A stretch of 64,000 nt of DNA, from positions 372,001 through 436,000 of the forward strand of contig JAALGZ010000008.1 in NCBI GenBank assembly GCA_015227615.1, read 5' to 3'. Within the stretch, counting starts at the first letter, position 1. Each line of letters opens with the position of its first letter. Below the pieces are notes generated by a model. It saw nothing but the letters and a program-made list of their open reading frames with translations, made no database searches and was not told the origin of the DNA. The position numbers and the translations under genes were made by a program. Positions 1 to 64,000 of this stretch are shown here, piece by piece. Source of the stretch: Labyrinthula sp. Ha (taxonomy: Eukaryota; Sar; Bigyra; Labyrinthulida; Labyrinthulaceae).

Positions 1-3000
1 TTTATTGCTGTCGATACGCAAATCAGAGTAAGCAAAAATTCTTTAAGACTATCTATATCAGTATTTTTATGAACATATTGACATTCACACTTTGCTTAAA
101 GAAGAATATTGAGGTATGCGTCATTATGCCTAAGTGCAAATTGCCCGATCCTAAATTCTGTGTAAATTAGAGGTACAATAAATTAACACATTATTTTTTG
201 TATGATATACAACTTGAGCAATGTTGACGGAAACAGATATAACTTCGTTGCTATTTCTAATGAACTTTACATTTGCCTAAGCTGATTAAGGTGAATGTTC
301 ACAGCTGTAGAGTTTTCAAATATTTCCTCGTTTGGAAAGTTTTTACAATTAATGAACCCAAAGAGTTCTCTCAATATTAAACGATTAGCACTGGTTAACA
401 GAAGCAATAACCTTCGTTATTGTCAAAATGTTTGTAAACAAACATCAATAGAGAGAATAAAATTTTTGATCTTTTAGGTCTAAATATTGTTTTAAAAAAT
501 TACTAATACTCTATGTACGTTTGACGATACCTTCCTTGGTTACTATAAAGAATACTAAGCAATGACCGTTGTTATTATCCAATTCCGCTTTGAGGAGCTG
601 TTACGTACTAACACGCAGTAAGCATAGGTAAGCAGATAGAACTTGCTGCCTATTATACACCTCTGCAAAATTAGTTTCCTTATAAAATCTAGTTTAAATG
701 TTAAGAATTGACATGCTAAAGGGATATTTACTTTTTTCGCTTTCTATCTCTCAGGTTTATTTAATGTTTGCTAAGATTCTCATTTGTTGTTTTGGGGTTT
801 TTTCTTTAGATGGTTAACCAAATCAGAACTCTTAAAATATCCTACTCAAACTTTGGAAGATATGTATCGCCGGAATAAATATTTACTGAAATTTCCAAAC
901 TCTTGCAATGTATTAGTTTGTATCTAGGTATCTGTAGACTTATATGTCTACATGGACTATCTTAGGAAGGGATTCTATAACGAAGATTTCTCGGTATCAT
1001 GCTTTTCAGTATCAGACTACGTTACATCTTAGTTCATACTTCATAGTTAATTCTAAGCATATATTTAACTCATGCAAAATGTTTGGAAGAAGAAAAAAAA
1101 ACAAAAAATACAATGTTCGCGGTATAAATCACCGGAGAGTACGATGTATTTAGCTAAATTTAGGGTTTTGGTGCTTAGTTACCTAAAATCACATTATATG
1201 GTATCGATGCAGTAGCATCGATTTGCATAGAACTTGTTATCTAGCGCCAATCTGCTCCTGATACCTAAATTGGGCTAAGTAAAGCTTCCTTTATTGAAGT
1301 AACTGATGGCACTAACTGCACAGGTCTCTTGCTGGGTGAGATATTAGAGCATCTATTCCAACACTTGATAAGATGTGTTTGATGTCAGCTAAGCCGGAAT
1401 AAATGTATTAGTATTATCTTTCTTTTCCTCATTTTGGGAGCTGTCTCTCTCTTTCCATACAAGTGTGGTGTATTTATCGCTACTTTAATATGCTGAAACT
1501 ATCCATCTCGTAATTTCACTTTTTCAAATATTGTACGTTGAGCAATCCCTAACCATGGATTCAATTGACTGCATAGATAAGAAGTACTTCAAGTTATAAT
1601 ACATTGGTTTTCTCTTACTTGTATAATGCAATTCGTTATTATTTTTTTAAATTATAGAATAGGCGGAAGTTATAGAAAGATTTGGGATGAGGATATATCA
1701 ATATGTCTTATCAAACTTTCATCGCCACAATCAAGTTCATTAATATAACCAAAATGGAGCTGGTTTTTCGGCTCAAATTGCTTCACCGCATCCATTATTT
1801 AACCTATATAGTATTTTTGTACCGCTCATACAATTTGTTTCTATTTTGATACAGCATAGTTTCATACTTTCCTGCTTTGAAAATGTTGTGGCTGCATGGG
1901 ATCTCAATGGCTAAACTTACGCTACGTATCTCCAACTAGTCCTCGATTAAATGATAAGTAGTTGGTAACGAGGCTACCATTCTTTACTCTTATATTTTTT
2001 TCTAAAGTCCCGCCAAATTCGTCCTTATCCTCAGTAACTATCTTCAAAACTGGCTCTATAATAACATTTTGGAAATAAGATAGAGGTATGTTATATTGAT
2101 AAGCCAAGATTTATTACCTTGTCTAATTGCAGATTATTCTCATTTGGAGTATGACATACATACCATTGAAATATTTGTTAAGAAAAAAATTATTATTTTT
2201 TATTTTGTATTTTCAACGCTGTATATACAAATAAATTCCGTTTTAATATACCCTTGTTTACTTTCGGGTCAATTTTCCAGAAGGTTTATTATATTGTGCA
2301 TAGTTGTTGTATTTCAAACTAAGAAACTGTCACGAAAGAATTATGCGGCATCTTACAGGAGCTTCTTATCTTAGGTGTAAGTAATGCAGTTATTTTCGTA
2401 CAAAAATTTAAGTAGTTTTTACTCTGACTACTTGCTTAAAATAGATAGTTATACATATTCTAGGTAAAGTGGTTGCTCGATTCATGTAATTTAGATTCTA
2501 CGAGGGGATAATACCGGTATCTTACTGAATGTGTTTATTGAAGGAAGTAGCTAAAATGAAGTATCAAGCTCTTGTTTGCTCACCCATAAAACACAAGAAT
2601 ATTCTTAACCCTTTGGTAGAATAATATGGGTCTGTGTTACTGAATCCCTACAATCAGTTTCAGTAGGTATATAACTTTCTTGTTGAATACTTATCAAAGC
2701 TTAGAACGACGTAACATATAACTTCCTTCTGTTGGTAGCAATAAGACTTCTATATAGACAGTAACAAATATGTTATGAATGCACAGGCTCAAACAATTTG
2801 AAATTTGAGGTCCTCCCGCTCCATTTCGATATATCATCGTGGTGGTTAGTAACTACAAAAAGCTTCAGGGAAACAGACTTCTCTGACCATTCAGAAAGAG
2901 CCAAGATAAACATTGAAAATGAGAAAATACATTTAAGAAACATGTGTATACAAGGTTCAATTTGGTTATCAAAAGGGGGTATAATTAATTCCTGTTGTTT

Positions 3001-4450
3001 CTTATTATTACTCTTAAATTATATCCGTTACTTTGGCGTTCTATATATTCCAAAAAATTAGAACTAATGGGATTAAGCTCTACACGTGTAATAGCAAGTG
3101 CAGTCAGCTATCTTGGTACATAATAAATAATCCCATCTATAGTTTCAGATGCTTTACTCTGTTGTCAAGTATTTCCAGGAGAATTTAGTAAGAACCATCT
3201 CAATAATACTCGTCCATGGAAGTATAGAAATTTAAGAAAGAGAGAGATGGCCACCTAATTTCAAGCCTTAACACATTTTCGGCATGGTACCGTTGTTATC
3301 TTTAATCCCTGATCTTCTCATAGATGGAAATGCAAACCTGAGGTATAAGAAGATTGAAATTATGACACAAGTACAATATGAATATTGATAAACCTAGGTT
3401 CTGCTACAGAGCTAATCAATGTGTTCTATGGTCTCATTTCCTTTCATGTAATAAACGTTCCAAGAATGGCTAGGATAGCTAATTACAGAACAAAATCAAA
3501 CCTTAGGGGCACCCGATATAAAACCATTGCAAAATAAGTTCCCATGTTTCCGAGTTCAAAATCCAGCTTTTAGATCATACCACTACTTGTTGGCAAACTC
3601 GTTAACATCGATTGAAGGTCAATGCTAAGAAAAGGAGCACCACCCTCTGAGTTTTCTGTCGCTTATTGAAAAATAAGGTCTCTTGCTCCTTGGGCAAATA
3701 GTATTCTGCAGTCGTTCGTGTTCTTTTGACTTTACTTCTTCTATTAAGAGTAGATAGGGGTTGAGGCTCTCCATGTACGAAAGGATTTAATCACATTTGA
3801 TAGCGATAAGACCTCCAACATTTTGACAGGGGAGGTTTATCTTATTAATCAATGTTGGCTGATTTAAACTAGACTCTCCTAGGCCAAGAGGTGTGTTATC
3901 TCTTGATGAATCATATTTACTCGTGCTTTTCCCTATTGTGATTTTTATCCTAAATTTTTGTTATCTTAATATCCGTGTAATCCCTTCAACAGTAGAACAC
4001 TTCAAATTAACTCCTAAATTAGACTGTACTTTCGAGAAAGGTGTCTCAGCTAACGAGAAATTTCCCGTTTTTATAGAGAATATTAGTGTTCATTTCTCGA
4101 ACCGAGATGAGAAAGCATAAATCTGTATCCAGTGTTGTATATCCGAATAAAATGTCTATTTAACCATTACAACCCCAGTTACAGAGGTACTCTTAGAAAA
4201 TAACTATTCTATTTACTCTATAATTTATTCATGCAGTTAACAATATGCATATCAAATAGTAAAGGTTAGACACAGAACATACGATGAATAAACTGTATTT
4301 AATATTCACCCCCAATTTTTTGATACGTACTTTATACTAGACTAATAGAAATACCGACGAGAGAATTGTATCAGAATTTTACATACGAGGAAAACCAACA
4401 GGAAACGAATACTCGTCAGAAGAGACAAGAGTTAAATAGTATTGAAACAA
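1..4450. other. Gene-poor stretch, no supported gene
   Basis: I see no convincing gene here. The open frames are short (under about 95 codons), mostly lack a plausible ATG or composition, and none translates to a family I recognise. The sequence is AT-rich and looks non-repetitive by eye, apart from a perfect inverted repeat near 1.2 kb and an imperfect stem at about 3.8 kb. No transposon-like open frame or terminal repeat was seen. Confidence 0.6.
1203..1222. repeat. Perfect 8-bp inverted repeat, 4-nt loop
   Basis: The arms ATCGATGC and GCATCGAT flank AGTA, giving a perfect 8-bp hairpin or a dyad protein-binding site. No gene lies nearby, so no role can be assigned. Confidence 0.5.
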
Positions 4451-5911
4451 ATGAAAGTTCAGAATACAACTTCTCAAACCATACCTTGCATGAACGAGCA
4501 ACTCTTACGTACTTCCGATGGATTTCGTATATTCTCACTCCTTTATTTCACTTTCTTCATATGTTTATTTGCTGTTTCACTTGGGTTTTGGTTTGTTAAG
4601 CGAAAGGATCCATATTTAGAAAAAAGAAGCTTTTTTGATGCTTGTTTGATCGTTTTCGGTGGTCTTTGTAATTTAATCGCCACTTCTTTTGTACGCACAA
4701 CTGCTGAAGAATTTAAAACCTCTGGTTTTGAGACCTATTCGTTCATTCAAAAGTGTGGAGTTGTTACAACTGTTTATAATTTGATTATTCCTGTTCTTCT
4801 TTCTGTACAATTCATTCGTGTTTTTCAATGGCTGCAAAACATAAAATTAAATGAAAGTTTATCAAAATTTCATGAAAAAAACTCACGCTTTTTCATGAAA
4901 GAAATTGAAACCAGGGCAACAGCAAAACCCAGTTTAACTACTTCCTCATTAACTACAACTTTTGATAAAGATAAATCAGAGATTATTGAACTAATGTTTT
5001 TTACAAGACGAAGAGTTAAAGTATTCTTACTACTTATTTTATTACTTATTTCTTTTATCTACGCTTTAATCCCAGCGTTCTATAGTTGTCCAGAAATGGG
5101 ACTAACAGAAAAATGTAGAGCAAATGACGTATCAAATATATCAGTTATAACAATTCTATTCAATGGACTTCCAACTGTTTTATTTTTTTGGTTTTTCTAT
5201 TTTGTTAGAAAATTGTCACAAAAATATCCAGACCCTTTTGAGTTTCTTACTGAAATAACTGAAGCTTTTTTTATTGGTACTGTTTTATCTTTGCTTTCTA
5301 TAGTTTTGGTTGTTTTAGATTTTGGTGATATTTATAATGAAGAAAAACCATATAGATTTGATTATGGAGTTATTAGTGGAGTTGGAGTTATGTTGTTTGT
5401 TATTCGTTCTATTACTATTCCTGTATATAGAGTGTACAAGTTATCTCAACTTACAAAAGAGAAGAGTTTACACTTAGATGCACTTTTGAGCACCCCAACA
5501 GGTGCGAAATTTTTTAGATCACATCTTGTTTATGAATTTTCAGTAGAAAATTTAAATTTTTATGAAACAGTGAATGCATGGAAACAAAATTATAGAAAAT
5601 TTATTAATCCAAAGAAATCTGCCAAGAATATTTATAACAGGTTTATTTCAGAGAAAGCTATGGAAACTGGTCAAGTTAATTTAAGTTACGAAATTAAAGA
5701 AACCATTAGAAGAAGAATTGAAGAGGAAAATGGGGTTGATGTCGATATTTTTGATGAAGCTCTTGAAGAGGTGTATATGTTAATGTCTAATGATAGTTAC
5801 GGTAGGTTTCAGAATACCGAAACTTTCAAGGGATTTATGGGTACTGGAACTATAGAGAGTCCTAACAATCCGTCATTTTATGAAAGTTCCGGTCATCCTT
5901 TGTCGTTGTAG
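4451..5911 (+). CDS. Seven-transmembrane protein with C-terminal RGS domain
   Basis: A 486-residue single-exon protein, likely a plasma-membrane receptor or regulator that speeds GTP hydrolysis on a G-alpha subunit. Hydrophobic segments lie near residues 26-48, 62-80, 103-125, 185-205 and then three more before residue 335, giving about seven spans. The cytosolic tail (about 343-465) has an RGS-type run beginning TPTGAKFFRSHLVYEFSVEN, then the YNRFI and DIFDEALEEVY helices. This resembles plant AtRGS1 and many protist 7TM-RGS proteins, where the receptor itself carries GAP activity. I chose the ATG at 4451; the same frame is open a few codons further upstream but without an ATG. It stands alone between two gene-poor stretches. 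The ligand and the partner G-alpha are unknown. The RGS call is firm from motif order; orthology is not. Confidence 0.85.
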   Translation: MKVQNTTSQTIPCMNEQLLRTSDGFRIFSLLYFTFFICLFAVSLGFWFVKRKDPYLEKRSFFDACLIVFGGLCNLIATSFVRTTAEEFKTSGFETYSFIQKCGVVTTVYNLIIPVLLSVQFIRVFQWLQNIKLNESLSKFHEKNSRFFMKEIETRATAKPSLTTSSLTTTFDKDKSEIIELMFFTRRRVKVFLLLILLLISFIYALIPAFYSCPEMGLTEKCRANDVSNISVITILFNGLPTVLFFWFFYFVRKLSQKYPDPFEFLTEITEAFFIGTVLSLLSIVLVVLDFGDIYNEEKPYRFDYGVISGVGVMLFVIRSITIPVYRVYKLSQLTKEKSLHLDALLSTPTGAKFFRSHLVYEFSVENLNFYETVNAWKQNYRKFINPKKSAKNIYNRFISEKAMETGQVNLSYEIKETIRRRIEEENGVDVDIFDEALEEVYMLMSNDSYGRFQNTETFKGFMGTGTIESPNNPSFYESSGHPLSL

Positions 5912-7954
5912 ATCAGGGTAGTTTAATATTCTTTTGTGAACAGTATAATTTGACTGGATTTATTTGTATAATGTCATGAACACTGTTGTTATGGTCAATT
6001 CTTAATTCTTAGAGCTTTAAAAACTTATCATTTTGTCATTAATTACCAAGCAAAATCTGCATCAAAATTATCACGTTTTGATTTTCCATTTTGTATTGGT
6101 ATACTAGTTTCCAGGCAAAAAGGAAGTTACTACCCAGCTGCTAGAATTTTTTCTAAAGAGATTGACTAGATCCAGGGTAAAGCAACGAACCAGTAAATAA
6201 AACTGTGCTGTTACCGTGCTTAACCAACTACATTCTTTCATTTTTCTCTCCAGATGACATCTTCATACGACTACTAGTTCATCAGCTTTAAATTTCATGT
6301 GGACACTGTGAAATAGGATTATCATTTCGAGCACTCTTAGAGCATTAAAAAAACAAGCTTTGTACACAAAAAAAAGTAAATCGAGAGCTGAGAAAAATTC
6401 TGGTTTTACCTATATGTTATGATTTCATAAATTTTCACAATCCCTCCCAAATACTGCTAAGGTAAAAACCTTGATGAACGAATACGGGTATGAAAATTCT
6501 CCGAGTACTAGAAGAGAACTAGGCACTTGATCTAAGATGCAAGATTCCGCTAAAGTTGGTTAAGCACTTATAATATTGTACGGCAGCACACTTATTTGCT
6601 GGTTATACGTTTCTAGGTTATGAGTTTACTGTTTTCTAACTGCTTTGCATAGCTCATATTTCACAAAAGAGAGACTAAACACCCCGTGCAAGCACATAAG
6701 AACTTATGGATCATAGATTTTAAGAGAAATAAGTTATTTCACAAAAAAAATAGTTTTGCATTAGCACATACTTTTGAAATCCAGAATTACTCACTCTCAT
6801 CTCGTACTATACCATTTACACCTCACCTTCTAATTTCACTACAGCATTTTGACATCTGCCCTCTCTCTTCGCATTTGCTCACCTAATCTGAATGAACTAC
6901 ATTTGGCTGTAGGGTTTCCTATTATAAAAGGCTCAACAAAAATGCATATCTAAATAAATGAATTTAACCATGACTTTTACTATGCTTAGCTTTAATGGTT
7001 TAGAATTTTGTATAAGTAAGGTCTTTGAAAGGAAAAATGTATAACTTGATCTCGGGTTAGGATATGCTGACAAAGCAATAGGTAAATTCAGTGACTTTCT
7101 TGAAATGGCATCTTGCAGATGATTGATAGCTATTTGCTATCCCTGAATTAAACCAATCTCTATTTGCTGGTATCGGTCCTGAAGTTTAGAAATGCACAGT
7201 TGTCTAAATTCACTTAAAGAAAGTCAGCGTTTTTAGCATTTGTACGTGTCACTTTCTATATTGTCCTTGTTCGACAGAACTTAGTGTCATAGTTTATCTC
7301 ACTACCATACATCCAGAAATCTTATGACAAGAATAACTATTTTCCTGCATGGTGTTGCTAACTCTTAGGCTAAAGGCAACATCATTCATGTTCTAGTAAA
7401 TAATCCCAAGAAGTTTAGGAAGAGCTTGCCTGGCTATACCTTATGCGACAAGAACCTATGGATTCCCTATCAGCTGACCTGAAGCTGATAAAACTTATGA
7501 AACTTTAAATAAAGTTCCTAATCATTTTTCGAAGAAAATATGCACAAATGATGAGACAAATTGCTTAAGACTTTTCGGATTTTTATTTTTCTAGTTAACA
7601 GTATACAAAGTAGATGAGCTTCTTTTCACATATAAAATCTAACCTCTTGGGTTTCGATAAGCTCTTTCCTTTAAATAAACAAAATTACTTAGCGGAGCTA
7701 AAGCTAGGGTAAGCTCCAAAGTGCATAACATGCCATTGAGACTAGCTCCCCTTTATGTATTATCTTTTTTATTCTTTTTTTTGTTGTTCAGTCTTTTTTC
7801 TTGGTCAGCGACTTCTTGAAAATCTTATTAAATTGTTTTCTTGTTGTATTGTTAACGCTTATCTATTCGATTTATATCTAGAGACTCCACTCTATAAGCA
7901 TAACAAAGCACTGATTCATTAATCATACTTCTTTTTAGGGGTTGAATTTGAATT

Positions 7955-8345
7955 ATTGATAATACATCAATAAACTTTCCGTAGATATTTTTTATTGATG
8001 ATCAATAAAATTGACAATACTTTTTTGCTTGATTATTGATGATGAACTAATAGTCATTACAAAGTTCAATCACATGGCCCTGGGTCAAGTATCCAATTTT
8101 TGTTATTGTATCGTAGAATAAGCTGTGTAAAATGGCGACATAGACTGAAATGATCCAAGAGTCGGGCAAGGTTGGCTCATGCGAGCCATTTTTTGCAGTC
8201 TGTCACATGGTGTCAACATGAAATAGTTATTTCCGCCATCTGAGAAAAGTTCAATTTACCTGATCTTGTATTGATAATCAATTAATAATTAGAATATAAT
8301 AAAAACTGCTTGATAAGAATTTAAGATTGCAACTCTATTATTGAT
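7955..8345. repeat. Cluster of ATTGAT / ATCAAT inverted pairs
   Basis: ATTGAT occurs at 7955, 7994, 8035, 8270 and 8340, and its reverse complement ATCAAT at 7966, 8001 and 8277. Three sets form inverted pairs with spacers of 5, 1 and 1 nt (7955-7971, 7994-8006, 8270-8282). Eight hexamers in about 390 bp is far above my rough expectation of less than one for this composition. The shape suits a dimeric DNA-binding protein or a replication/attachment element. No adjacent gene is visible. Confidence 0.55.
8173..8194 (+). other. Hairpin followed by T6, possible small-RNA 3' end
   Basis: TGGCTC and GAGCCA pair around the loop ATGC and are followed directly by six T residues. It sits inside a locally GC-richer patch (about 8070-8220) within the desert and between the ATTGAT pairs. 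A hairpin plus T-run is what a Pol III transcript end could look like, but I found no clear A or B box, so the RNA is hypothetical. Confidence 0.25.
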
Positions 8346-11133
8346 AAACAAATCTGAAATAATTGTCAGTAAATCACTTTCTGGTTTAATCCAATCCGAT
8401 ATATACTTCTAATCTATTTATAGAAAAGCTGACATAAGCATAAGAATACTCAAATAACACTCGAAAGTAGTATGCCTCGAAAATGTTCTGAAACTACATA
8501 GAATAAAATCAATTCTGTCTTCTTTTTCAAAATAATTTAAGACTGTACTCTTGGCTGTAGCTTGGAAGAATTATGTACCCAGGCAACTATCATTACTAGG
8601 GACATAGTAGAACTCTAGTCTGCCAGTGCCTCAGCTAGTAGTAAATAACTAATGAATGAGATATTGTGGCTTGAAGAACAGAGACATTAACGCTCGAATG
8701 TAGTTTATTTACTTTTAAATTCTTCCTGTTTAAAAACATATTTACATAGGTGCTGTAATGTCCTGCTCCGTAATTTTCAGAAGATTTGGGAGATAAGCGA
8801 CTTCTGTTCTATATTACTGTTTTGAATTATTGTATTCTACGAAAGGTTCTTGAAACTTCCGGAAAATATTCTCCTTTTAGAGAGGAGAGCAATTATAATA
8901 GTTTGTATACTCTCTTGCCTATCTAATTAGTGCTTCGACGATAAGTACTATTCTTTTTTGCCCGAAGGATACCAATCATCAATCAGCAAAGGCGAAAACC
9001 TTCATATTAGTTGCCTGCCATATTAGCCCAGCTTTTCCGATGTTTTAGCACTGATCAGAGGAACAGAAATAACTTTCATGAGTAGATTATTCAGTTAAAA
9101 CGATTTTTGGGTTACATTTTTTTTGAATATGTAAAATATTTTCTCTTGACTTTCTTACATAGTAAAAGCATCGTGAATATTTTGTATGTTGATTTCGGAG
9201 TATGAAGTGGGGTGAAAAGTACAAAACTGATGCGGAAATAGGAAAATGGATAAAAGTAAATTATCACTCGTGAAATAATATTCATAAAACTGGACTAATT
9301 AACAATAAATATTTTGTAATACAGGAAATCAAATTTTCTTAAATACCCAAAGAGCTGCAAAAATGTTGTTTTCGTAAGTTTCATATACTATTCTCTTGTA
9401 GAGCTATGGCACATATTTATTATACAACGGAGATGAAGAGGGTAGAGTGGTATTTTATTAGCGAAGTTTCCTTTTAAGCATATTGACATATCCGTTTGTC
9501 CTGGTACTTAGAATAAATGAAATTACTGGCAGTAGAAGCTGCAATATCCAACTAGCATATTTTCACAGCAACGTTATCTTCAATATATAACGAATGTTGT
9601 ACGTAGATTTTCTGCCGAATTGATAGAATATTCAAACATATTGAATCTGATATCTAGAATCCTATTTCTAACCTTTGAAATATTCTAAGAAAGTGTAAGT
9701 AAAATAAGTTTAGACGCTGAGACAATGATAAGCGCCATGAAATTATAGCTAAATACTGTCTACTAAGCGTATTTAAATCCCAGAATACCAAAAAAGTTCT
9801 ATTCATTTAATTTTACATAGCAAAGAATTTTCTCGTGACAAGAACCTTAGAAAATGGGAAGCAGGTGTCATATTTTACGGAAAATCTAATAACTTCAAGG
9901 TTCAAACTATACACAGAGACTCGACTACGTATGGAAGAATATGATGTATTGAAAATGTTTTTCTTCCATATCACAAATAAAGCTAAAACGTCTGTAGGAC
10001 ACTGTTCAGATAATTCGAGCCCGATTATTTTGAATATTGGAAAAATGAAACTCTGAAGGGTTCACTCTCTTTTTACGGTTACAGTTAAGGATGGTCTTGC
10101 CGTAACTACCAAAGTGCTTTATGTTTTCCTGTAATTGATGTCAAGCAACTCCACTCAATTTCATAAATAAGCTTCATTAAGTTGGTGTAAACGCAAAAAT
10201 ATCAAACAGCTACAGTATGTTATGTATTAGTGATTTTGATTATATCCTGATAGACACACGTTTATGAGTCTATGGTTTCACATAATCATTTCTGTTTAAT
10301 TTAATCTATGATTACTGGTTAGCTGTTATCAAAAAATCTTGAATTAAAGCGGGGAGCTATATATCATTGGTAAAGGTTCAATTGAAAATACAATATTTTG
10401 TCATAGGGGTAAAGCTCTTAACTTAGTTCATGTTTCAATTACTTTTCTCGTCAAAGTTAAGCAAGTTCCTCTCTCTCGCAAGGTATAAAATTTCTCTTAG
10501 CAAAACGAATTGTAGTTCCACAGATAGATGTGATATTATGATAATAACATAGTCATTATATTCCCAAACTTTTTGAAAATATGTGTAGACTTATTCATTT
10601 TATTGGGGCCTAAAACATATTATAGATAGCCCACCAACTCAACTCGTACAAGTTACTAGAATTAGCCATACTTTATTTCCTGACTTGTGATAAATATAAT
10701 TTCAAATATTTACAGTTACATTACTAAGTCAAGCAAGCTGAACGGGTAGTTTACTTGTATCCACATGTCGAAACTGGTCGTCAGATGTTGTATCTGTATT
10801 GTCTCACTTGTGTAATAATTCTCTTTAACTTAGCCTAAACCAAGCGTCTATCTGTAACAACTTTCTTTTATAGTTTGTTCTACTTGGTTGTGTGAACATA
10901 GATATCTGCATGTAATGTCCATATAGATCATGTTATATTTATTAGCACAATGGTAGTAATGTATTATTTGGTTTACTCAGCTGGCGATTCTTGTCGTTGT
11001 TCTTGTCCAATGAAAACAATGGTGCATTTCTAATATTTATCAGCGAATAAAAATAATGTCCAATCAACACATCTGTAAGAGACAATGAATGTCCTTTCTT
11101 CAATTTAAACATATCAAACAAAAGTAGCAAAAT

Positions 11134-12755
11134 ATGTCTAACATAAAGAAGTTTTTGAAGATTTCACTGGTTTTTTGTGTATTAAAAATAGTCTCTAAAC
11201 TACTAGAAGCTCAGAGAAGAAAAAGACATCTGCTAAGGCTACCCTCCTTACCAGTTGACAAAGGAAAAAGGTACAAACTGAACCCAATGCAAACTCTAAA
11301 AACAGTTGCCGATAAAACTGGGAACTTTGATATCACCCATAGAAACGTTCAGAAGCATGTCTACAGGCTAATCCAGCAAGTATATTCTCATTTTATCTTA
11401 CTTCTCAGCTATACCGAGAGCTGCCAAGTGCTCCGTTCATAGTTTGTTGGAATATAAATCCTTTTTTTACTCTTTTTAAACCTGAGGCAATAGTTTTGAT
11501 AAAAGATCCAGCTATTATGCGTGAATTGACATCTGCGAAGATGATGTCCAAGTTGGACAAAGGAACCTCGTACAAAATTGCAGAACCATTACTTGGAAAT
11601 GGTGCGTTCAGGGCAACGGGATTAAGTTGGCATGATCAAAGTTTAGCTCTGAATAAAGGTTTGAATGAACAAGTTATGAGAAAACAAATTCCAGCGCTTG
11701 AGAAAACAGCATCAGATTTGGTATTGAAGTTACAGCAGTCCGTAAGCGCTGAAAGAGATGTTGATTTGTTCGAGGTAATGTTGCAGACTTCGATGGATGC
11801 GTTGTGTAGAATCGCATTTAACTTTGAAATGGGTTGTTTGAAGGCAAGAAATGCGGATGAAGCACCTTTATACAGCGACTTTAACACTATTCTTCATACG
11901 CTTCAGAAGAGAATTAGAGCACCATATTTACACTACACAAGATTTCTCCCTACAAAAGAGAATCTTCTTTTTAATAAAGCAATAGAAAGTTTGAACTCAA
12001 CTGTTTTAGATCTTATTGCGAAACGCAGGGAAGAGAATAAACTGAAACTGAAGTCAAAAGAACCGAGTGATTTACTTGATGCGTTACTTTGTAGTAATCT
12101 GGATGAAAAGTTGATTGTGGATAACTTAAAAAATGTTCTTTTCGCTGGACATGACACTACTGCTTCTGCAATGACATGGGCGGTTTATTTACTGGGAAAG
12201 CATCAAAACGTTCAATTAAAGTTGTTTGCTGAGTTGAAAAGACACTTGGGCTCCAAATGGCGGAGTATAAATTTTGCACAATTGAAAAATTTGAAGTATT
12301 TGGATGCCGTGATCTTAGAGGTGTTAAGAATCTACCCATCTGCTTCATTTGCAAGAAAAGCAAAAGAAGATATTGAAGTTGCAGGTTACGTGATTCCAAA
12401 AGGGACTGATCTTGGATTTTCTCCGTACGTGGTTCAAAGAGAGGATTTTAACTTTAGTCGCGCAGAAGAGTTTTTACCAGAGAGGTGGCTCAAGACAGAT
12501 GAAGATGTTGATCTTGCTTCAAGAGTCGGAACAGTTTCAGTTCAAGAAAATTTTTTTACATTTGGTTACGGAAAAAGAAGTTGTGTTGGAAAAAGACTTT
12601 CTGCTTTTGAACTTCGAGTGGTTTTGATCCACATCGTGATGAACTTCAAAATAGAGTTGAGTAAAAACCCACACCAAGAGTTTCAAGAAACTCCTTGGAG
12701 TAGTATGACTTTGGTTCCAAAGTTTCTCAAAGTCTCTTTTAGTTCTAGATCTTAA
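11134..12755 (+). CDS. Cytochrome P450 (copy 1)
   Basis: A two-exon P450 of 530 residues. Exons are 11134-11379 and 11409-12755, with a 29-nt intron (11380-11408, GTATAT...CTCAG) that keeps the frame. Residues about 7-25 form an N-terminal hydrophobic anchor, suggesting ER membrane. The I-helix AGHDTTAS is near residue 322, the K-helix ExxR is EVLR, and the heme loop FGYGKRSCVGKR has Cys474 as the thiolate ligand, so all core residues are present. It is a monooxygenase-type class II P450 that would use a separate reductase; the substrate is unknown. The single intron sits at the same place and phase as in the P450 at 47.9 kb, so they are paralogues. An FLVCR-like transporter lies 398 bp downstream on the same strand. 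Confidence 0.92.
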
Positions 12756-13153
12756 GTAAACTGCTTTTTCTAGTGAAACCAGTGTGTTAACTCTTAACTT
12801 CTTATTCACCACCCCTTTTGCGTAAGCTGCTTATATTCTCAGTCATTAAAAACCGTTTGTCCTCAAGAAGGAGTTTAAGAACTTTCCAGGGTCAAGTTGA
12901 TATCTGTAAACACGTGTGTCCATGGTTTTACCTTCTTCTTTCTTGTTACCAACTTTATGTCCGCAGAATAGTAGTCTTTTTGGAACACTTTCCGGGACTA
13001 AAACGCGAAAGGAACAAAGAAATGGCAATTTTGTCATGAAATGCTTCAAAAAAAAATTAGAAAATAATGTTCAATTAGGGTTCCAAAGTTCAGTCCATTG
13101 ATTCTATATTTTTTTCAAAACAAAGTGACCTTAAGCAAAACCAAACTCTAAGA
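12756..13153. other. Intergenic 398 bp between P450 and transporter genes
   Basis: It holds no recognisable gene. Both strands are open for about 70 codons over 12.82-13.05 kb, but neither frame gives a known protein or a splice signal of the usual 27-32 nt spacing. A CACGTG (E-box type) core lies near 12911. It probably carries the P450 3' end and the promoter of the transporter gene. Confidence 0.45.
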
Positions 13154-14824
13154 ATGGCTCCCCAAGTTTGTTGTTTCTCACCAGTCAAAGAGGAAGATGA
13201 GAAAAAAGTAATTTATACAGAAAACGGTGAGCCAAAAGTACGTTTCTGTTGCTTTGTTACTTTTCAGGTGTACTTTCATCGCTGGTTTGTTCTTGCTGCA
13301 TACACTCTAGGTGCCTTCATGTGGAACTTTGAGTGGACAAGATATGTTCCGATCACTTCAGAGTATGCACTGTATTACAATACTACTAACGAGTATAATC
13401 CAGATGAAGGTGAACTAGGAATTGATTTTCTTAGTCTAAGCGCAAGTTTTAGTAACATCATCGCCTACCCTATTGCAGGCTTTCTCATTGATCAGTATGG
13501 ATTAAACATGATTACTCTTGGAGCTCTTGGACAAACTATTGGCTGTTGGATATTTTATCTTGCTTTTCAAAACTATCCGTTAGTTGTGGCTGGTAGGTTA
13601 ATTACAGCAGTGAGTGGACCGTTAAACTATGCATCCATCTTAAGATTGTCGACTCATTGGTTTGCACCGAAGGAGAGAATTCTCGCAATATCTTTGGCTA
13701 TTTTTGTTTCGACTATTGGAGGTTCTTTAGCATTACTTATTCCACCACTTTACAAAACAGGAGATGAAGAGTTAAGGTTAGATTTAAAGAGTTGTGATGA
13801 AGATTTTATTAAAGATGTAGAAGAGTTGAACCTCAGCACTACACAGTGTATTGATGATGCAGATGACAGTTTCTGTTGTGCAGCACCTACAGATATTGAG
13901 GGAATCAATCTGTTGATTGCTGTTTTAATGTCTGGCAATCTATTGTATACATTTTTAGTTGTCAAAGATTCTCCTCCTACACCTCCTGCAGTGTCTGCTC
14001 AGGTAAAGTCATCCATGGGTTTTTTACCTTCTTTAATCCACTGTTTCTCACATATCAACTACTTCTTAATCACTTTTGCTGACTTTTTAGCTTCTGGAGT
14101 TGTTCTTGTAGTATTTAATACGATCTCAAGGTTGTTTCCCTCAGATGTAGCTGATATTGCAATTTGGGTCTCTGCTCTTGCAATGCCTTTGGCGCTTCCA
14201 CTTAGCTTTGTGGTATCAAGAATTCTTGGAAAAACTGGAAAGTTTTACGATGTAGCTGCTGTTTGTTATTACCTTGGGTTTTTCACCTGGTGGATGGCCG
14301 CTCTTGGTTTAGCTCTAGGAGGTAATTTTCACTACATGCTGGTAGTTGGAGCTTCTGCAGCAACTCTTTTGTACCTAATTTGGCAAGTTGTTGTCTTTGA
14401 ATTGAAACTCGAATACGTTTTTGTTGCTGATTACGCTCTGCAAGGTATAGTTGTGGCGACCGATCGAACTTTGGCAAATCTTTCGACTCTCATCTTCCTC
14501 TCGAACATTCCTCCAGAAAAGTATGATGGACCTGCGATGAGTGGAAGGATGTTTACATTTGTAGTTGGAGGAGCTGTATTTGCCGTAGCGGTAATTATAG
14601 TTGCATTTTTACCGCACAAAAGAAGGTACTTGCGCGCAAAAGTTGAAGCCGAGTTAAATATAAAACAAAGCTCCCCTGATGGTTTTAGTGCTGAAGATGG
14701 GAAGAAGGAAGTAGTTGCTAAAAGTGTGGTTGTTGATCTCAGCAACGATATGGAAACCAGCTCTAGTAAAACAAGGAAAAATATATCAAGAAATGACGAA
14801 GAATCCAGTAAAGAATCGATTTAG
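13154..14824 (+). CDS. FLVCR-like major facilitator transporter
   Basis: A 556-residue, single-exon MFS protein with about 12 membrane spans. The first span follows YFHRWFVLAAYTLGAF, the family-like start with an aromatic-rich helix. The segment AGFLIDQYGLN (about residues 107-117) matches the MFS motif-A loop between helices 2 and 3. A large Cys-rich loop lies between spans 6 and 7 (about residues 205-245), and the tail is hydrophilic. Overall it resembles the FLVCR/DIRC2 group, whose characterised members move choline, ethanolamine or heme. The substrate cannot be read from sequence. It lies between a P450 (398 bp upstream) and the helicase (148 bp downstream), all on the plus strand. Confidence 0.82.
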   Translation: MAPQVCCFSPVKEEDEKKVIYTENGEPKVRFCCFVTFQVYFHRWFVLAAYTLGAFMWNFEWTRYVPITSEYALYYNTTNEYNPDEGELGIDFLSLSASFSNIIAYPIAGFLIDQYGLNMITLGALGQTIGCWIFYLAFQNYPLVVAGRLITAVSGPLNYASILRLSTHWFAPKERILAISLAIFVSTIGGSLALLIPPLYKTGDEELRLDLKSCDEDFIKDVEELNLSTTQCIDDADDSFCCAAPTDIEGINLLIAVLMSGNLLYTFLVVKDSPPTPPAVSAQVKSSMGFLPSLIHCFSHINYFLITFADFLASGVVLVVFNTISRLFPSDVADIAIWVSALAMPLALPLSFVVSRILGKTGKFYDVAAVCYYLGFFTWWMAALGLALGGNFHYMLVVGASAATLLYLIWQVVVFELKLEYVFVADYALQGIVVATDRTLANLSTLIFLSNIPPEKYDGPAMSGRMFTFVVGGAVFAVAVIIVAFLPHKRRYLRAKVEAELNIKQSSPDGFSAEDGKKEVVAKSVVVDLSNDMETSSSKTRKNISRNDEESSKESI

Positions 14825-14972
14825 GTAGAAGTATAATTATTAATATTAGGTTAGCTATTGCAGTTCTTACAACAGTTTTTTGCCACGTCGACTACTCATT
14901 TTCTAACGGTTTTGTTTTGCTGTTCCAGCGAAAATAGAATATTACTTTTCAACCGTTTAGGAGGGATGAAAA

Positions 14973-17498
14973 ATGAATAACATAAAAGTTGAAATTAACG
15001 AAGATATTGGAAAACCGATTGTAAAACCCAAGCTGAGACTGAAAAGAGATCAGGTTCAACGGAATCTGACAAACCAACAAGTGAGTAACTTGAAAATAAA
15101 AAATGTCAAGGAAGAAAAGGATTCTAAGGAGAAACAAGAGATTTTTTCTGTATGCGGAGTTGAAATACCGTTTCCTCCAGGGAAGAAACCCTTTGAGTGC
15201 CAAAGAATATTGCTTCAGAACATGATGAGAGCTATGCTGAAATCAGAGCACGCGTTGCTTGAAAGTCCAACAGGGACTGGGAAGACATTTGCCTTGCTTT
15301 GTGGTGCCCTTGCTTGGCAAAAATCTGAACTTCTGAAAATCAAGGAGTCAAAACACTTAAAAAGCGAGAGAAAAGGTTTGAACAAGGAAAACAATCAAAA
15401 TGTTTTAAATGCTACAGTTTTGCTGAACGTGTCCGGCCAGAAAACGGTACCTCAGAGAAAAAGGCGCAGGTTCGCCTTTGGAGACCCTTGTAACACAAAA
15501 ATATTTTTTGTTTCTCGAACACATTCCCAGCTGGTATATTAATTTATTTTTTCTTACTGCAGGATCAAGTGCTCAAGTCTTTGAAGAAGTGTCCCGAAGA
15601 GTACCTAGTGGGAGAGCACCTAGGTGAAAAAGGGTATATCGCGACAGTCTTAGGCTCTCGAAACCACCGTATTTCTATCTCCTATTTTAGTACTAGTATG
15701 CATCAATGAGGCGGCGAAAAAGTCATTATTAGGAGTTAACGAGGAGTGCAGCCGGATGATTAAGAACTTCAATGCTAATGAGAAGCATTCCTGTCGACAT
15801 TACTCAAAATACTACTACAACAATAGTGATGCAAACAAGCGCATAAATTCATCTGCTAAAATGGCTGTCAATCAGTCCATTCTAAGTTTCTTTCCTAGTG
15901 AATGCAACGAGGAGTATATACGTGAAGAAATAACGGAACATATTACAGATATTGAAGACCTAGTAACTGAGGGAAAAAAAACAGGTGTTTGTCCATACTT
16001 TGCTTCTCGTGAGAAAATTCGCGGTGCTCATTTGGTAATGCTGCCATATAATTATTTGTTTTCACGCCGATTTCGAAAAATGCTTGGTATTGATAGGTAC
16101 TTGAAAACATCTGTTATAATTATCGACGAGGCTCATAATGTGGAAGAAGTTTGCTGCCAAGTAAATAGTTGGTCAGGAACACTTCAAACCATTCAGGAAT
16201 CACTTGCTGTTCGAAAAGCTGCGGCTCACGTTGGGACAAAAGAACACTACGCGAACAACAGGTTTATTGCGGAAATGCTACGGAAGCTGGTTGATTGGGT
16301 TTCATCAATTGGTTTCCCTACTGGAACCAAACAGGATGATAAACTGTTTACAGGTGAGTACTTTGTTAAGATTCTACAAAGTATAGGCATAGATCATTCT
16401 TCTTTGTCTAAACTATATAAGTTTGCTCTGGATGTTGAAGACATGAATAAAAACATAATAGAGTTGTTGAATGCATTGAGCTCTATCACAAAGCCTTTAA
16501 CAAAACCCTCTGCTGAGAAAACTGCTTGTAAACGACCGATAAAATCATTCTTGAATGCCGAAGATTTTGTTGTCTTGGTTCACATGGATAAAGAAAAAAC
16601 CTTATTAAATCTGGTCTGTGTTTCAGCAAGATTAGCATTTACTGACATAAGGGTAAAGGCCCAGACCTTGGTTCTGGCAAGTGGTACGTTAGCACCGTTG
16701 AGTTCGTATGCTCAGTCGCTATACACTAGATTCGCCTACACAATGCAAGGGAGCCATGTCGCAGACATAAAAAGTTCCCTGCGAACCATTTGCCTGCCTA
16801 AGGTGACTCTAGGCCATAATGAAACATTTACGTTTAATTCCTCCTCTATTCACAAGGTCAAGTCTCTGCTTCCAACCTATGTGAAGGCAGTCGCAAGGAG
16901 TTTACTAATGTTGTTACCCGAAGTTCCCATTTCTTCAGGAGCCCTCGTCTTTACAACTAGCTATAACATGCGAGACAGGATATTTCTTGCTGCAAATGCT
17001 TTGTTGAAAAGAGAACAGTCCTACCAGAATTTAAAACGTACTGCACAACTTTACAAAGAAGAACACGTTTCCTTGTTTAAGCGAAACATCAAGACTAAGG
17101 CTCATATACGCAATATGATGTTTGGGGTTTTCAGAGGGAAAATGAGTGAGGGTGTCGATTTTATTGATGATGAGTGTCGGATGATTGTTCTAGTTGGTAT
17201 TCCATATCCTGCATTATTTGAGCCTATGACAAGAGCAAGGATGTGGTTGAGTAATAGGAACAAGTTAAGCACCGAATGGTATAGTGCTAGAGCCTGGCGT
17301 GCAGCAAATCAGGCACTTGGGCGAACTATAAGGCATAAAGATGATTATGGAGCTGTAATCTTGCTAGATGACAGATATATGAAAGAGGCGTTCTCAGCCG
17401 GCGGGAAACTATCAAAATGGATAAGACCTTCTATAAAAAGATGCGAATCCTTGGAAAACTGCTGTTTTGAACTTAAAGAGTTCTATGCTGCACATTAA
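14973..17498 (+). CDS. RTEL1/FANCJ-class Fe-S DNA helicase (DEAH)
   Basis: Three exons (14973-15533, 15563-15668, 15697-17498), with introns of 29 and 28 nt, encode 822 residues. Superfamily 2 XPD-family motifs are in order: Walker A ESPTGTGKT (about 97), SRTHSQL, four Fe-S cysteines (in HLCIN, NEECS, HSCRHY and GVCPYF), DEAH (366-369), SGTLAPLSS, GKMSEGVDF and QALGRTIRH (about 761). Phrases such as VLGSR-x-LCI, DIEDL and SRTHSQL point to RTEL1, while the N-terminal core also resembles FANCJ. These nuclear 5'-3' helicases remove D-loops, G-quadruplexes and telomeric T-loops. The protein stops just after the helicase core, so the RTEL1 C-terminal harmonin-like, PIP and RING parts are absent. 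It ends 15 bp from the stop of the facing SSADH gene. Subfamily assignment is less sure than helicase identity. Confidence 0.88.
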
Positions 17499-17513
17499 CA
17501 ACAGTGACCTTAC

Positions 17514-19355
17514 CTAAAGATTCAGTGCCATATATTTCGTCTGCAAATAGTCATCAATGCCATACTTAGAACCTTCCCTGCCATAACCACTTTCTTTAAC
17601 TCCACCAAATGGCTATAATTAAACAAGAGAAAAATGTACAGCCACTTCAGTTGAAATAACACCTGTATTTACACCAACCATGCCATATTCTAATTCTTCT
17701 TTAACCCTGAAGACTCTTCCTACATCACGAGCGTAAAAATAAGATGCAAGACCAAATGGGGTCGAGTTAGCCAAATCAATGGCCTCTTCTTCCGTCTTGA
17801 AAGTAGTAGCAGCAACAATGGGTCCAAAAATTTCTTCATGCGCTATATCCATGTCCTTTTTAATATTACTAACAACAGTGGGTGGGAAGAAGTAACCTAA
17901 GATTAAAAAGGACATTAGCATACCATTAGAGGCTGAGGTGGTTGTTCCTGCTTTATGGATCATACTTGCGCCTTTCTTGACAGCTAAAGAACAAAGAAGA
18001 ACAAGAACATACCATCCTGAAGTAAATTATTGCATTTAGCTACTGCGTCATTAGATATCAAGGGGCCAATTGTAACTAAAATTATGAAATGAGGTAAACC
18101 TACCATCATCTTGAAGTCCATCTCCTACACGAAGAGCTTCAACCTTATGTTTAAAGATCTGAAAGAATTCATCAGACACTTTTTCATCAATAAAAACTCT
18201 ATTCGCACAAACACATGTTTGTCCTGCATTTCTAAATTTGCTCGCCATTAAACCTTCAGCAGCGCTAAAGATTTCATTACACAATAAAACGTACGCCTCC
18301 AAATCCGCATCATCAAACACAATGAAAGGGGCATTTCCTCCCAACTCAAGTGAGAATTTTTTCAAAGTTTTGGCACCTTGCTCAGCTAACAGTTTTCCTA
18401 CAGGTGTGCTTCCTGTAAAGCTAATTTTCTTTACAACTGATGATTTCATCCAAGCTTCAGAAACAATTCTTGCATCATCCTTCCCGGCAAGAAGAATATT
18501 TACTACACCCTTACAAACTTCCTCCATCCCACATCTTTTTGAAGCTTCTTCAAAAAGTACACCTAAAGCTAAAGCAGAAAATGGAGTTTCAGCAGCTGGT
18601 TTAATTAAAGTGGTACATCCCGCAGCCAAAGCAGCAGAAAGCTAAACTAAACAAAAAAGAAAAAAAACTTTTCTGCTTAACATAGCATTTGGAAAATTCC
18701 ACGGTGTAATTATTCCACACACTCCAATTGGTTCCTTTGTAACTATAATTCTCCTACTGGAAACTGGATCAGGAATTGTGTCGCCGTAAATTCTTTTTGC
18801 TTCTTCTGAAAACCAGTCGAAATATGATGCACCGTAAAGTACTTCACCTAAAATAATAAAATAAATATAAATAACCTTTGGCTTCTGCCAGTGGTTTGCC
18901 GCATTCAATAGTCAGGATCGTTGCAAGGTCCTCAATGTGCTCTCGGTGTAAATCCCCGATTGTTCTCAACAGTTTGCTTCTTTGTGAACCTTAGTAATAA
19001 AAAAATATATATATATAATACCAGTTGTCTTCTTGAATCTTTTGAAAGCTGCTTGTGCTTCAGTAATAGAAGAATCGATTTCTCCAGAAGTGACTTGTGT
19101 CATGTTCGCCAAACTCTCAAGCGTAGAAGGGTTTTCGACAGGGAAGCTCCGATCATTCAACTCATTTGACCATATACCGCCAATAAAGCTGGTGGATCTA
19201 ATGAGTTCGTGGTTTTTTACCAGATTGATAAGTTTTGGGGATATTGTTTGTGAGAGTTTGTGCATATCTTTTGTTTTGGTTGTATTTTCACGTTCCAAAT
19301 CTGTTCCTGAGCAATAGGGCCATATGGCCCGACTCAAATCATTTAAAGATAACAT
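17514..19355 (-). CDS. ALDH5A1: NAD(P)-dependent succinate-semialdehyde dehydrogenase
   Basis: Eight exons (19355-19022, 18989-18876, 18847-18669, 18641-18104, 18075-18013, 17983-17924, 17896-17640, 17612-17514) join in frame to 547 residues. The seven introns are 32, 28, 27, 28, 29, 27 and 27 nt; five are phase 1. The enzyme oxidises succinic semialdehyde to succinate in the GABA shunt. Seen motifs are PWNFPNAM, the NAD-binding FTGSTPVGK, the catalytic Glu in ELGGNAPF, and the catalytic Cys352 in GQTCVCANR. The second Cys two residues on matches the redox pair of SSADH rather than most other ALDHs. The C-terminus [20 protein letters not shown] is also SSADH-like. I started at the ATG at 19355; the frame is open further upstream, so a short 5' exon or targeting peptide cannot be excluded. 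It is far more intron-rich than its neighbours. Confidence 0.9.
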
Positions 19356-22300
19356 ATTTTCCAAACTTAGTTCTGCTATAAAGTGCAGGATAAAAAAAAC
19401 AATTAGTATTAAGATATATAAACAAAAAGTTTTAATAAGAAACAACTACAAGTTAGACTTTATGACTTTGTTTTCCACTAACATTATAGTAATTAAGAAT
19501 AACTGAGAATTTTGACACTTCACATATACTTGTGGCCAAATCGAGATAAGAAGAAAAACATTAATTACACTTTCGTTGGAAAAAGTTAATCAAATCGCTG
19601 TATTAATCAATCAAGGATTTATTTGCTGGTTTTCCTAGAGCTTAAACGTAATGATTCAGACCATCATGTGGTGTTTAGGGAAGATATAATCTGATTTCCG
19701 ATCTTCCACTTGAGTAAAGAGGACTAATCCGTCATTGAACAAGAATCCGAAATAATTGCTTTGACTTCTCTGACTATATTTGTCCATGCTATTATGGAAA
19801 CGAACCAATAATTTTCTTAGTTAGTCCTCTAATAGAACTAAGTGTTACCTAATGTTCTCAAGGAAACAACCATGACTTGTTCTTGAGTAGATGAGCAAAC
19901 TGAACTTTAATATGGTTTGAACAAAAAAAAAATATATTTTGAAGGGAAATGCTAAGGGTTCTAATATTTCTTTACTTTGAAAAATATCAACTCCAGCTAA
20001 AATGTTTTGTGCCTTTAAGTTTCCGCAAATTCATAACAATAAGTAATTTTATCTGCTGACTTAGAACTAGTGAAACCTAGATGATTAAAAATGCCTATAC
20101 TTACTGCAGTTTAAATAAAGCAAAGGCTTGGGTTCTTTCTTCTTAAAATGAACAGCTTAGACTAAAGGGTTCTATTTGTTTTTTTTCATGTTTTTCATAG
20201 AACTACTTGACTCTTTAATCTAATAATAAGTGGAAACCAAACTCAGTTCATTATATTTATCTCTTTGCCAGAAAAATTATTATTCTAAGCATTGTACTGA
20301 AGGATAACATTTCTTAAATTCTTACTTGGACAAGCTCAGGTTGTTGTTGGTAATCAGTATCAGCAAGGGGAATTTTCTCGATTGTAATTTCATATCTCTT
20401 TCATGTTATTCTTGATTGGCGGGAGTTTTCTTTACTATCTCATTTCTCCCACTGTCTTGTTTTCTTATTTTGACTTTTTAGATTGCTTCAGATTTAAGCA
20501 CCCTATACATTGCAATATTGGGCTATTACCCTAGAGGTCTACTCAGTACTCTACATACAGGTTAACTATGTAAGTATTATAGATGGCAACTTGAACCTAA
20601 CTACAAAGGTAGTAATAAAACTATGCTTAACTACGTAGTAGTACAGAAGTTAAACCCCCTTTTCTAAAGAAAAATAAATAAAATAAATGTATTAGAGTGT
20701 GGTTCCTTATATTTGTGTTGCTAGAAAAGGAATTTTAGTGAGAATATGAAAATATGGTAGAAGTTCCTGCTCAAAATCCGTTTCGTGCAATCTGAGGCAT
20801 AAAAACATCAGTAGCCAGCTTTATATGTGGCAAAAGGGAATTGACAGTCGAAATTGATTTCCATGTAGTTGTTAGCATTTACACCTCTATCGTAATATAT
20901 AAATATTGATTTATGGCTTAACAAGAAGTGGTCACACAGGAGTTTGAAACAGAACACTCCATTAACACTTTCCCTGAAATATTGCAGGTAAGACAACTGC
21001 CCAACCTTGGAAGGAATTCAAACTAACCTTCAGCAAGAGCCGATGCGTGACACAAGAACTGGTATCAATCTGAAATGATGTGCACTCTAGCTTGATAAAT
21101 AAGACCGCATTAAATGATGAGTCTGCACTTCCAGCGCGGAACACAAACCCCGAAAATATATTAAAGGGTTGTTTACTGGCTATACTGTACCACAAGTAAA
21201 TAGATTCTTGCTTGTAGTATGGAATGAAAAAATATTTCTGCCTTATTGTTATCCCTCAGTTTAAGATATAAGAATTGCACCATTCGGTAGGAATATTTTT
21301 GGCATAAACTGAAGTGTGAAGTTCATCCTTATAATTTCTGTGCAATTGATCCAATATTGAAGGAAATATCCAGGAATGGGAAGGCAAGACATTTCATATC
21401 ATGCTATTTCTCGCTAACTCGACTAATTATTTATCACTAATCACATGGTAATACTTATTTGCAGTTATCGAGGGCCACAGGGGGTGGAAAAAACTTTAAA
21501 CTCACCCTGGGTAACTGAGAGTGGGCTTAAGAGAGTTTATTAACCCAGGTTATTTAATTAGGTTTTGGTGTGTTGATTAGTACCGCCTTAGCAAAGTTCA
21601 ATATCCAACACAAGTAAAGAACAACGTAAGGTTAATAAGCGTATCATAAAAACAGTATGTTTATTGGAAATGATTTATTAAAATCGTATTGGGATAAAAT
21701 TTCTTTTATTTTCTTCATGGTTACTGGAGATACTGCCTAGATCATTCTAGTTTATTATTTAGTATATATCTTAATTCTTAATAATAATCAATATACTTGG
21801 AACAGAGGAAGAATTACTTGTTAATAATCAACAGCTGAAATATCTTTGTGAATAACAGAATTAAGAGAATAATCCTTTAGTCATGACCAATTTTCATCAT
21901 AGCTGGTGCCTAGTATCAGGGGCTCGAGGTTTCCTTGAGAAGAGAGAAAGTGACAATTAGAAGAATGATTGAGAACATGAATCTAGAATTAAATATAAAG
22001 TGAATTTGCGGTCTCCCATGGCTATAGGAAATGTATATAACTAGGAGAGTTATTAAGCTTGGCATAAAAGAGTTCATTGGATTTTAGAAAATTGCCACAT
22101 GACTCTACTAACTATCTTCTTTCTTCGTACTCGTAAACAATAAGTACTGTTTTTGAGTAAATAATTCATTTCTTTATGAGCTTTATCAGTACCATGCAAA
22201 TTTATTAGCTAGAATTCCAAAGAAGGAATTTCCATATAATGCTTCCAGATAGTAGTTCAAGAATTGTATTGAGGCCTTGGTTCTTACCTCCTTAAATCGC

Positions 22301-23568
22301 GAAGAAATGGCTATTTTTCATAGCGTTTAGTCGACTTTGGCAGTTAAGCTAACCCTCGGGTTGGCATGAGCTATTCTTTTACCTATTAAGGCGAAGTAGT
22401 ATATAGCTTAACAGGATTCATTAGTAAAATTTTTGTGGTTTGATCATTGCCTCTTGACTCAGCATGACCAGGTTATGTTATTAGAATAAGGATTTGCCGA
22501 TTTAGTATAGTAACTTACCATCCAAAGTCTGCTCATCCTTGGAAAGTAGATTGCTTGCTAGGGGGGGGGGGATAAATATGTAAGAAGAACTTATTCCTTG
22601 TTCAATTTGTTACCCTTATCCCTTGAGAGTCCATGAACTTTATAAGAAGAAATTTGCTGTTGATAAACTCCATTGAAGGGGTACGCCGCAGAAGATATCT
22701 TCAATTGTTTGATTAATTCCTTATCGAGATGTGGAGTTTCTTTTTCATCCATGTTGCATTCATTTGATGCAACTCATTTTTTTCTTTAAGATAAGAATCT
22801 AGATGAGAAGATACAAGTGCCACTGTATCAGAACCAATGCCTCGTGGAACTTAACTTATCAGGAAGGCAAGTGGCTTCACATATAAAGCATATGCATTTT
22901 TTGCAGGCCTCGACTTCAATATTCAGCAGCAGAGTTTACGCAGCATTTATAGCTGAGTATACTCTTATTAGTTCAGCTAAATGAGTTTCCTCTAGGCATA
23001 TTATTATTTGCAAAATTCGTGATGGTTATAATAGTTATCAAGAAAGTTGTCCGAAGGAGTCTGGAACCTTCTGGCCCGCAATAAGTATGCTTCAATGAAG
23101 CTCTCTTCGCTACAATGCTTTCATATTACATTTCTGATTGAATCGCTGCGTTCAGACAAGAGTGGGTAAATCAATGTCTTCTAGTTTACCTCCGTCTCTT
23201 TTCAACGGGATCAAACCATTTTCTGATACTATGCATTAACTTGGTTTATTTCAGGCAATTAATATCTCGGACTCAGTTATAGTCTTCATTACCATGAAAT
23301 AATGGTTATTCTTACTGTTTTGCATTTCACAGTAGGAAAATTCTTTTCCTGTTTTGTAATCTTATTCTTGTATTTTTTTACCTCTGATATCCAACTTTTC
23401 TTGCTTACCGAAATATTATCCGAATACTTCCGACTCTATATAATTTTTCTAATAAAATGAAAAATACTCATGAGCGACCAAAAATCGATTGGCTTTAAGC
23501 TTATGAGAGAATTACCCTGATTACATACATGTTCTAGAATAATATACTATGTTTTGACCTTGTATAAC
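19356..23568. other. Gene desert, 4.2 kb
   Basis: No supported gene on either strand. The open frames are under 80 codons and do not translate to a recognisable family. Minor landmarks are an 11-G run at 22561-22571 and a 7-bp hairpin at 22753-22773 followed shortly by a T-run. It is AT-rich, without tandem arrays or transposon-like open frames that I can see. Confidence 0.55.
22753..22783. repeat. 7-bp hairpin with downstream T7
   Basis: GTTGCAT and ATGCAAC flank a 7-nt loop; a run of seven T residues follows at 22777-22783. No gene is adjacent. It may be chance or the end of an unannotated small RNA. Confidence 0.2.
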
Positions 23569-23990
23569 TTATATGAAACAATCATAGAGCGTATCTATTT
23601 TTTTGGTTTTGATTACAGACAGGTTTTCTTTTTCTATTTCTATCTTATGTGAGCATATTGTTCGTTTCGACCATATAAAATAATAAGCCGAATACAGCAC
23701 AAACCAAACAGCGCCAAAAACCGAATAAAAAGCATCTGGAAGATAGAACTGAACAGCTAAAAGATCAACATGCAACGTAGAAATACCCCGTGGGGCTCAT
23801 AATCGGCCTTCTGGAGCTTGGATGTAGATAAAAACACGTCGAGAGAGGAATACACAGCTGGAAACGTAAACCTTGGACAAAAATCGCTGCGAATCATCTA
23901 ATTGAACGTCTTGAACCATCTGGCTACATATCATCTTGCATCTGGAGCACTGGATCACTTGAACTGGCACCTTCCGGTCTTTTATAGTCG
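23569..23990 (-). other. GC-richer island with TATA-like box, possible small gene
   Basis: Within the desert this stretch is clearly richer in G and C. On the minus strand a TATAAA core lies at 23981-23986. Below it one frame is open for roughly 55 codons and contains CSRCKMIC (a Cys-rich patch) and an ATG at 23934. A second minus-strand frame (23775-23569) encodes about 68 residues with one membrane-span-like segment but lacks an ATG. I could not join the two frames with a 27-32 nt intron without meeting a stop. It could be a small membrane-protein gene with a missed splice, a structured RNA, or the divergent promoter of the gene at 24288. Confidence 0.25.
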
Positions 23991-24287
23991 TGATTGTTGT
24001 TTTCTTTTGTTTTTGGATTGAAACTTTGGGAAATCAAGCACAAGAATCAAGATGTTATTGGAACAAAACTGATCCTCTTGCCCAAGAACACCTATTAATG
24101 GAAAATACCGTAATTACAGTAATAGTTTTACTGTAGAGAGTATGGGCAAGGCTGCAGGCTCGTGCGGGTTAGGTCCTCGGACTCAATTGGCACTGCCACG
24201 GAACTCCATTAAAATCATATCTAATCTAATAAGTCGAAAAATCCATTGAAATTGCCCAAAATCTAGGCGTTGGAATCTTAATAATTA
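23991..24287. promoter_or_regulatory. Upstream region of the glycosyltransferase-like gene
   Basis: This is the 5' flank of the gene starting at 24288. TGCCCAA occurs at 24079 and again at 24253, about 35 bp before the ATG; the same heptamer is repeated three times just before the J-protein gene at 37131. An imperfect dyad (TTACAGTAA with TTTACTGTA) lies near 24113-24136. Confidence 0.3.
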
Positions 24288-25646
24288 ATGAAACTCATTT
24301 TGCTTATCAACGTTTTTCTCTGCTCTGCATGTATAGTTCCATTTAGTCCAAATTCAAAGGAAAGAAGAATTTTGGTTAATGAAAATGATTCAGGACTGAA
24401 TCATGGTTCCCTTTATATTGAAGATGTTCTTTTCAGGGAAGAGGAAGATGGGCTAAATGTCGTTGTTAAGGTGCCGGGTTTTAAAACAGCTGAGTTGAGC
24501 AAGTATTTGTTATGCGTTGTTGTCGTCGAAGAGTTTTTAATCCTTATTGATGAGTGTTTATCAGTAGACAGCGGAGCTGGCTCTGAAGGAGACCTTCAAG
24601 TTAAGGTATCTGGGAAGTTCGCTAACTCAACGCAGAACAGCATCGCAGTTATTTGTTCTCTTCAGTCCAGAGCAACCGGGATGTTCATTACCTCGGACGC
24701 CTTTTACATCATGAAAAAATATTCTAAAAGTACAAATGTTGTTGAAAGCGGAGTTTCATTTATTATCTTCTCAAAAGATAGACCCTTTGAAGTTGAAGCC
24801 TTGGTCTATTCAATAAAACGCTTTGTAGTTGGTGATTTCGCAATATTTCTTGTTTTTTCCACTAGTTGCGATGCAGCGAAGAAAAGATATAAAAATATCT
24901 CCAAGAATGTTATTGCTTTAGAGCAAGATTCAAACACCTTTCACCAGGCGTTTCTAGAAGCCTTGGATCGAGTTACCACAACATACGTGGTTCCTCTTGT
25001 AGGGGAAAACATGTTTTTTCGAAACATTAACTTTGCTGCCGAAAGTATCAAAATAAACCAATGGTTCCTAAATCACAAGTTTTCTTCCTATCAACTGCGG
25101 CTTGGAAAAAATTTGGAGGTGTATAATCATCTTAATGAAGCCACCTCGTTCGTGTCATTTACTCCCACGGAAAATGAAGGTTTTGTTCGATATAGGTCCG
25201 ATACCGCTCAACAAAACTTTTGTTTACATGGTCAGCAGAACCTAAATGACTTTTGGTGGTCACACAATTTAGGTGGCGCGATTTATTTAACACAGTATCT
25301 CAAAATGATGTTCACTCAGAATGGGTTTGCCTTAAGTAAATATAATATTAAGCACCCAGGTGATATGGAAACCATTTTTAGTACTCTGGGTAGAAAATAC
25401 TCTGATAAGTGGCATCTTATCCCAAATCAATCCTATGTTTTCAGCAATAATTTTGCTTCTGAAGTTAGGCCAGATCATCTTGAGACCCGCATTACAGAAG
25501 GGAATTTGAAGAAATCTTGTAGCAGGCTTGAAAACCTCTCGAAAGAAAAAACGGATAAAATGTTGTCAAAACTGGCAATAAACGAGAATCATCTTACCTC
25601 GATACGTTATTCTGAAAATATATTACAAGATCCCAAGGCTAGTTAA
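24288..25646 (+). CDS. Secreted or Golgi glycosyltransferase-like protein
   Basis: A 452-residue, single-exon protein. Residues 1-18 (MKLILLINVFLCSACIVP) form a signal peptide or short anchor, so it enters the secretory pathway. An N-terminal beta-rich domain (about 40-150) is followed by a Rossmann-like start, VSFIIFSKDRPFEVEALVYS (about 156-175), typical of the first strand and helix of GT-A fold glycosyltransferases. Later segments FVRYRSDT, NFCLHGQ, LGGAIYLTQYLK and KHPGDMET fit such a fold. A clear DxD is not visible, so activity is uncertain; the GT call is an inference from fold-like pattern. Its TAA stop (25644-25646) overlaps the TAA stop of the facing gene (25643-25645) within one TTAA, so the two coding regions overlap by 4 bp. 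Confidence 0.55.
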   Translation: MKLILLINVFLCSACIVPFSPNSKERRILVNENDSGLNHGSLYIEDVLFREEEDGLNVVVKVPGFKTAELSKYLLCVVVVEEFLILIDECLSVDSGAGSEGDLQVKVSGKFANSTQNSIAVICSLQSRATGMFITSDAFYIMKKYSKSTNVVESGVSFIIFSKDRPFEVEALVYSIKRFVVGDFAIFLVFSTSCDAAKKRYKNISKNVIALEQDSNTFHQAFLEALDRVTTTYVVPLVGENMFFRNINFAAESIKINQWFLNHKFSSYQLRLGKNLEVYNHLNEATSFVSFTPTENEGFVRYRSDTAQQNFCLHGQQNLNDFWWSHNLGGAIYLTQYLKMMFTQNGFALSKYNIKHPGDMETIFSTLGRKYSDKWHLIPNQSYVFSNNFASEVRPDHLETRITEGNLKKSCSRLENLSKEKTDKMLSKLAINENHLTSIRYSENILQDPKAS

Positions 25647-26677
25647 ATGAAAATGAGCTTCAGAAAATCATCTTTGAATCTTGATTTCATCAATCTCTTT
25701 ATTAAAAACATCTCGATTTCATCAAAATACTTTTTCTGCTTTATGAAGCTATCTGAATCTGGTCTAGTCTTGTGTAGCGTATATACACCTCTCACTTTTT
25801 GGGCTAAGACATGAAGCGATAAGTTGTATTTCACGCTAAGCTTTGTGGTGAAATCCTGAAAACTACCAGCCCTGAAGCTCAATATGTTGAATGTGTCATG
25901 GGGAGGGTGGGCTAACAAATCTTCTAGATGAGTCTTAGAAACGTCTTTCTGAGACGCAGTGAAAGCAACTTGTTTGTTAAAAATCGGGTACTCATTGCAT
26001 GCATGACAATCGTTTGCACCATGGTGACTATCTTCGGGCAGCTGCATATGAAATGATGCTTTGCTGGTAGATATCCATGCTCTAGGGTTAACCTTTTCCT
26101 CAAGCTGTTTGTTATAAGCTCTAGCTTTTGCCCGTACCTCTTGTCGAACCTTTGCTTCAAATTCTTTTCTATAATACTTTTCTCGGGCACCTTCTAACTG
26201 GTTTGAAGAAATTCTAGGAGAAGCAAAAGAGTATTGAGAAGTGCTTTGAACATGACGCACCTTGTGGCCATGGGATATTGTACGCTGAAAAGTGTCTAAA
26301 CACCTATTTTCCTGAATAATAATGAAAAGCAGAGAACCACTTGCTTGGAATTATCACCCAGGGGCTTGGTCTCTCGAAGAAAGACTTCCTCTACCCAGTT
26401 GCCGATTCTGCAAAAGTGCTTCTGATTGTTTGCATTATAACTCGATACGTTACTTACAGTGTTTCTTTCAAACATTCTGAATATTTCAACCGATACTTTT
26501 CCCTGTCTGACCAGAGCTAAAATTACGTTTTACTTTCTGATTTATTCTCTTTACAGTAATGTTTCCCGTCACAATCAGTTTTGCTTCTGCAAGCATCTGA
26601 AGATCTGTATACACTTTATTTGGAATCATTTCCACCTCAAAATCCTTCGAACCTACTCCTAATTTTGATAGTGACAT
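25643..26677 (-). CDS. Unknown 305-residue protein, four-exon model
   Basis: I do not recognise this gene with confidence. My model joins 26677-26555, 26516-26458, 26407-26341 and 26311-25643. The last intron (26340-26312, 29 nt) is well supported because it fuses two good coding frames. The first two (38 and 50 nt) are longer than the local norm and less certain. The product is hydrophilic and basic, with a charged helical stretch (EKYYRKEFEAKVRQEVRAKA), a His/Cys-rich stretch (HHGANDCHACNEYP), and no signal or membrane segment. The sequence KYSECLKETLIGNWVEEVF recalls the GNW-x-EE phrase of some axonemal microtubule inner proteins such as CFAP107, from memory only. It shares its stop palindrome with the facing gene and lies 168 bp below the 1685-residue gene. 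Confidence 0.6.
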
Positions 26678-26845
26678 AGCGTAAGAGCCTATTTCAAAGA
26701 CTTCTTTTTGCCAAAGAAAACTAGAATTTAATAAAAAAAAAAAAATACAGCTGGACCTCTATTGTCTCTGAACCACGTATTGGTTTAAATTTGGCAGCTC
26801 CAAATCTGTGACTAGACAAGAAATTTGGCTCAAACGAATCTTGCA

Positions 26846-29800
26846 CTACGGGGGTTTGGAACTAAGAATAACAAGCAAATAATATTTTACCATGTCAATT
26901 GTTTTCTTTTTGTCTTTGGTCTTAATTTCAACCCGACAAAAAGAATTCATTTGTCCTTTCAGTAGCGTTTGAAGCACTCTCTCGAGCCTTCTTATTTTAA
27001 GGGTAGCTCTATCTGGGCTATTTTTTATAACAGTTTCTCCGAAAGTGGATTGATTTACTTCATGTCGAGGAAAAAATAAATTGCAACGAAAAATTTCAAC
27101 ATCAATAATGAATCTTCTTTCATCTAGAGACGCCTCGCACAATTCTAACCAAGAGAGTGGCATAGACGTTTGTTTAACCACTTTACTCAAGCTCTTAGTT
27201 GTATTGATAGTTGAATAAATAGTGTTACTTTGGGCAGTATTCAATGGGGATTTATTTTGCACCGAATCTGAACTGTCTGTTGTTGGACTAGAACTGTCCG
27301 TCTTTCGAAACGTTAAACTTGCTGATCGCAATTTCCGCCTCATTAATCCTTTGTTTCTTAAACCAAATGTGCCAATTAGTGCAGATGAAAAATTAGTGTG
27401 TGGGGAGTTAAAGTATTCATCCTTCGAAACTGAGGCCAGCTGGAATATAGTGCATAGGCTCCCTAAATTTGATACTTCGTAGCGCTTTCTACCATCTGAA
27501 GAACGCGAATTCTGACTACGATGCTTCCGAACGTGCTGAATTGGAAACCATCGAAGAAAAGGCTGAGTTAAATTTTGGGATTCATCTTCATTTGAAGTAA
27601 ACTTTCGCAGCAACGTGTGGAACTTAATCACCATTTTTCCAAGAACCCAAAGTTTTCCTGGCTTATTCTTTTCGTGAGTTGGCGTCCCAGAAGCTACTGA
27701 ATTCCTGATTGTACTCACACGAGCTTTCAAAGTTATGTTTATGGTTTCGAAACCAGAAAGTGAGGTACTATGAGCAAAAACAAAGCTGGAATTAAAGCTC
27801 GGTTGAAACTCCTTCAGGCTTTCAGAACCAGAGAACGTGTGCTCCACAAAACTAGATAGACCATGTTCTTCACCAACACTAACTTCCACAAAGAATAAAA
27901 CATTTAACTGCGGACTTTCATCTCGCACTGTCTTTGGCAAATCTTGAAAAAGGGGGAGCTTGACGAAATTCTCAAAGCGAAATCTGACTCTTGCTAGTCC
28001 AACTTTCAGGGTAATATTTGTTTGTTCTCGATTGATACTTTTCTGCAGACAAAAATTGGCAAGGGCAACTGATATTCGAGTAGAGTTTTGTTTTCCTTCC
28101 TCAAATTGCAGTGTATCAAGTTCATCCCCTCTAAGATTACAACTGGAGCTCCATGAAGACAAGGGTACCATGCCAACAGACTTCACTGAAACAGCAACTT
28201 TTGGAATAATACCTAGCTTATAATCCCTTCCTCCAAAGGGCAGCAACAGTTCAGTTTCCTCATTTGTTTGTTTTCCAAACTGTTTCACAGAGAGGAGTTG
28301 TTCCAAGCTGAAACTAGCTGTCCCGAGCACTTCTTTGCCTTCAGCCGCATCGATAAGAGCAATTGTAACTCTAGAGCCAGGGATTAACACTTGTCGCTGG
28401 CCAAAAATAAAAACATCTGTTTCCAAAAATTCTATACTGGAATAGAACACAGGTTTGGAAACTTCCATATCTCCAATAAGACTAGAAACGGTTTCTGAAC
28501 GATAGCTTCTATCGCTTGTAGAGGTCTGAGTTCGTCTTTGAAGTGAATTCTCTGAATGTGAAGTGGAAATATCTTTGAGATCAGTATTCAACGCGGAAAA
28601 TGAGGCTATAGACTCATTATATGGGAGAGCATCACTCAGGGTTGAATGACTAACATTGAGAGAGGTTACACTGTCCGTTTCTTTTCGGACAATTTCATCA
28701 TTATTACTCCCGACTTCATTTCCATCAAGATTACGCCTCGAATCCTGAGGTCCTTCGAAACCTCCAGGAGAAGACTGTACGGAGCTGGAATAGATTTCCC
28801 AAGACGATGAATCCCCTGGAACTCCACAGGAAATAACGCAGAAGCACTCTTTACCTTGAAAATCTTTGAGTTCTTTCAGTTTGAGTTGAAAGGAAATATT
28901 TCTACTATAGTCTTTGTCAAGAATCGCTGAATCGTCATATACTTCTTCAAAATATGTTCTTACGCTACTCTTTTCTCCATAGTGTTGATGTTTTAAAGCT
29001 TGAAAACAAGAGATTCTCCAAAACTGTAAGAAGTTGCGCGTTGAAAAGGTATAGAAAGCCCTCGAGGACCACTGCATCAAACTCAAAATATATCTCTCTT
29101 CTCTTGACGTATTCAGTAAAGAATCGTTCCTATTTTGGCCTATAATTATTGAGCATTCTAAAGGATCAGGGTGGAGAACGAAATCCCCTTTTCTTAGAAT
29201 AATAACGTTAGTAGAGAGATGTTGATCTGCCTTTATATTGAGTGGAGATAGTTGACGAAGGTCATCTATAGCAAGACATATAGCAAATAATTGAAAAGGG
29301 GCTCGGATGTTTTCTTTTCTACCAAAAATACAAACTTGCGGTGAAAATGAATAGCAGGATACATTTTCAAATGTTTTTTCCAGTTTTTCCACTTCCACTC
29401 CACCACCCATGCTGATTGAAGAGTCAGAATAACGTTTCCTGGTTAGACTTCGGAAGAGGTTGTCAATCACAAGAAATGGTCGCATTAGGGCATACACTGA
29501 GCTCTTTTTATAGTTCATTATATTAAAGACATCAAGGGCACAGATTTGAGAAAACCTTGCTGCATGTCCAATTCCAGTAAAGGAAAATTTTGGACTCCCT
29601 TGTATGTTATCAAGCAAAATCCGTAAAATGCCTAGCCAAATTCTTGAAGAGATTAGTTCATATTTTTCAAGGATTTCTGAGTCCACAATAAAAAGAGCCT
29701 TTCGCTGCTTCCAGGGATTAATACAATGTCTTGACGAGTGCTGTTTTTGAGAGGTCTTCTCTGCTTGAAAGTTCTTTTCTATCAAGATGAACTTCTCCAC

Positions 29801-31903
29801 TATTGACTTCATGGCTTCCAGATCTTTGCAGTACCGAGTACTTATATTTCTTGCCTCCTTTTGTTTCTCTTCTTCCGCTTTTAACAAATCACTCAAAAGA
29901 TCTGATTTCTCCGGTGGCTTTTCTTTAGGTTCAGGAATCCAGATGTCACGTTCATTAATTTCAAAGGAATCATCAAATTCTGTTTCAAAAGGCATGAATG
30001 CTCTACTTGGTACTTCTTCTTCCTCATCCAAGAAATTGTTTTCGGCTTCTTCAACTTCTAGAATTTCATTTACAATTTCTACCTGATCATTAAATTTAAT
30101 CAACTTTCGCTCAAAAAAGCTCTCGAGGGAAACATGCTTTGTTTTTCTTGGAATAGTAATTTGTTGGCAATCGTCATCATTTTTATAAAAAGCAACTGTA
30201 ATATCAAATTCATAAGGGCTATTTATTGAGTGTACCAAATTGTTCTTCTTCACAAGAAAAACAATCTGCAAACCAAGCTCAGGATCAAAGATTTGATCAA
30301 ATACTGAATAAGTATAGTTCCCGGTGTTATCGATAAGCATTTGAAGCTCATTAGTAGTAAAGGTATAATGAGGATTTGCGGATTTTAAAGCCAAGAATGA
30401 TGCGTTAAAGCTGGCAATAATATTTTCTAGAACTACTACTTTCGGTTCACAAGGGGCTTTGGGTTTGTTTGAAGTTAGCTGCTGCTCTTCATCTTGATCA
30501 AAAGACCCTTTATATAGCACCTTTGGAAGAGACCGATTGCGTACCAATGGAGAAAATAGGTAACACAACTGACAAAGTAAAACGAATTGCTGCCAATTAA
30601 CAACAACCTCAAGTGTTTGTGGATAAAGATATGTTAACTCGAAGCTACCAAAGGAATTTTCTCTCTCTGAAGAAAATAATAAAGCCCTAGGGGTTGAAAC
30701 AGTTACTATAAACGAAAGTAAGAATACTGAAATCAACCCTGGAAAATATATGTAAAAGAAAACGTAAAGAACAATAAACTGCCTATGCACTTCTATAAAA
30801 CTTTTCCTGATTATGCCATGCCAGGCAATCAAAAGTTTTCTCAGAGCTCTAAAAATTATAAATGCTTCAAGAAAAGCAAATAACACGACGGAAAACTTCT
30901 TGAAGTCATGATTATCACAAGAAATCTGCTCATCCACAAACACAAGACCCTTCGAAGAGTGCTTAGGATTACAAGATAACAGAAAATAAAAACCAGAATT
31001 GAATATTGCTAAACCAAGATCAAACCGATAAATTTGCCCCAGAATAATTCTAAAAGAACAATAGAATGTAAGAAGAAATCCATCAAGATGAATAGAACCT
31101 TTATGTAGTGTTGCAATTGAGGGTGGATTTAATGTATTTTCAATAGCAAATTCAGAGATATAAATTCCAAGGTAAAAAATCAACGTCAGGTAAAATGCGT
31201 TAAATATTATTGAGAACCGGTATTTTGGCCAGAAAATAGGATTCAAATCAAAGAAGGTTTCATTAAAACTTTCAAGGTCGCTGTCAAAACTCGTAGGAGC
31301 TTCGTTATCAAAAAACGCAAGATCTAAGATGTTATATACAAATGAGAATGAGGAAGTAAAAAAGGAGCAAACCAGTAGAGAAACAATAAACACAAAAACT
31401 CCGTCTGACACAACCTTTTCCCGCAAGATACGGAAATAAAGTAATATTTTTTGGCAGAATGTCAGATCTCGTGATTCTAAAGACACTTCTGAGTTTGTGG
31501 CTCGATGAACTGAAGTTATATAGAATAGAAGAAGTAGAATAACAAAAGAGGAAATTATAATATTGACTACAATCGAATGCCGTTGGAAGCTTCGCACTGA
31601 GGTAATTGTTGCATCGATTTCATCAAGATAATCATAATACTCTTCTTGAAGAAAGAAATTTAGAGAGTTGTTTTCAGTTGTCTGGGTAGAAGCTGTGTTC
31701 AAACTTAAGCTTCTTGTCCATAGACGAAAACCAATTACTCCTACTACTCCGGCAAGAAAAGATATTCCAGTGGATAACTTAATTATCTCAAAATACTTAC
31801 TTGATATTATTTCAACTTGAAAATTTCCATCTTTCCATCGATTATTTACTTTCTCAACAAGTTTTTTTTGTTTTTCTTTTTCGACGTTGAAATTCTGTTT
31901 CAT
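26846..31903 (-). CDS. Large multi-pass membrane protein with cytosolic C2-like region
   Basis: An uninterrupted 1685-codon gene without introns, unusual beside the eight-exon SSADH. Hydrophobic segments lie near residues 42-60, 110-132, 168-192, 231-251, 275-310 (one or two), about 335-355 and 370-405, giving roughly eight spans in the first 480 residues. The remaining about 1200 residues are hydrophilic: an acidic stretch near 620-640, a Lys/Glu-rich helix near 680-740, a Ser-rich linker, and a beta-rich C2-like segment near 1160-1240 (FIFGQRQVLIPGSRV, then EVLGTASFSLEQLL). A second such segment may follow (about 1300-1400). I do not recognise the family. Membrane-plus-C2 architecture suggests a scaffold or channel-like protein recruited to a membrane domain; this is inference. 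The ATG at 31903 is the first in frame. Confidence 0.7.
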   Translation of the reverse strand: MKQNFNVEKEKQKKLVEKVNNRWKDGNFQVEIISSKYFEIIKLSTGISFLAGVVGVIGFRLWTRSLSLNTASTQTTENNSLNFFLQEEYYDYLDEIDATITSVRSFQRHSIVVNIIISSFVILLLLFYITSVHRATNSEVSLESRDLTFCQKILLYFRILREKVVSDGVFVFIVSLLVCSFFTSSFSFVYNILDLAFFDNEAPTSFDSDLESFNETFFDLNPIFWPKYRFSIIFNAFYLTLIFYLGIYISEFAIENTLNPPSIATLHKGSIHLDGFLLTFYCSFRIILGQIYRFDLGLAIFNSGFYFLLSCNPKHSSKGLVFVDEQISCDNHDFKKFSVVLFAFLEAFIIFRALRKLLIAWHGIIRKSFIEVHRQFIVLYVFFYIYFPGLISVFLLSFIVTVSTPRALLFSSERENSFGSFELTYLYPQTLEVVVNWQQFVLLCQLCYLFSPLVRNRSLPKVLYKGSFDQDEEQQLTSNKPKAPCEPKVVVLENIIASFNASFLALKSANPHYTFTTNELQMLIDNTGNYTYSVFDQIFDPELGLQIVFLVKKNNLVHSINSPYEFDITVAFYKNDDDCQQITIPRKTKHVSLESFFERKLIKFNDQVEIVNEILEVEEAENNFLDEEEEVPSRAFMPFETEFDDSFEINERDIWIPEPKEKPPEKSDLLSDLLKAEEEKQKEARNISTRYCKDLEAMKSIVEKFILIEKNFQAEKTSQKQHSSRHCINPWKQRKALFIVDSEILEKYELISSRIWLGILRILLDNIQGSPKFSFTGIGHAARFSQICALDVFNIMNYKKSSVYALMRPFLVIDNLFRSLTRKRYSDSSISMGGGVEVEKLEKTFENVSCYSFSPQVCIFGRKENIRAPFQLFAICLAIDDLRQLSPLNIKADQHLSTNVIILRKGDFVLHPDPLECSIIIGQNRNDSLLNTSREERYILSLMQWSSRAFYTFSTRNFLQFWRISCFQALKHQHYGEKSSVRTYFEEVYDDSAILDKDYSRNISFQLKLKELKDFQGKECFCVISCGVPGDSSSWEIYSSSVQSSPGGFEGPQDSRRNLDGNEVGSNNDEIVRKETDSVTSLNVSHSTLSDALPYNESIASFSALNTDLKDISTSHSENSLQRRTQTSTSDRSYRSETVSSLIGDMEVSKPVFYSSIEFLETDVFIFGQRQVLIPGSRVTIALIDAAEGKEVLGTASFSLEQLLSVKQFGKQTNEETELLLPFGGRDYKLGIIPKVAVSVKSVGMVPLSSWSSSCNLRGDELDTLQFEEGKQNSTRISVALANFCLQKSINREQTNITLKVGLARVRFRFENFVKLPLFQDLPKTVRDESPQLNVLFFVEVSVGEEHGLSSFVEHTFSGSESLKEFQPSFNSSFVFAHSTSLSGFETINITLKARVSTIRNSVASGTPTHEKNKPGKLWVLGKMVIKFHTLLRKFTSNEDESQNLTQPFLRWFPIQHVRKHRSQNSRSSDGRKRYEVSNLGSLCTIFQLASVSKDEYFNSPHTNFSSALIGTFGLRNKGLMRRKLRSASLTFRKTDSSSPTTDSSDSVQNKSPLNTAQSNTIYSTINTTKSLSKVVKQTSMPLSWLELCEASLDERRFIIDVEIFRCNLFFPRHEVNQSTFGETVIKNSPDRATLKIRRLERVLQTLLKGQMNSFCRVEIKTKDKKKTIDMVKYYLLVILSSKPP

Positions 31904-32171
31904 TCAAGTAGTTTCTGGTAATGCAATATTAATACTTAGTTTTGGACAGATTGAGTACAAGCAATCAGGAATTTTAACCACAAGGTTTAAATCCAAGATT
32001 TCACTGAATTTCGAAAGATTAAATTCTGAAGATATGAAATTCTAAAATATCTTTTCGAAAAAAATAAAAGATTTATTGGAGAATTCTTGGATGTTTTAAA
32101 ATTTATGGAGCAGATTTCCCACAATAAAGTTATTCACAGTTTAATGTATCAAATATGAAAAAGAGGGAAAA

Positions 32172-32289
32172 ATGAGCAAAATCAACAGCTTTGCGTTTAA
32201 GAACCCAAGCGAGATGAACAAGTTCAAGAAGACACTGGTAAATTCTGTTTTGATAAAGGAATATACAGTATCCCGAAGAGCTTGTCTAA
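32172..32289 (+). CDS. Possible 28-residue microprotein with a 31-nt intron
   Basis: An ATG at 32172 opens 22 codons of coding-like composition (MSKINSFAFKNPSEMNKFKK...), ending at a perfect GTAAAT donor. A TACAG acceptor lies 31 nt on (intron 32238-32268), the size typical of this genome. Exon 2 (32269-32289) adds YPEELV and a TAA. It starts 268 bp from the divergent 1685-residue gene. The family is unknown. It could be a real microprotein, the first exons of a longer gene, or chance; read without splicing the frame gives 44 residues. Confidence 0.35.
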
Positions 32290-34250
32290 GAAAAGAAACA
32301 AAATAAGCGCCATTTAGACATTACACAAGTTTAATGTTGCTACTATTACATACACACAGTTAAAAAACCGAAAGATAGATCCATGAAAAGTACTTTGTTA
32401 ACTCTAATGACTCTATCTCGGAAAAGTGCCCAGAATCTGTTCCAAAATATTCGTCTTCCCCTCCTCTGTTACCTTTTCATAAATCTAGTCCCGTACTTAT
32501 TCTAAAAACCTTGGTAGCAAGCTCAATGTCTCCACCACATATCTTGCTTTGCTATTCTCACTACATCCCATTTCCATGATGTTGCTTTTCGGTACCTCAT
32601 GCAAGAAAATGGGCTACAATACCTACCAAATGAGGCCTTAAACCATCACCTTATTCTGTTGTGCATATTGCGTTCCTTTCCAAACTGTATACAAGGCTTT
32701 CAGTATGCCTATGTTTTGAACACTTTACCCTAGCGATTTTGCAAGTAAATGTGCTTAAAAAAACAAGTGAAGCTATTTATAAGTAGCTCATACTTTAATA
32801 ATTGGAAGGAGCTTTCGAGCATTGGGGTATGACCTTCTTCTTACTTAGAATGACTTAAAAATATCTCGTCTGAATTGAAGACCAATTTGTTTAAGTCTTC
32901 AGACCGAGAATATTGCTCTTCTCTTTTAAAAATATTAGAAAATACATATTGCACAGGCGTGTTCCTGATAAAAATAAATATTCAGCATACACATTTCGGG
33001 CTAGTCTAGTATAAACTTGTTCTAGTATATAGTGGGGTTAGTAAGTGTAGAAGTAGAAAAAAACATTTTAAATATGCTAATACGAAACTAGTAGTAAGAT
33101 TTGTATACTTATGAATAATGTAACCTCCATTCCCAATATAACCTATTCTAAATGCTGGAGGTAACTAATAATATTCTCAGAGTCCAAGTTCGTACTATTT
33201 CCCCAGCAGCAGTTCAGTCTTGATCATGTTAAATCTGAGTGGAGCAACAAGTTAAATTCAACCAAATAATTATTGCTGCAGTTAATAGGGAAGTTCCTCG
33301 GGTTTCCTGAAATAAAATTCTGTTAAACTTAAATATTTATACGTATACCTCTAGACGTAAACAATTACTCAGAGTGTTTCGTTTCTTGGTATCCCCATTC
33401 AGGGATATTTGATATTCAAGGGTACCTTTTCTCAGAGTTACAGAGGTCTTGCAAATAGGATACATTATTAGGAAATCCATACTGAATACTTCAATTCTGC
33501 AAATTTATTCTTATACCTACATTCATCTGCTTTTCGCCTGTCAAGGTATGTTTAACCTCTAGGCGAGTGTTTCATAAGATATTACTCAGATGAAGTTGAA
33601 GAAAACAAAATTTTACCCCAATAACAAATTTTCTTTAAAAAAATATTTGAAACATACTCTAATACAGAATTTAGAATTGCAGATGTAATTTTTAGTTGTT
33701 GTGGGCTACCTGATACAAAAATTTATAAGATTGAAGCAAAATCGAGGGATTTCGTCTTTCTAGATGTCCAAATTTTCAACCTATGACTTTTATGGGCCAA
33801 TTTCAGCTCAATTATAGTTAATGAGGGTGGAAAACCTTTAAGAAATACTTTAAAAGGCTGGGTATAGTCAATCTCTAATGCTTGAAAAGAATCAGACTGC
33901 CTACACAGTTGTCCTTCGTGATGTTACGTTACAATAAATGTTTTCTTAAAGATAAGTAAAGTTAGTAAAAAGACCCTGAAACTAGCCTTGGTTAGGGTTT
34001 GAAATGTTTATCCTTCTAAGCACTTTAATAGAGTATATTTTTTGGTTTTCTTAGTTAATGGTAAACACTTCGCAAGTTATAATATTGTACCTGAATGCAA
34101 TTTAATGACAAAAACTAGCAAGTAATATATGTGTAATTTTTACTAATCGCGGACTTTCAGAGTTCATAATAACGTAATCATATTATATTATTACTTGTTT
34201 CTGCTCTTCTGGTTTTATGAAATATATGGAGCTTAATAAAAGAGTTAAAA

Positions 34251-34299
34251 TGATATTCTTGAATACATGGTATTATAATGTATTCATTCAAGAATCATC
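34251..34299. repeat. Inverted repeat with 10-bp perfect arms
   Basis: ATTCTTGAAT (34255-34264) pairs with ATTCAAGAAT (34286-34295). ACAT/ATGT extends the stem inward with a short bulge. It lies in a gene-free stretch; no role is evident. Confidence 0.4.
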
Positions 34300-35075
34300 C
34301 ATATAGTTATCACTATCTCGTAATGTTAAAAGCAAGAGAGTACAATTGTTTGCTAAAAATCTTAATATCAAGCTCAGAGTTAGAGATAATAGTTTATAGG
34401 AGTTGTATGTCCTATGTCCCTAGGGTTGTCTAATCCTTTAGAATTTGTGATTCCATATTTAATGTTTTCTTGTACTTAAGGTTGGACTGCACATTTCAAA
34501 CCCAAATTGAACAGCAATGTCTAGAAGATATTTAATACATTTTGAAAAGTTTATCGTATTCCCTATTAATAATATATTGCGAAAAAAGATGAGGCTTACA
34601 AGTTTGAGGTATTTTGTGTAAACAACATCATGATTTCTTTAACATAGGATAAAATAGCACCTTAGAGTCTAAAAATCTAAAGGGTTAAAAATTAAAAACT
34701 CAAGTTTAATCTTGAGGATTGGTGTCATAATCGGTGGCGGCGTTCTGTGAAAAAATTTCAGAATCGCTACGAATGAAATTATGAATTGGAGACTAACCGT
34801 ACTCCATGAGGCATCATTAACGGTACCCCTAAGATATTATAATGAAAAGCGGTCAGCACCAAAGCATAAGAAGTTAAAACCACAAGCAATCCCAAGAAAT
34901 CTAGAATATCTCATTTTATGTTAGAGTACAACTAAGAAGCTAATCCCCCCCCCTGGAACTACACAAAGTGCTCTGACCAGAAATCGTTTCTCAAAGTTTT
35001 TTGGAATTGGCATATGCATATTCAGTAAGAAAACAAAGTCAGTATGGCTATAAGGTTAATAAACAAATTGCAACA

Positions 35076-35098
35076 TCTCTCTCTCTCTCTCTCTCTCT
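35076..35098. repeat. (TC)n dinucleotide microsatellite
   Basis: A 23-nt uninterrupted TC/CT run in a gene-free stretch. Confidence 0.9.
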
Positions 35099-35317
35099 AT
35101 TTATGCCTATAGGCACTTGAACACAGAATATATCTATGAAAGGCAGAAACAAAGATCAAAGGTGGCTATACATAAGATATGTACAGAGGTCATGGTACAA
35201 GTTTCATTGGGTAAAGGTTACGTTGTTTGAAAAGCTTAGTTCTTCTCAAACAAGAGTTTAGGATACAGTTTCTAAAATTTAACGTGTTTCTACTATTTGA
35301 GTTGGGAAGAAACAAAA

Positions 35318-35746
35318 TTATTTTGTAAATATTTTATGAAACTCTCCAAATGAGAAAAATTTGGGTTCATTCTTGTTGATTAAGATGGAGGATTGATTAC
35401 AGAATGGAAAGATGGAGTTGAGGCTGTTGGAAAGCTGGGGCAGATGAATCTGGATTATGGAGGTTTGAGCCCTACTTGTCGTGTAACTAATTTTGCTAAA
35501 TCTAGAATATAAAGGCTCAAAATAGTGAAAATATGCTTTTCGAAGCTCCAGGTGGTACAAAATAATCTTTTTATAGAACAAGTTAGGCTTTTGACATCTT
35601 GAGTACATAGCTGATCTATTCCAAAAATTCGTACTGAAACCTGATCCTAGCACGCTACCTGTCGATGATCTTTTTATACTGGTCTCAAGACTTTCTATTC
35701 TTTCAATTGTAATTAATCGCCCAAGCTGAGTAGCACGTACCAACAC
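35318..35746 (-). other. Open frame of 142 codons, doubtful
   Basis: This frame is open and slightly GC-richer than its surroundings, but it has no ATG at the start and a stop immediately precedes it. The product is basic and unrecognised. No 27-32 nt intron rescues an upstream exon by eye. I list it only as a possible exon or decayed gene. Confidence 0.15.
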
Positions 35747-37085
35747 TTAAGAAAATCTTTGCTTGCTTAATACTGGGACATCCAACAGTCTCTAGGTAGT
35801 TCATTACCTAAATTTCAATTAAAATATTTGCGTCATGGATAATACAGAATGGGTTTTTGGGCGGCTACAAAATCGAAATTTTGTTTAAGAAAACTTAATT
35901 TTTCCTTCTAAGATACCAGAATGTAAAAAGAACCTGGCATGGAAGCAAAAACTCTGTGTTGGCTAATAGACTATATAATCATATAGAAAGCATTAAGTTA
36001 TAGAATTAATCTATTAGTAGAAACTAAACACTAGGACTTAAGGAGCAACCAAAGCGAAGTTGCGAGTATATCATGAAACTTAAAAAAATAAATATGGTTG
36101 GGTTGTTTAATGATAGCATACTACGTTTGCGAATAACTATTTTAATTTAAAAATTCATTTTATAAATATCATTCATGACAAGTAAACAATTGCTGTTCCC
36201 TTAGTTGAAGCCATCTCTCGGAAATTTTCTAATACTTTTCTCGGTTGTTGCAACAATGAAGATAAAATAGTACAATTCAAACAGGTTTTCGATAAGGCAG
36301 CAGGTTTTCAAACCTAATCTTTAAAATATTTATTTTAAGGTGTAGAAGTATGGTTAGAATTCTTAATCGACAATTATGGTGTTTATTTGCTCTACCTCGA
36401 AGGAATTCAGGCGATGTTAAGGAAAGCCAGATTTCCTTTATCCTCTTCCTGCAGTTTCAATAGCCACAAACATTTGCAAAAAGTTGTTTTTATGACATAT
36501 ACCCGGCTTACCGTAGAAGATTGAGGAAAAGGTCATATGAAGTAAGAAATGACATGAACAATTTTATTCTTGGTGATGGTTTCATTGCTTCTTTGAGTGC
36601 TGCAAGTACTTGTTGAACATATATACTCAAAGTGTAAGGATTCCAATGCATGTTATAAGTATGGAGATTATGATCAAGGTCTTATTTTTTCTCTCTTCTC
36701 TTCTGAACCCAAGAAGAACTAGTTTGCTTCCAAGCATTATATGAGGCATGTGCTCTCTTCCCTTTTTAAGTTTCGTTATTTAACTTTTATTGAAGTTATT
36801 GATAACTAGCTTTCCATTGTCTTTAGATGTTTTCATATCTCAAAAGTGTCAATGATTTCCTGTAGTGCCGATTAAACAACCTCTGTTGCTCACAGATTAG
36901 TAGACCACAGCTCACTGAGTGCAGGTCGATCCCACCAAGAAAGCTTTTGAAGACAAGTTTTACTTACTAGAGGTTACCTTCTTATAAAAAGTAAATATAG
37001 AATGTATCACTAACTACTACCAGTGCTCACTCAATAGCTTGATACTTGCACTAATAGCTTTGTAGTAACTATTCGGGACATTGTA

Positions 37086-37121
37086 TGCCCAATGCAAATT
37101 GCCCAAAATTAAAGTGCCCAA
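37086..37121 (+). promoter_or_regulatory. Three TGCCCAA heptamers before the J-protein gene
   Basis: TGCCCAA occurs at 37086, 37100 and 37115, spaced 14-15 bp, ending about 10 bp before the ATG at 37131. The same heptamer lies 35 bp upstream of the gene at 24288. Position and regular phasing suggest a core-promoter or initiator-type element. Confidence 0.4.
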
Positions 37122-37130
37122 AAATGTAAA

Positions 37131-37631
37131 ATGCAAAAGATCTCTATTCAAATACTAAACAGAGTTCAGAACAAGGTTTTCCATAAACGAAGTATAACAC
37201 ATTATGAGACACTTAATATTCCCCAAAACTGTTCCCAGGAAGAAATAAAAACAGCTTTTCATGAAGCTGCCAAGAAAACCCATCCAGACTCACAATTGTC
37301 AAAATCAGGACAAGACGAGTTTCTCCAGGTTAAAGAAGCATTCGATGTTTTGAGAAATCCAACTTCTCGATACGCGTATGATCAACTAATCGAGCCAATA
37401 GAATTCAAAAGAGCCCCAGTGATGAAATCTTCTGGGAGCTCGCGGTTGTCTCATGTTCATCCAGGATCGTTTCGGGAAACCGCTTCATTTAGAATGCGTT
37501 TAAAAAATATTCCACGAAATGAAGAAGAAAGAAAAAAGATTCTGAAAGAGCGAGAGCTTCCTTTTATGTCATTGAAGCCTTTTGTTGTTCTTCTTCCCTT
37601 AGTTGGATTGTTTAGCTTTGGCTATTTTTGA
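37131..37631 (+). CDS. Membrane-anchored J-domain protein, probably mitochondrial
   Basis: A 166-residue, single-exon protein. Residues 1-22 are basic, amphipathic and free of acidic residues (SIQILNRVQNKVFHKRS), fitting a mitochondrial presequence. The J-domain (about 24-86) begins HYETLNIPQNCSQEEIKTAF, has the essential HPD within KKTHPDSQLS, and ends VKEAFDVLRNPTSRYAYDQL. There is no Gly/Phe or zinc-finger region, so it is a type III (class C) J-protein. A C-terminal hydrophobic segment (about 149-166) would anchor it. It would stimulate an Hsp70 at a mitochondrial membrane. Its TGA lies 27 bp from the stop of the facing eS21 gene. Confidence 0.85.
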   Translation: MQKISIQILNRVQNKVFHKRSITHYETLNIPQNCSQEEIKTAFHEAAKKTHPDSQLSKSGQDEFLQVKEAFDVLRNPTSRYAYDQLIEPIEFKRAPVMKSSGSSRLSHVHPGSFRETASFRMRLKNIPRNEEERKKILKERELPFMSLKPFVVLLPLVGLFSFGYF

Positions 37632-37658
37632 GAATTATTAGAAAGAGACAGGTTAAAA

Positions 37659-37921
37659 TTAAGCTGAAGCTAGTTTTGTTAATGCCATGTCTCCTTCTCC
37701 TTTTGCTCTTATGTATCCACATAACGCAACTGTTTTATTCTTTCCTTTAATCGCTAAACCAGTTTCTGGATCAACTTCCGCTATGGAGATTTGAACAGAA
37801 GCTCTGTCTTGAGAAGTAATAAGTCTGTTTGTCCATGAGCTAAAAAGTAAAAAACGTATAAGCAACTTTACCATTTTCTTGGGATGTATAAATCTACGTT
37901 TTCTCCGTTATCGTTTTGCAT
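37659..37921 (-). CDS. RPS21: Small-subunit ribosomal protein eS21
   Basis: Two exons (37921-37872 and 37839-37659) encode 76 residues; the 32-nt intron (37871-37840) splits a Cys codon. The start MQNDNGENVDLYIPRKC is the family signature. It continues with NRLITSQDRASVQISIAEVD and the core ALCGYIRAKGEGDMALTKLA. The usual length is about 80-85 residues, so the C-terminal tail is slightly short. It is a component of the cytosolic 40S subunit. It shares a 196-bp bidirectional promoter with the complex I subunit gene. Confidence 0.95.
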
Positions 37922-38117
37922 TTTTGTTTTTCTTTTTTATTTGGATCCAACAATTATTTTCTATGCAACCAATTAAATTTCTTGATTCCACCAATCACAT
38001 TTCAATAATTCTTAGTATGTTTTGTTATTGGCTGCAGCAACCAATGAAAGAGGGGAAATCGAAAGATATGATTGGAGGAATAAAACATTCTATTGGTTAA
38101 AAATCGGGGAAGAATAA
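37922..38117. promoter_or_regulatory. Bidirectional promoter with six CCAAT boxes
   Basis: Between the divergent eS21 and NDUFA5 starts, CCAAT occurs at 37969, 37991 and 38041, and its complement ATTGG at 38027, 38071 and 38092. Six copies in 196 bp, several spaced 14-36 bp apart, is the pattern of NF-Y-driven bidirectional promoters of housekeeping genes. The factor is inferred from the motif. Confidence 0.65.
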
Positions 38118-38538
38118 ATGTTTAGAACAAGAGCCTTATTCAATGCAGCCTCAAAAGCTGTAACACCGGTGAAGTCTTCAACTGGTATTGTTGGTATTGA
38201 AGTAATTTTTTCATATTAAAACCACTATTACAGGTTGTACCTAATGCACGGGAAATTCTGATAGATTTGTACAAGAAGACCTTGGAAGAAATTAAGGTAA
38301 CAACCTCTCATTCCTTTTTACTTTGTAGACAGTGCCTCAAGGCTCCGATTATAGGACTTCGATTGAACAAATAACAAGTTATCGACTTTCTGTTGTGGAA
38401 AAAGAAAGTGACATATTCAAGATTGAGGACGAAATCTCCTGTGGACAAGTTGAAGAATTAATCATCCAAGCAGAAGAAGAACTTGACTTGATCCCATTCT
38501 ATTTGAAACAAAACTGGATCTTAGAAACTAAGAAGTAA
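38118..38538 (+). CDS. NDUFA5: Complex I subunit NDUFA5 (B13)
   Basis: Three exons (38118-38201, 38234-38296, 38329-38538) with two 32-nt introns encode 118 residues, close to the usual 116. Family landmarks are STGIVGIEV, then ARE-ILIDLYKKTLEEIK, YRTSIEQITSYRL, the acidic EDEISCGQVEELIIQAEEEL and a short tail. It is an accessory subunit of the matrix arm of mitochondrial NADH:ubiquinone oxidoreductase, so the organism has aerobic-type complex I. The tail is shorter than in animals, where a Trp-rich end follows. The last codons overlap the 3' end of the facing GAPDH-like gene by 11 bp. Confidence 0.93.
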
Positions 38539-39595
38539 TCCATTCTTCTTCTCTTGAAATATGCAAAGCCAGGTCAAGCATTCTAAATCCGTACGCAGCC
38601 TCATTATCAAACCAACCGACAATCCTAATTAACTTTCCGCTTGGAAGAACAATTGTCTCTGTTGAAGTATAGATGACGCTCTCCTTTCTGCCAACAAAAT
38701 CTCTGCTAACCAGCAGCTCATCCGAATATCCAAGCACACTGCCTTCAGTTTCACTTTCCCTTCTAAAAGCTTCATCCACCTCTTCCTTTGTTACTTCCTT
38801 TGTTAACGCCACCTTAAGATCTACATTGCTCACACACTCAATGGGGACTCTTATAGCTATTCCATCAATTTTTCCATCAACTCCATCAAGTACTTTGCTA
38901 ACATTTCGAGCAGCTGAACTTTCACAAGGCATCACGTTTGCTTTTGACGCTCGACCCGACCGCCAATCTCGACCGAGTTGAGCCGGTGAATCTACGACCG
39001 GTTGTATCGCGGTTATCGCGTGATGGTTTGTAGAAAGCACCGACTCAATTCCAAAATTATCACGGAGTACTTTCACCAAAGGTGCAATAGCGTTCGTTGC
39101 GCACGATGGGTTCGATATGATATGGTGACTTTTTGAGTTAGGAACATACGTGTTATGATTTGCTGCAAAACATATAAAAGGAACTTTTTTATCTTTTGCG
39201 GGTGAAGATATGATAACTTTTGAAAAATTGTTCTTCAGAAAAGGTTTAGCCTTCTCATAAGTTCGATTTTTTCCACTGCAGTCCAATAAAATGGTAGGTG
39301 CTTCTGCATTGACAGGATAAATATCTTTTGCTGCAGAATATTTGGAAACACGTATCGTAAACTTATGGTGTTCGTTTGATACACATATTTTGTTCTCTTT
39401 CTTCTGGATGGTAACATCTCTTAATACTTGTTGAACAGAGTCGTGTGTAAAAAGGTAAACTATTTGGTCGATATCAAGATTCGCATCATTTATACCAACA
39501 ACATTTACAGCTACCTTGGATTGAAGAATAGCTCTAAACGTTGCTCTTCCTATTCTACCAAAACCATTGATGAATACACTTATTCTTGTCTCCAT
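38528..39595 (-). CDS. Divergent glyceraldehyde-3-phosphate dehydrogenase paralogue
   Basis: A 355-residue, single-exon protein of full GAPDH length. The NAD fold begins INGFGRIGR (10-17) and Asp is kept in GIND. The catalytic Cys165 lies in SNPSCATNAIAP and the partner His192 in NHHAITAIQ; the anion-site Arg is in GIAIRVP. Many usually fixed residues differ: CTTNC is CATNA, the phosphate-site loop SSTGAAK is ESSAAR, and the S-loop is changed. The catalytic pair suggests it is still an enzyme, but substrate binding may be altered. It may be an erythrose-4-phosphate-type or moonlighting paralogue rather than the main glycolytic enzyme. Its TAG end (38528-38530) lies inside the NDUFA5 coding region. 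Confidence 0.85.
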   Translation of the reverse strand: METRISVFINGFGRIGRATFRAILQSKVAVNVVGINDANLDIDQIVYLFTHDSVQQVLRDVTIQKKENKICVSNEHHKFTIRVSKYSAAKDIYPVNAEAPTILLDCSGKNRTYEKAKPFLKNNFSKVIISSPAKDKKVPFICFAANHNTYVPNSKSHHIISNPSCATNAIAPLVKVLRDNFGIESVLSTNHHAITAIQPVVDSPAQLGRDWRSGRASKANVMPCESSAARNVSKVLDGVDGKIDGIAIRVPIECVSNVDLKVALTKEVTKEEVDEAFRRESETEGSVLGYSDELLVSRDFVGRKESVIYTSTETIVLPSGKLIRIVGWFDNEAAYGFRMLDLALHISREEEWITS

Positions 39596-39619
39596 ATTTT
39601 CTTTTCTTGAATCTTCCTC

Positions 39620-39649
39620 TTCCGGAATATTTCCGGGAATAACGTTATT
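39620..39649. promoter_or_regulatory. GAPDH-like upstream elements
   Basis: TTCCGGAA (39620-39627) and TTCCGGGAA (39631-39639) are near-repeats 11 bp apart. They overlap a perfect 12-bp palindrome AATAACGTTATT (39638-39649). All lie 25-55 bp upstream of the minus-strand ATG at 39595, a likely core-promoter position. Confidence 0.35.
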
Positions 39650-39770
39650 ACCAAGAAATACGGTTCTTTCACATGAATAATTTCCGTTGACAAATAACTC
39701 TAACGATTAACAAACAATTGAAGATACTAAGAGATAGACTAAGTGTATCTCCAGAACAACTAGAGCAGAA

Positions 39771-40124
39771 TTACTCAATATGAGAAGCCACAGGTAGATC
39801 ATTACCACTTTCAGTGCGCGATAGCCTGCTCAACTGACCTTCCACCACATGCTCCACGCCACCTTCGTCGTTAGGGTCGTATACCGTTGCAACCGTTAAA
39901 TCACTAACAGGGTTTCCAAATGCGTCGATTTGTAGTCCTGTTCTCTTTTGGTTAGATCTTTCAGCATACCAACGAATACAGCTAGAAAAAACTACAAGAC
40001 AGCAAAAAACAAAAAGCATTAGTATCAGAGCTATAAAAGAGGACGGAATGGGCTCATCTTCCTCCGGGGAATCTTCTTCCTGCAGTTTTCTTAAACCGCG
40101 AAAGATTGGTAAAGAGTTAGTCAT
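39771..40124 (-). CDS. Small single-pass membrane protein, unknown
   Basis: A 117-residue protein of unknown family. The N-terminus is short and has an acidic stretch (EEDSPEEDEP). It is followed by one strong membrane segment, FIALILMLFVFCCLVVFSSC (about residues 31-50), a basic patch, and an acidic cytosolic or luminal tail ending in SHIE. I start at the ATG at 40124; a GTG three codons upstream is in frame but is not a likely eukaryotic start. It lies upstream of the GAPDH-like gene on the same strand, 175 bp away. It is probably real because composition and codon use match its neighbours. Function cannot be inferred. Confidence 0.6.
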   Translation of the reverse strand: MTNSLPIFRGLRKLQEEDSPEEDEPIPSSFIALILMLFVFCCLVVFSSCIRWYAERSNQKRTGLQIDAFGNPVSDLTVATVYDPNDEGGVEHVVEGQLSRLSRTESGNDLPVASHIE

Positions 40125-43100
40125 GGGGTGCACAAAGAATGGAGTGGTTTTTATTTCTATAAAAAGTTAGAGGAGTATTGTTGAAGTTTCTTTATCTTGC
40201 AATATTCTATATCTTCCTTGTATGTTCTTTTAGTGGAGGTTTTGTTTGTATTGTTTAAGTTGGTCAAAATTGGTATGTGTTCTGCGTAAGTTTTGTACCG
40301 GTTTGTAGGTCTTTGTAGTCTGTTGAAGGTTGTGACTTAAAGGTTACGTAAAAGTTTGAATAGTTGCAATTTGAGACTGTTTTTTGGGAAAGTATCAATC
40401 AGTGTTAAAGTAACATTCTTTGAAATTTCCCAGCTGCTTCGTACTTTCGCGAAACTTGCAGCAAGCTAAAAAATTAAAAAAGAACTTGATCTTAGTAATA
40501 AAAGCTTATTTCTAAGAGTTCAAGTTTGATGTAGTTTTATTATCTATGGTTTAAGAAGCTCATATTTCTTCGCAGAAAAAGGCAATTACAATCTTCATGT
40601 TTACAAGAAAAGTTCGTAGGACTAGAAAATAATAAGTTATACTAACTGTTGGGAGCTTCATCAGAATTAATCTATTTGTATTTCATCAAACTATCGCTAG
40701 TTAATAATATAGCTCATGTTTGTCTCGAGACAACACGTACTCACAGTACAATCTAGATAGAAGATGTCAAAACCTCCAGTATTCTCACATGAGAAACTTA
40801 ACAATTAATAAATTGTTCTGTAAATTATTACTTAATCTGAAATATGAGCATTATATTAAGCTAATATTGAAATGAACCAAATTCTAATGGCCTTCAAAAA
40901 ATGTCTTAGAACAAGGGATTTTGCTAATGTCTAAGTTTCGCTAAGAATAAAGATACCGCGACAATGGTGTTAAGATAGACTTTCCAGTATTATACTTATA
41001 AATACTAATGGTTTTCCATAAATAGAACTGTCTACATTAATTTTCATGGTGTTGTTAGGTTTCGGATAAAGGACAAGAGAAAAATGTGACAATATATGAA
41101 TTGGCCCCCACCAGAAAAAACGAGGTACTAGCTTAAAATCAGGAAAGCAAGCGAAGTAAAACCCAAATTTAATTTCTTTAGGCTAGGATAAGGATAGAAA
41201 GCAAGTGTTCGGAGTATTCGGATAATGGTTCAAGCTTTGTAGCCACCTCTGTGGTTATGTTAACTTGAGTATAATTGCGTTTATTGACTGCTTAGATAGT
41301 TAGGTCACAATAAAATCTCATGATAGGATAAATCTATGAAGATTTATTTTTGCATCTTTTAATTCTTGTAGCTATTATAAGAATAAGGGAGAATCATAAG
41401 GAGATGCTCTGGCCAGTAAGACGAACGGAAACGAATAACTTGTAGCAGCAATGTATATCCCAGGATCGGTATTAGTATGAGTCAAGAAGTCAAGATTTCT
41501 TTTACTATTGAAATGGCTGGGTGAAAAAAAATTATCAAGTTAAGATGCTTTATATCCAAAATGTACACCCTATCTGTAGCATTATTGTATCAAGGCAAGA
41601 AATCTAACAGATAACCAAGTAGTTAGTTGTATAATACAGGAAAAAAGTTAATATCTCCAAATCCATCAGTGTTACTATTGCCTCTTTTCCAACAGAGAAA
41701 GAAAATACATTTAATTAAAGTTTAATCAGTCCTTGGATTAGGTGTTTAATCGTTTGGAGTTCAATAACCTCACTTCAAATGGCATGAGTCTTACAATTAC
41801 CAATTTCCTCTGCTACTTAGAGAAAAATTAGCTAAAATTTATCAAAGTCTCAGAAGCAAGATCTAGCAATTTTGCAAAATTTCTTAATCAACAGCCAAAT
41901 TAGATCTAGTTTTTACAATTTTTGGTTGAATCACATACATGTCTGCACTTGAAGATTCGTCGTAGTTAATGGTATACTAACAGCGTACAAGATACATAAT
42001 CTGTGTTTTAACTAGTGTACTTTCTAAATTGGTTGGATGTAAACTTGATAAATGAATAGAAATAAACCATTATAAAATAATTTGTCAAATTAGAAATTAG
42101 AGATCGTAATACGCTTCTCAAGAATATTGTAATATGGGTTTTAAATGTAGCATCAGAGCTATCACTTAGCTCAGAGAAGTCACGATACAATACTGAACTA
42201 ATTCTGGTGACTTTAAGATCTATCGAACATGTTTCATTAACAAATAAACCACATGTAAACATTGTTTGCGAGTTCTTAGAGTTTGCTCTGAAAGATAACT
42301 TATACCTCTGAACTTAATATGGAAATTATAAATTTTGGACTAGATTCCTGTCTTAACTTAGATAAATACAATAAAGAGACTACATATATTTTCAAAGTAA
42401 AAGGTTCGAGGCGGTACTGGAAGCTATTGATTTTACATTGAAAGTGTGCAAGAATGTATAGAGGACCTGATTTTGTTGGTTCAGTTAATAATATGTTTTC
42501 TTACAAAGAAGATCTACAATAAATTCTACAAGTTGGACAGGATTTTTCTAACAAATTTCGACATAGATTAAGGCCTTATGAATGGAGTTATGATTTGTTC
42601 CAAAGGCATTTGGATCTGCATTTGAGTTAAATGTCCTCATATCGACAGACTGATTCCCCCTGAGCACTTACTTATATGGGACAAGTTGAAGGCCACTTTT
42701 TTACTGTAATTATCAGATGTGAGCTTGATTTAAGGCCGGAAATATTAAGACGTATTGCACAAATAATTATGGCTTAACGAAAGAAACGTCGACCCATAAA
42801 ACACGAAAACTTAAATTATGATAGTTGTCAAAAATTGCAATTTCAGTGACCTTATCGATCAAATTATATATCAGCTATTTAATCATGAACAATTTAGAAA
42901 TATTAGTAATTGCATAGAGGTAGTAGCTTTAAGTGAGATCGTAAAATTCATCCTTTTATCAAACCTCTGTATCTATGTGATATAAGAAATGTATTCTTGA
43001 GAACCATTACAATGTTTAAAACCTATAATCATGAAAAGCCACCTTGCTTTTACCTAAACTAAAATACCAAGGTTCCCAGAAATCACAATACAGTAAATGG

Positions 43101-45410
43101 GAAAGGAAAATTTTTGTCACGATAATAATCTATATTTGAGGTAAGTTCCTGATTAGAATATGTACAAAGAGATACTATTGAGTTATCAAGACCTTTTCAA
43201 GGGTAGTGGAATATGGTTTTTAATGGTACAGAATTGTTACTAGAATGGATACAAGGTCTATAGTTTTAGCTAATTTAAAAATTAAAAAGCAAGCTACAAT
43301 TTCATAGGAACATGAATGTAAATTAAGAAAAGGAAACATTACTTGTGAAACCAGATTGGAGACAGAACTTAACAAGGTGCAGTTTCAAGCAACCTTTAAA
43401 ACTGAATAAATTATTATAGCTATAGTGAGAGAAACATGTTAAAGAATTAAGAAAAAAGAAGGTAAGAAGAGTTAACAATGATAGAGTCCATGTTAGTATG
43501 GATCTAACTAATTACCTGTGACTAGGATGGCGAAAACACTATAGTTATAAAAAATAGTAAAAGAAAGGTGCCGAGCCTGTTTTAGGGATGATTGATTCAA
43601 AAAAGAGATGTAAAATGAGCCTATGCTCTCTTTTAAATCTTCATGCTGGAAAGGGAGCTCATCCGGCCTATGCTGTAAGAACATCGCCCAAAATTTGCGT
43701 AAACCGAGCCAAAATATACATCTTAACTATCTTCGAATAGAATAGTAATATATATATGTACCAAATTATTTTCGGGCTATTGAAATAAGTGATGAAATAA
43801 ACAGGCATTCAAAAAATATTAATTACATGCTTATATTATTTTAGACCACAGACAGATGAAATAAGTGTTACTGATATCAAAGGCTATCTTGGGGAATGTC
43901 ATTTAAATATAACACAAATGCCAAGAGAATATACCGACAACTTGTATTTAACGGCTACCCTTAAGTCTTAAATGTTCATAATCCATGTATTTAAACGAGT
44001 TTTTAAAGACAAATAACAATTTCTGTAGATTGTTTATCAATATTCAATCAAATAAGTCCTTCCACACCTTTCTTATGTGACCGGCTTTGAAGAGAACATT
44101 TTGCACGTCTTTTATCTAAAACTCTAGTCACAGTAAACTATGTCTTGTTTATTACAGGTTCTAAGCCCAATATCAGTTTCCAACTTGAAAGGATATGTTT
44201 TCTTATGTTTCTTTTTACAATTTACTGGTTGGAGATAAACAACTCATGAAAACTGAGTCCATATAACCTTTTTTCTTTTTCGTGACCAACTTGATTATGC
44301 ACTTCCAATGGTAGTAATCTTAATAACTTTATTATAGAAAAATGTATGTCAGTTTCTTAATGGTGCTTGTGATTTTCATAAGATAATTATGTGGGAACTA
44401 ATTTCTAGAAGCATGTTATAAAGGAAAATATACCTGTACCTAAGTAAAACTCTTATCAGGCTAAACTCGTTAAGTTAAGCATAAAGAGGAACAAGAAACC
44501 ACATAGATTAAAAACATGCCAATAATTGGATTAATGATAACTTTATGTGCTAAAGGTTTTTGAGAGTAACTAACTCTAAAATCACTTCACAAGCATAGAT
44601 TTAGCTGGTAATATTCTGCTTTAAAGGACAATACCTACAAGTGTAGTCCAAGCTCTTATAGTTTATTTACATAATGTACTAACTTATCCAAAATTAATCG
44701 ACTGTATTAGAATAAGAAATCTAATATATTTAAATACCCCCATAGTATCAACATTTTTTTTCTTTCTTCGAGAAAATAAATTATTTCAGGCCAATTAGGC
44801 GGGTTAAAAAGATACGGTGCAATTTGAAGAACAATGAATAAATTTGGTGCACTCTTACACGGCGAAGTACTTTAAAACTGAGCTAAACCTTTATTTCTAC
44901 AAAAAAAAAATTAAGCTAATCTCTATTTTTATTTTTGAGCAGGCAGGTATCTTTTTGTTCAAGAAAGAGTACGCAACAGATGCTTATAATGGTTTCTCTA
45001 CCATTGCATAACCCTAAACCTTTCATAATTTAGAAAACTTGGGATTAAATTAAGCATTAAATTAAGTTTTTATAAATGAAATTATCTTATTTCTCTATAG
45101 AGCCAAACAGCAAATGCTATTTGTACATTATTTGGAACATATTCCACTGAGATTGCTATTCTATGAAAGTGTGGAAAACCTTGAAGTACCGCTAGTTAGG
45201 CGGTTTCGTAGACTGGATACGAAAAAAAAAAGACAGAAATTATTTCCATTCATTTTTTTTAATTTAATCATATTATTATTACTTGAGGGACCCTTGTTTA
45301 ACCAGATTTCTGCTTCTTTATTTCTCCAACTAGTAGAAGGAAAGAAATTGCAAATATTTCAATATGGCATTACCCTTAATAATCACGTTATGCCCATTTG
45401 TAACTGTCTT
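40125..45410. other. Gene desert, 5.3 kb
   Basis: No supported gene. Frames are short throughout. A 102-codon frame with an ATG at 45114 is listed separately as doubtful. The sequence is AT-rich, and I see no tandem arrays, terminal repeats or reverse-transcriptase-like translations. Confidence 0.55.
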
Positions 45411-45422
45411 ACGTCAGCTTAA
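45114..45422 (+). CDS. Doubtful 102-residue open frame upstream of ABCD gene
   Basis: An ATG-started frame encodes a basic stretch (RRFRRLDTKKKRQK) followed by one hydrophobic segment (FIFFNLIILLLLEG). No family is recognised. It stops 50 bp before the ABCD ATG and overlaps a likely promoter element, so it may be chance. An acceptor-like CTATAG lies just before it. Confidence 0.2.
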   Translation: MLFVHYLEHIPLRLLFYESVENLEVPLVRRFRRLDTKKKRQKLFPFIFFNLIILLLLEGPLFNQISASLFLQLVEGKKLQIFQYGITLNNHVMPICNCLTSA

Positions 45423-45454
45423 AACGCAGTCTTCCACGTCAGCGTATAACCAAT
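45411..45454 (+). promoter_or_regulatory. ABCD promoter: paired ACGTCAGC and a CCAAT box
   Basis: ACGTCAGC occurs at 45411-45418 and 45436-45443 in the same orientation, 25 bp apart, followed by CCAAT at 45450-45454, all within 65 bp of the ATG at 45473. ACGTCA is a typical bZIP (CRE-like) half-site. Regulation by a bZIP factor is an inference. Confidence 0.45.
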
Positions 45455-45472
45455 CCCAAACCAAATCATAAA

Positions 45473-47452
45473 ATGTCGACGCAGTTATCAAGAGGCAGTG
45501 CCAAGAATGCGATGGCTGGGTTGGCAGCATCATTCAGCTTTCTCTTCTTCGTATCTAGCTTCAACGACTTTATCTCAAAACTCAAGGAGAAGAGAAATAT
45601 CAAATCTTCCAAGACCAGACCTGGAAGCTCCAGCAAACTCTTTCCAATCTTGAAGTTCATCTTCACCAAGTCTTGTTCTCCAAGGGAAGTTTCCACGTTC
45701 TTTGGACTAGCATTATGTCTTCTCCTGAGAACGTTGGGTTCCGTCTGGGTGTCACGTCATTGGGGAAAAATTGTGGCAGCCTTTGTCCGTAGAAAATTCT
45801 CACTTCTTCATGCTCTCATCACGAAATTAGCTGTAGCTACAATCTCCCTCTCAGTTCTTAATGCGCTGCTCAAATACTACATATCACTTCTCAAAGAACA
45901 ACTTCGCGAAAAAATTACTCTTTTTTGCCACGAAAAGTACATGACTAAACGGCTAACTTTCTACAAAGCAAACTTCATAACGGACGAATCTTCAGAAGTG
46001 TTTAAAATGGAAAATTTAGATCACAGGATAACTTCAGACGTTGAAAAGTTTTCAGAGCTCTTTGCCACAGTTCTGTCACAAAGTTTAAAGCCAATAGTCG
46101 ACTTTGTAGTATATAGCGTGGAATTGTCTCGTGTTCAGGGTTTAACTACTCCTTTAGTGCTGTACTCTTGGTTTGCGTTTGCATCTGCGCTTAGTACCTT
46201 TACTATGCCACCATTTCAATCACTAGTTGCTAAAGAACAACAACTTGAAGGAAGGTTTATCCAAGCTCATGGAGAAGTGATAACAAACGCAGAGCAGATT
46301 GCTTTCCTTGGAGGTGAAGATCCAGAATTGAATATTTTAAATAAGAGATTTCAGGAGTTGAATTCACATAATCTACACTCAATTAGTTTATATTTTAAAT
46401 CAGAAGTGTTGAGGCAATACTTGAATAAGTACTTTGTTACTGTAATTGGACTCTTGCTTGCAGTTAGACCTCTAAAAATTGGAAGACCTGGGTTTTTACC
46501 CCATGAGTTGAACGAAAGTGGAGTAAGTCAATACTTTGTAACTGTGTGGAAAAACATGGAGGCAATGAGTACTTCTATTCAAGATCTGTTTGAGCTCTCT
46601 AACCGCATTGGACGTCTTTCTGGATTGGCAACTAGAGTAAGTGAATTAATGGAAAAATTAGAGTGTACCCCAAAGGAAAAGATATTAACTAAACATATTG
46701 GTTTAGCTAGAGCAACTGGAAGCTCAAGTCAGTTCATCTCTGGAAAGGATCTTAGATTTGATGGTGTATCCGTATATAAACCTGATGGAACACTCTTAGT
46801 TCAAAATTTGAACTTTCAGGTTAAAAGAGGAGATCGAGTTTTGGTAACTGGACCTAATGGATGTGGAAAAAGTAGCTTGTTTAGAGTGATTAGAAAGCTT
46901 TGGCCTCTTGTAAAAGGAAAAATTACTCTTCCCTCTGAAGATAGTTTGTACTTTCTCACCCAGGTTAATTTTGTTCCTTTGGGTACGTTGCGAGATCTTG
47001 TAACTTACCCAAAAGTTGGATGTGGAAAAGAAGTTGATGAAAGAGTTCTTCAAGTTTTAGATTGGGCTGAATGTAGTCCTGCAATTGTAAAAAATGGAAA
47101 AGCTCAGTTAGAGTTCACTGTTAATGGCGCCAAGATTCGACCTAGATTGGATGATGTGAGAGATTGGGGAAAGGATTTGAGTCCAGGACAGAAGCAAAAG
47201 ATTGCATTTGCTAGGCTGTTCTTCCACAAGCCACAATTTGTTGTTCTTGATGAGTGTACCAACGGAATTAGTCCCGATGTTGAAGGTAAGTTGTATGATA
47301 GGTGTACTGCTTTGGAGATGGGAATCTTCAGCATTTCCCATAAGATCGAGTTGAAAGAGTTTCATGACTATGAGCTTCATTATCACGGTGACGCAGAAGG
47401 TGGTTATGATTTTCTACCATGCTCAGAAACTAGAGGAAGATACTTGGGTTAG
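45473..47452 (+). CDS. Peroxisomal ABC half-transporter, ABCD family
   Basis: A 659-residue, single-exon half-transporter. An N-terminal membrane domain (about residues 75-360, five to six spans) carries the ABCD EAA-like motif NAEQIAFLGGEDPE (about 272). One nucleotide-binding domain has Walker A GPNGCGKSS (about 459), the characteristic FRVIRKLWPL, a signature LSPGQKQK (about 569), Walker B VVLDECTNG (about 590) and switch His in SISHK. The family imports very-long-chain or other acyl-CoAs into peroxisomes for beta-oxidation, working as a dimer. The signature usually reads LSGGEKQR, so Pro and Gln are unusual; DECTSA is DECTNG. It lies upstream of the P450/PRXL2 pair, 526 bp from the P450 ATG. 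Confidence 0.92.
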   Translation: MSTQLSRGSAKNAMAGLAASFSFLFFVSSFNDFISKLKEKRNIKSSKTRPGSSSKLFPILKFIFTKSCSPREVSTFFGLALCLLLRTLGSVWVSRHWGKIVAAFVRRKFSLLHALITKLAVATISLSVLNALLKYYISLLKEQLREKITLFCHEKYMTKRLTFYKANFITDESSEVFKMENLDHRITSDVEKFSELFATVLSQSLKPIVDFVVYSVELSRVQGLTTPLVLYSWFAFASALSTFTMPPFQSLVAKEQQLEGRFIQAHGEVITNAEQIAFLGGEDPELNILNKRFQELNSHNLHSISLYFKSEVLRQYLNKYFVTVIGLLLAVRPLKIGRPGFLPHELNESGVSQYFVTVWKNMEAMSTSIQDLFELSNRIGRLSGLATRVSELMEKLECTPKEKILTKHIGLARATGSSSQFISGKDLRFDGVSVYKPDGTLLVQNLNFQVKRGDRVLVTGPNGCGKSSLFRVIRKLWPLVKGKITLPSEDSLYFLTQVNFVPLGTLRDLVTYPKVGCGKEVDERVLQVLDWAECSPAIVKNGKAQLEFTVNGAKIRPRLDDVRDWGKDLSPGQKQKIAFARLFFHKPQFVVLDECTNGISPDVEGKLYDRCTALEMGIFSISHKIELKEFHDYELHYHGDAEGGYDFLPCSETRGRYLG

Positions 47453-47978
47453 AAATTTTGGCTTTGTACGAGTAAGAATAAGTCATCGGTTAAACATAGC
47501 GCAATAATTACTTTTTACACATACACTGTTTACCTTCCAGACGTGTTTTATTGTGTACGTTGTTAACTGTGTAGGATAGTCAGCCACATGTCCTTTCTAG
47601 AGGGGTTCTCATTTACACAAGACTAAATTAACTGCACAAAAGTTTCTATGATGAATAAAGAAGAAACACTTAGCCCTATATATGTGTTAAGACAGATAGA
47701 GCATCTTAATTTTATTTTTCGTCTCTTATTTCAGTCAAGAGTTTTGTTACATTCTTATCTTGTAACCTTTTCTTTTCACCCTTTTTTTTCGTAATTGGAA
47801 TACGGAACAATTTAACGGCAGAATATCTGCTGTTATTGAACTAAACAATGGCCGATGTCTATTGCTGTAGCCGTTAAAAAGATTCTGTCTCGAGGCGCCA
47901 CAGCCAAGGCCGAAAATGACCAACCATAGCCGTTTAAACAAGAATTAATTGAAAATAAAGATATTGGAAAAAGAAGAT
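47453..47978. promoter_or_regulatory. Upstream region of P450 copy 2 with GCCGTT elements
   Basis: This 526-bp gap contains no gene. TAGCCGTT followed by A/T occurs at 47868 and 47927, and the related reverse copy (TTTAACGGCA) at 47811. A hairpin with 9-nt arms (AACGGCAGA with TCTGCTGTT, one G-T pair) lies at 47814-47834. The region is GC-richer than the deserts. It probably holds the P450 promoter with a repeated element. Confidence 0.4.
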
Positions 47979-49612
47979 ATGAAGTGGAGGAATAAGGGTT
48001 ATTTGTTCAAGCTCACTGAAAAAATTGTCGTTGGGTTTTGCCTATTCAAGCTATTACGAATGTTCATGGAGCGGCAAAAGAGAGTGAGAATGTTATTGAA
48101 ACTACCAAGCCTTCATGTACCCAAAGGGAAAAAGTACTCAGTGAACTTTCTTCAAACCTACCAAACAATTGAAAAGGAAATAACCTTGACTGGAGAGAAT
48201 GTTGCAAGACACTTCTACACCATTATTGAAAAAGTACGCAATGTTTACTTTCTTGAGTTTAGTTACTTCTATATGAATTACCTAATGCACCACTAGTTTG
48301 TGCTTGGAAGGTGAACCCAATGTATGCGGGGGTTCGACCAAATGTTCTGATACTGGTAAATGACCTCAAAGTCACTCGAGAGTTACTCTCAGGAAAGTTT
48401 CTGAACAAAATGAAAAAAGGGAAGGCATATAATGCCTCCTCGCCATTATTGGGAAACGGGGTCTTCACCGCACAAGGAAACTTTTGGCATAAACAGAGAT
48501 TGACGGTTCAAAAGGGATTTTCAACAATAATGATGAAGAATGGGATTCCCTGTATGAAAAAAACTGCAAGGGACCTGGTTGTATACATGAAAGTAGCCCA
48601 AAAAGAATCAGCAAAGGAAATAACAGATTTTGATATCTTGAAGTTGATGATTATGACTTCATTGGAAACAATTTGTCAAGTGTCGTTTGGGTATGAAATT
48701 GGTTGTTTCAACAAGAAGAAAGGTAACGAAATAATAGGCATTCTTTCCATTATATTCAATACCTTCGGACGCAGAATAAGCTCTCCATATCTTCAATGGA
48801 CCAAGAGCTTCCCAACTGCAGAAAATAATAAATTTAACGCTTCTTTGGAAAAACTAAATATAATTGTTAGAGATATAATTGCTAAACGTAGAAAAAATAA
48901 GAGCGCAACTGAAAAAATCAATTTACTCGACATCATTCTTGAAAGTGATTTTAATGAAGAACAAGTTGCTGATAATGTTAAAAATGTTTTGTTTGCAGGA
49001 TTTGATACCAATGCAAGTACTTTGTGTTGGTCCTTTTTTGTATTGGCAAAGCGCCCAGATATCCAAAGCAAGATCCTTGCCGAGATGGACAAACAGTTTG
49101 GGTCAAAGTTGGACACATTGGATGGACCAAAACTAGAAAAGTTGACATACTTGAATGCAGTAGTTATGGAAATCTTCCGTTTGTATCCAGGTGCAGCCTT
49201 CACTAGAACAACTTTGGAGGAAATATGTGTTGGTGGATATACTATTCCCGCAGGGGTGGATATTGGATTCACCCCATATATATACCATAGGGATGAAAGA
49301 AACTTTCGAAATGCCAAAGTGTTTTGCCCAGAAAGGTGGCTGACAGGCGATCGACAGAATGTTGATTTATTCTCTCAGTTGTCTACAGCAGCTGTAGAAA
49401 CAGCTTTTCTAACATTTGGATATGGAAAGCGAAACTGTGTGGGAAGAAAGTTATCAGCTTTAGAGACTCGTATTGTGATTCTGTATGTGCTGAGAAATTT
49501 TGAAGTTTTCCCTGCGATAAAACAACATCCAGAGTTCCAAGAAACCCCTTTTGCTGGAGTTACACTGATTCCTCAGCACATGAGAGTTGGTTTCAAACCA
49601 AGGAAAGTCTAG
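47979..49612 (+). CDS. Cytochrome P450 (copy 2), intact
   Basis: Two exons (47979-48233 and 48263-49612) with a 29-nt intron encode 534 residues. A hydrophobic anchor (about residues 13-25) points to ER membrane. The I-helix reads AGFDTNAS: the D-T pair is kept but the second Thr of the usual AGxDTT is Asn. ExxR is EIFR and the heme loop is FGYGKRNCVGRK with Cys477. It is otherwise a complete microsomal-type monooxygenase with unknown substrate. The intron position and phase match the P450 at 11.1 kb. The stop is 82 bp from that of the facing PRXL2 gene. An almost identical but 5'-decayed copy lies 13.46 kb downstream in the same orientation. Confidence 0.93.
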
Positions 49613-49694
49613 CAACATGGAATTTACATTTATTCGCTGATGTTTGAACATCTGTGAATAACTTCTATTATAAGTGTCTCTGAGAAGAAGATAA

Positions 49695-50741
49695 CTACAA
49701 AGTCCATTCGTTTTGTTGCTCAGTTTCAATGTGAAGAACCTCGAACAGTTGTTCCACATCAACTTTCTCTCCAAAGGTTTTCTGTTTGAACTCAAAGATA
49801 ACTTCTCCGGTTTCATTTAGTACATACGTTCCACCAAGTTGCATTTTATCTCCAGTATTACTTTGCTCAACATTTTTAGCTTTAAATTTTTTCTTAATGA
49901 TTTCAAATTTAAGTAAATCAGTGAATTTTCCTTGTCCAAGTTTGAGCTCCTTGTACAGTTGTTTTTCCTCATCAAGGTAGAGATCTAGTCCTTTCCAGTA
50001 ATCTCCTTTTAGAAAAGAATCTAGAGAATCTTCTCCTAAGCCAACTCCTACAAGTTGCACTCCATTTTTTTCTAATGTTGGAGCAAGAGAACTAATTTCT
50101 TCTGCAATTTTCCTACACAGTGGATCTCCAAATCTTCTTAGAAAATGTACAACTGTAATTCCGTCTTTCCACAAGCTATTTACCGGAGCGTTTCCAAGTG
50201 AATATTCTCCATTTTCTCTCTCTCCAGATGCTACTTTCTGCAAGAAGTTTGTTTGCAGGGAAGATATCTCTTCTAGCCGTAAACCTAAAGTCGATTCATA
50301 TTCTTCTGCATCTTTATTAAACTTGAGCTTATTAAACCTAGTTTTAGTCTTTTCACGCTGATCTTCTCCAACTTCTTTCACTTTGTTTTTAAGTTTATTA
50401 ACCTTTTCACGCTGATCTTCTCCAACTTTTTTCACTTTGTTTTTAAGTTTATTAACCTTTTCACGCTGATCTTCTCCAACTTCTTTCACTTTGTTTTTAA
50501 GTTCATTAACCTTTTCTCGCTGATCTTCTCCAACTTCTTTCACTTTGTTCTTAATTTTATTAACCTTTTCTCGCTGTTCTTCTCCAACTTCCTTTACTTT
50601 AATTTTAAGGTTATTAACCTTTTCACGTTGTTCTTCTTTAATTTGCTTTGCTTTGGACTTTAGTTTTGTGAACTTAATCTTCTTAGTCATGCTCTTGAAG
50701 CAGTCATAAAACATAGAAGTTATCATTTTTGCGACATCCAT
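49695..50741 (-). CDS. PRXL2-family protein with helical repeat array, Cys lost (copy A)
   Basis: A 348-residue, intronless protein. Residues about 185-340 are an AhpC/TSA-type PRXL2 (prostamide/prostaglandin F synthase-like) thioredoxin fold: WKDGITVVHFLRRFG, then GVGLGEDSLDSFLKGDYWKG and KMQLGGTYVLN. The active-site CxxC is DPLC here: Asp206 replaces the first Cys and only Cys209 remains, so thiol catalysis is doubtful. Residues 41-130 are five 18-residue repeats (consensus KVNKLKNKVKEVGEDQRE) preceded by a degenerate one. Eighteen residues equal five turns of alpha-helix, so it should form a long charged amphipathic rod. The N-terminus MDVAKMITSMFYDCFKSM could contact membrane. Copy B at 63.2 kb has CxxC and no repeats. 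Confidence 0.85.
   Translation of the reverse strand: MDVAKMITSMFYDCFKSMTKKIKFTKLKSKAKQIKEEQREKVNNLKIKVKEVGEEQREKVNKIKNKVKEVGEDQREKVNELKNKVKEVGEDQREKVNKLKNKVKKVGEDQREKVNKLKNKVKEVGEDQREKTKTRFNKLKFNKDAEEYESTLGLRLEEISSLQTNFLQKVASGERENGEYSLGNAPVNSLWKDGITVVHFLRRFGDPLCRKIAEEISSLAPTLEKNGVQLVGVGLGEDSLDSFLKGDYWKGLDLYLDEEKQLYKELKLGQGKFTDLLKFEIIKKKFKAKNVEQSNTGDKMQLGGTYVLNETGEVIFEFKQKTFGEKVDVEQLFEVLHIETEQQNEWTL
50352..50621 (-). repeat. 54-bp tandem repeat, five in-frame units
   Basis: Five 54-bp units encode the 18-residue repeat of PRXL2 copy A (residues 41-130). A sixth, degenerate unit (50622-50675) sits upstream. Units differ at a few positions only, so the array is a young in-frame minisatellite that could vary in copy number. 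Confidence 0.9.
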
Positions 50742-53700
50742 TTTTTTTATTTATTTTGATTTAGTTTTATTCTCTATTACTCCTTTTATTATAATCCTAT
50801 TTTACTCATTTTCTGTCTTGTTTGAACCCCTTTCATATTTCCTTATTTGAGAACCGGCCATGATCTCCCCTTAACGGTAAGAAATGTCCCGATTTTAAAT
50901 ATGTATCAAATATAATTTTAAACAATATCCGCCAAAATATATGTAAAACTATAATCCTAAATAAATGATCTTAAAAAACATAAAGAATTAAAACAAAATA
51001 TTTTTCTAAACATGGAAAAATAATACTTTTTAGCAAGATAGGGAGATTATTTCCTGATCTTTTTACCCAGGAAAAGACTTACATATATATATAACCCACT
51101 TAGACTCAAACAGCAATGCCCTCCTCCAATATTATACACAAACTTATTGAACATAGTTTTACTTGACCTCATAGTTTTCACTACTTAGTGACATAATTAT
51201 AATATACTAATTATAAGAACTCATAAAGTTACAGCTGTCTTCCAAACAATACGTTAGAACATGAGGAGTTCATAGTTTAGTGCTTGAAATAGACGTCTAA
51301 ACACCTCATTATGAATAATGTTAAAATATACTCTCAGGGAATAATCTAGAAATTGTTGAACCCATATTAAAGTCAAACATTATATGAAAAAAAAACAATA
51401 TCAAATATTTAAGTGAGTTGCTGGTTTTTTCACAATAGCTCACCAGCTTTCCCTAACTCGAGAAAAAGTTTGTTTAAAAAGATTAAGAGATATGCTTAAA
51501 TGGAGATCAGCCACAAGAGTGTGGTTTGTCTTCATATCTTTGTTCAGAGTTAACTTTCATGTGACTGCTTATATTCATTATTTGTGAATGAAAATAACAA
51601 TAATTTGTGGGGTTAACAATCCCTATTTACACAAGGACAGATAGTGCAATCGGATCTCCTTCAAGGTATTTATTTCAAAATCCAAATAATGTCATGTTTC
51701 ATGTTCAATATGAAAGTTAAATTACAAATTTCTTCATATTAAGAGGTTTGAAGATTATCATTTGCCTTTCGGATAGCTCATTGAAATAGATATTATATAA
51801 TTAAAGGAGTTAGTATTTGTTTTTCGTTACATGTATTTAGCTGGGAGTTCTGATGTAACTCTTTTTTTTATATCACATTTGCTCCATCTCAAGATATGGT
51901 AGCAGTTTCTATATTACTTCTTCAGCCCATGATTCTCAAACCCCTGTTATTATAAGTTTATGTTACTAAAGAGGAGACCAAAGATTAACTTAGAAGATAG
52001 CGTTATCAGTCATTATTTGTACTTTATTCAAGTATGAAAAAGAGGCTATGGAAGCATCCTATAATAATATGTAGCAATTAATATTTATCATAAATTTGAG
52101 TAGTTAGGTAATTACAGCATCTAGATTGGTTTTTAGCGATTACTTTTAAGGACTACTACGTTATTCAATAAAAAATTCTGAAGTCGTACTAAGTTTGGAG
52201 ATACTAAATGTAAGCTACAGTTTATTTAATACCTACCCCTGGAAAGTTTCCTTATCTATTCTTAAGCGCATAATAAGCTAAACTAGGCGCAGAACGGCTG
52301 CAAGAGTTACATAAAGGTCTCCTTAAAGTTAGGGTTAACTAGTTAGCTGACTAAAAGACTTAAATGAAGTTAACCTACAAATCAAAAAGCGAATATTAAA
52401 TACAAGAATACCCCCATTAAATAAATATACCCTAAGCCCGTTTGCTAAAATCAGAATTTTCACGGCAATCTACTTGTTATAGAGAGGTTTTACTAGATGC
52501 AATTAACTATGTATGCACCACCTAGACATGATCTGAGAAATGTAGCTGGTCTTCAGTAGATCATGTCACTTCATTACCATCTTTGTAGTCTTTTTTTTAG
52601 ACATACACAAAAATTAACTAAAATTAAATTTGTTGTTTAAATATATACCACTTATGTATAAAAATACAGACTCTATAACATAATTCTTATTTTTCGTTGG
52701 ATTTATTCTTAGATATTTTGGGATCCAAGCTCTATTACCTTCGAACTTTTGAATTCCGAATTGATAAATTCACAGGCGCCTTTCCCAGTATAATAACAAG
52801 AAAAAGATCCCTGTCTGGTCAAACAGTATTTAATATCAATATTTCCTTCTTTATTGAAGCCGTAGCACCTATTAAATTTTCCCTAGATCATACACGTCTA
52901 GTATCAAATTACTTTGTTGGGCTCTTCAATTTTTTCATTTATGCTTTCAACAAAACTCACTTCTCTCCATTTATTAGCAGCTTATTACTGACAATCATCA
53001 TCAATAGTATCTCTTAAATTTCTAAGACATTATGTTTATTTGGATAGGAAATAGATGTACATCATATATCACAAGGTCAATCCTATAATGTTTTTATGAA
53101 TATGTAAACTATCTGCATTAACAATATTTTCGGTGTAATATTACTGCTCAATTGCATAAAAGGTGTAACATTGTATTTAGAGATTTGAATTTACAAAAAT
53201 TGCTGTTGTATATTCACCGTAAGATATTCTTAATTAAGCAAAAACTATGTTTGGTATTTTATATTCTTGTTGCATTAAAATCTATGAGAAATTTATCACA
53301 GTTCATATATATATTACTCATTCTCTCTGAGATGGTGTGTTGATATACAAGCTTTCTTAACCCCGTCTTTATTCTTTTTTGCCGATACCGTGGTTATTGT
53401 TCCTAACATAAATACTGCACTGTGCAAGTACATTTTCTGTATGCTTCTATAATTTCAACATAATTCCCGATAGGAAATATGCTAATTTGTTCTGCTATTA
53501 ATATTTTCCTTTGGGAAGATTCAATGATTGGAAAACTTTTTATTGCTTACACTAATTAAAACCACATCTAATTCATCTGACATACTACAGATTAGCTGTG
53601 CAATGGTAAAAAACTAGAATAGCGTGATTTTCTTCTAGGTGAATATTGTTAGTTATTATGTCAAGTTTTGAATCACAGCCTCAATTTGATATATATATAT

Positions 53701-55215
53701 ATATTATTTGTTACATGCTAAGTTATATAGATAGATTTTCCCAGTATATACTCTTCTTTAAGGTTCATTCTCAGCACAGCAAGAGAGGATACTTGAATTA
53801 TTCTTACAAATAGAATCCCTGGTTGTTAAGAAGAAGTTTCAACATTTAATAAACATGGAATCCATATATTCGTCATTCGAGTATTTCTTTATTTTTTAGA
53901 ACAAATGGAAGATCTATTACTAAATATTTTACCTATATGATAAAATTATGTTCGCTTGTCTTATTTTTAAGGATAATTCTTCAAATACTGGTGCTAATTG
54001 TTCAATTCCATGGAAATAAAACAATAAGTTTGAACATATAGGGATTCTTGTTAGGAAAATAGAGTGGAGTTTATCCGAATTCTTATGAAATAATATCAAG
54101 TGAAGCCTATTTGAACAAATCAATTTAGGGGTATTTCCTACTGCCCTTGTTTATATTTCAGAGATATGGTAGAAATTTGTATCTTGACTTATGGATCGAT
54201 GACCATTATTTGATAACAATAAACATATTTTATCAAAGCATAGAATATAGATACCATGTTGTCTTAATTAGTAGCTCTCAGGTAAACCTTAAATCCTAGG
54301 AAAATAAGTAAATTCTATATATACACCCCATCAACATAATTTTAATGAAATCAAGTCCTGATAAAACTTTCATATCGTCATTTCATTAGGGAAAATAATA
54401 AATTTTTCTTAATTATATTTTTTTCTTATATGAATAAACCTATTTTTAATGCTTATAAGCCACCTATACTCGTATCTTCACAATAGCTAGTATCTCTCAT
54501 TTTCACAACGAAGCTTGAGAGAATTTTTGTATTTTTAAATTCTCAAAAAATTGCTTTACACCTAACTTTTTTATAAGTAAAAATAACTTCCAATATGTAT
54601 CTTTTGATTCCTTTTGCCTACACATACTGAAACAATTGTCTTGTTTCTTTCTTGTTTCTCTATTATAACGATGTCCATTTATGATTTCAATCTCGCAGGC
54701 AAAAATATCTATTCAATTACAGCAATATCATATTCTATTTGAAACATGACAAGGGTTTTAATTCAATAAATAAATAAAAGTAACTACTGTTACCATAGTT
54801 ATTATATATTTCACCAAGGCTATAAACTCTGTTTGACGGTTGTTATCACCACTATATATATGTGTGCATTCTTAAGTATTACATCTACCTACACAGATAA
54901 AATTTGCTGTATATCTTTATTTATAGATCTATTGTATAAAAAAGATTTTATCGATACTTTAGTAGTATCACATATTTTTCCAGTTTATGCAAGAATACAG
55001 AGGGTTGTGTATATCCTTACATGCTGGATAATATAGAGTTGGAAGGTACCTAGACCCCATCACAAAACACAAAAATAAGACCCTAATATCTGGGTGTATT
55101 ATTTCTAGAGATTTTATCATGATCAAAAAAGTATACTATTATAACATTTAGTTTCTTAAGATAAGACTAAACTTGATTTCTTAATTGTACACTAGGATAA
55201 ACAATTGCTAACAAA
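50742..55215. other. Very AT-rich desert, first part
   Basis: It lies between the two P450/PRXL2 cassettes and is more AT-rich than the rest of the window, with many TATATA runs. The only frame with coding-like character is 52700-53017, listed separately. I see no transposon, RNA gene or tandem array. Confidence 0.5.
52710..53017 (+). other. Coding-like exon, unassigned
   Basis: After an acceptor-like TTATTCTTAG at about 52703-52712, a frame of about 100 codons runs to a TAA at 53017 and is clearly GC-richer than its surroundings. The product has FRIDKFTGAFPSIITRKR and a C-terminal membrane-like segment. No ATG or upstream exon was found, and no family is recognised. It may be the last exon of a decayed gene. 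Confidence 0.2.
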
Positions 55216-55588
55216 ATGAGTTATTTGTTATTTCTTATCGAACTATTGCATCAACATGGGAGAGCAATTAAAGTATTAAGAACTTTCTTTATCTGTTATG
55301 TTGCGATAATGCATTTGGCTAAGAATGCAACTATGTACTCTCTGACGAATTATTTGACTATTTTCAATAGTTATCAATCAGCGTTATATCAAAAAAAAGG
55401 TGGAGATTTAGTTCTTGCATTAGATGAAAGGGTATGTAATTTTAAATTACTTTATTTTAGTTATATATTTCCATTAGTACCTATTCCCAACAATGTTCAA
55501 AACAATTGTCACAATTATTGCATTATAATATTCTAGGGATATTTTAAAGTTTGGGTTTGTAGCTTTAGAAAGAGCTGTCATGATATAG
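55216..55588 (+). CDS. PEX11-like small gene, possibly decayed
   Basis: Three exons (55216-55431, 55461-55507, 55537-55588) separated by two 29-nt GT-AG introns give about 104 residues. The start MSYLLFLIELLHQHGRAIKV, then LRTFF, resembles the PEX11 N-terminus (a Gly-Arg followed by VLR-x-x-x-Y). LKFGFVALERAVMI would match the later FG-x-x-ALDxxVWL helix. PEX11 proteins shape and divide peroxisomes. Full PEX11 is about 230 residues, so this would be half a protein or have missed exons. Two introns of exactly the genome's usual length favour a real gene. The family call is from weak pattern memory. The upstream ABCD gene is also peroxisomal. Confidence 0.35.
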
Positions 55589-58500
55589 ATCCAGAGATTT
55601 TATCAGGAAGGGTACATCCTTTGCTAACATTACGGGCTTGATCTATACACAAAAGTTTATTTAGCTATTGCAATTATTCCTGAGGAGCTAAACTGATTGC
55701 AATTAATTCTGATTTTTAAGATATGAATTTATTTTCAGGAAAAGTAGAAGCCCTGACAAGGTATCACATACCGTTGCTATTTATTGAGATCCTATATGGA
55801 GTGGACCCTGTTTTTATGGTTAATTATATGTTTTATTTTAATGCCTAGGTATAGTGTCAAACGTTTCTTATATGATATGTGCTTAACTCCCGAAATATAT
55901 AAAAATTTCAAGAAAGTTTCGTGCTTATAATTGTACCACCAATTTTAAGATACAGATGTCCAAAATAGTTACAATCCATGGGTTAAAAAATAATAGAAAC
56001 ATAGATTATTTCAAGAGATTACTAACCTTAAAAGATAGCATAAAAGTTATTTTGCTGATTTTATCTCCTCTTATCCCAAGAAAAATACAATAAATATATT
56101 CATAAATACATAATTACTTAAATTTCAATATTCAATTAATAGAATGAGGTTCTTGTAGTAAATATTGTTATATATATATAATCCTAAATTGATTTATCGA
56201 GTTTTTGCAGTAAACTTGATAGTTTATTCCAAATTCAAAAGATATAACTTTAATTTCATATGATCAATTAAATCAGGGAATCTAGAAAATATGAATAATA
56301 TATGTTCTTCCATTGTTAAAAAATGGGTATGATCTATCAGGGAGTCTAAGATTTGCCGAAAATTTTCCTTTATAAGATTTTCTTCTTTCCTGGGGTAATA
56401 ATGAGATGATAATATTACTGTGTGTGTTCTGTAAAATAAAAAAAAATCCAAACGATAGAAAAATGTTTTTTAGTTAAAAACTAGTAGTAACTGCATACTT
56501 ATAAGGATTTTTAAGTAAATAAACTGTGTCTGAAAAATCATAAAAAACTCAAATATTCTGTGAGAGCTAGTGCATGTCTATTTTTTGAAACATACAAGAT
56601 TTATCAATCTGGTACTAGCATTACTTTTATCACAAGTTAAATTCATAGAAACAAGAAATCCTTGTCAAAAAATACTTTTTTAATTAGAAGATCAGTGATT
56701 ATTATATCATTATATTTGGATACATGTCTGATTAGGATTTAGACGTAGCATATCAGATATTTTATTAACCTAATATTAATGAATCTAATAGAATGCTATT
56801 TGGAAGATTTAACAATACAAACTTTGCCCTAAAGGTGTGAAAGAGCATTGATGTGTTGAAATCATAAGAATTGGTATGAGAAGGGATTTCTTTGGTAAGT
56901 AACCTTGTAGTTCAGAACTTTCAAATGTACAATACTGTATACAAACCGTGGGCCTATTATAAATTAGCAGTCATAAAAGAATGTTTTAGTGCTATAAACT
57001 AACCTGTGCTATAAAATAAAATAGCTACTTATGTTTTGCTTTCCTTTAACATTTCACAAGCCATATTGTACTAATATTTATTATGTATGCAACAGAAATA
57101 TACGAATAAAATTGAGACTTCGCTAATTAGATGCGATAATTAATATGTATTGTTAATATTATAAGTTTTTCTGAGAAAAAATAGGGAGTAGAAGTTTGTT
57201 ATCAGGTGGAAGCTATCATTGCATATTAGGGATTAACCTAAGGTATGTATATTATCATGCATTCCAAGATGGAGATTAAATGAACTCCAATCACAGAAAA
57301 AAGTTGACAAGCTTTAGAGCCTGCAAACAAACAGAAGTAGTTAGTCATTAAAATAAAATTTGCTGTAACTTACGTAGAAATTAAGTTGTATGACTTTTAT
57401 AGACTTCATGTAAACAAGATAAGAAACTCTTAATATATCATAGCATTCTATTAATATAATTACGATATATACATTATTAGAATTAAAAAAAGTATATTTC
57501 GTAATATAGATGTATGAATACCCGTAGAACTTTAGACTTCATACAGATAAATTAATTTGGAGGTATTAGAAATAATCGGTGAGAAATGTAAATTTCATGG
57601 ATAGAAAAAAAATAAGTATATACACCTTAGGCTACAATTAGTTGAAGTATTATATCAAGGTTTTAAAAATATGTATGAATAACAAAGAAAACCTATGTCA
57701 AGATATATTGCCTTGGGTTTATCTTTTCATAGTACTATATTTTACAATATTAACAGAAAATCGGGATTCCATGACTCTAGAAGTTAATATGATTTGTATT
57801 TTCTAAACGTATTTGAGTTTTACTATACGAGAGTCAATATACCTGAAAAACAACTTAGTAAAACGGAATTTTCATGACAATTTTAAAAATTTGCTAAAAA
57901 GAGCTTTGGGGGTGGAAACTCCTAAATGGCGAAGCTGGGAATATATTCAAATATACTAAGGTATTGAAAATATTTTTTTATTGGGAAGCGATTTGACTGC
58001 TAATAGAGTACATATATAACACATGTTAAGCTTATAGTTTTAAATGTACCAAAACTTTTTTGAATAACTGAATTCCCAGGTTATGTATGCGTGTATATGT
58101 GTATGAATATATGGTAATGAGACAGCATTTAAGTTCCAGGGCGATTTATTGCGAATTCAGAATTGTTTATACTGGTGTTTATAATTGTGTTTTGCTGTAT
58201 CTACCTGAGGTATCTAAGATTATTTTTATTTTTCCTATGGACCAAGATAACCAGAAGTTGTGTTCATTTTGAATTTATTCCAAGTATCTAACAATAATCA
58301 AAATATTGTAAGTATTGTAGCTGCTGCTATGGGATAACGGGTAGTAAAAAAATGGAGGTAGTTCATCTCATGTGACTTTTTGAGTTTTCCCATAAAGATA
58401 GGATTATATTATAGTTAAAATTTGTGTTTAATTTCCATCTCTAACCATGTAAAATACTTATATGGTGGTTTGCTGAGTTTCAGGTTAAATAATTTAGAAT

Positions 58501-61500
58501 ATATGCTGAAACTTCAAGGGTAAAAAACTCTAATAAATTATACACTCTTCATTCGTCAGCATGGGGGAATAGCGGTATAAAATGATACAAATACGAGTAT
58601 ATTATAGGTAGTTGACCTCATTCCATCTTTGGTGCAATTTAAAAAAATACTTAGGAAAAATTTCTTAAATTCATTAGCAGATTACCTTGTTGCAAAATAT
58701 GAAAAAATAACAGTTTTCAATTGAAGAGTACTGCAATATTGCTAATTTTGAGTTTAAGTTCTTCTTTAATTTACTCTCTCTCTTTCTATTTTACCAGAAA
58801 GACATATGTTGAAGAATTTGAACAATTATCCTAATTCTTTGATTCTTCTCATCCTGAACTCAGATATGAATATGCATGTATCAACCTTGTAATGTTGATT
58901 TACAATATACTTGTTTTGACTAGTTGTAGTTAATAACATGGAAATATGTAAAAAGCAAGAATCTTAAATATTATTTCTCTATAATCCCAGTCTCAGAATA
59001 CTGGCCCAATACCCTTTGATAAACTCTCGCAATGCTACTTTCTTAAAGATACAGAAGGCTCAACCTGAGCTACTCTTCTAAGATTACCCTTTAAATTTTT
59101 TATATGGACAATAAAAAGATCTCTGACATAATCACCTTATATTCTGATATATATATATATGTACCATAAATGACAAGTACTAGTGCCATGATTAAGTTCT
59201 TTAAATATTGCCATCAAATAAAGTTACCAACTAATACCCACTAACCTTGAAGACAAAAAGGTAACTATGAAATCTATGATTTGGAATAGCCTCTTTATTA
59301 TATTCCTAAAGAATTTTGCTCGATTTATGTTATCTTCTTTTATTTTCAGGATAATATGAATCCTTTTAGATTAGTTTTTTCAAAATATTCATGAACTAGA
59401 AGGATATAACTTTTGCCTATATAAAACGTAATATCAACATTTCATGTCATATGCTCACTTCAATTGTATCCAGTTTCTCTAGCTCCGTAGCCTCGGTCTT
59501 ACTTATGATATCCGCTAACCTTCATCATAAATATTTATTTAATTTGAGTTACCTGGTCTACTAATAATGAGGTTATAAAACCTAGAGTTCATTCATGATT
59601 TTTAATGTATTGCTATGCCAAGTTTAAAAGCTCAAAGATGGAGTAAAATGCTTAAATAGAAGCTAAATGCAGCGAAATCTAGGTTTATTGTATCTTTTCT
59701 ATTTTCTTCTAAGTCGCTAACCACAATGTCACGATGTTTTGCACACCATTCTTACTTTGAGAGTAAACCCACATTTCCTTTTTCATTGAAAAAATTCACG
59801 CAGTGAGAAACTTTATCAATCACTACTGAAAGTTTTATGCAGAGACTTACAATTTAAGCCATAAGAGCTTGAATACACCTCGTGTTACTGCCAAGAAAAA
59901 TAAGTGCAGTTCTTTCGGACATGGAAAAATGTAAGAAAAAGTACGAGCTACAGCGTCATTTTTTGCATAATTTCTTGAAAGAGAATAGACGTTCGATTCA
60001 AATATGATAATTATTCAAATCATAAATCATAAATTTTACATTATTTTGAAATTTTGAATTTGTATAAAAGATATAGAACAGTTTATATGAAAAAAAAATA
60101 AGAATAATAATATAATAGTAAAAACAACTGGGATAATACTAGAAACATTGTTACACATATAACATAAATAAGAATGTAATTTTCAGTACAAACTTCTTCA
60201 ATTAGATAATTCTACTATGGCATTAGCATTAAAAAAATTTGCTTTAGGAAATATACTTTTTCTTAATCTACGTACATACAGAGTATTAAGCTATATACCA
60301 CATGTAATACGCGTTATATCCCTGATGGATTTCAACCATTTCACATAAACTCACACATTTGATAATTACCAGAAAACTTAAAATTGTTTTTACTCGATAT
60401 TTTTAACCCGAAGAACTGGGGAAAATATTTGTGAAATGGATCTCTAGGTAAAGAATATATATATATCCCAGAGAATGATTTTTTTCTATGAAAGAAGACC
60501 AGAAAGAAAGTTGTAATGAGGCAAGATGGAACTGTTCATAGTCTTGAAAGAGGATTCAAACTATGTAGGAAACATCAAGCTGATTATAAAATACTGAAAG
60601 TTTTCCGTCAAGTCTTCCCAGAAATGATTATTTGTGGTTGGATTTAACACTGAAGAGTAATGAACATGAAAAAACTCTCTTATTCAGCAAAGATATAGGA
60701 AAAAAAGATACATATCTATGGTTTACCCGTTAAAAGTGCCCTGGGTGAATGCACCAGAGTAAATAGGAAATATGAGTAATCAGAGTATTTTAATCAAATC
60801 AGCAAAAATAAAGAGAATTTAGAAACTAATAAGATTTGTGAAAAATTTTCATGGTTGCTGAGGAATTCGCAGTTTATAATGCTTGTTCTAGTTTATATAA
60901 ATATTGTTTGCGCTAGAAAACGAGTCATAATGCTATTGAAACTATACCTCGCTTCTAATTCTCTTAGATAGTAATGTATTATATATTTTATTTATACTGT
61001 GTTATAATCTATGGATAAATGAAAGCATTTTTATACCCTGGTTGGATAACTTTGAGAACCTTTTAACCACATGCTAACTTTAGATTAGATTCACGGGTTC
61101 TTATTTTGAAGATAGTAATTTTATATAGTTAGTTTCAATATGACTTCATAACAGAGTTTAAGTGCTAAAATTTAACCAAGAACCAAAAGCGTAACAAAAC
61201 TATATATGTAACTGAAAGGTTGGTAGTCTTACTAACAAGAAAATATTTATTTTTAATACAAAAATAACAACAATATGGGAAAGAGTACTCTATTAACTCC
61301 CTTTAACCCTATCAAAGGAATTAAAGGGAAGAATCTTTTGCTTATTGAGTTACCAAGCGTATGTCCTAGTTTGTTGGTGAATATTCTGTCGGCTTATTTT
61401 GTTATTGAGTATTATTCTGCCACGTCATTTAGTATTTATTATATCTTATTTATTATGTTATTCCGAAAGCCCAAGTTAGCCGTTAACTGCAAACATAACT

Positions 61501-61639
61501 TGAGAAAAAAAAGAAAGAATTATGTTCAAAGCATTTATCCATATAACCCTTTTAAGTAAAGCAAGCGAGATATATTTATTTATCACAATTATTACAATAC
61601 GGAATTAATATTTACTACTGAAAAGAGAGCCGAAAAGCC
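55589..61639. other. Very AT-rich desert, second part
   Basis: It is AT-rich with scattered TATATA tracts. A coding-like exon on the minus strand (56431-56224) is listed separately. Nothing else rises above background; a 94-codon frame at 61275 has no family and poor composition. Confidence 0.5.
56224..56431 (-). other. Coding-like terminal exon, unassigned
   Basis: Below an acceptor-like TTATTTTACAG on the minus strand, a frame of about 68 codons runs to a TAA and encodes helical, charged sequence (RKEENLIKENFRQILDSLID, then MEEHILFIFSRFPDLIDHMK). It looks more coding-like than its surroundings, but the only upstream donor gives a 25-nt intron and no ATG. It may be the last exon of an unrecognised or decayed gene. 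Confidence 0.2.
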
Positions 61640-63069
61640 TCTACAGACTGAATCCAGTGTTGAATAAAGTTTCTACACAATTGTAGAAAAATATGACCTC
61701 TTGAATCTTCTATTGATATTTGTTTCTCCAATAATTACCACACATCCTTGACTTTTTCTTCTGCAGCAGCAATCCAATGTATGTGGAGGTTGGACCAAAT
61801 GTTCTGATACTGGTACGTGACATCAAAGTCACTTGAGAGTTACTCTCAGGAAAGTTTCTGAACAAAATGAAAAAAGGGAAGGCATATAATGCCTCCTCGC
61901 CATTATTGGGAAACGGGGTCTTCACCGCACAAGGAAACTTTTGGCATAAACAGAGATTGACGGTTCAAAAGGGATTTTCAACAATAATGATGAAGAATGG
62001 GATTCCCTGTATGAAAAAAACTGCAAGGGACCTGGTTGTATACATGAAAGTAGCCCAAAAAGAATCAGCAAAGGAAATAACAGATTTTGATATCTTGAAG
62101 TTGATGATTATGACTTCATTGGAAACAATTTGTCAAGTGTCGTTTGGGTATGAAATTGGTTGTTTCAACAAGAAGAAAGGTAACGAAATAATAGGCATTC
62201 TTTCCATTATATTCAATACCTTCGGACGCAGAATAAGTTCTCCATATCTTCAATGGACCAAGAGCTTTCCAACTGCAGAAAATACTAAATTAAATGCTTC
62301 TTTGGAAAAACTAAATATAATTGTTAGAGACATAATTGCTAAACGTAGAAAAAGTAAGAGGGAAACTGAAAAGATCAATTTACTCGACATCATTCTTGAA
62401 AGTGATTTTAATGAAGAACAAGTTACTGATAATGTTAAAAATGTTTTGTTTGCAGGATTTGATACCACTGCAAGTACTTTGTGTTGGTCCTTTTATGTAT
62501 TGGCAAAGCGCCCAGATATCCAAAGCAAGATCCGTGCCGAGATGGACAAGCAGTTTGGGTCAAAGTTGGACACATTGGATGGACCAAAACTAGAAAAGTT
62601 GACATACTTGAATGCAGTAGTTATGGAAATCTTCCGTTTGTATCCAGGTGCAGCCTTCACTAGAACAACTTTGGAGGAAATATGTGTTGGTGGATATACT
62701 ATTCCCGCAGGGGTGGATATTGGATTCACCCCATATATATACCATAGGGATGAAAGAAACTTTCGAAATGCCAAAGTGTTTTGCCCAGAAAGGTGGCTGA
62801 CAGGCGATCGACAGAATGTTGATTTATTCTCTCAGTTGTCTACAGCAGCTGTAGAAACAGCTTTTCTAACATTTGGATATGGAAAGCAAAACTGTGTGGG
62901 AAGAAAGTTATCAGCTTTAGAGACTCGTATTGTGATTCTGTATGTGTTGAGAAATTTTGAAGTTTTCCCTGCGATAAAACAACATCCAGAGTTCCAAGAA
63001 ACCCCTTTTGCTGGAGTTACACTGATTCCTCAGCACATGAGAGTTGGTTTCAAACCAAGAAAAGTCTAG
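61640..63069 (+). pseudogene. Cytochrome P450 (copy 3), 5'-decayed duplicate of copy 2
   Basis: From 61867 a 400-codon frame is nearly identical to residues 135-534 of copy 2. Upstream, homology to the start of exon 2 continues but degrades, with a TGA at 61834-61836 where copy 2 has a CGA Arg codon. Only traces of exon 1 remain (TTCTACACAATTGTAGAAAA near 61670). The membrane anchor and about 134 N-terminal residues are therefore missing. The I-helix here is the regular AGFDTTAS, but the heme loop reads FGYGKQNCVGRK: Gln replaces the conserved Arg that binds a heme propionate. It is probably non-functional, unless a soluble product starts at 61867. The cassette order and orientation with PRXL2 copy B repeat those of copy 2. 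Confidence 0.85.
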
Positions 63070-63171
63070 CAACATGGGAATTACATTTATTCACTGATGT
63101 TTGAACATCTGTTAATACCTTCTATTATAAGTGTCTCTGGGCAGATCGGAATAAGAAAATTTTGTTGTTTC

Positions 63172-63780
63172 CTACGACGTCTTCTTAATCTCAAGAACCT
63201 TGAACATTTCCTCTAAATTTGGTTTATCTCCAAACGTTTTCTGCTGAAACTCGTAAATGACTTGTCCTCTCTTATTGAGGATATATGTTCCACCTAACTG
63301 CATCTTGTCTCCTGTTCTGCTCTGCTCAACATTTCTTGCCTGGAACATTCGCTTGATAACTTGGGGCTTCAGTAGATCGGTATAGCTTCCTTCTCCAAGT
63401 TTGAACTCCTTATACAATTTTTTATCTTCATCAATATAAAGATCTAATCCTTTCCAATAACCTCCTTCAAGAAAAGAATCTAGAGCATCGACACCTAAAC
63501 CTACTCCTACAAGTTTCACTCCATTTTTCTCCAATGTTGGAGCAAGAGAACTCATTTCCGTAGCTAAGTTTCTGCATAGCGGACAACCAAATCTTCGAAG
63601 CAAATGAACAACTGTGATACCTTCTTTCCATAGATTTTCAAGTTTCACTTCTTTGAGAGAGTATTTTTTGCTTGCATTATGTTCAGAGACAACCTTTTGT
63701 AACGTAACATCACTCAGCGAAGGCACCTCTTGCAAACAAATTCCATTCATAATGTTCCTATTTTCTATGTTTTTACTCAT
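63172..63780 (-). CDS. PRXL2-family thioredoxin-fold peroxiredoxin-like protein (copy B)
   Basis: A 202-residue, intronless protein of the AhpC/TSA PRXL2 family (PRXL2A/B/C; PRXL2B is prostamide/prostaglandin F synthase). WKEGITVVHLLRRFGCPLCR places the CxxC at Cys66 and Cys69, complete as in the family. It continues with GVGLGVDALDSFLEGGYWKG, LDLYIDEDKKLYKE and KMQLGGTYIL, all characteristic. It would reduce peroxides or endoperoxides with thioredoxin-type electrons, in the cytosol as no signal is seen. It faces P450 copy 3 tail-to-tail (102 bp between stops), as copy A faces P450 copy 2. It has no 18-residue repeats, so those were probably gained by copy A. Confidence 0.9.
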   Translation of the reverse strand: MSKNIENRNIMNGICLQEVPSLSDVTLQKVVSEHNASKKYSLKEVKLENLWKEGITVVHLLRRFGCPLCRNLATEMSSLAPTLEKNGVKLVGVGLGVDALDSFLEGGYWKGLDLYIDEDKKLYKEFKLGEGSYTDLLKPQVIKRMFQARNVEQSRTGDKMQLGGTYILNKRGQVIYEFQQKTFGDKPNLEEMFKVLEIKKTS

Positions 63781-64000
63781 TTAATTATTAATTAATTTGT
63801 TTTGTTTGAACACTTGTCTGTAGTGTACTTGTATTATATTCATTGTTTGACATGTTTGAACATCTACAATTGTGTACAATTTTGGAATTTAAAGTATGAA
63901 TTGTTCTATGTGGAAGAATGTAGCATTACCAAAAGAGATAAGAGAAGATGTTCTAGTGTAACAAAGATGTTACTTAAAGTAAAACATCAATGAAACATAT
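63781..64000. other. Terminal 220 bp, upstream of PRXL2 copy B
   Basis: No gene is supported. It should hold the promoter of the minus-strand PRXL2 gene starting at 63780. The short plus-strand frame here has no family resemblance. Confidence 0.4.

Follow-up and report, generated by a model that had tools for sequence, protein, structure and literature searches.

The window, a stretch of 64,000 nucleotides from Labyrinthula sp. Ha (contig JAALGZ010000008.1), contains genes interrupted by segments of about 30 nt, and the question arises whether these are spliceosomal introns of near-fixed, ultrashort length and, if so, what would set that length. The original prediction comprised fifteen introns of 27-32 nt, each of them restoring a conserved protein motif. 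Fourteen were located with the lengths given at the time, but the fifteenth, assigned to a 305-residue gene, was not found: the single match in the stretch to such a gene with one 29-nt GT-AG intron lies within a conserved helicase exon and is taken as false. In SSADH, all seven introns (32/28/27/28/29/27/27 nt) were recovered, but one 30-nt intron had been missed. That the short introns are real was confirmed, and their interpretation as a uniform ultrashort spliceosomal class, with a standard code, is supported. The introns of the window are as follows:

11380..11408, + strand: P450-1 intron, 29 nt; frame join, position matches P450-2 intron
15534..15562, + strand: intron 1 of a helicase that we take to be DDX11/CHL1-like, 29 nt; RTHSQL and DEAD_2 domain restored
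15669..15696, + strand: helicase intron 2, 28 nt; 130.4 bits vs 122.8 with a 22-nt alternative
18990..19021, - strand: SSADH intron 1, 32 nt; join also in public model P0001
18848..18875, - strand: SSADH intron 2, 28 nt; join also in P0001
18642..18668, - strand: SSADH intron 3, 27 nt; join also in P0001
18265..18294, - strand: SSADH intron 4, 30 nt, stop-free and in-frame; not present in either of the two solved SSADH sequences shown
18076..18103, - strand: SSADH intron 5, 28 nt; join also in P0001
17984..18012, - strand: SSADH intron 6, 29 nt; join also in P0001
17897..17923, - strand: SSADH intron 7, 27 nt, stop-free and in-frame; join also in P0001
17613..17639, - strand: SSADH intron 8, 27 nt; join also in P0001
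37840..37871, - strand: eS21 intron, 32 nt; spliced protein matches eS21, E=1.3e-23
38202..38233, + strand: NDUFA5 intron 1, 32 nt; spliced protein matches NDUFA5, E=7.6e-29
38297..38328, + strand: NDUFA5 intron 2, 32 nt; spliced protein matches NDUFA5, E=7.6e-29
48234..48262, + strand: P450-2 intron, 29 nt; position matches P450-1 intron
26862..26890, - strand: intron at the end of a 1685-residue frame, 29 nt; gene model only
26721..26748, - strand: intron, 28 nt; gene model only

Protein joins and stop-free introns

The restoration of motifs was borne out by protein match for SSADH, eS21, NDUFA5 and the helicase, whereas each of the two P450 joins is backed by the other, being found in the same place in two paralogues. 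The best PDB alignment begins after the P450-1 junction, such that the junction is not tested by it, and a search with P450-1 returned no public model from the same organism. The best P450 relative is from MMETSP1346. The SSADH join was aligned to solved proteins with 528 bits, and a comparison with a public model from the same organism (EukProt P0001) was possible for this window gene only. P0001 has exactly the seven SSADH joins of the original prediction and shows identity in 507 of the 517 aligned columns; the remaining ten correspond to the 30-nt in-frame segment of SSADH intron 4, which is retained in the model. Its MAKER header, as far as listed, reports 8 exons, 0.87 of them transcript-matched, and the value 1 in the second QI field, presumably denoting transcript-supported splice sites; transcript support for the joins comes from this single public header, the header of the other public model, P0238, being without it. 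With conserved proteins restored, the same joins in a public model, and a length peak specific to GT-AG ends (see below), it is scarcely credible that the segments are sequencing errors, frameshift sites or pseudogenes rather than introns.

Stop-free introns account for 3 of the 27 anchored introns discussed below, and for 3 of the 11 whose length is a multiple of three. Two stop-free in-frame segments, 30 nt each in SSADH and in an ABC transporter, were kept by both public models and contain no internal stop, as would be expected of coding insertions. We regard this reading as quite improbable: their ends and length are like those of the other introns, the two solved SSADH sequences shown do not have the insertion, and the segment in the ABC transporter would split the Walker A loop; furthermore, the value of 0.87 in the P0001 header would fit seven of eight exons. 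Used as a gene finder, as originally proposed, the length rule thus uncovers stop-free introns that two public gene models misread as insertions of 10 residues, in one case within a Walker A loop.

Length distribution and curation

Beyond the window, all 27 homology-anchored introns, distributed over six contigs (C132, C1, C86, C35, C66, C69), measure 27-33 nt (mean 29.6, sd 1.8), and model-only introns span 27-35 nt, so that the range of 27-32 nt first claimed was near the truth and slightly too narrow. The anchors that we take to be Snf7/CHMP4, DEAH helicase, glycine dehydrogenase and ALDH types go by motifs and gene names, with partial Pfam backing. With a flat length prior in the gene model, 26 of 43 GT-AG introns fell at 27-32 nt, whereas six false dinucleotide pairs gave 2/20, 2/13, 2/20, 1/15, 4/21 and 1/17; under neutral composition, with lengths allowed up to 600 nt, GT-AG gave 11 of 45 in this band vs 0-4 in eight controls. 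The raw count of GT..AG distances in the window alone had no peak, and ab initio scans with a 4th-order and then a 2nd-order coding score gave nothing clear, the latter with a slight GT-AG surplus at 27-32 nt. The near-fixed length below ~35 nt was found in a sample of 264 kb, together with loci on further contigs, out of 50.8 Mb; predicted genes occupy 31% of the 264 kb.

It is conceivable that the genome holds two size classes, mostly tiny introns plus longer or differently composed ones that escaped the survey, since the search covered 264 kb plus loci and its composition model favours T-rich introns. Along these lines, 12 GT-AG joins of 101-200 nt were counted in the neutral run vs 4-11 in controls, and Trichomonas has such a set (PMC12316389). 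On the other hand, the sum over 39-600 nt in the same run (28 GT-AG joins, controls 27-36) revealed no excess, several of the long joins, by reading, skip real small exons between tiny introns (e.g., window 18848-19021), and every anchored intron lies within 27-33 nt. A second class is therefore considered unlikely.

The 45 curated introns, all with GT-AG ends and frame-restoring joins, derive from 50 model calls (43 + 7), of which ten were dropped before counting, and from five introns added by homology alone (SSADH 4 and 7, eS21, NDUFA5 1 and 2). Dropped were a 36-nt call joining two genes into one (L010), calls of 93, 126 and 166 nt at L017, the 126-nt one being an open frame by reading, a 34-nt call in retroelement-like sequence (L018), a 24-nt call (L026), a second, 24-nt intron with many equal alternatives (L032), and window calls of 26 nt (26312) and of 40 and 15 nt (39700, 39760); among them, the two 24-nt calls and the 26-nt call could be genuine introns shorter than 27 nt. 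Protein comparison led to new boundaries for five calls (18 to 33, 18 to 30, 22 to 28, 20 to 29 and 16 to 28 nt), and for two model-only calls (L013, 24 to 30 nt; L020, 16 to 31 nt) the longer form was chosen partly for its fit to the band, which introduces a bias.

Splicing RNAs, 5' splice site and branch position

Matches to U1, U2, U4, U6, SF1 and U2AF (large subunit, E=5.1e-73) were found in the genome. The U1 match scored 66.2 bits, under the cut-off of 69.5, and its 5' end (AUACUUACCUG) is as usual; so is U2 (GUGUAGUAUCU), and the check on branch recognition suggested with the original prediction thus came out positive, with the usual branch-pairing stretch in U2 and a match to SF1. Searches for U12 snRNA and for RED gave no match, and the same searches matched no control genome either. 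U6, found as a single locus, carries the box AUAGAGA, which differs by one base from ACAGAGA in Rfam; the canonical box was not found among the candidates scored.

The changed U6 base predicts A over G at intron position +5, as seen: +5 A, a preference spotted before being tested, occurs in 19 of 45 introns vs 10.0±2.7 in a local shuffle (3/5000), and +5 G in 8 of 45. The commonest start is GTATAT (5/45), and GTAAGT does not occur (0/45). As T at +6 is no commoner than inside the intron, and T at +4 is rarer than there, support for pairing comes from +5 (and +3 A) only. Alternatively, an ordinary spliceosome would splice real ultrashort introns, with the U6 letter due to an assembly error, a divergent pseudogene or an unused copy, and with +5 A reflecting weak A/T-rich starts. 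In its favour, the U6 letter is known from the DNA of one locus, unchanged U1 would still favour +5 G, and weak start sites are described in other tiny-intron lineages, too (PMC12316389, PMC6461891). Against it, the U6 gene pairs with the diverged U4 of this genome (-30.2 kcal/mol, run of 10 pairs), it is preceded by a TATA-like stretch and followed by a run of T, the 48 of 6155 first-look candidates that were scored included no better match to U6, and +5 A exceeds its local shuffle. This alternative is possible, if doubtful. We lean towards a natural compensatory rewiring, as read from the DNA, in which ACAGAGA would have become AUAGAGA and +5 G would have become A, with U1 unchanged and introns of 27-33 nt carrying a position-measured branch A.

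At the 3' side, an A is present at -7..-10 from the acceptor, an interval likewise spotted before being tested, in 42 of 45 introns vs 26.9±3.2 in shuffles (0/500), and in 26 of 28 introns outside the window (0/2000). Positions -11..-14 are depleted of A (15/45, below all 500 shuffles). A second, weaker excess at -19..-22 (35/45 vs 26.8±3.1; 4/500) means that the branch assignment by position alone is not unique. The motifs YTNAY (33/45 vs 33.6 in shuffles), YTRAY and CTAAY were not enriched in the 45 introns, and TTAC, one of 11 patterns, was mildly so (12/45 vs 6.6±2.3; 10/500). The branch site looks to be set by position, and if branching occurs at the A at -7..-10, there is indeed little room left before the acceptor, as originally claimed.

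Proposed geometry and known tiny-intron systems

Considering the GT-AG ends, the frames and protein joins, the GT-AG-specific peak, the matches to splicing RNAs and proteins, and the U6 letters, these are very probably U2-type introns of near-uniform, ultrashort length (~27-33 nt), the dominant class in the sampled part of the genome. Splicing geometry with an altered U6 would set this length. The intron would be recognized across its length as one unit. U1 would bind the weak start first (GTA, often GTATAT), and U2 would then take an A in a T-rich stretch at 7-10 nt from the acceptor, place outweighing motif. After transfer from U1, the AUAGAGA of U6 may hold the start, the U replacing C pairing with +5 A (with G by wobble). 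Length would follow from geometry, with ~21 nt from start to branch and 8-9 nt from branch to acceptor; genome compaction would not be the length-setter in this gene-sparse genome. As the U6 base and the intron starts apparently changed together, the splicing machinery may be adapted to introns of very small size. If geometry sets the length, this gene-sparse genome of 50.8 Mb pulls apart two explanations that reduced genomes leave entangled. Furthermore, with U1 unchanged, a natural U6 variant with matching starts would represent an evolved test of whether U1 or U6 pairing chooses 5' splice sites.

Ultrashort introns are already known from Blastocystis (mode 30 nt), ciliates and nucleomorphs; what is unusual here is the change in U6. 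In the stramenopile Blastocystis, introns are mostly GT-AG with a mode of 30 nt (54% in ST1, 36% in ST4, 21% in ST7), genomes measure 12.9-18.8 Mb, and 85-95% of genes are split, with 4.6-6.5 exons/gene and U12-type introns present (PMC5608401). Introns are mostly tiny, GT-AG and ~30 nt here, too, but in a genome of 50.8 Mb, where predicted genes take up 31% of the sample, many genes are single-frame and U12 gave no match, control genomes being unmatched as well. The idea that these introns approach the known minimum did not stand: Stentor coeruleus has introns of 15-16 nt, 90.9% of them having the branch A at position 10, and a conserved U6 ACAGAGA (PMC9505925), and the Bigelowiella natans nucleomorph has introns of 18-21 nt (PMC6461891). 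With Stentor the present system shares the standard code, a weak branch consensus, a near-fixed place of the branch A (putative here), the usual U1 and U2 motifs, and SF1 and U2AF; here, however, introns are longer and the U6 box is altered, and with 27-35 nt and an A spread over four positions they do not conform to the heterotrich type. The nucleomorph likewise has uniform, very small introns and a full snRNA set, but in a 373-kb genome with archetypal U6 ACAGAGA (PMC6461891). Trichomonas type B introns are uniformly short (~25 nt) and T-rich; unlike here, there are two intron classes, few introns in all and a conserved 3' motif (PMC12316389). Dicyemid introns average 38.2 bp (PMC6736024); a dicyemid origin, entertained in view of intron size, was discarded given that the best P450 relative comes from MMETSP1346. 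Introns of 20-33 nt in Paramecium and of 21-29 nt in Nyctotherus, the latter T-enriched and without branch motif, tend to have in-frame stops or lengths other than multiples of three (PMC2633312), in contrast to the stop-free introns described here.

Introns of the window and support for the joins

Contig C132, in a eukaryote assembly of 50.84 Mb and 153 contigs, contains the window; GC is 34%. When each gene listed in the original prediction was read in three frames, 14 of the 15 proposed introns were located; a search of the window did not find the remaining one, placed in a '305-residue gene' and 29 nt long.

Listed introns located in the window
P450-1: one intron, 29 nt
Helicase: two introns, 29 and 28 nt
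SSADH: seven introns as listed, 32, 28, 27, 28, 29, 27 and 27 nt
eS21: one intron, 32 nt
NDUFA5: two introns, 32 and 32 nt
P450-2: one intron, 29 nt

An eighth SSADH intron (30 nt, in frame and stop-free) had been overlooked. A EukProt search with the spliced SSADH protein returned P0001, a MAKER model on scaffold_8, which is taken to come from the same organism because 507 of 517 aligned columns are identical and the other ten correspond to the 30-nt segment retained in P0001. Its header, as far as shown, reads QI 49/1/0.87/1/1/1/8/106/51, where we take field 2 to be the share of splice sites with transcript confirmation, field 3 the fraction of exons with a transcript match and field 7 the exon count; by this reading, all seven SSADH junctions of P0001 are transcript-supported. 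Aligned to solved relatives, spliced eS21 and NDUFA5 are gap-free at their junctions, as is spliced SSADH, although one of its two alignments departs from this by a single residue next to intron 7.

Stop-free introns of 3n length can be misread as protein: P0001 carries ten extra residues from its 30-nt segment, and in P0238, a public ABC transporter model without transcript support, ten residues are inserted between GPSG and SGKS, the ABC domain scoring 92.4 bits when respliced vs 75.4 in P0238. At L013, a locus outside the window (1-2666, minus strand), one gene model spans a pectinacetylesterase domain and an ABC transporter, as does the public Augustus model, reflecting either a genuine fusion or two merged genes.

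The length class beyond the window

The introns form an ultrashort U2-type class that is dominant in the sample, which beyond the window consisted of 20 stretches of 10 kb each along contig C1 and of loci on other contigs. The gene model combined three-periodic coding, intron base composition and a flat length prior of 15-250 nt, with the two end dinucleotides as the only splice signal. Under the most permissive setting, GT-AG ends yielded 43 introns, 26 of them at 27-32 nt, and six control dinucleotide pairs yielded 13-21 introns each, with 1-4 in that range; two stricter settings placed 17/29 and 14/23 GT-AG introns there, vs 0-3 and 0-1 in controls. Outside the window the model called 28 introns with a modal length of 29 nt, the calls including outliers of 16-24, 34-36, 93, 126 and 166 nt. 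As the composition had partly been learned from the window, a second run used a neutral composition and allowed introns of up to 600 nt: 11 of 45 GT-AG introns (10 of the 11 outside the window) fell at 27-32 nt, vs 0-4 in eight controls. The 101-200 nt bin held 12 vs 4-11 in controls, and summed over 39-600 nt there was no GT-AG excess (28 vs 27-36). Aldehyde dehydrogenase loci on contigs C86, C35, C66 and C69 contain more introns of 28-30 nt, and a locus on C65 a single model-only intron of 31 nt.

The class works like those of Blastocystis, ciliates and nucleomorphs, and splicing is presumably by intron definition; the lengths coincide with the Blastocystis mode of 30 nt given in PMC5608401. 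Unlike those classes, the present one resides in a gene-sparse genome (predicted genes cover 31% of 264 kb) and is accompanied by a different U6. Searches of open-licence papers, and the accessible portions of PMC12258536 and PMC10101102, yielded no labyrinthulomycete intron lengths.

Intron ends, putative branch position and spliceosomal RNAs

After removal of ten calls and re-setting of seven lengths, two of these with bias, the curated set comprises 45 introns. Comparison with a conserved protein anchors 27 of them (27-33 nt, mean 29.6, sd 1.8), and the gene model alone called the other 18 (27-35 nt, mean 29.9). T makes up 58% of the intron interior, A occupies +3 in 33/45, and TTTAG ends 21/45. 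YTNAY is not enriched in these introns (33/45; shuffles 33.6), and among 11 patterns TTAC (12/45 vs 6.6±2.3; 10 of 500 shuffles) and TACT (11/45 vs 6.6±2.3; 25 of 500) are mildly so. The position of an A is a clearer candidate branch signal than these motifs: at -7 to -10, an interval picked after the frequencies had been viewed, 42/45 introns carry an A vs 26.9±3.2 with shuffled interiors (0 of 500 as many). This holds for anchored (25/27; 1 of 2000) and model-only introns (17/18; 0 of 2000), outside (26/28; 0 of 2000) and inside the window (16/17; 1 of 2000). A is under-represented at -11 to -14 (15/45), and a second, weaker excess lies near the intron start, at -19 to -22 (35/45 vs 26.8±3.1; 4 of 500). 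If the best A at -6 to -11, present in 43 introns, serves as branch, it would lie 21.3±2.0 nt from the start and 8.5±1.2 nt from the acceptor, the latter spread being narrow partly owing to that restriction.

Both branch-recognition components to which the original prediction had pointed, U2 (three copies, carrying GUGUAGUAUCU) and SF1, were found in the genome; the U2AF large subunit has a match at E 5.1e-73, under the curated cut-off. U1 occurs in three copies slightly below the Rfam cut-off, carrying AUACUUACCUG, and the U4 gene adjoins U1. U1, U2, U4 and U3 genes are clustered at L042 and L006-L008 (contigs C96 and C135); C96 has U1 and U2 copies in opposite orientation, and C135 a further pair.

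L046 (locus outside the window), 1501-1609 (-): U6 snRNA

This sole genome match, from 48 scored of 6155 first-look candidates in a possibly incomplete assembly, reads AUAGAGA where the Rfam consensus has ACAGAGA; a canonical copy, if present, should outscore it. The U6 stretch pairing with U4 is also altered, and the diverged U4 of this genome matches it (-30.2 kcal/mol, ten consecutive pairs). Given this pairing, and flanked as it is by a TATA-like stretch on the upstream side and a T-run on the downstream side, the gene looks functional from its sequence.

The changed box base is the partner of intron +5; as a U, it pairs with A and, through wobble, with G. Position +5 is A in 19/45 introns vs 10.0±2.7 in local shuffles (3 of 5000 as many), T in 13, G in 8 and C in 5, thus A or G in 27/45; GTATAT, the ideal partner of the changed box, is the most frequent start (5/45), and GTAAGT begins none of the 45. 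U6 and intron starts may have changed jointly. Against such pairing, T at +6 (29/45) is not above, and T at +4 (18/45, with A in 13, C in 7 and G in 7) is below, its interior frequency. PMC11732430 reviews how the U6 box and +5 G contribute to start-site choice. ACAGAGA is retained in the B. natans nucleomorph (PMC6461891) and Stentor (PMC9505925), both with introns shorter than here, and likewise in the tunicate F. borealis; a literature search aimed at U6 box variants found no AUAGAGA report in the accessible texts.

Further genes

Window 61837-63066 (+): third P450, degraded at its 5' end and interrupted close to its start by a TGA in frame
Window 49695-50750 (-): AhpC/TSA-type protein
Window 63172-63780 (-): AhpC/TSA-type protein
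Window 26849-31903 (-): 1685-residue open frame without Pfam match, then two model-only tiny introns
L018 (locus outside the window), 2618-3830 (+): gag-like open frame with zinc knuckle, probably a retroelement remnant

The third P450, close to P450-2, is likely a pseudogene. Each AhpC/TSA-type protein adjoins one of these two similar P450s, which suggests duplication of a P450 + AhpC block. The genome contains 46 P450 matches, mostly long single frames; MMETSP1346, which we take to be the labyrinthulid Aplanochytrium stocchinoi, supplies the best P450 relative (38% identity).
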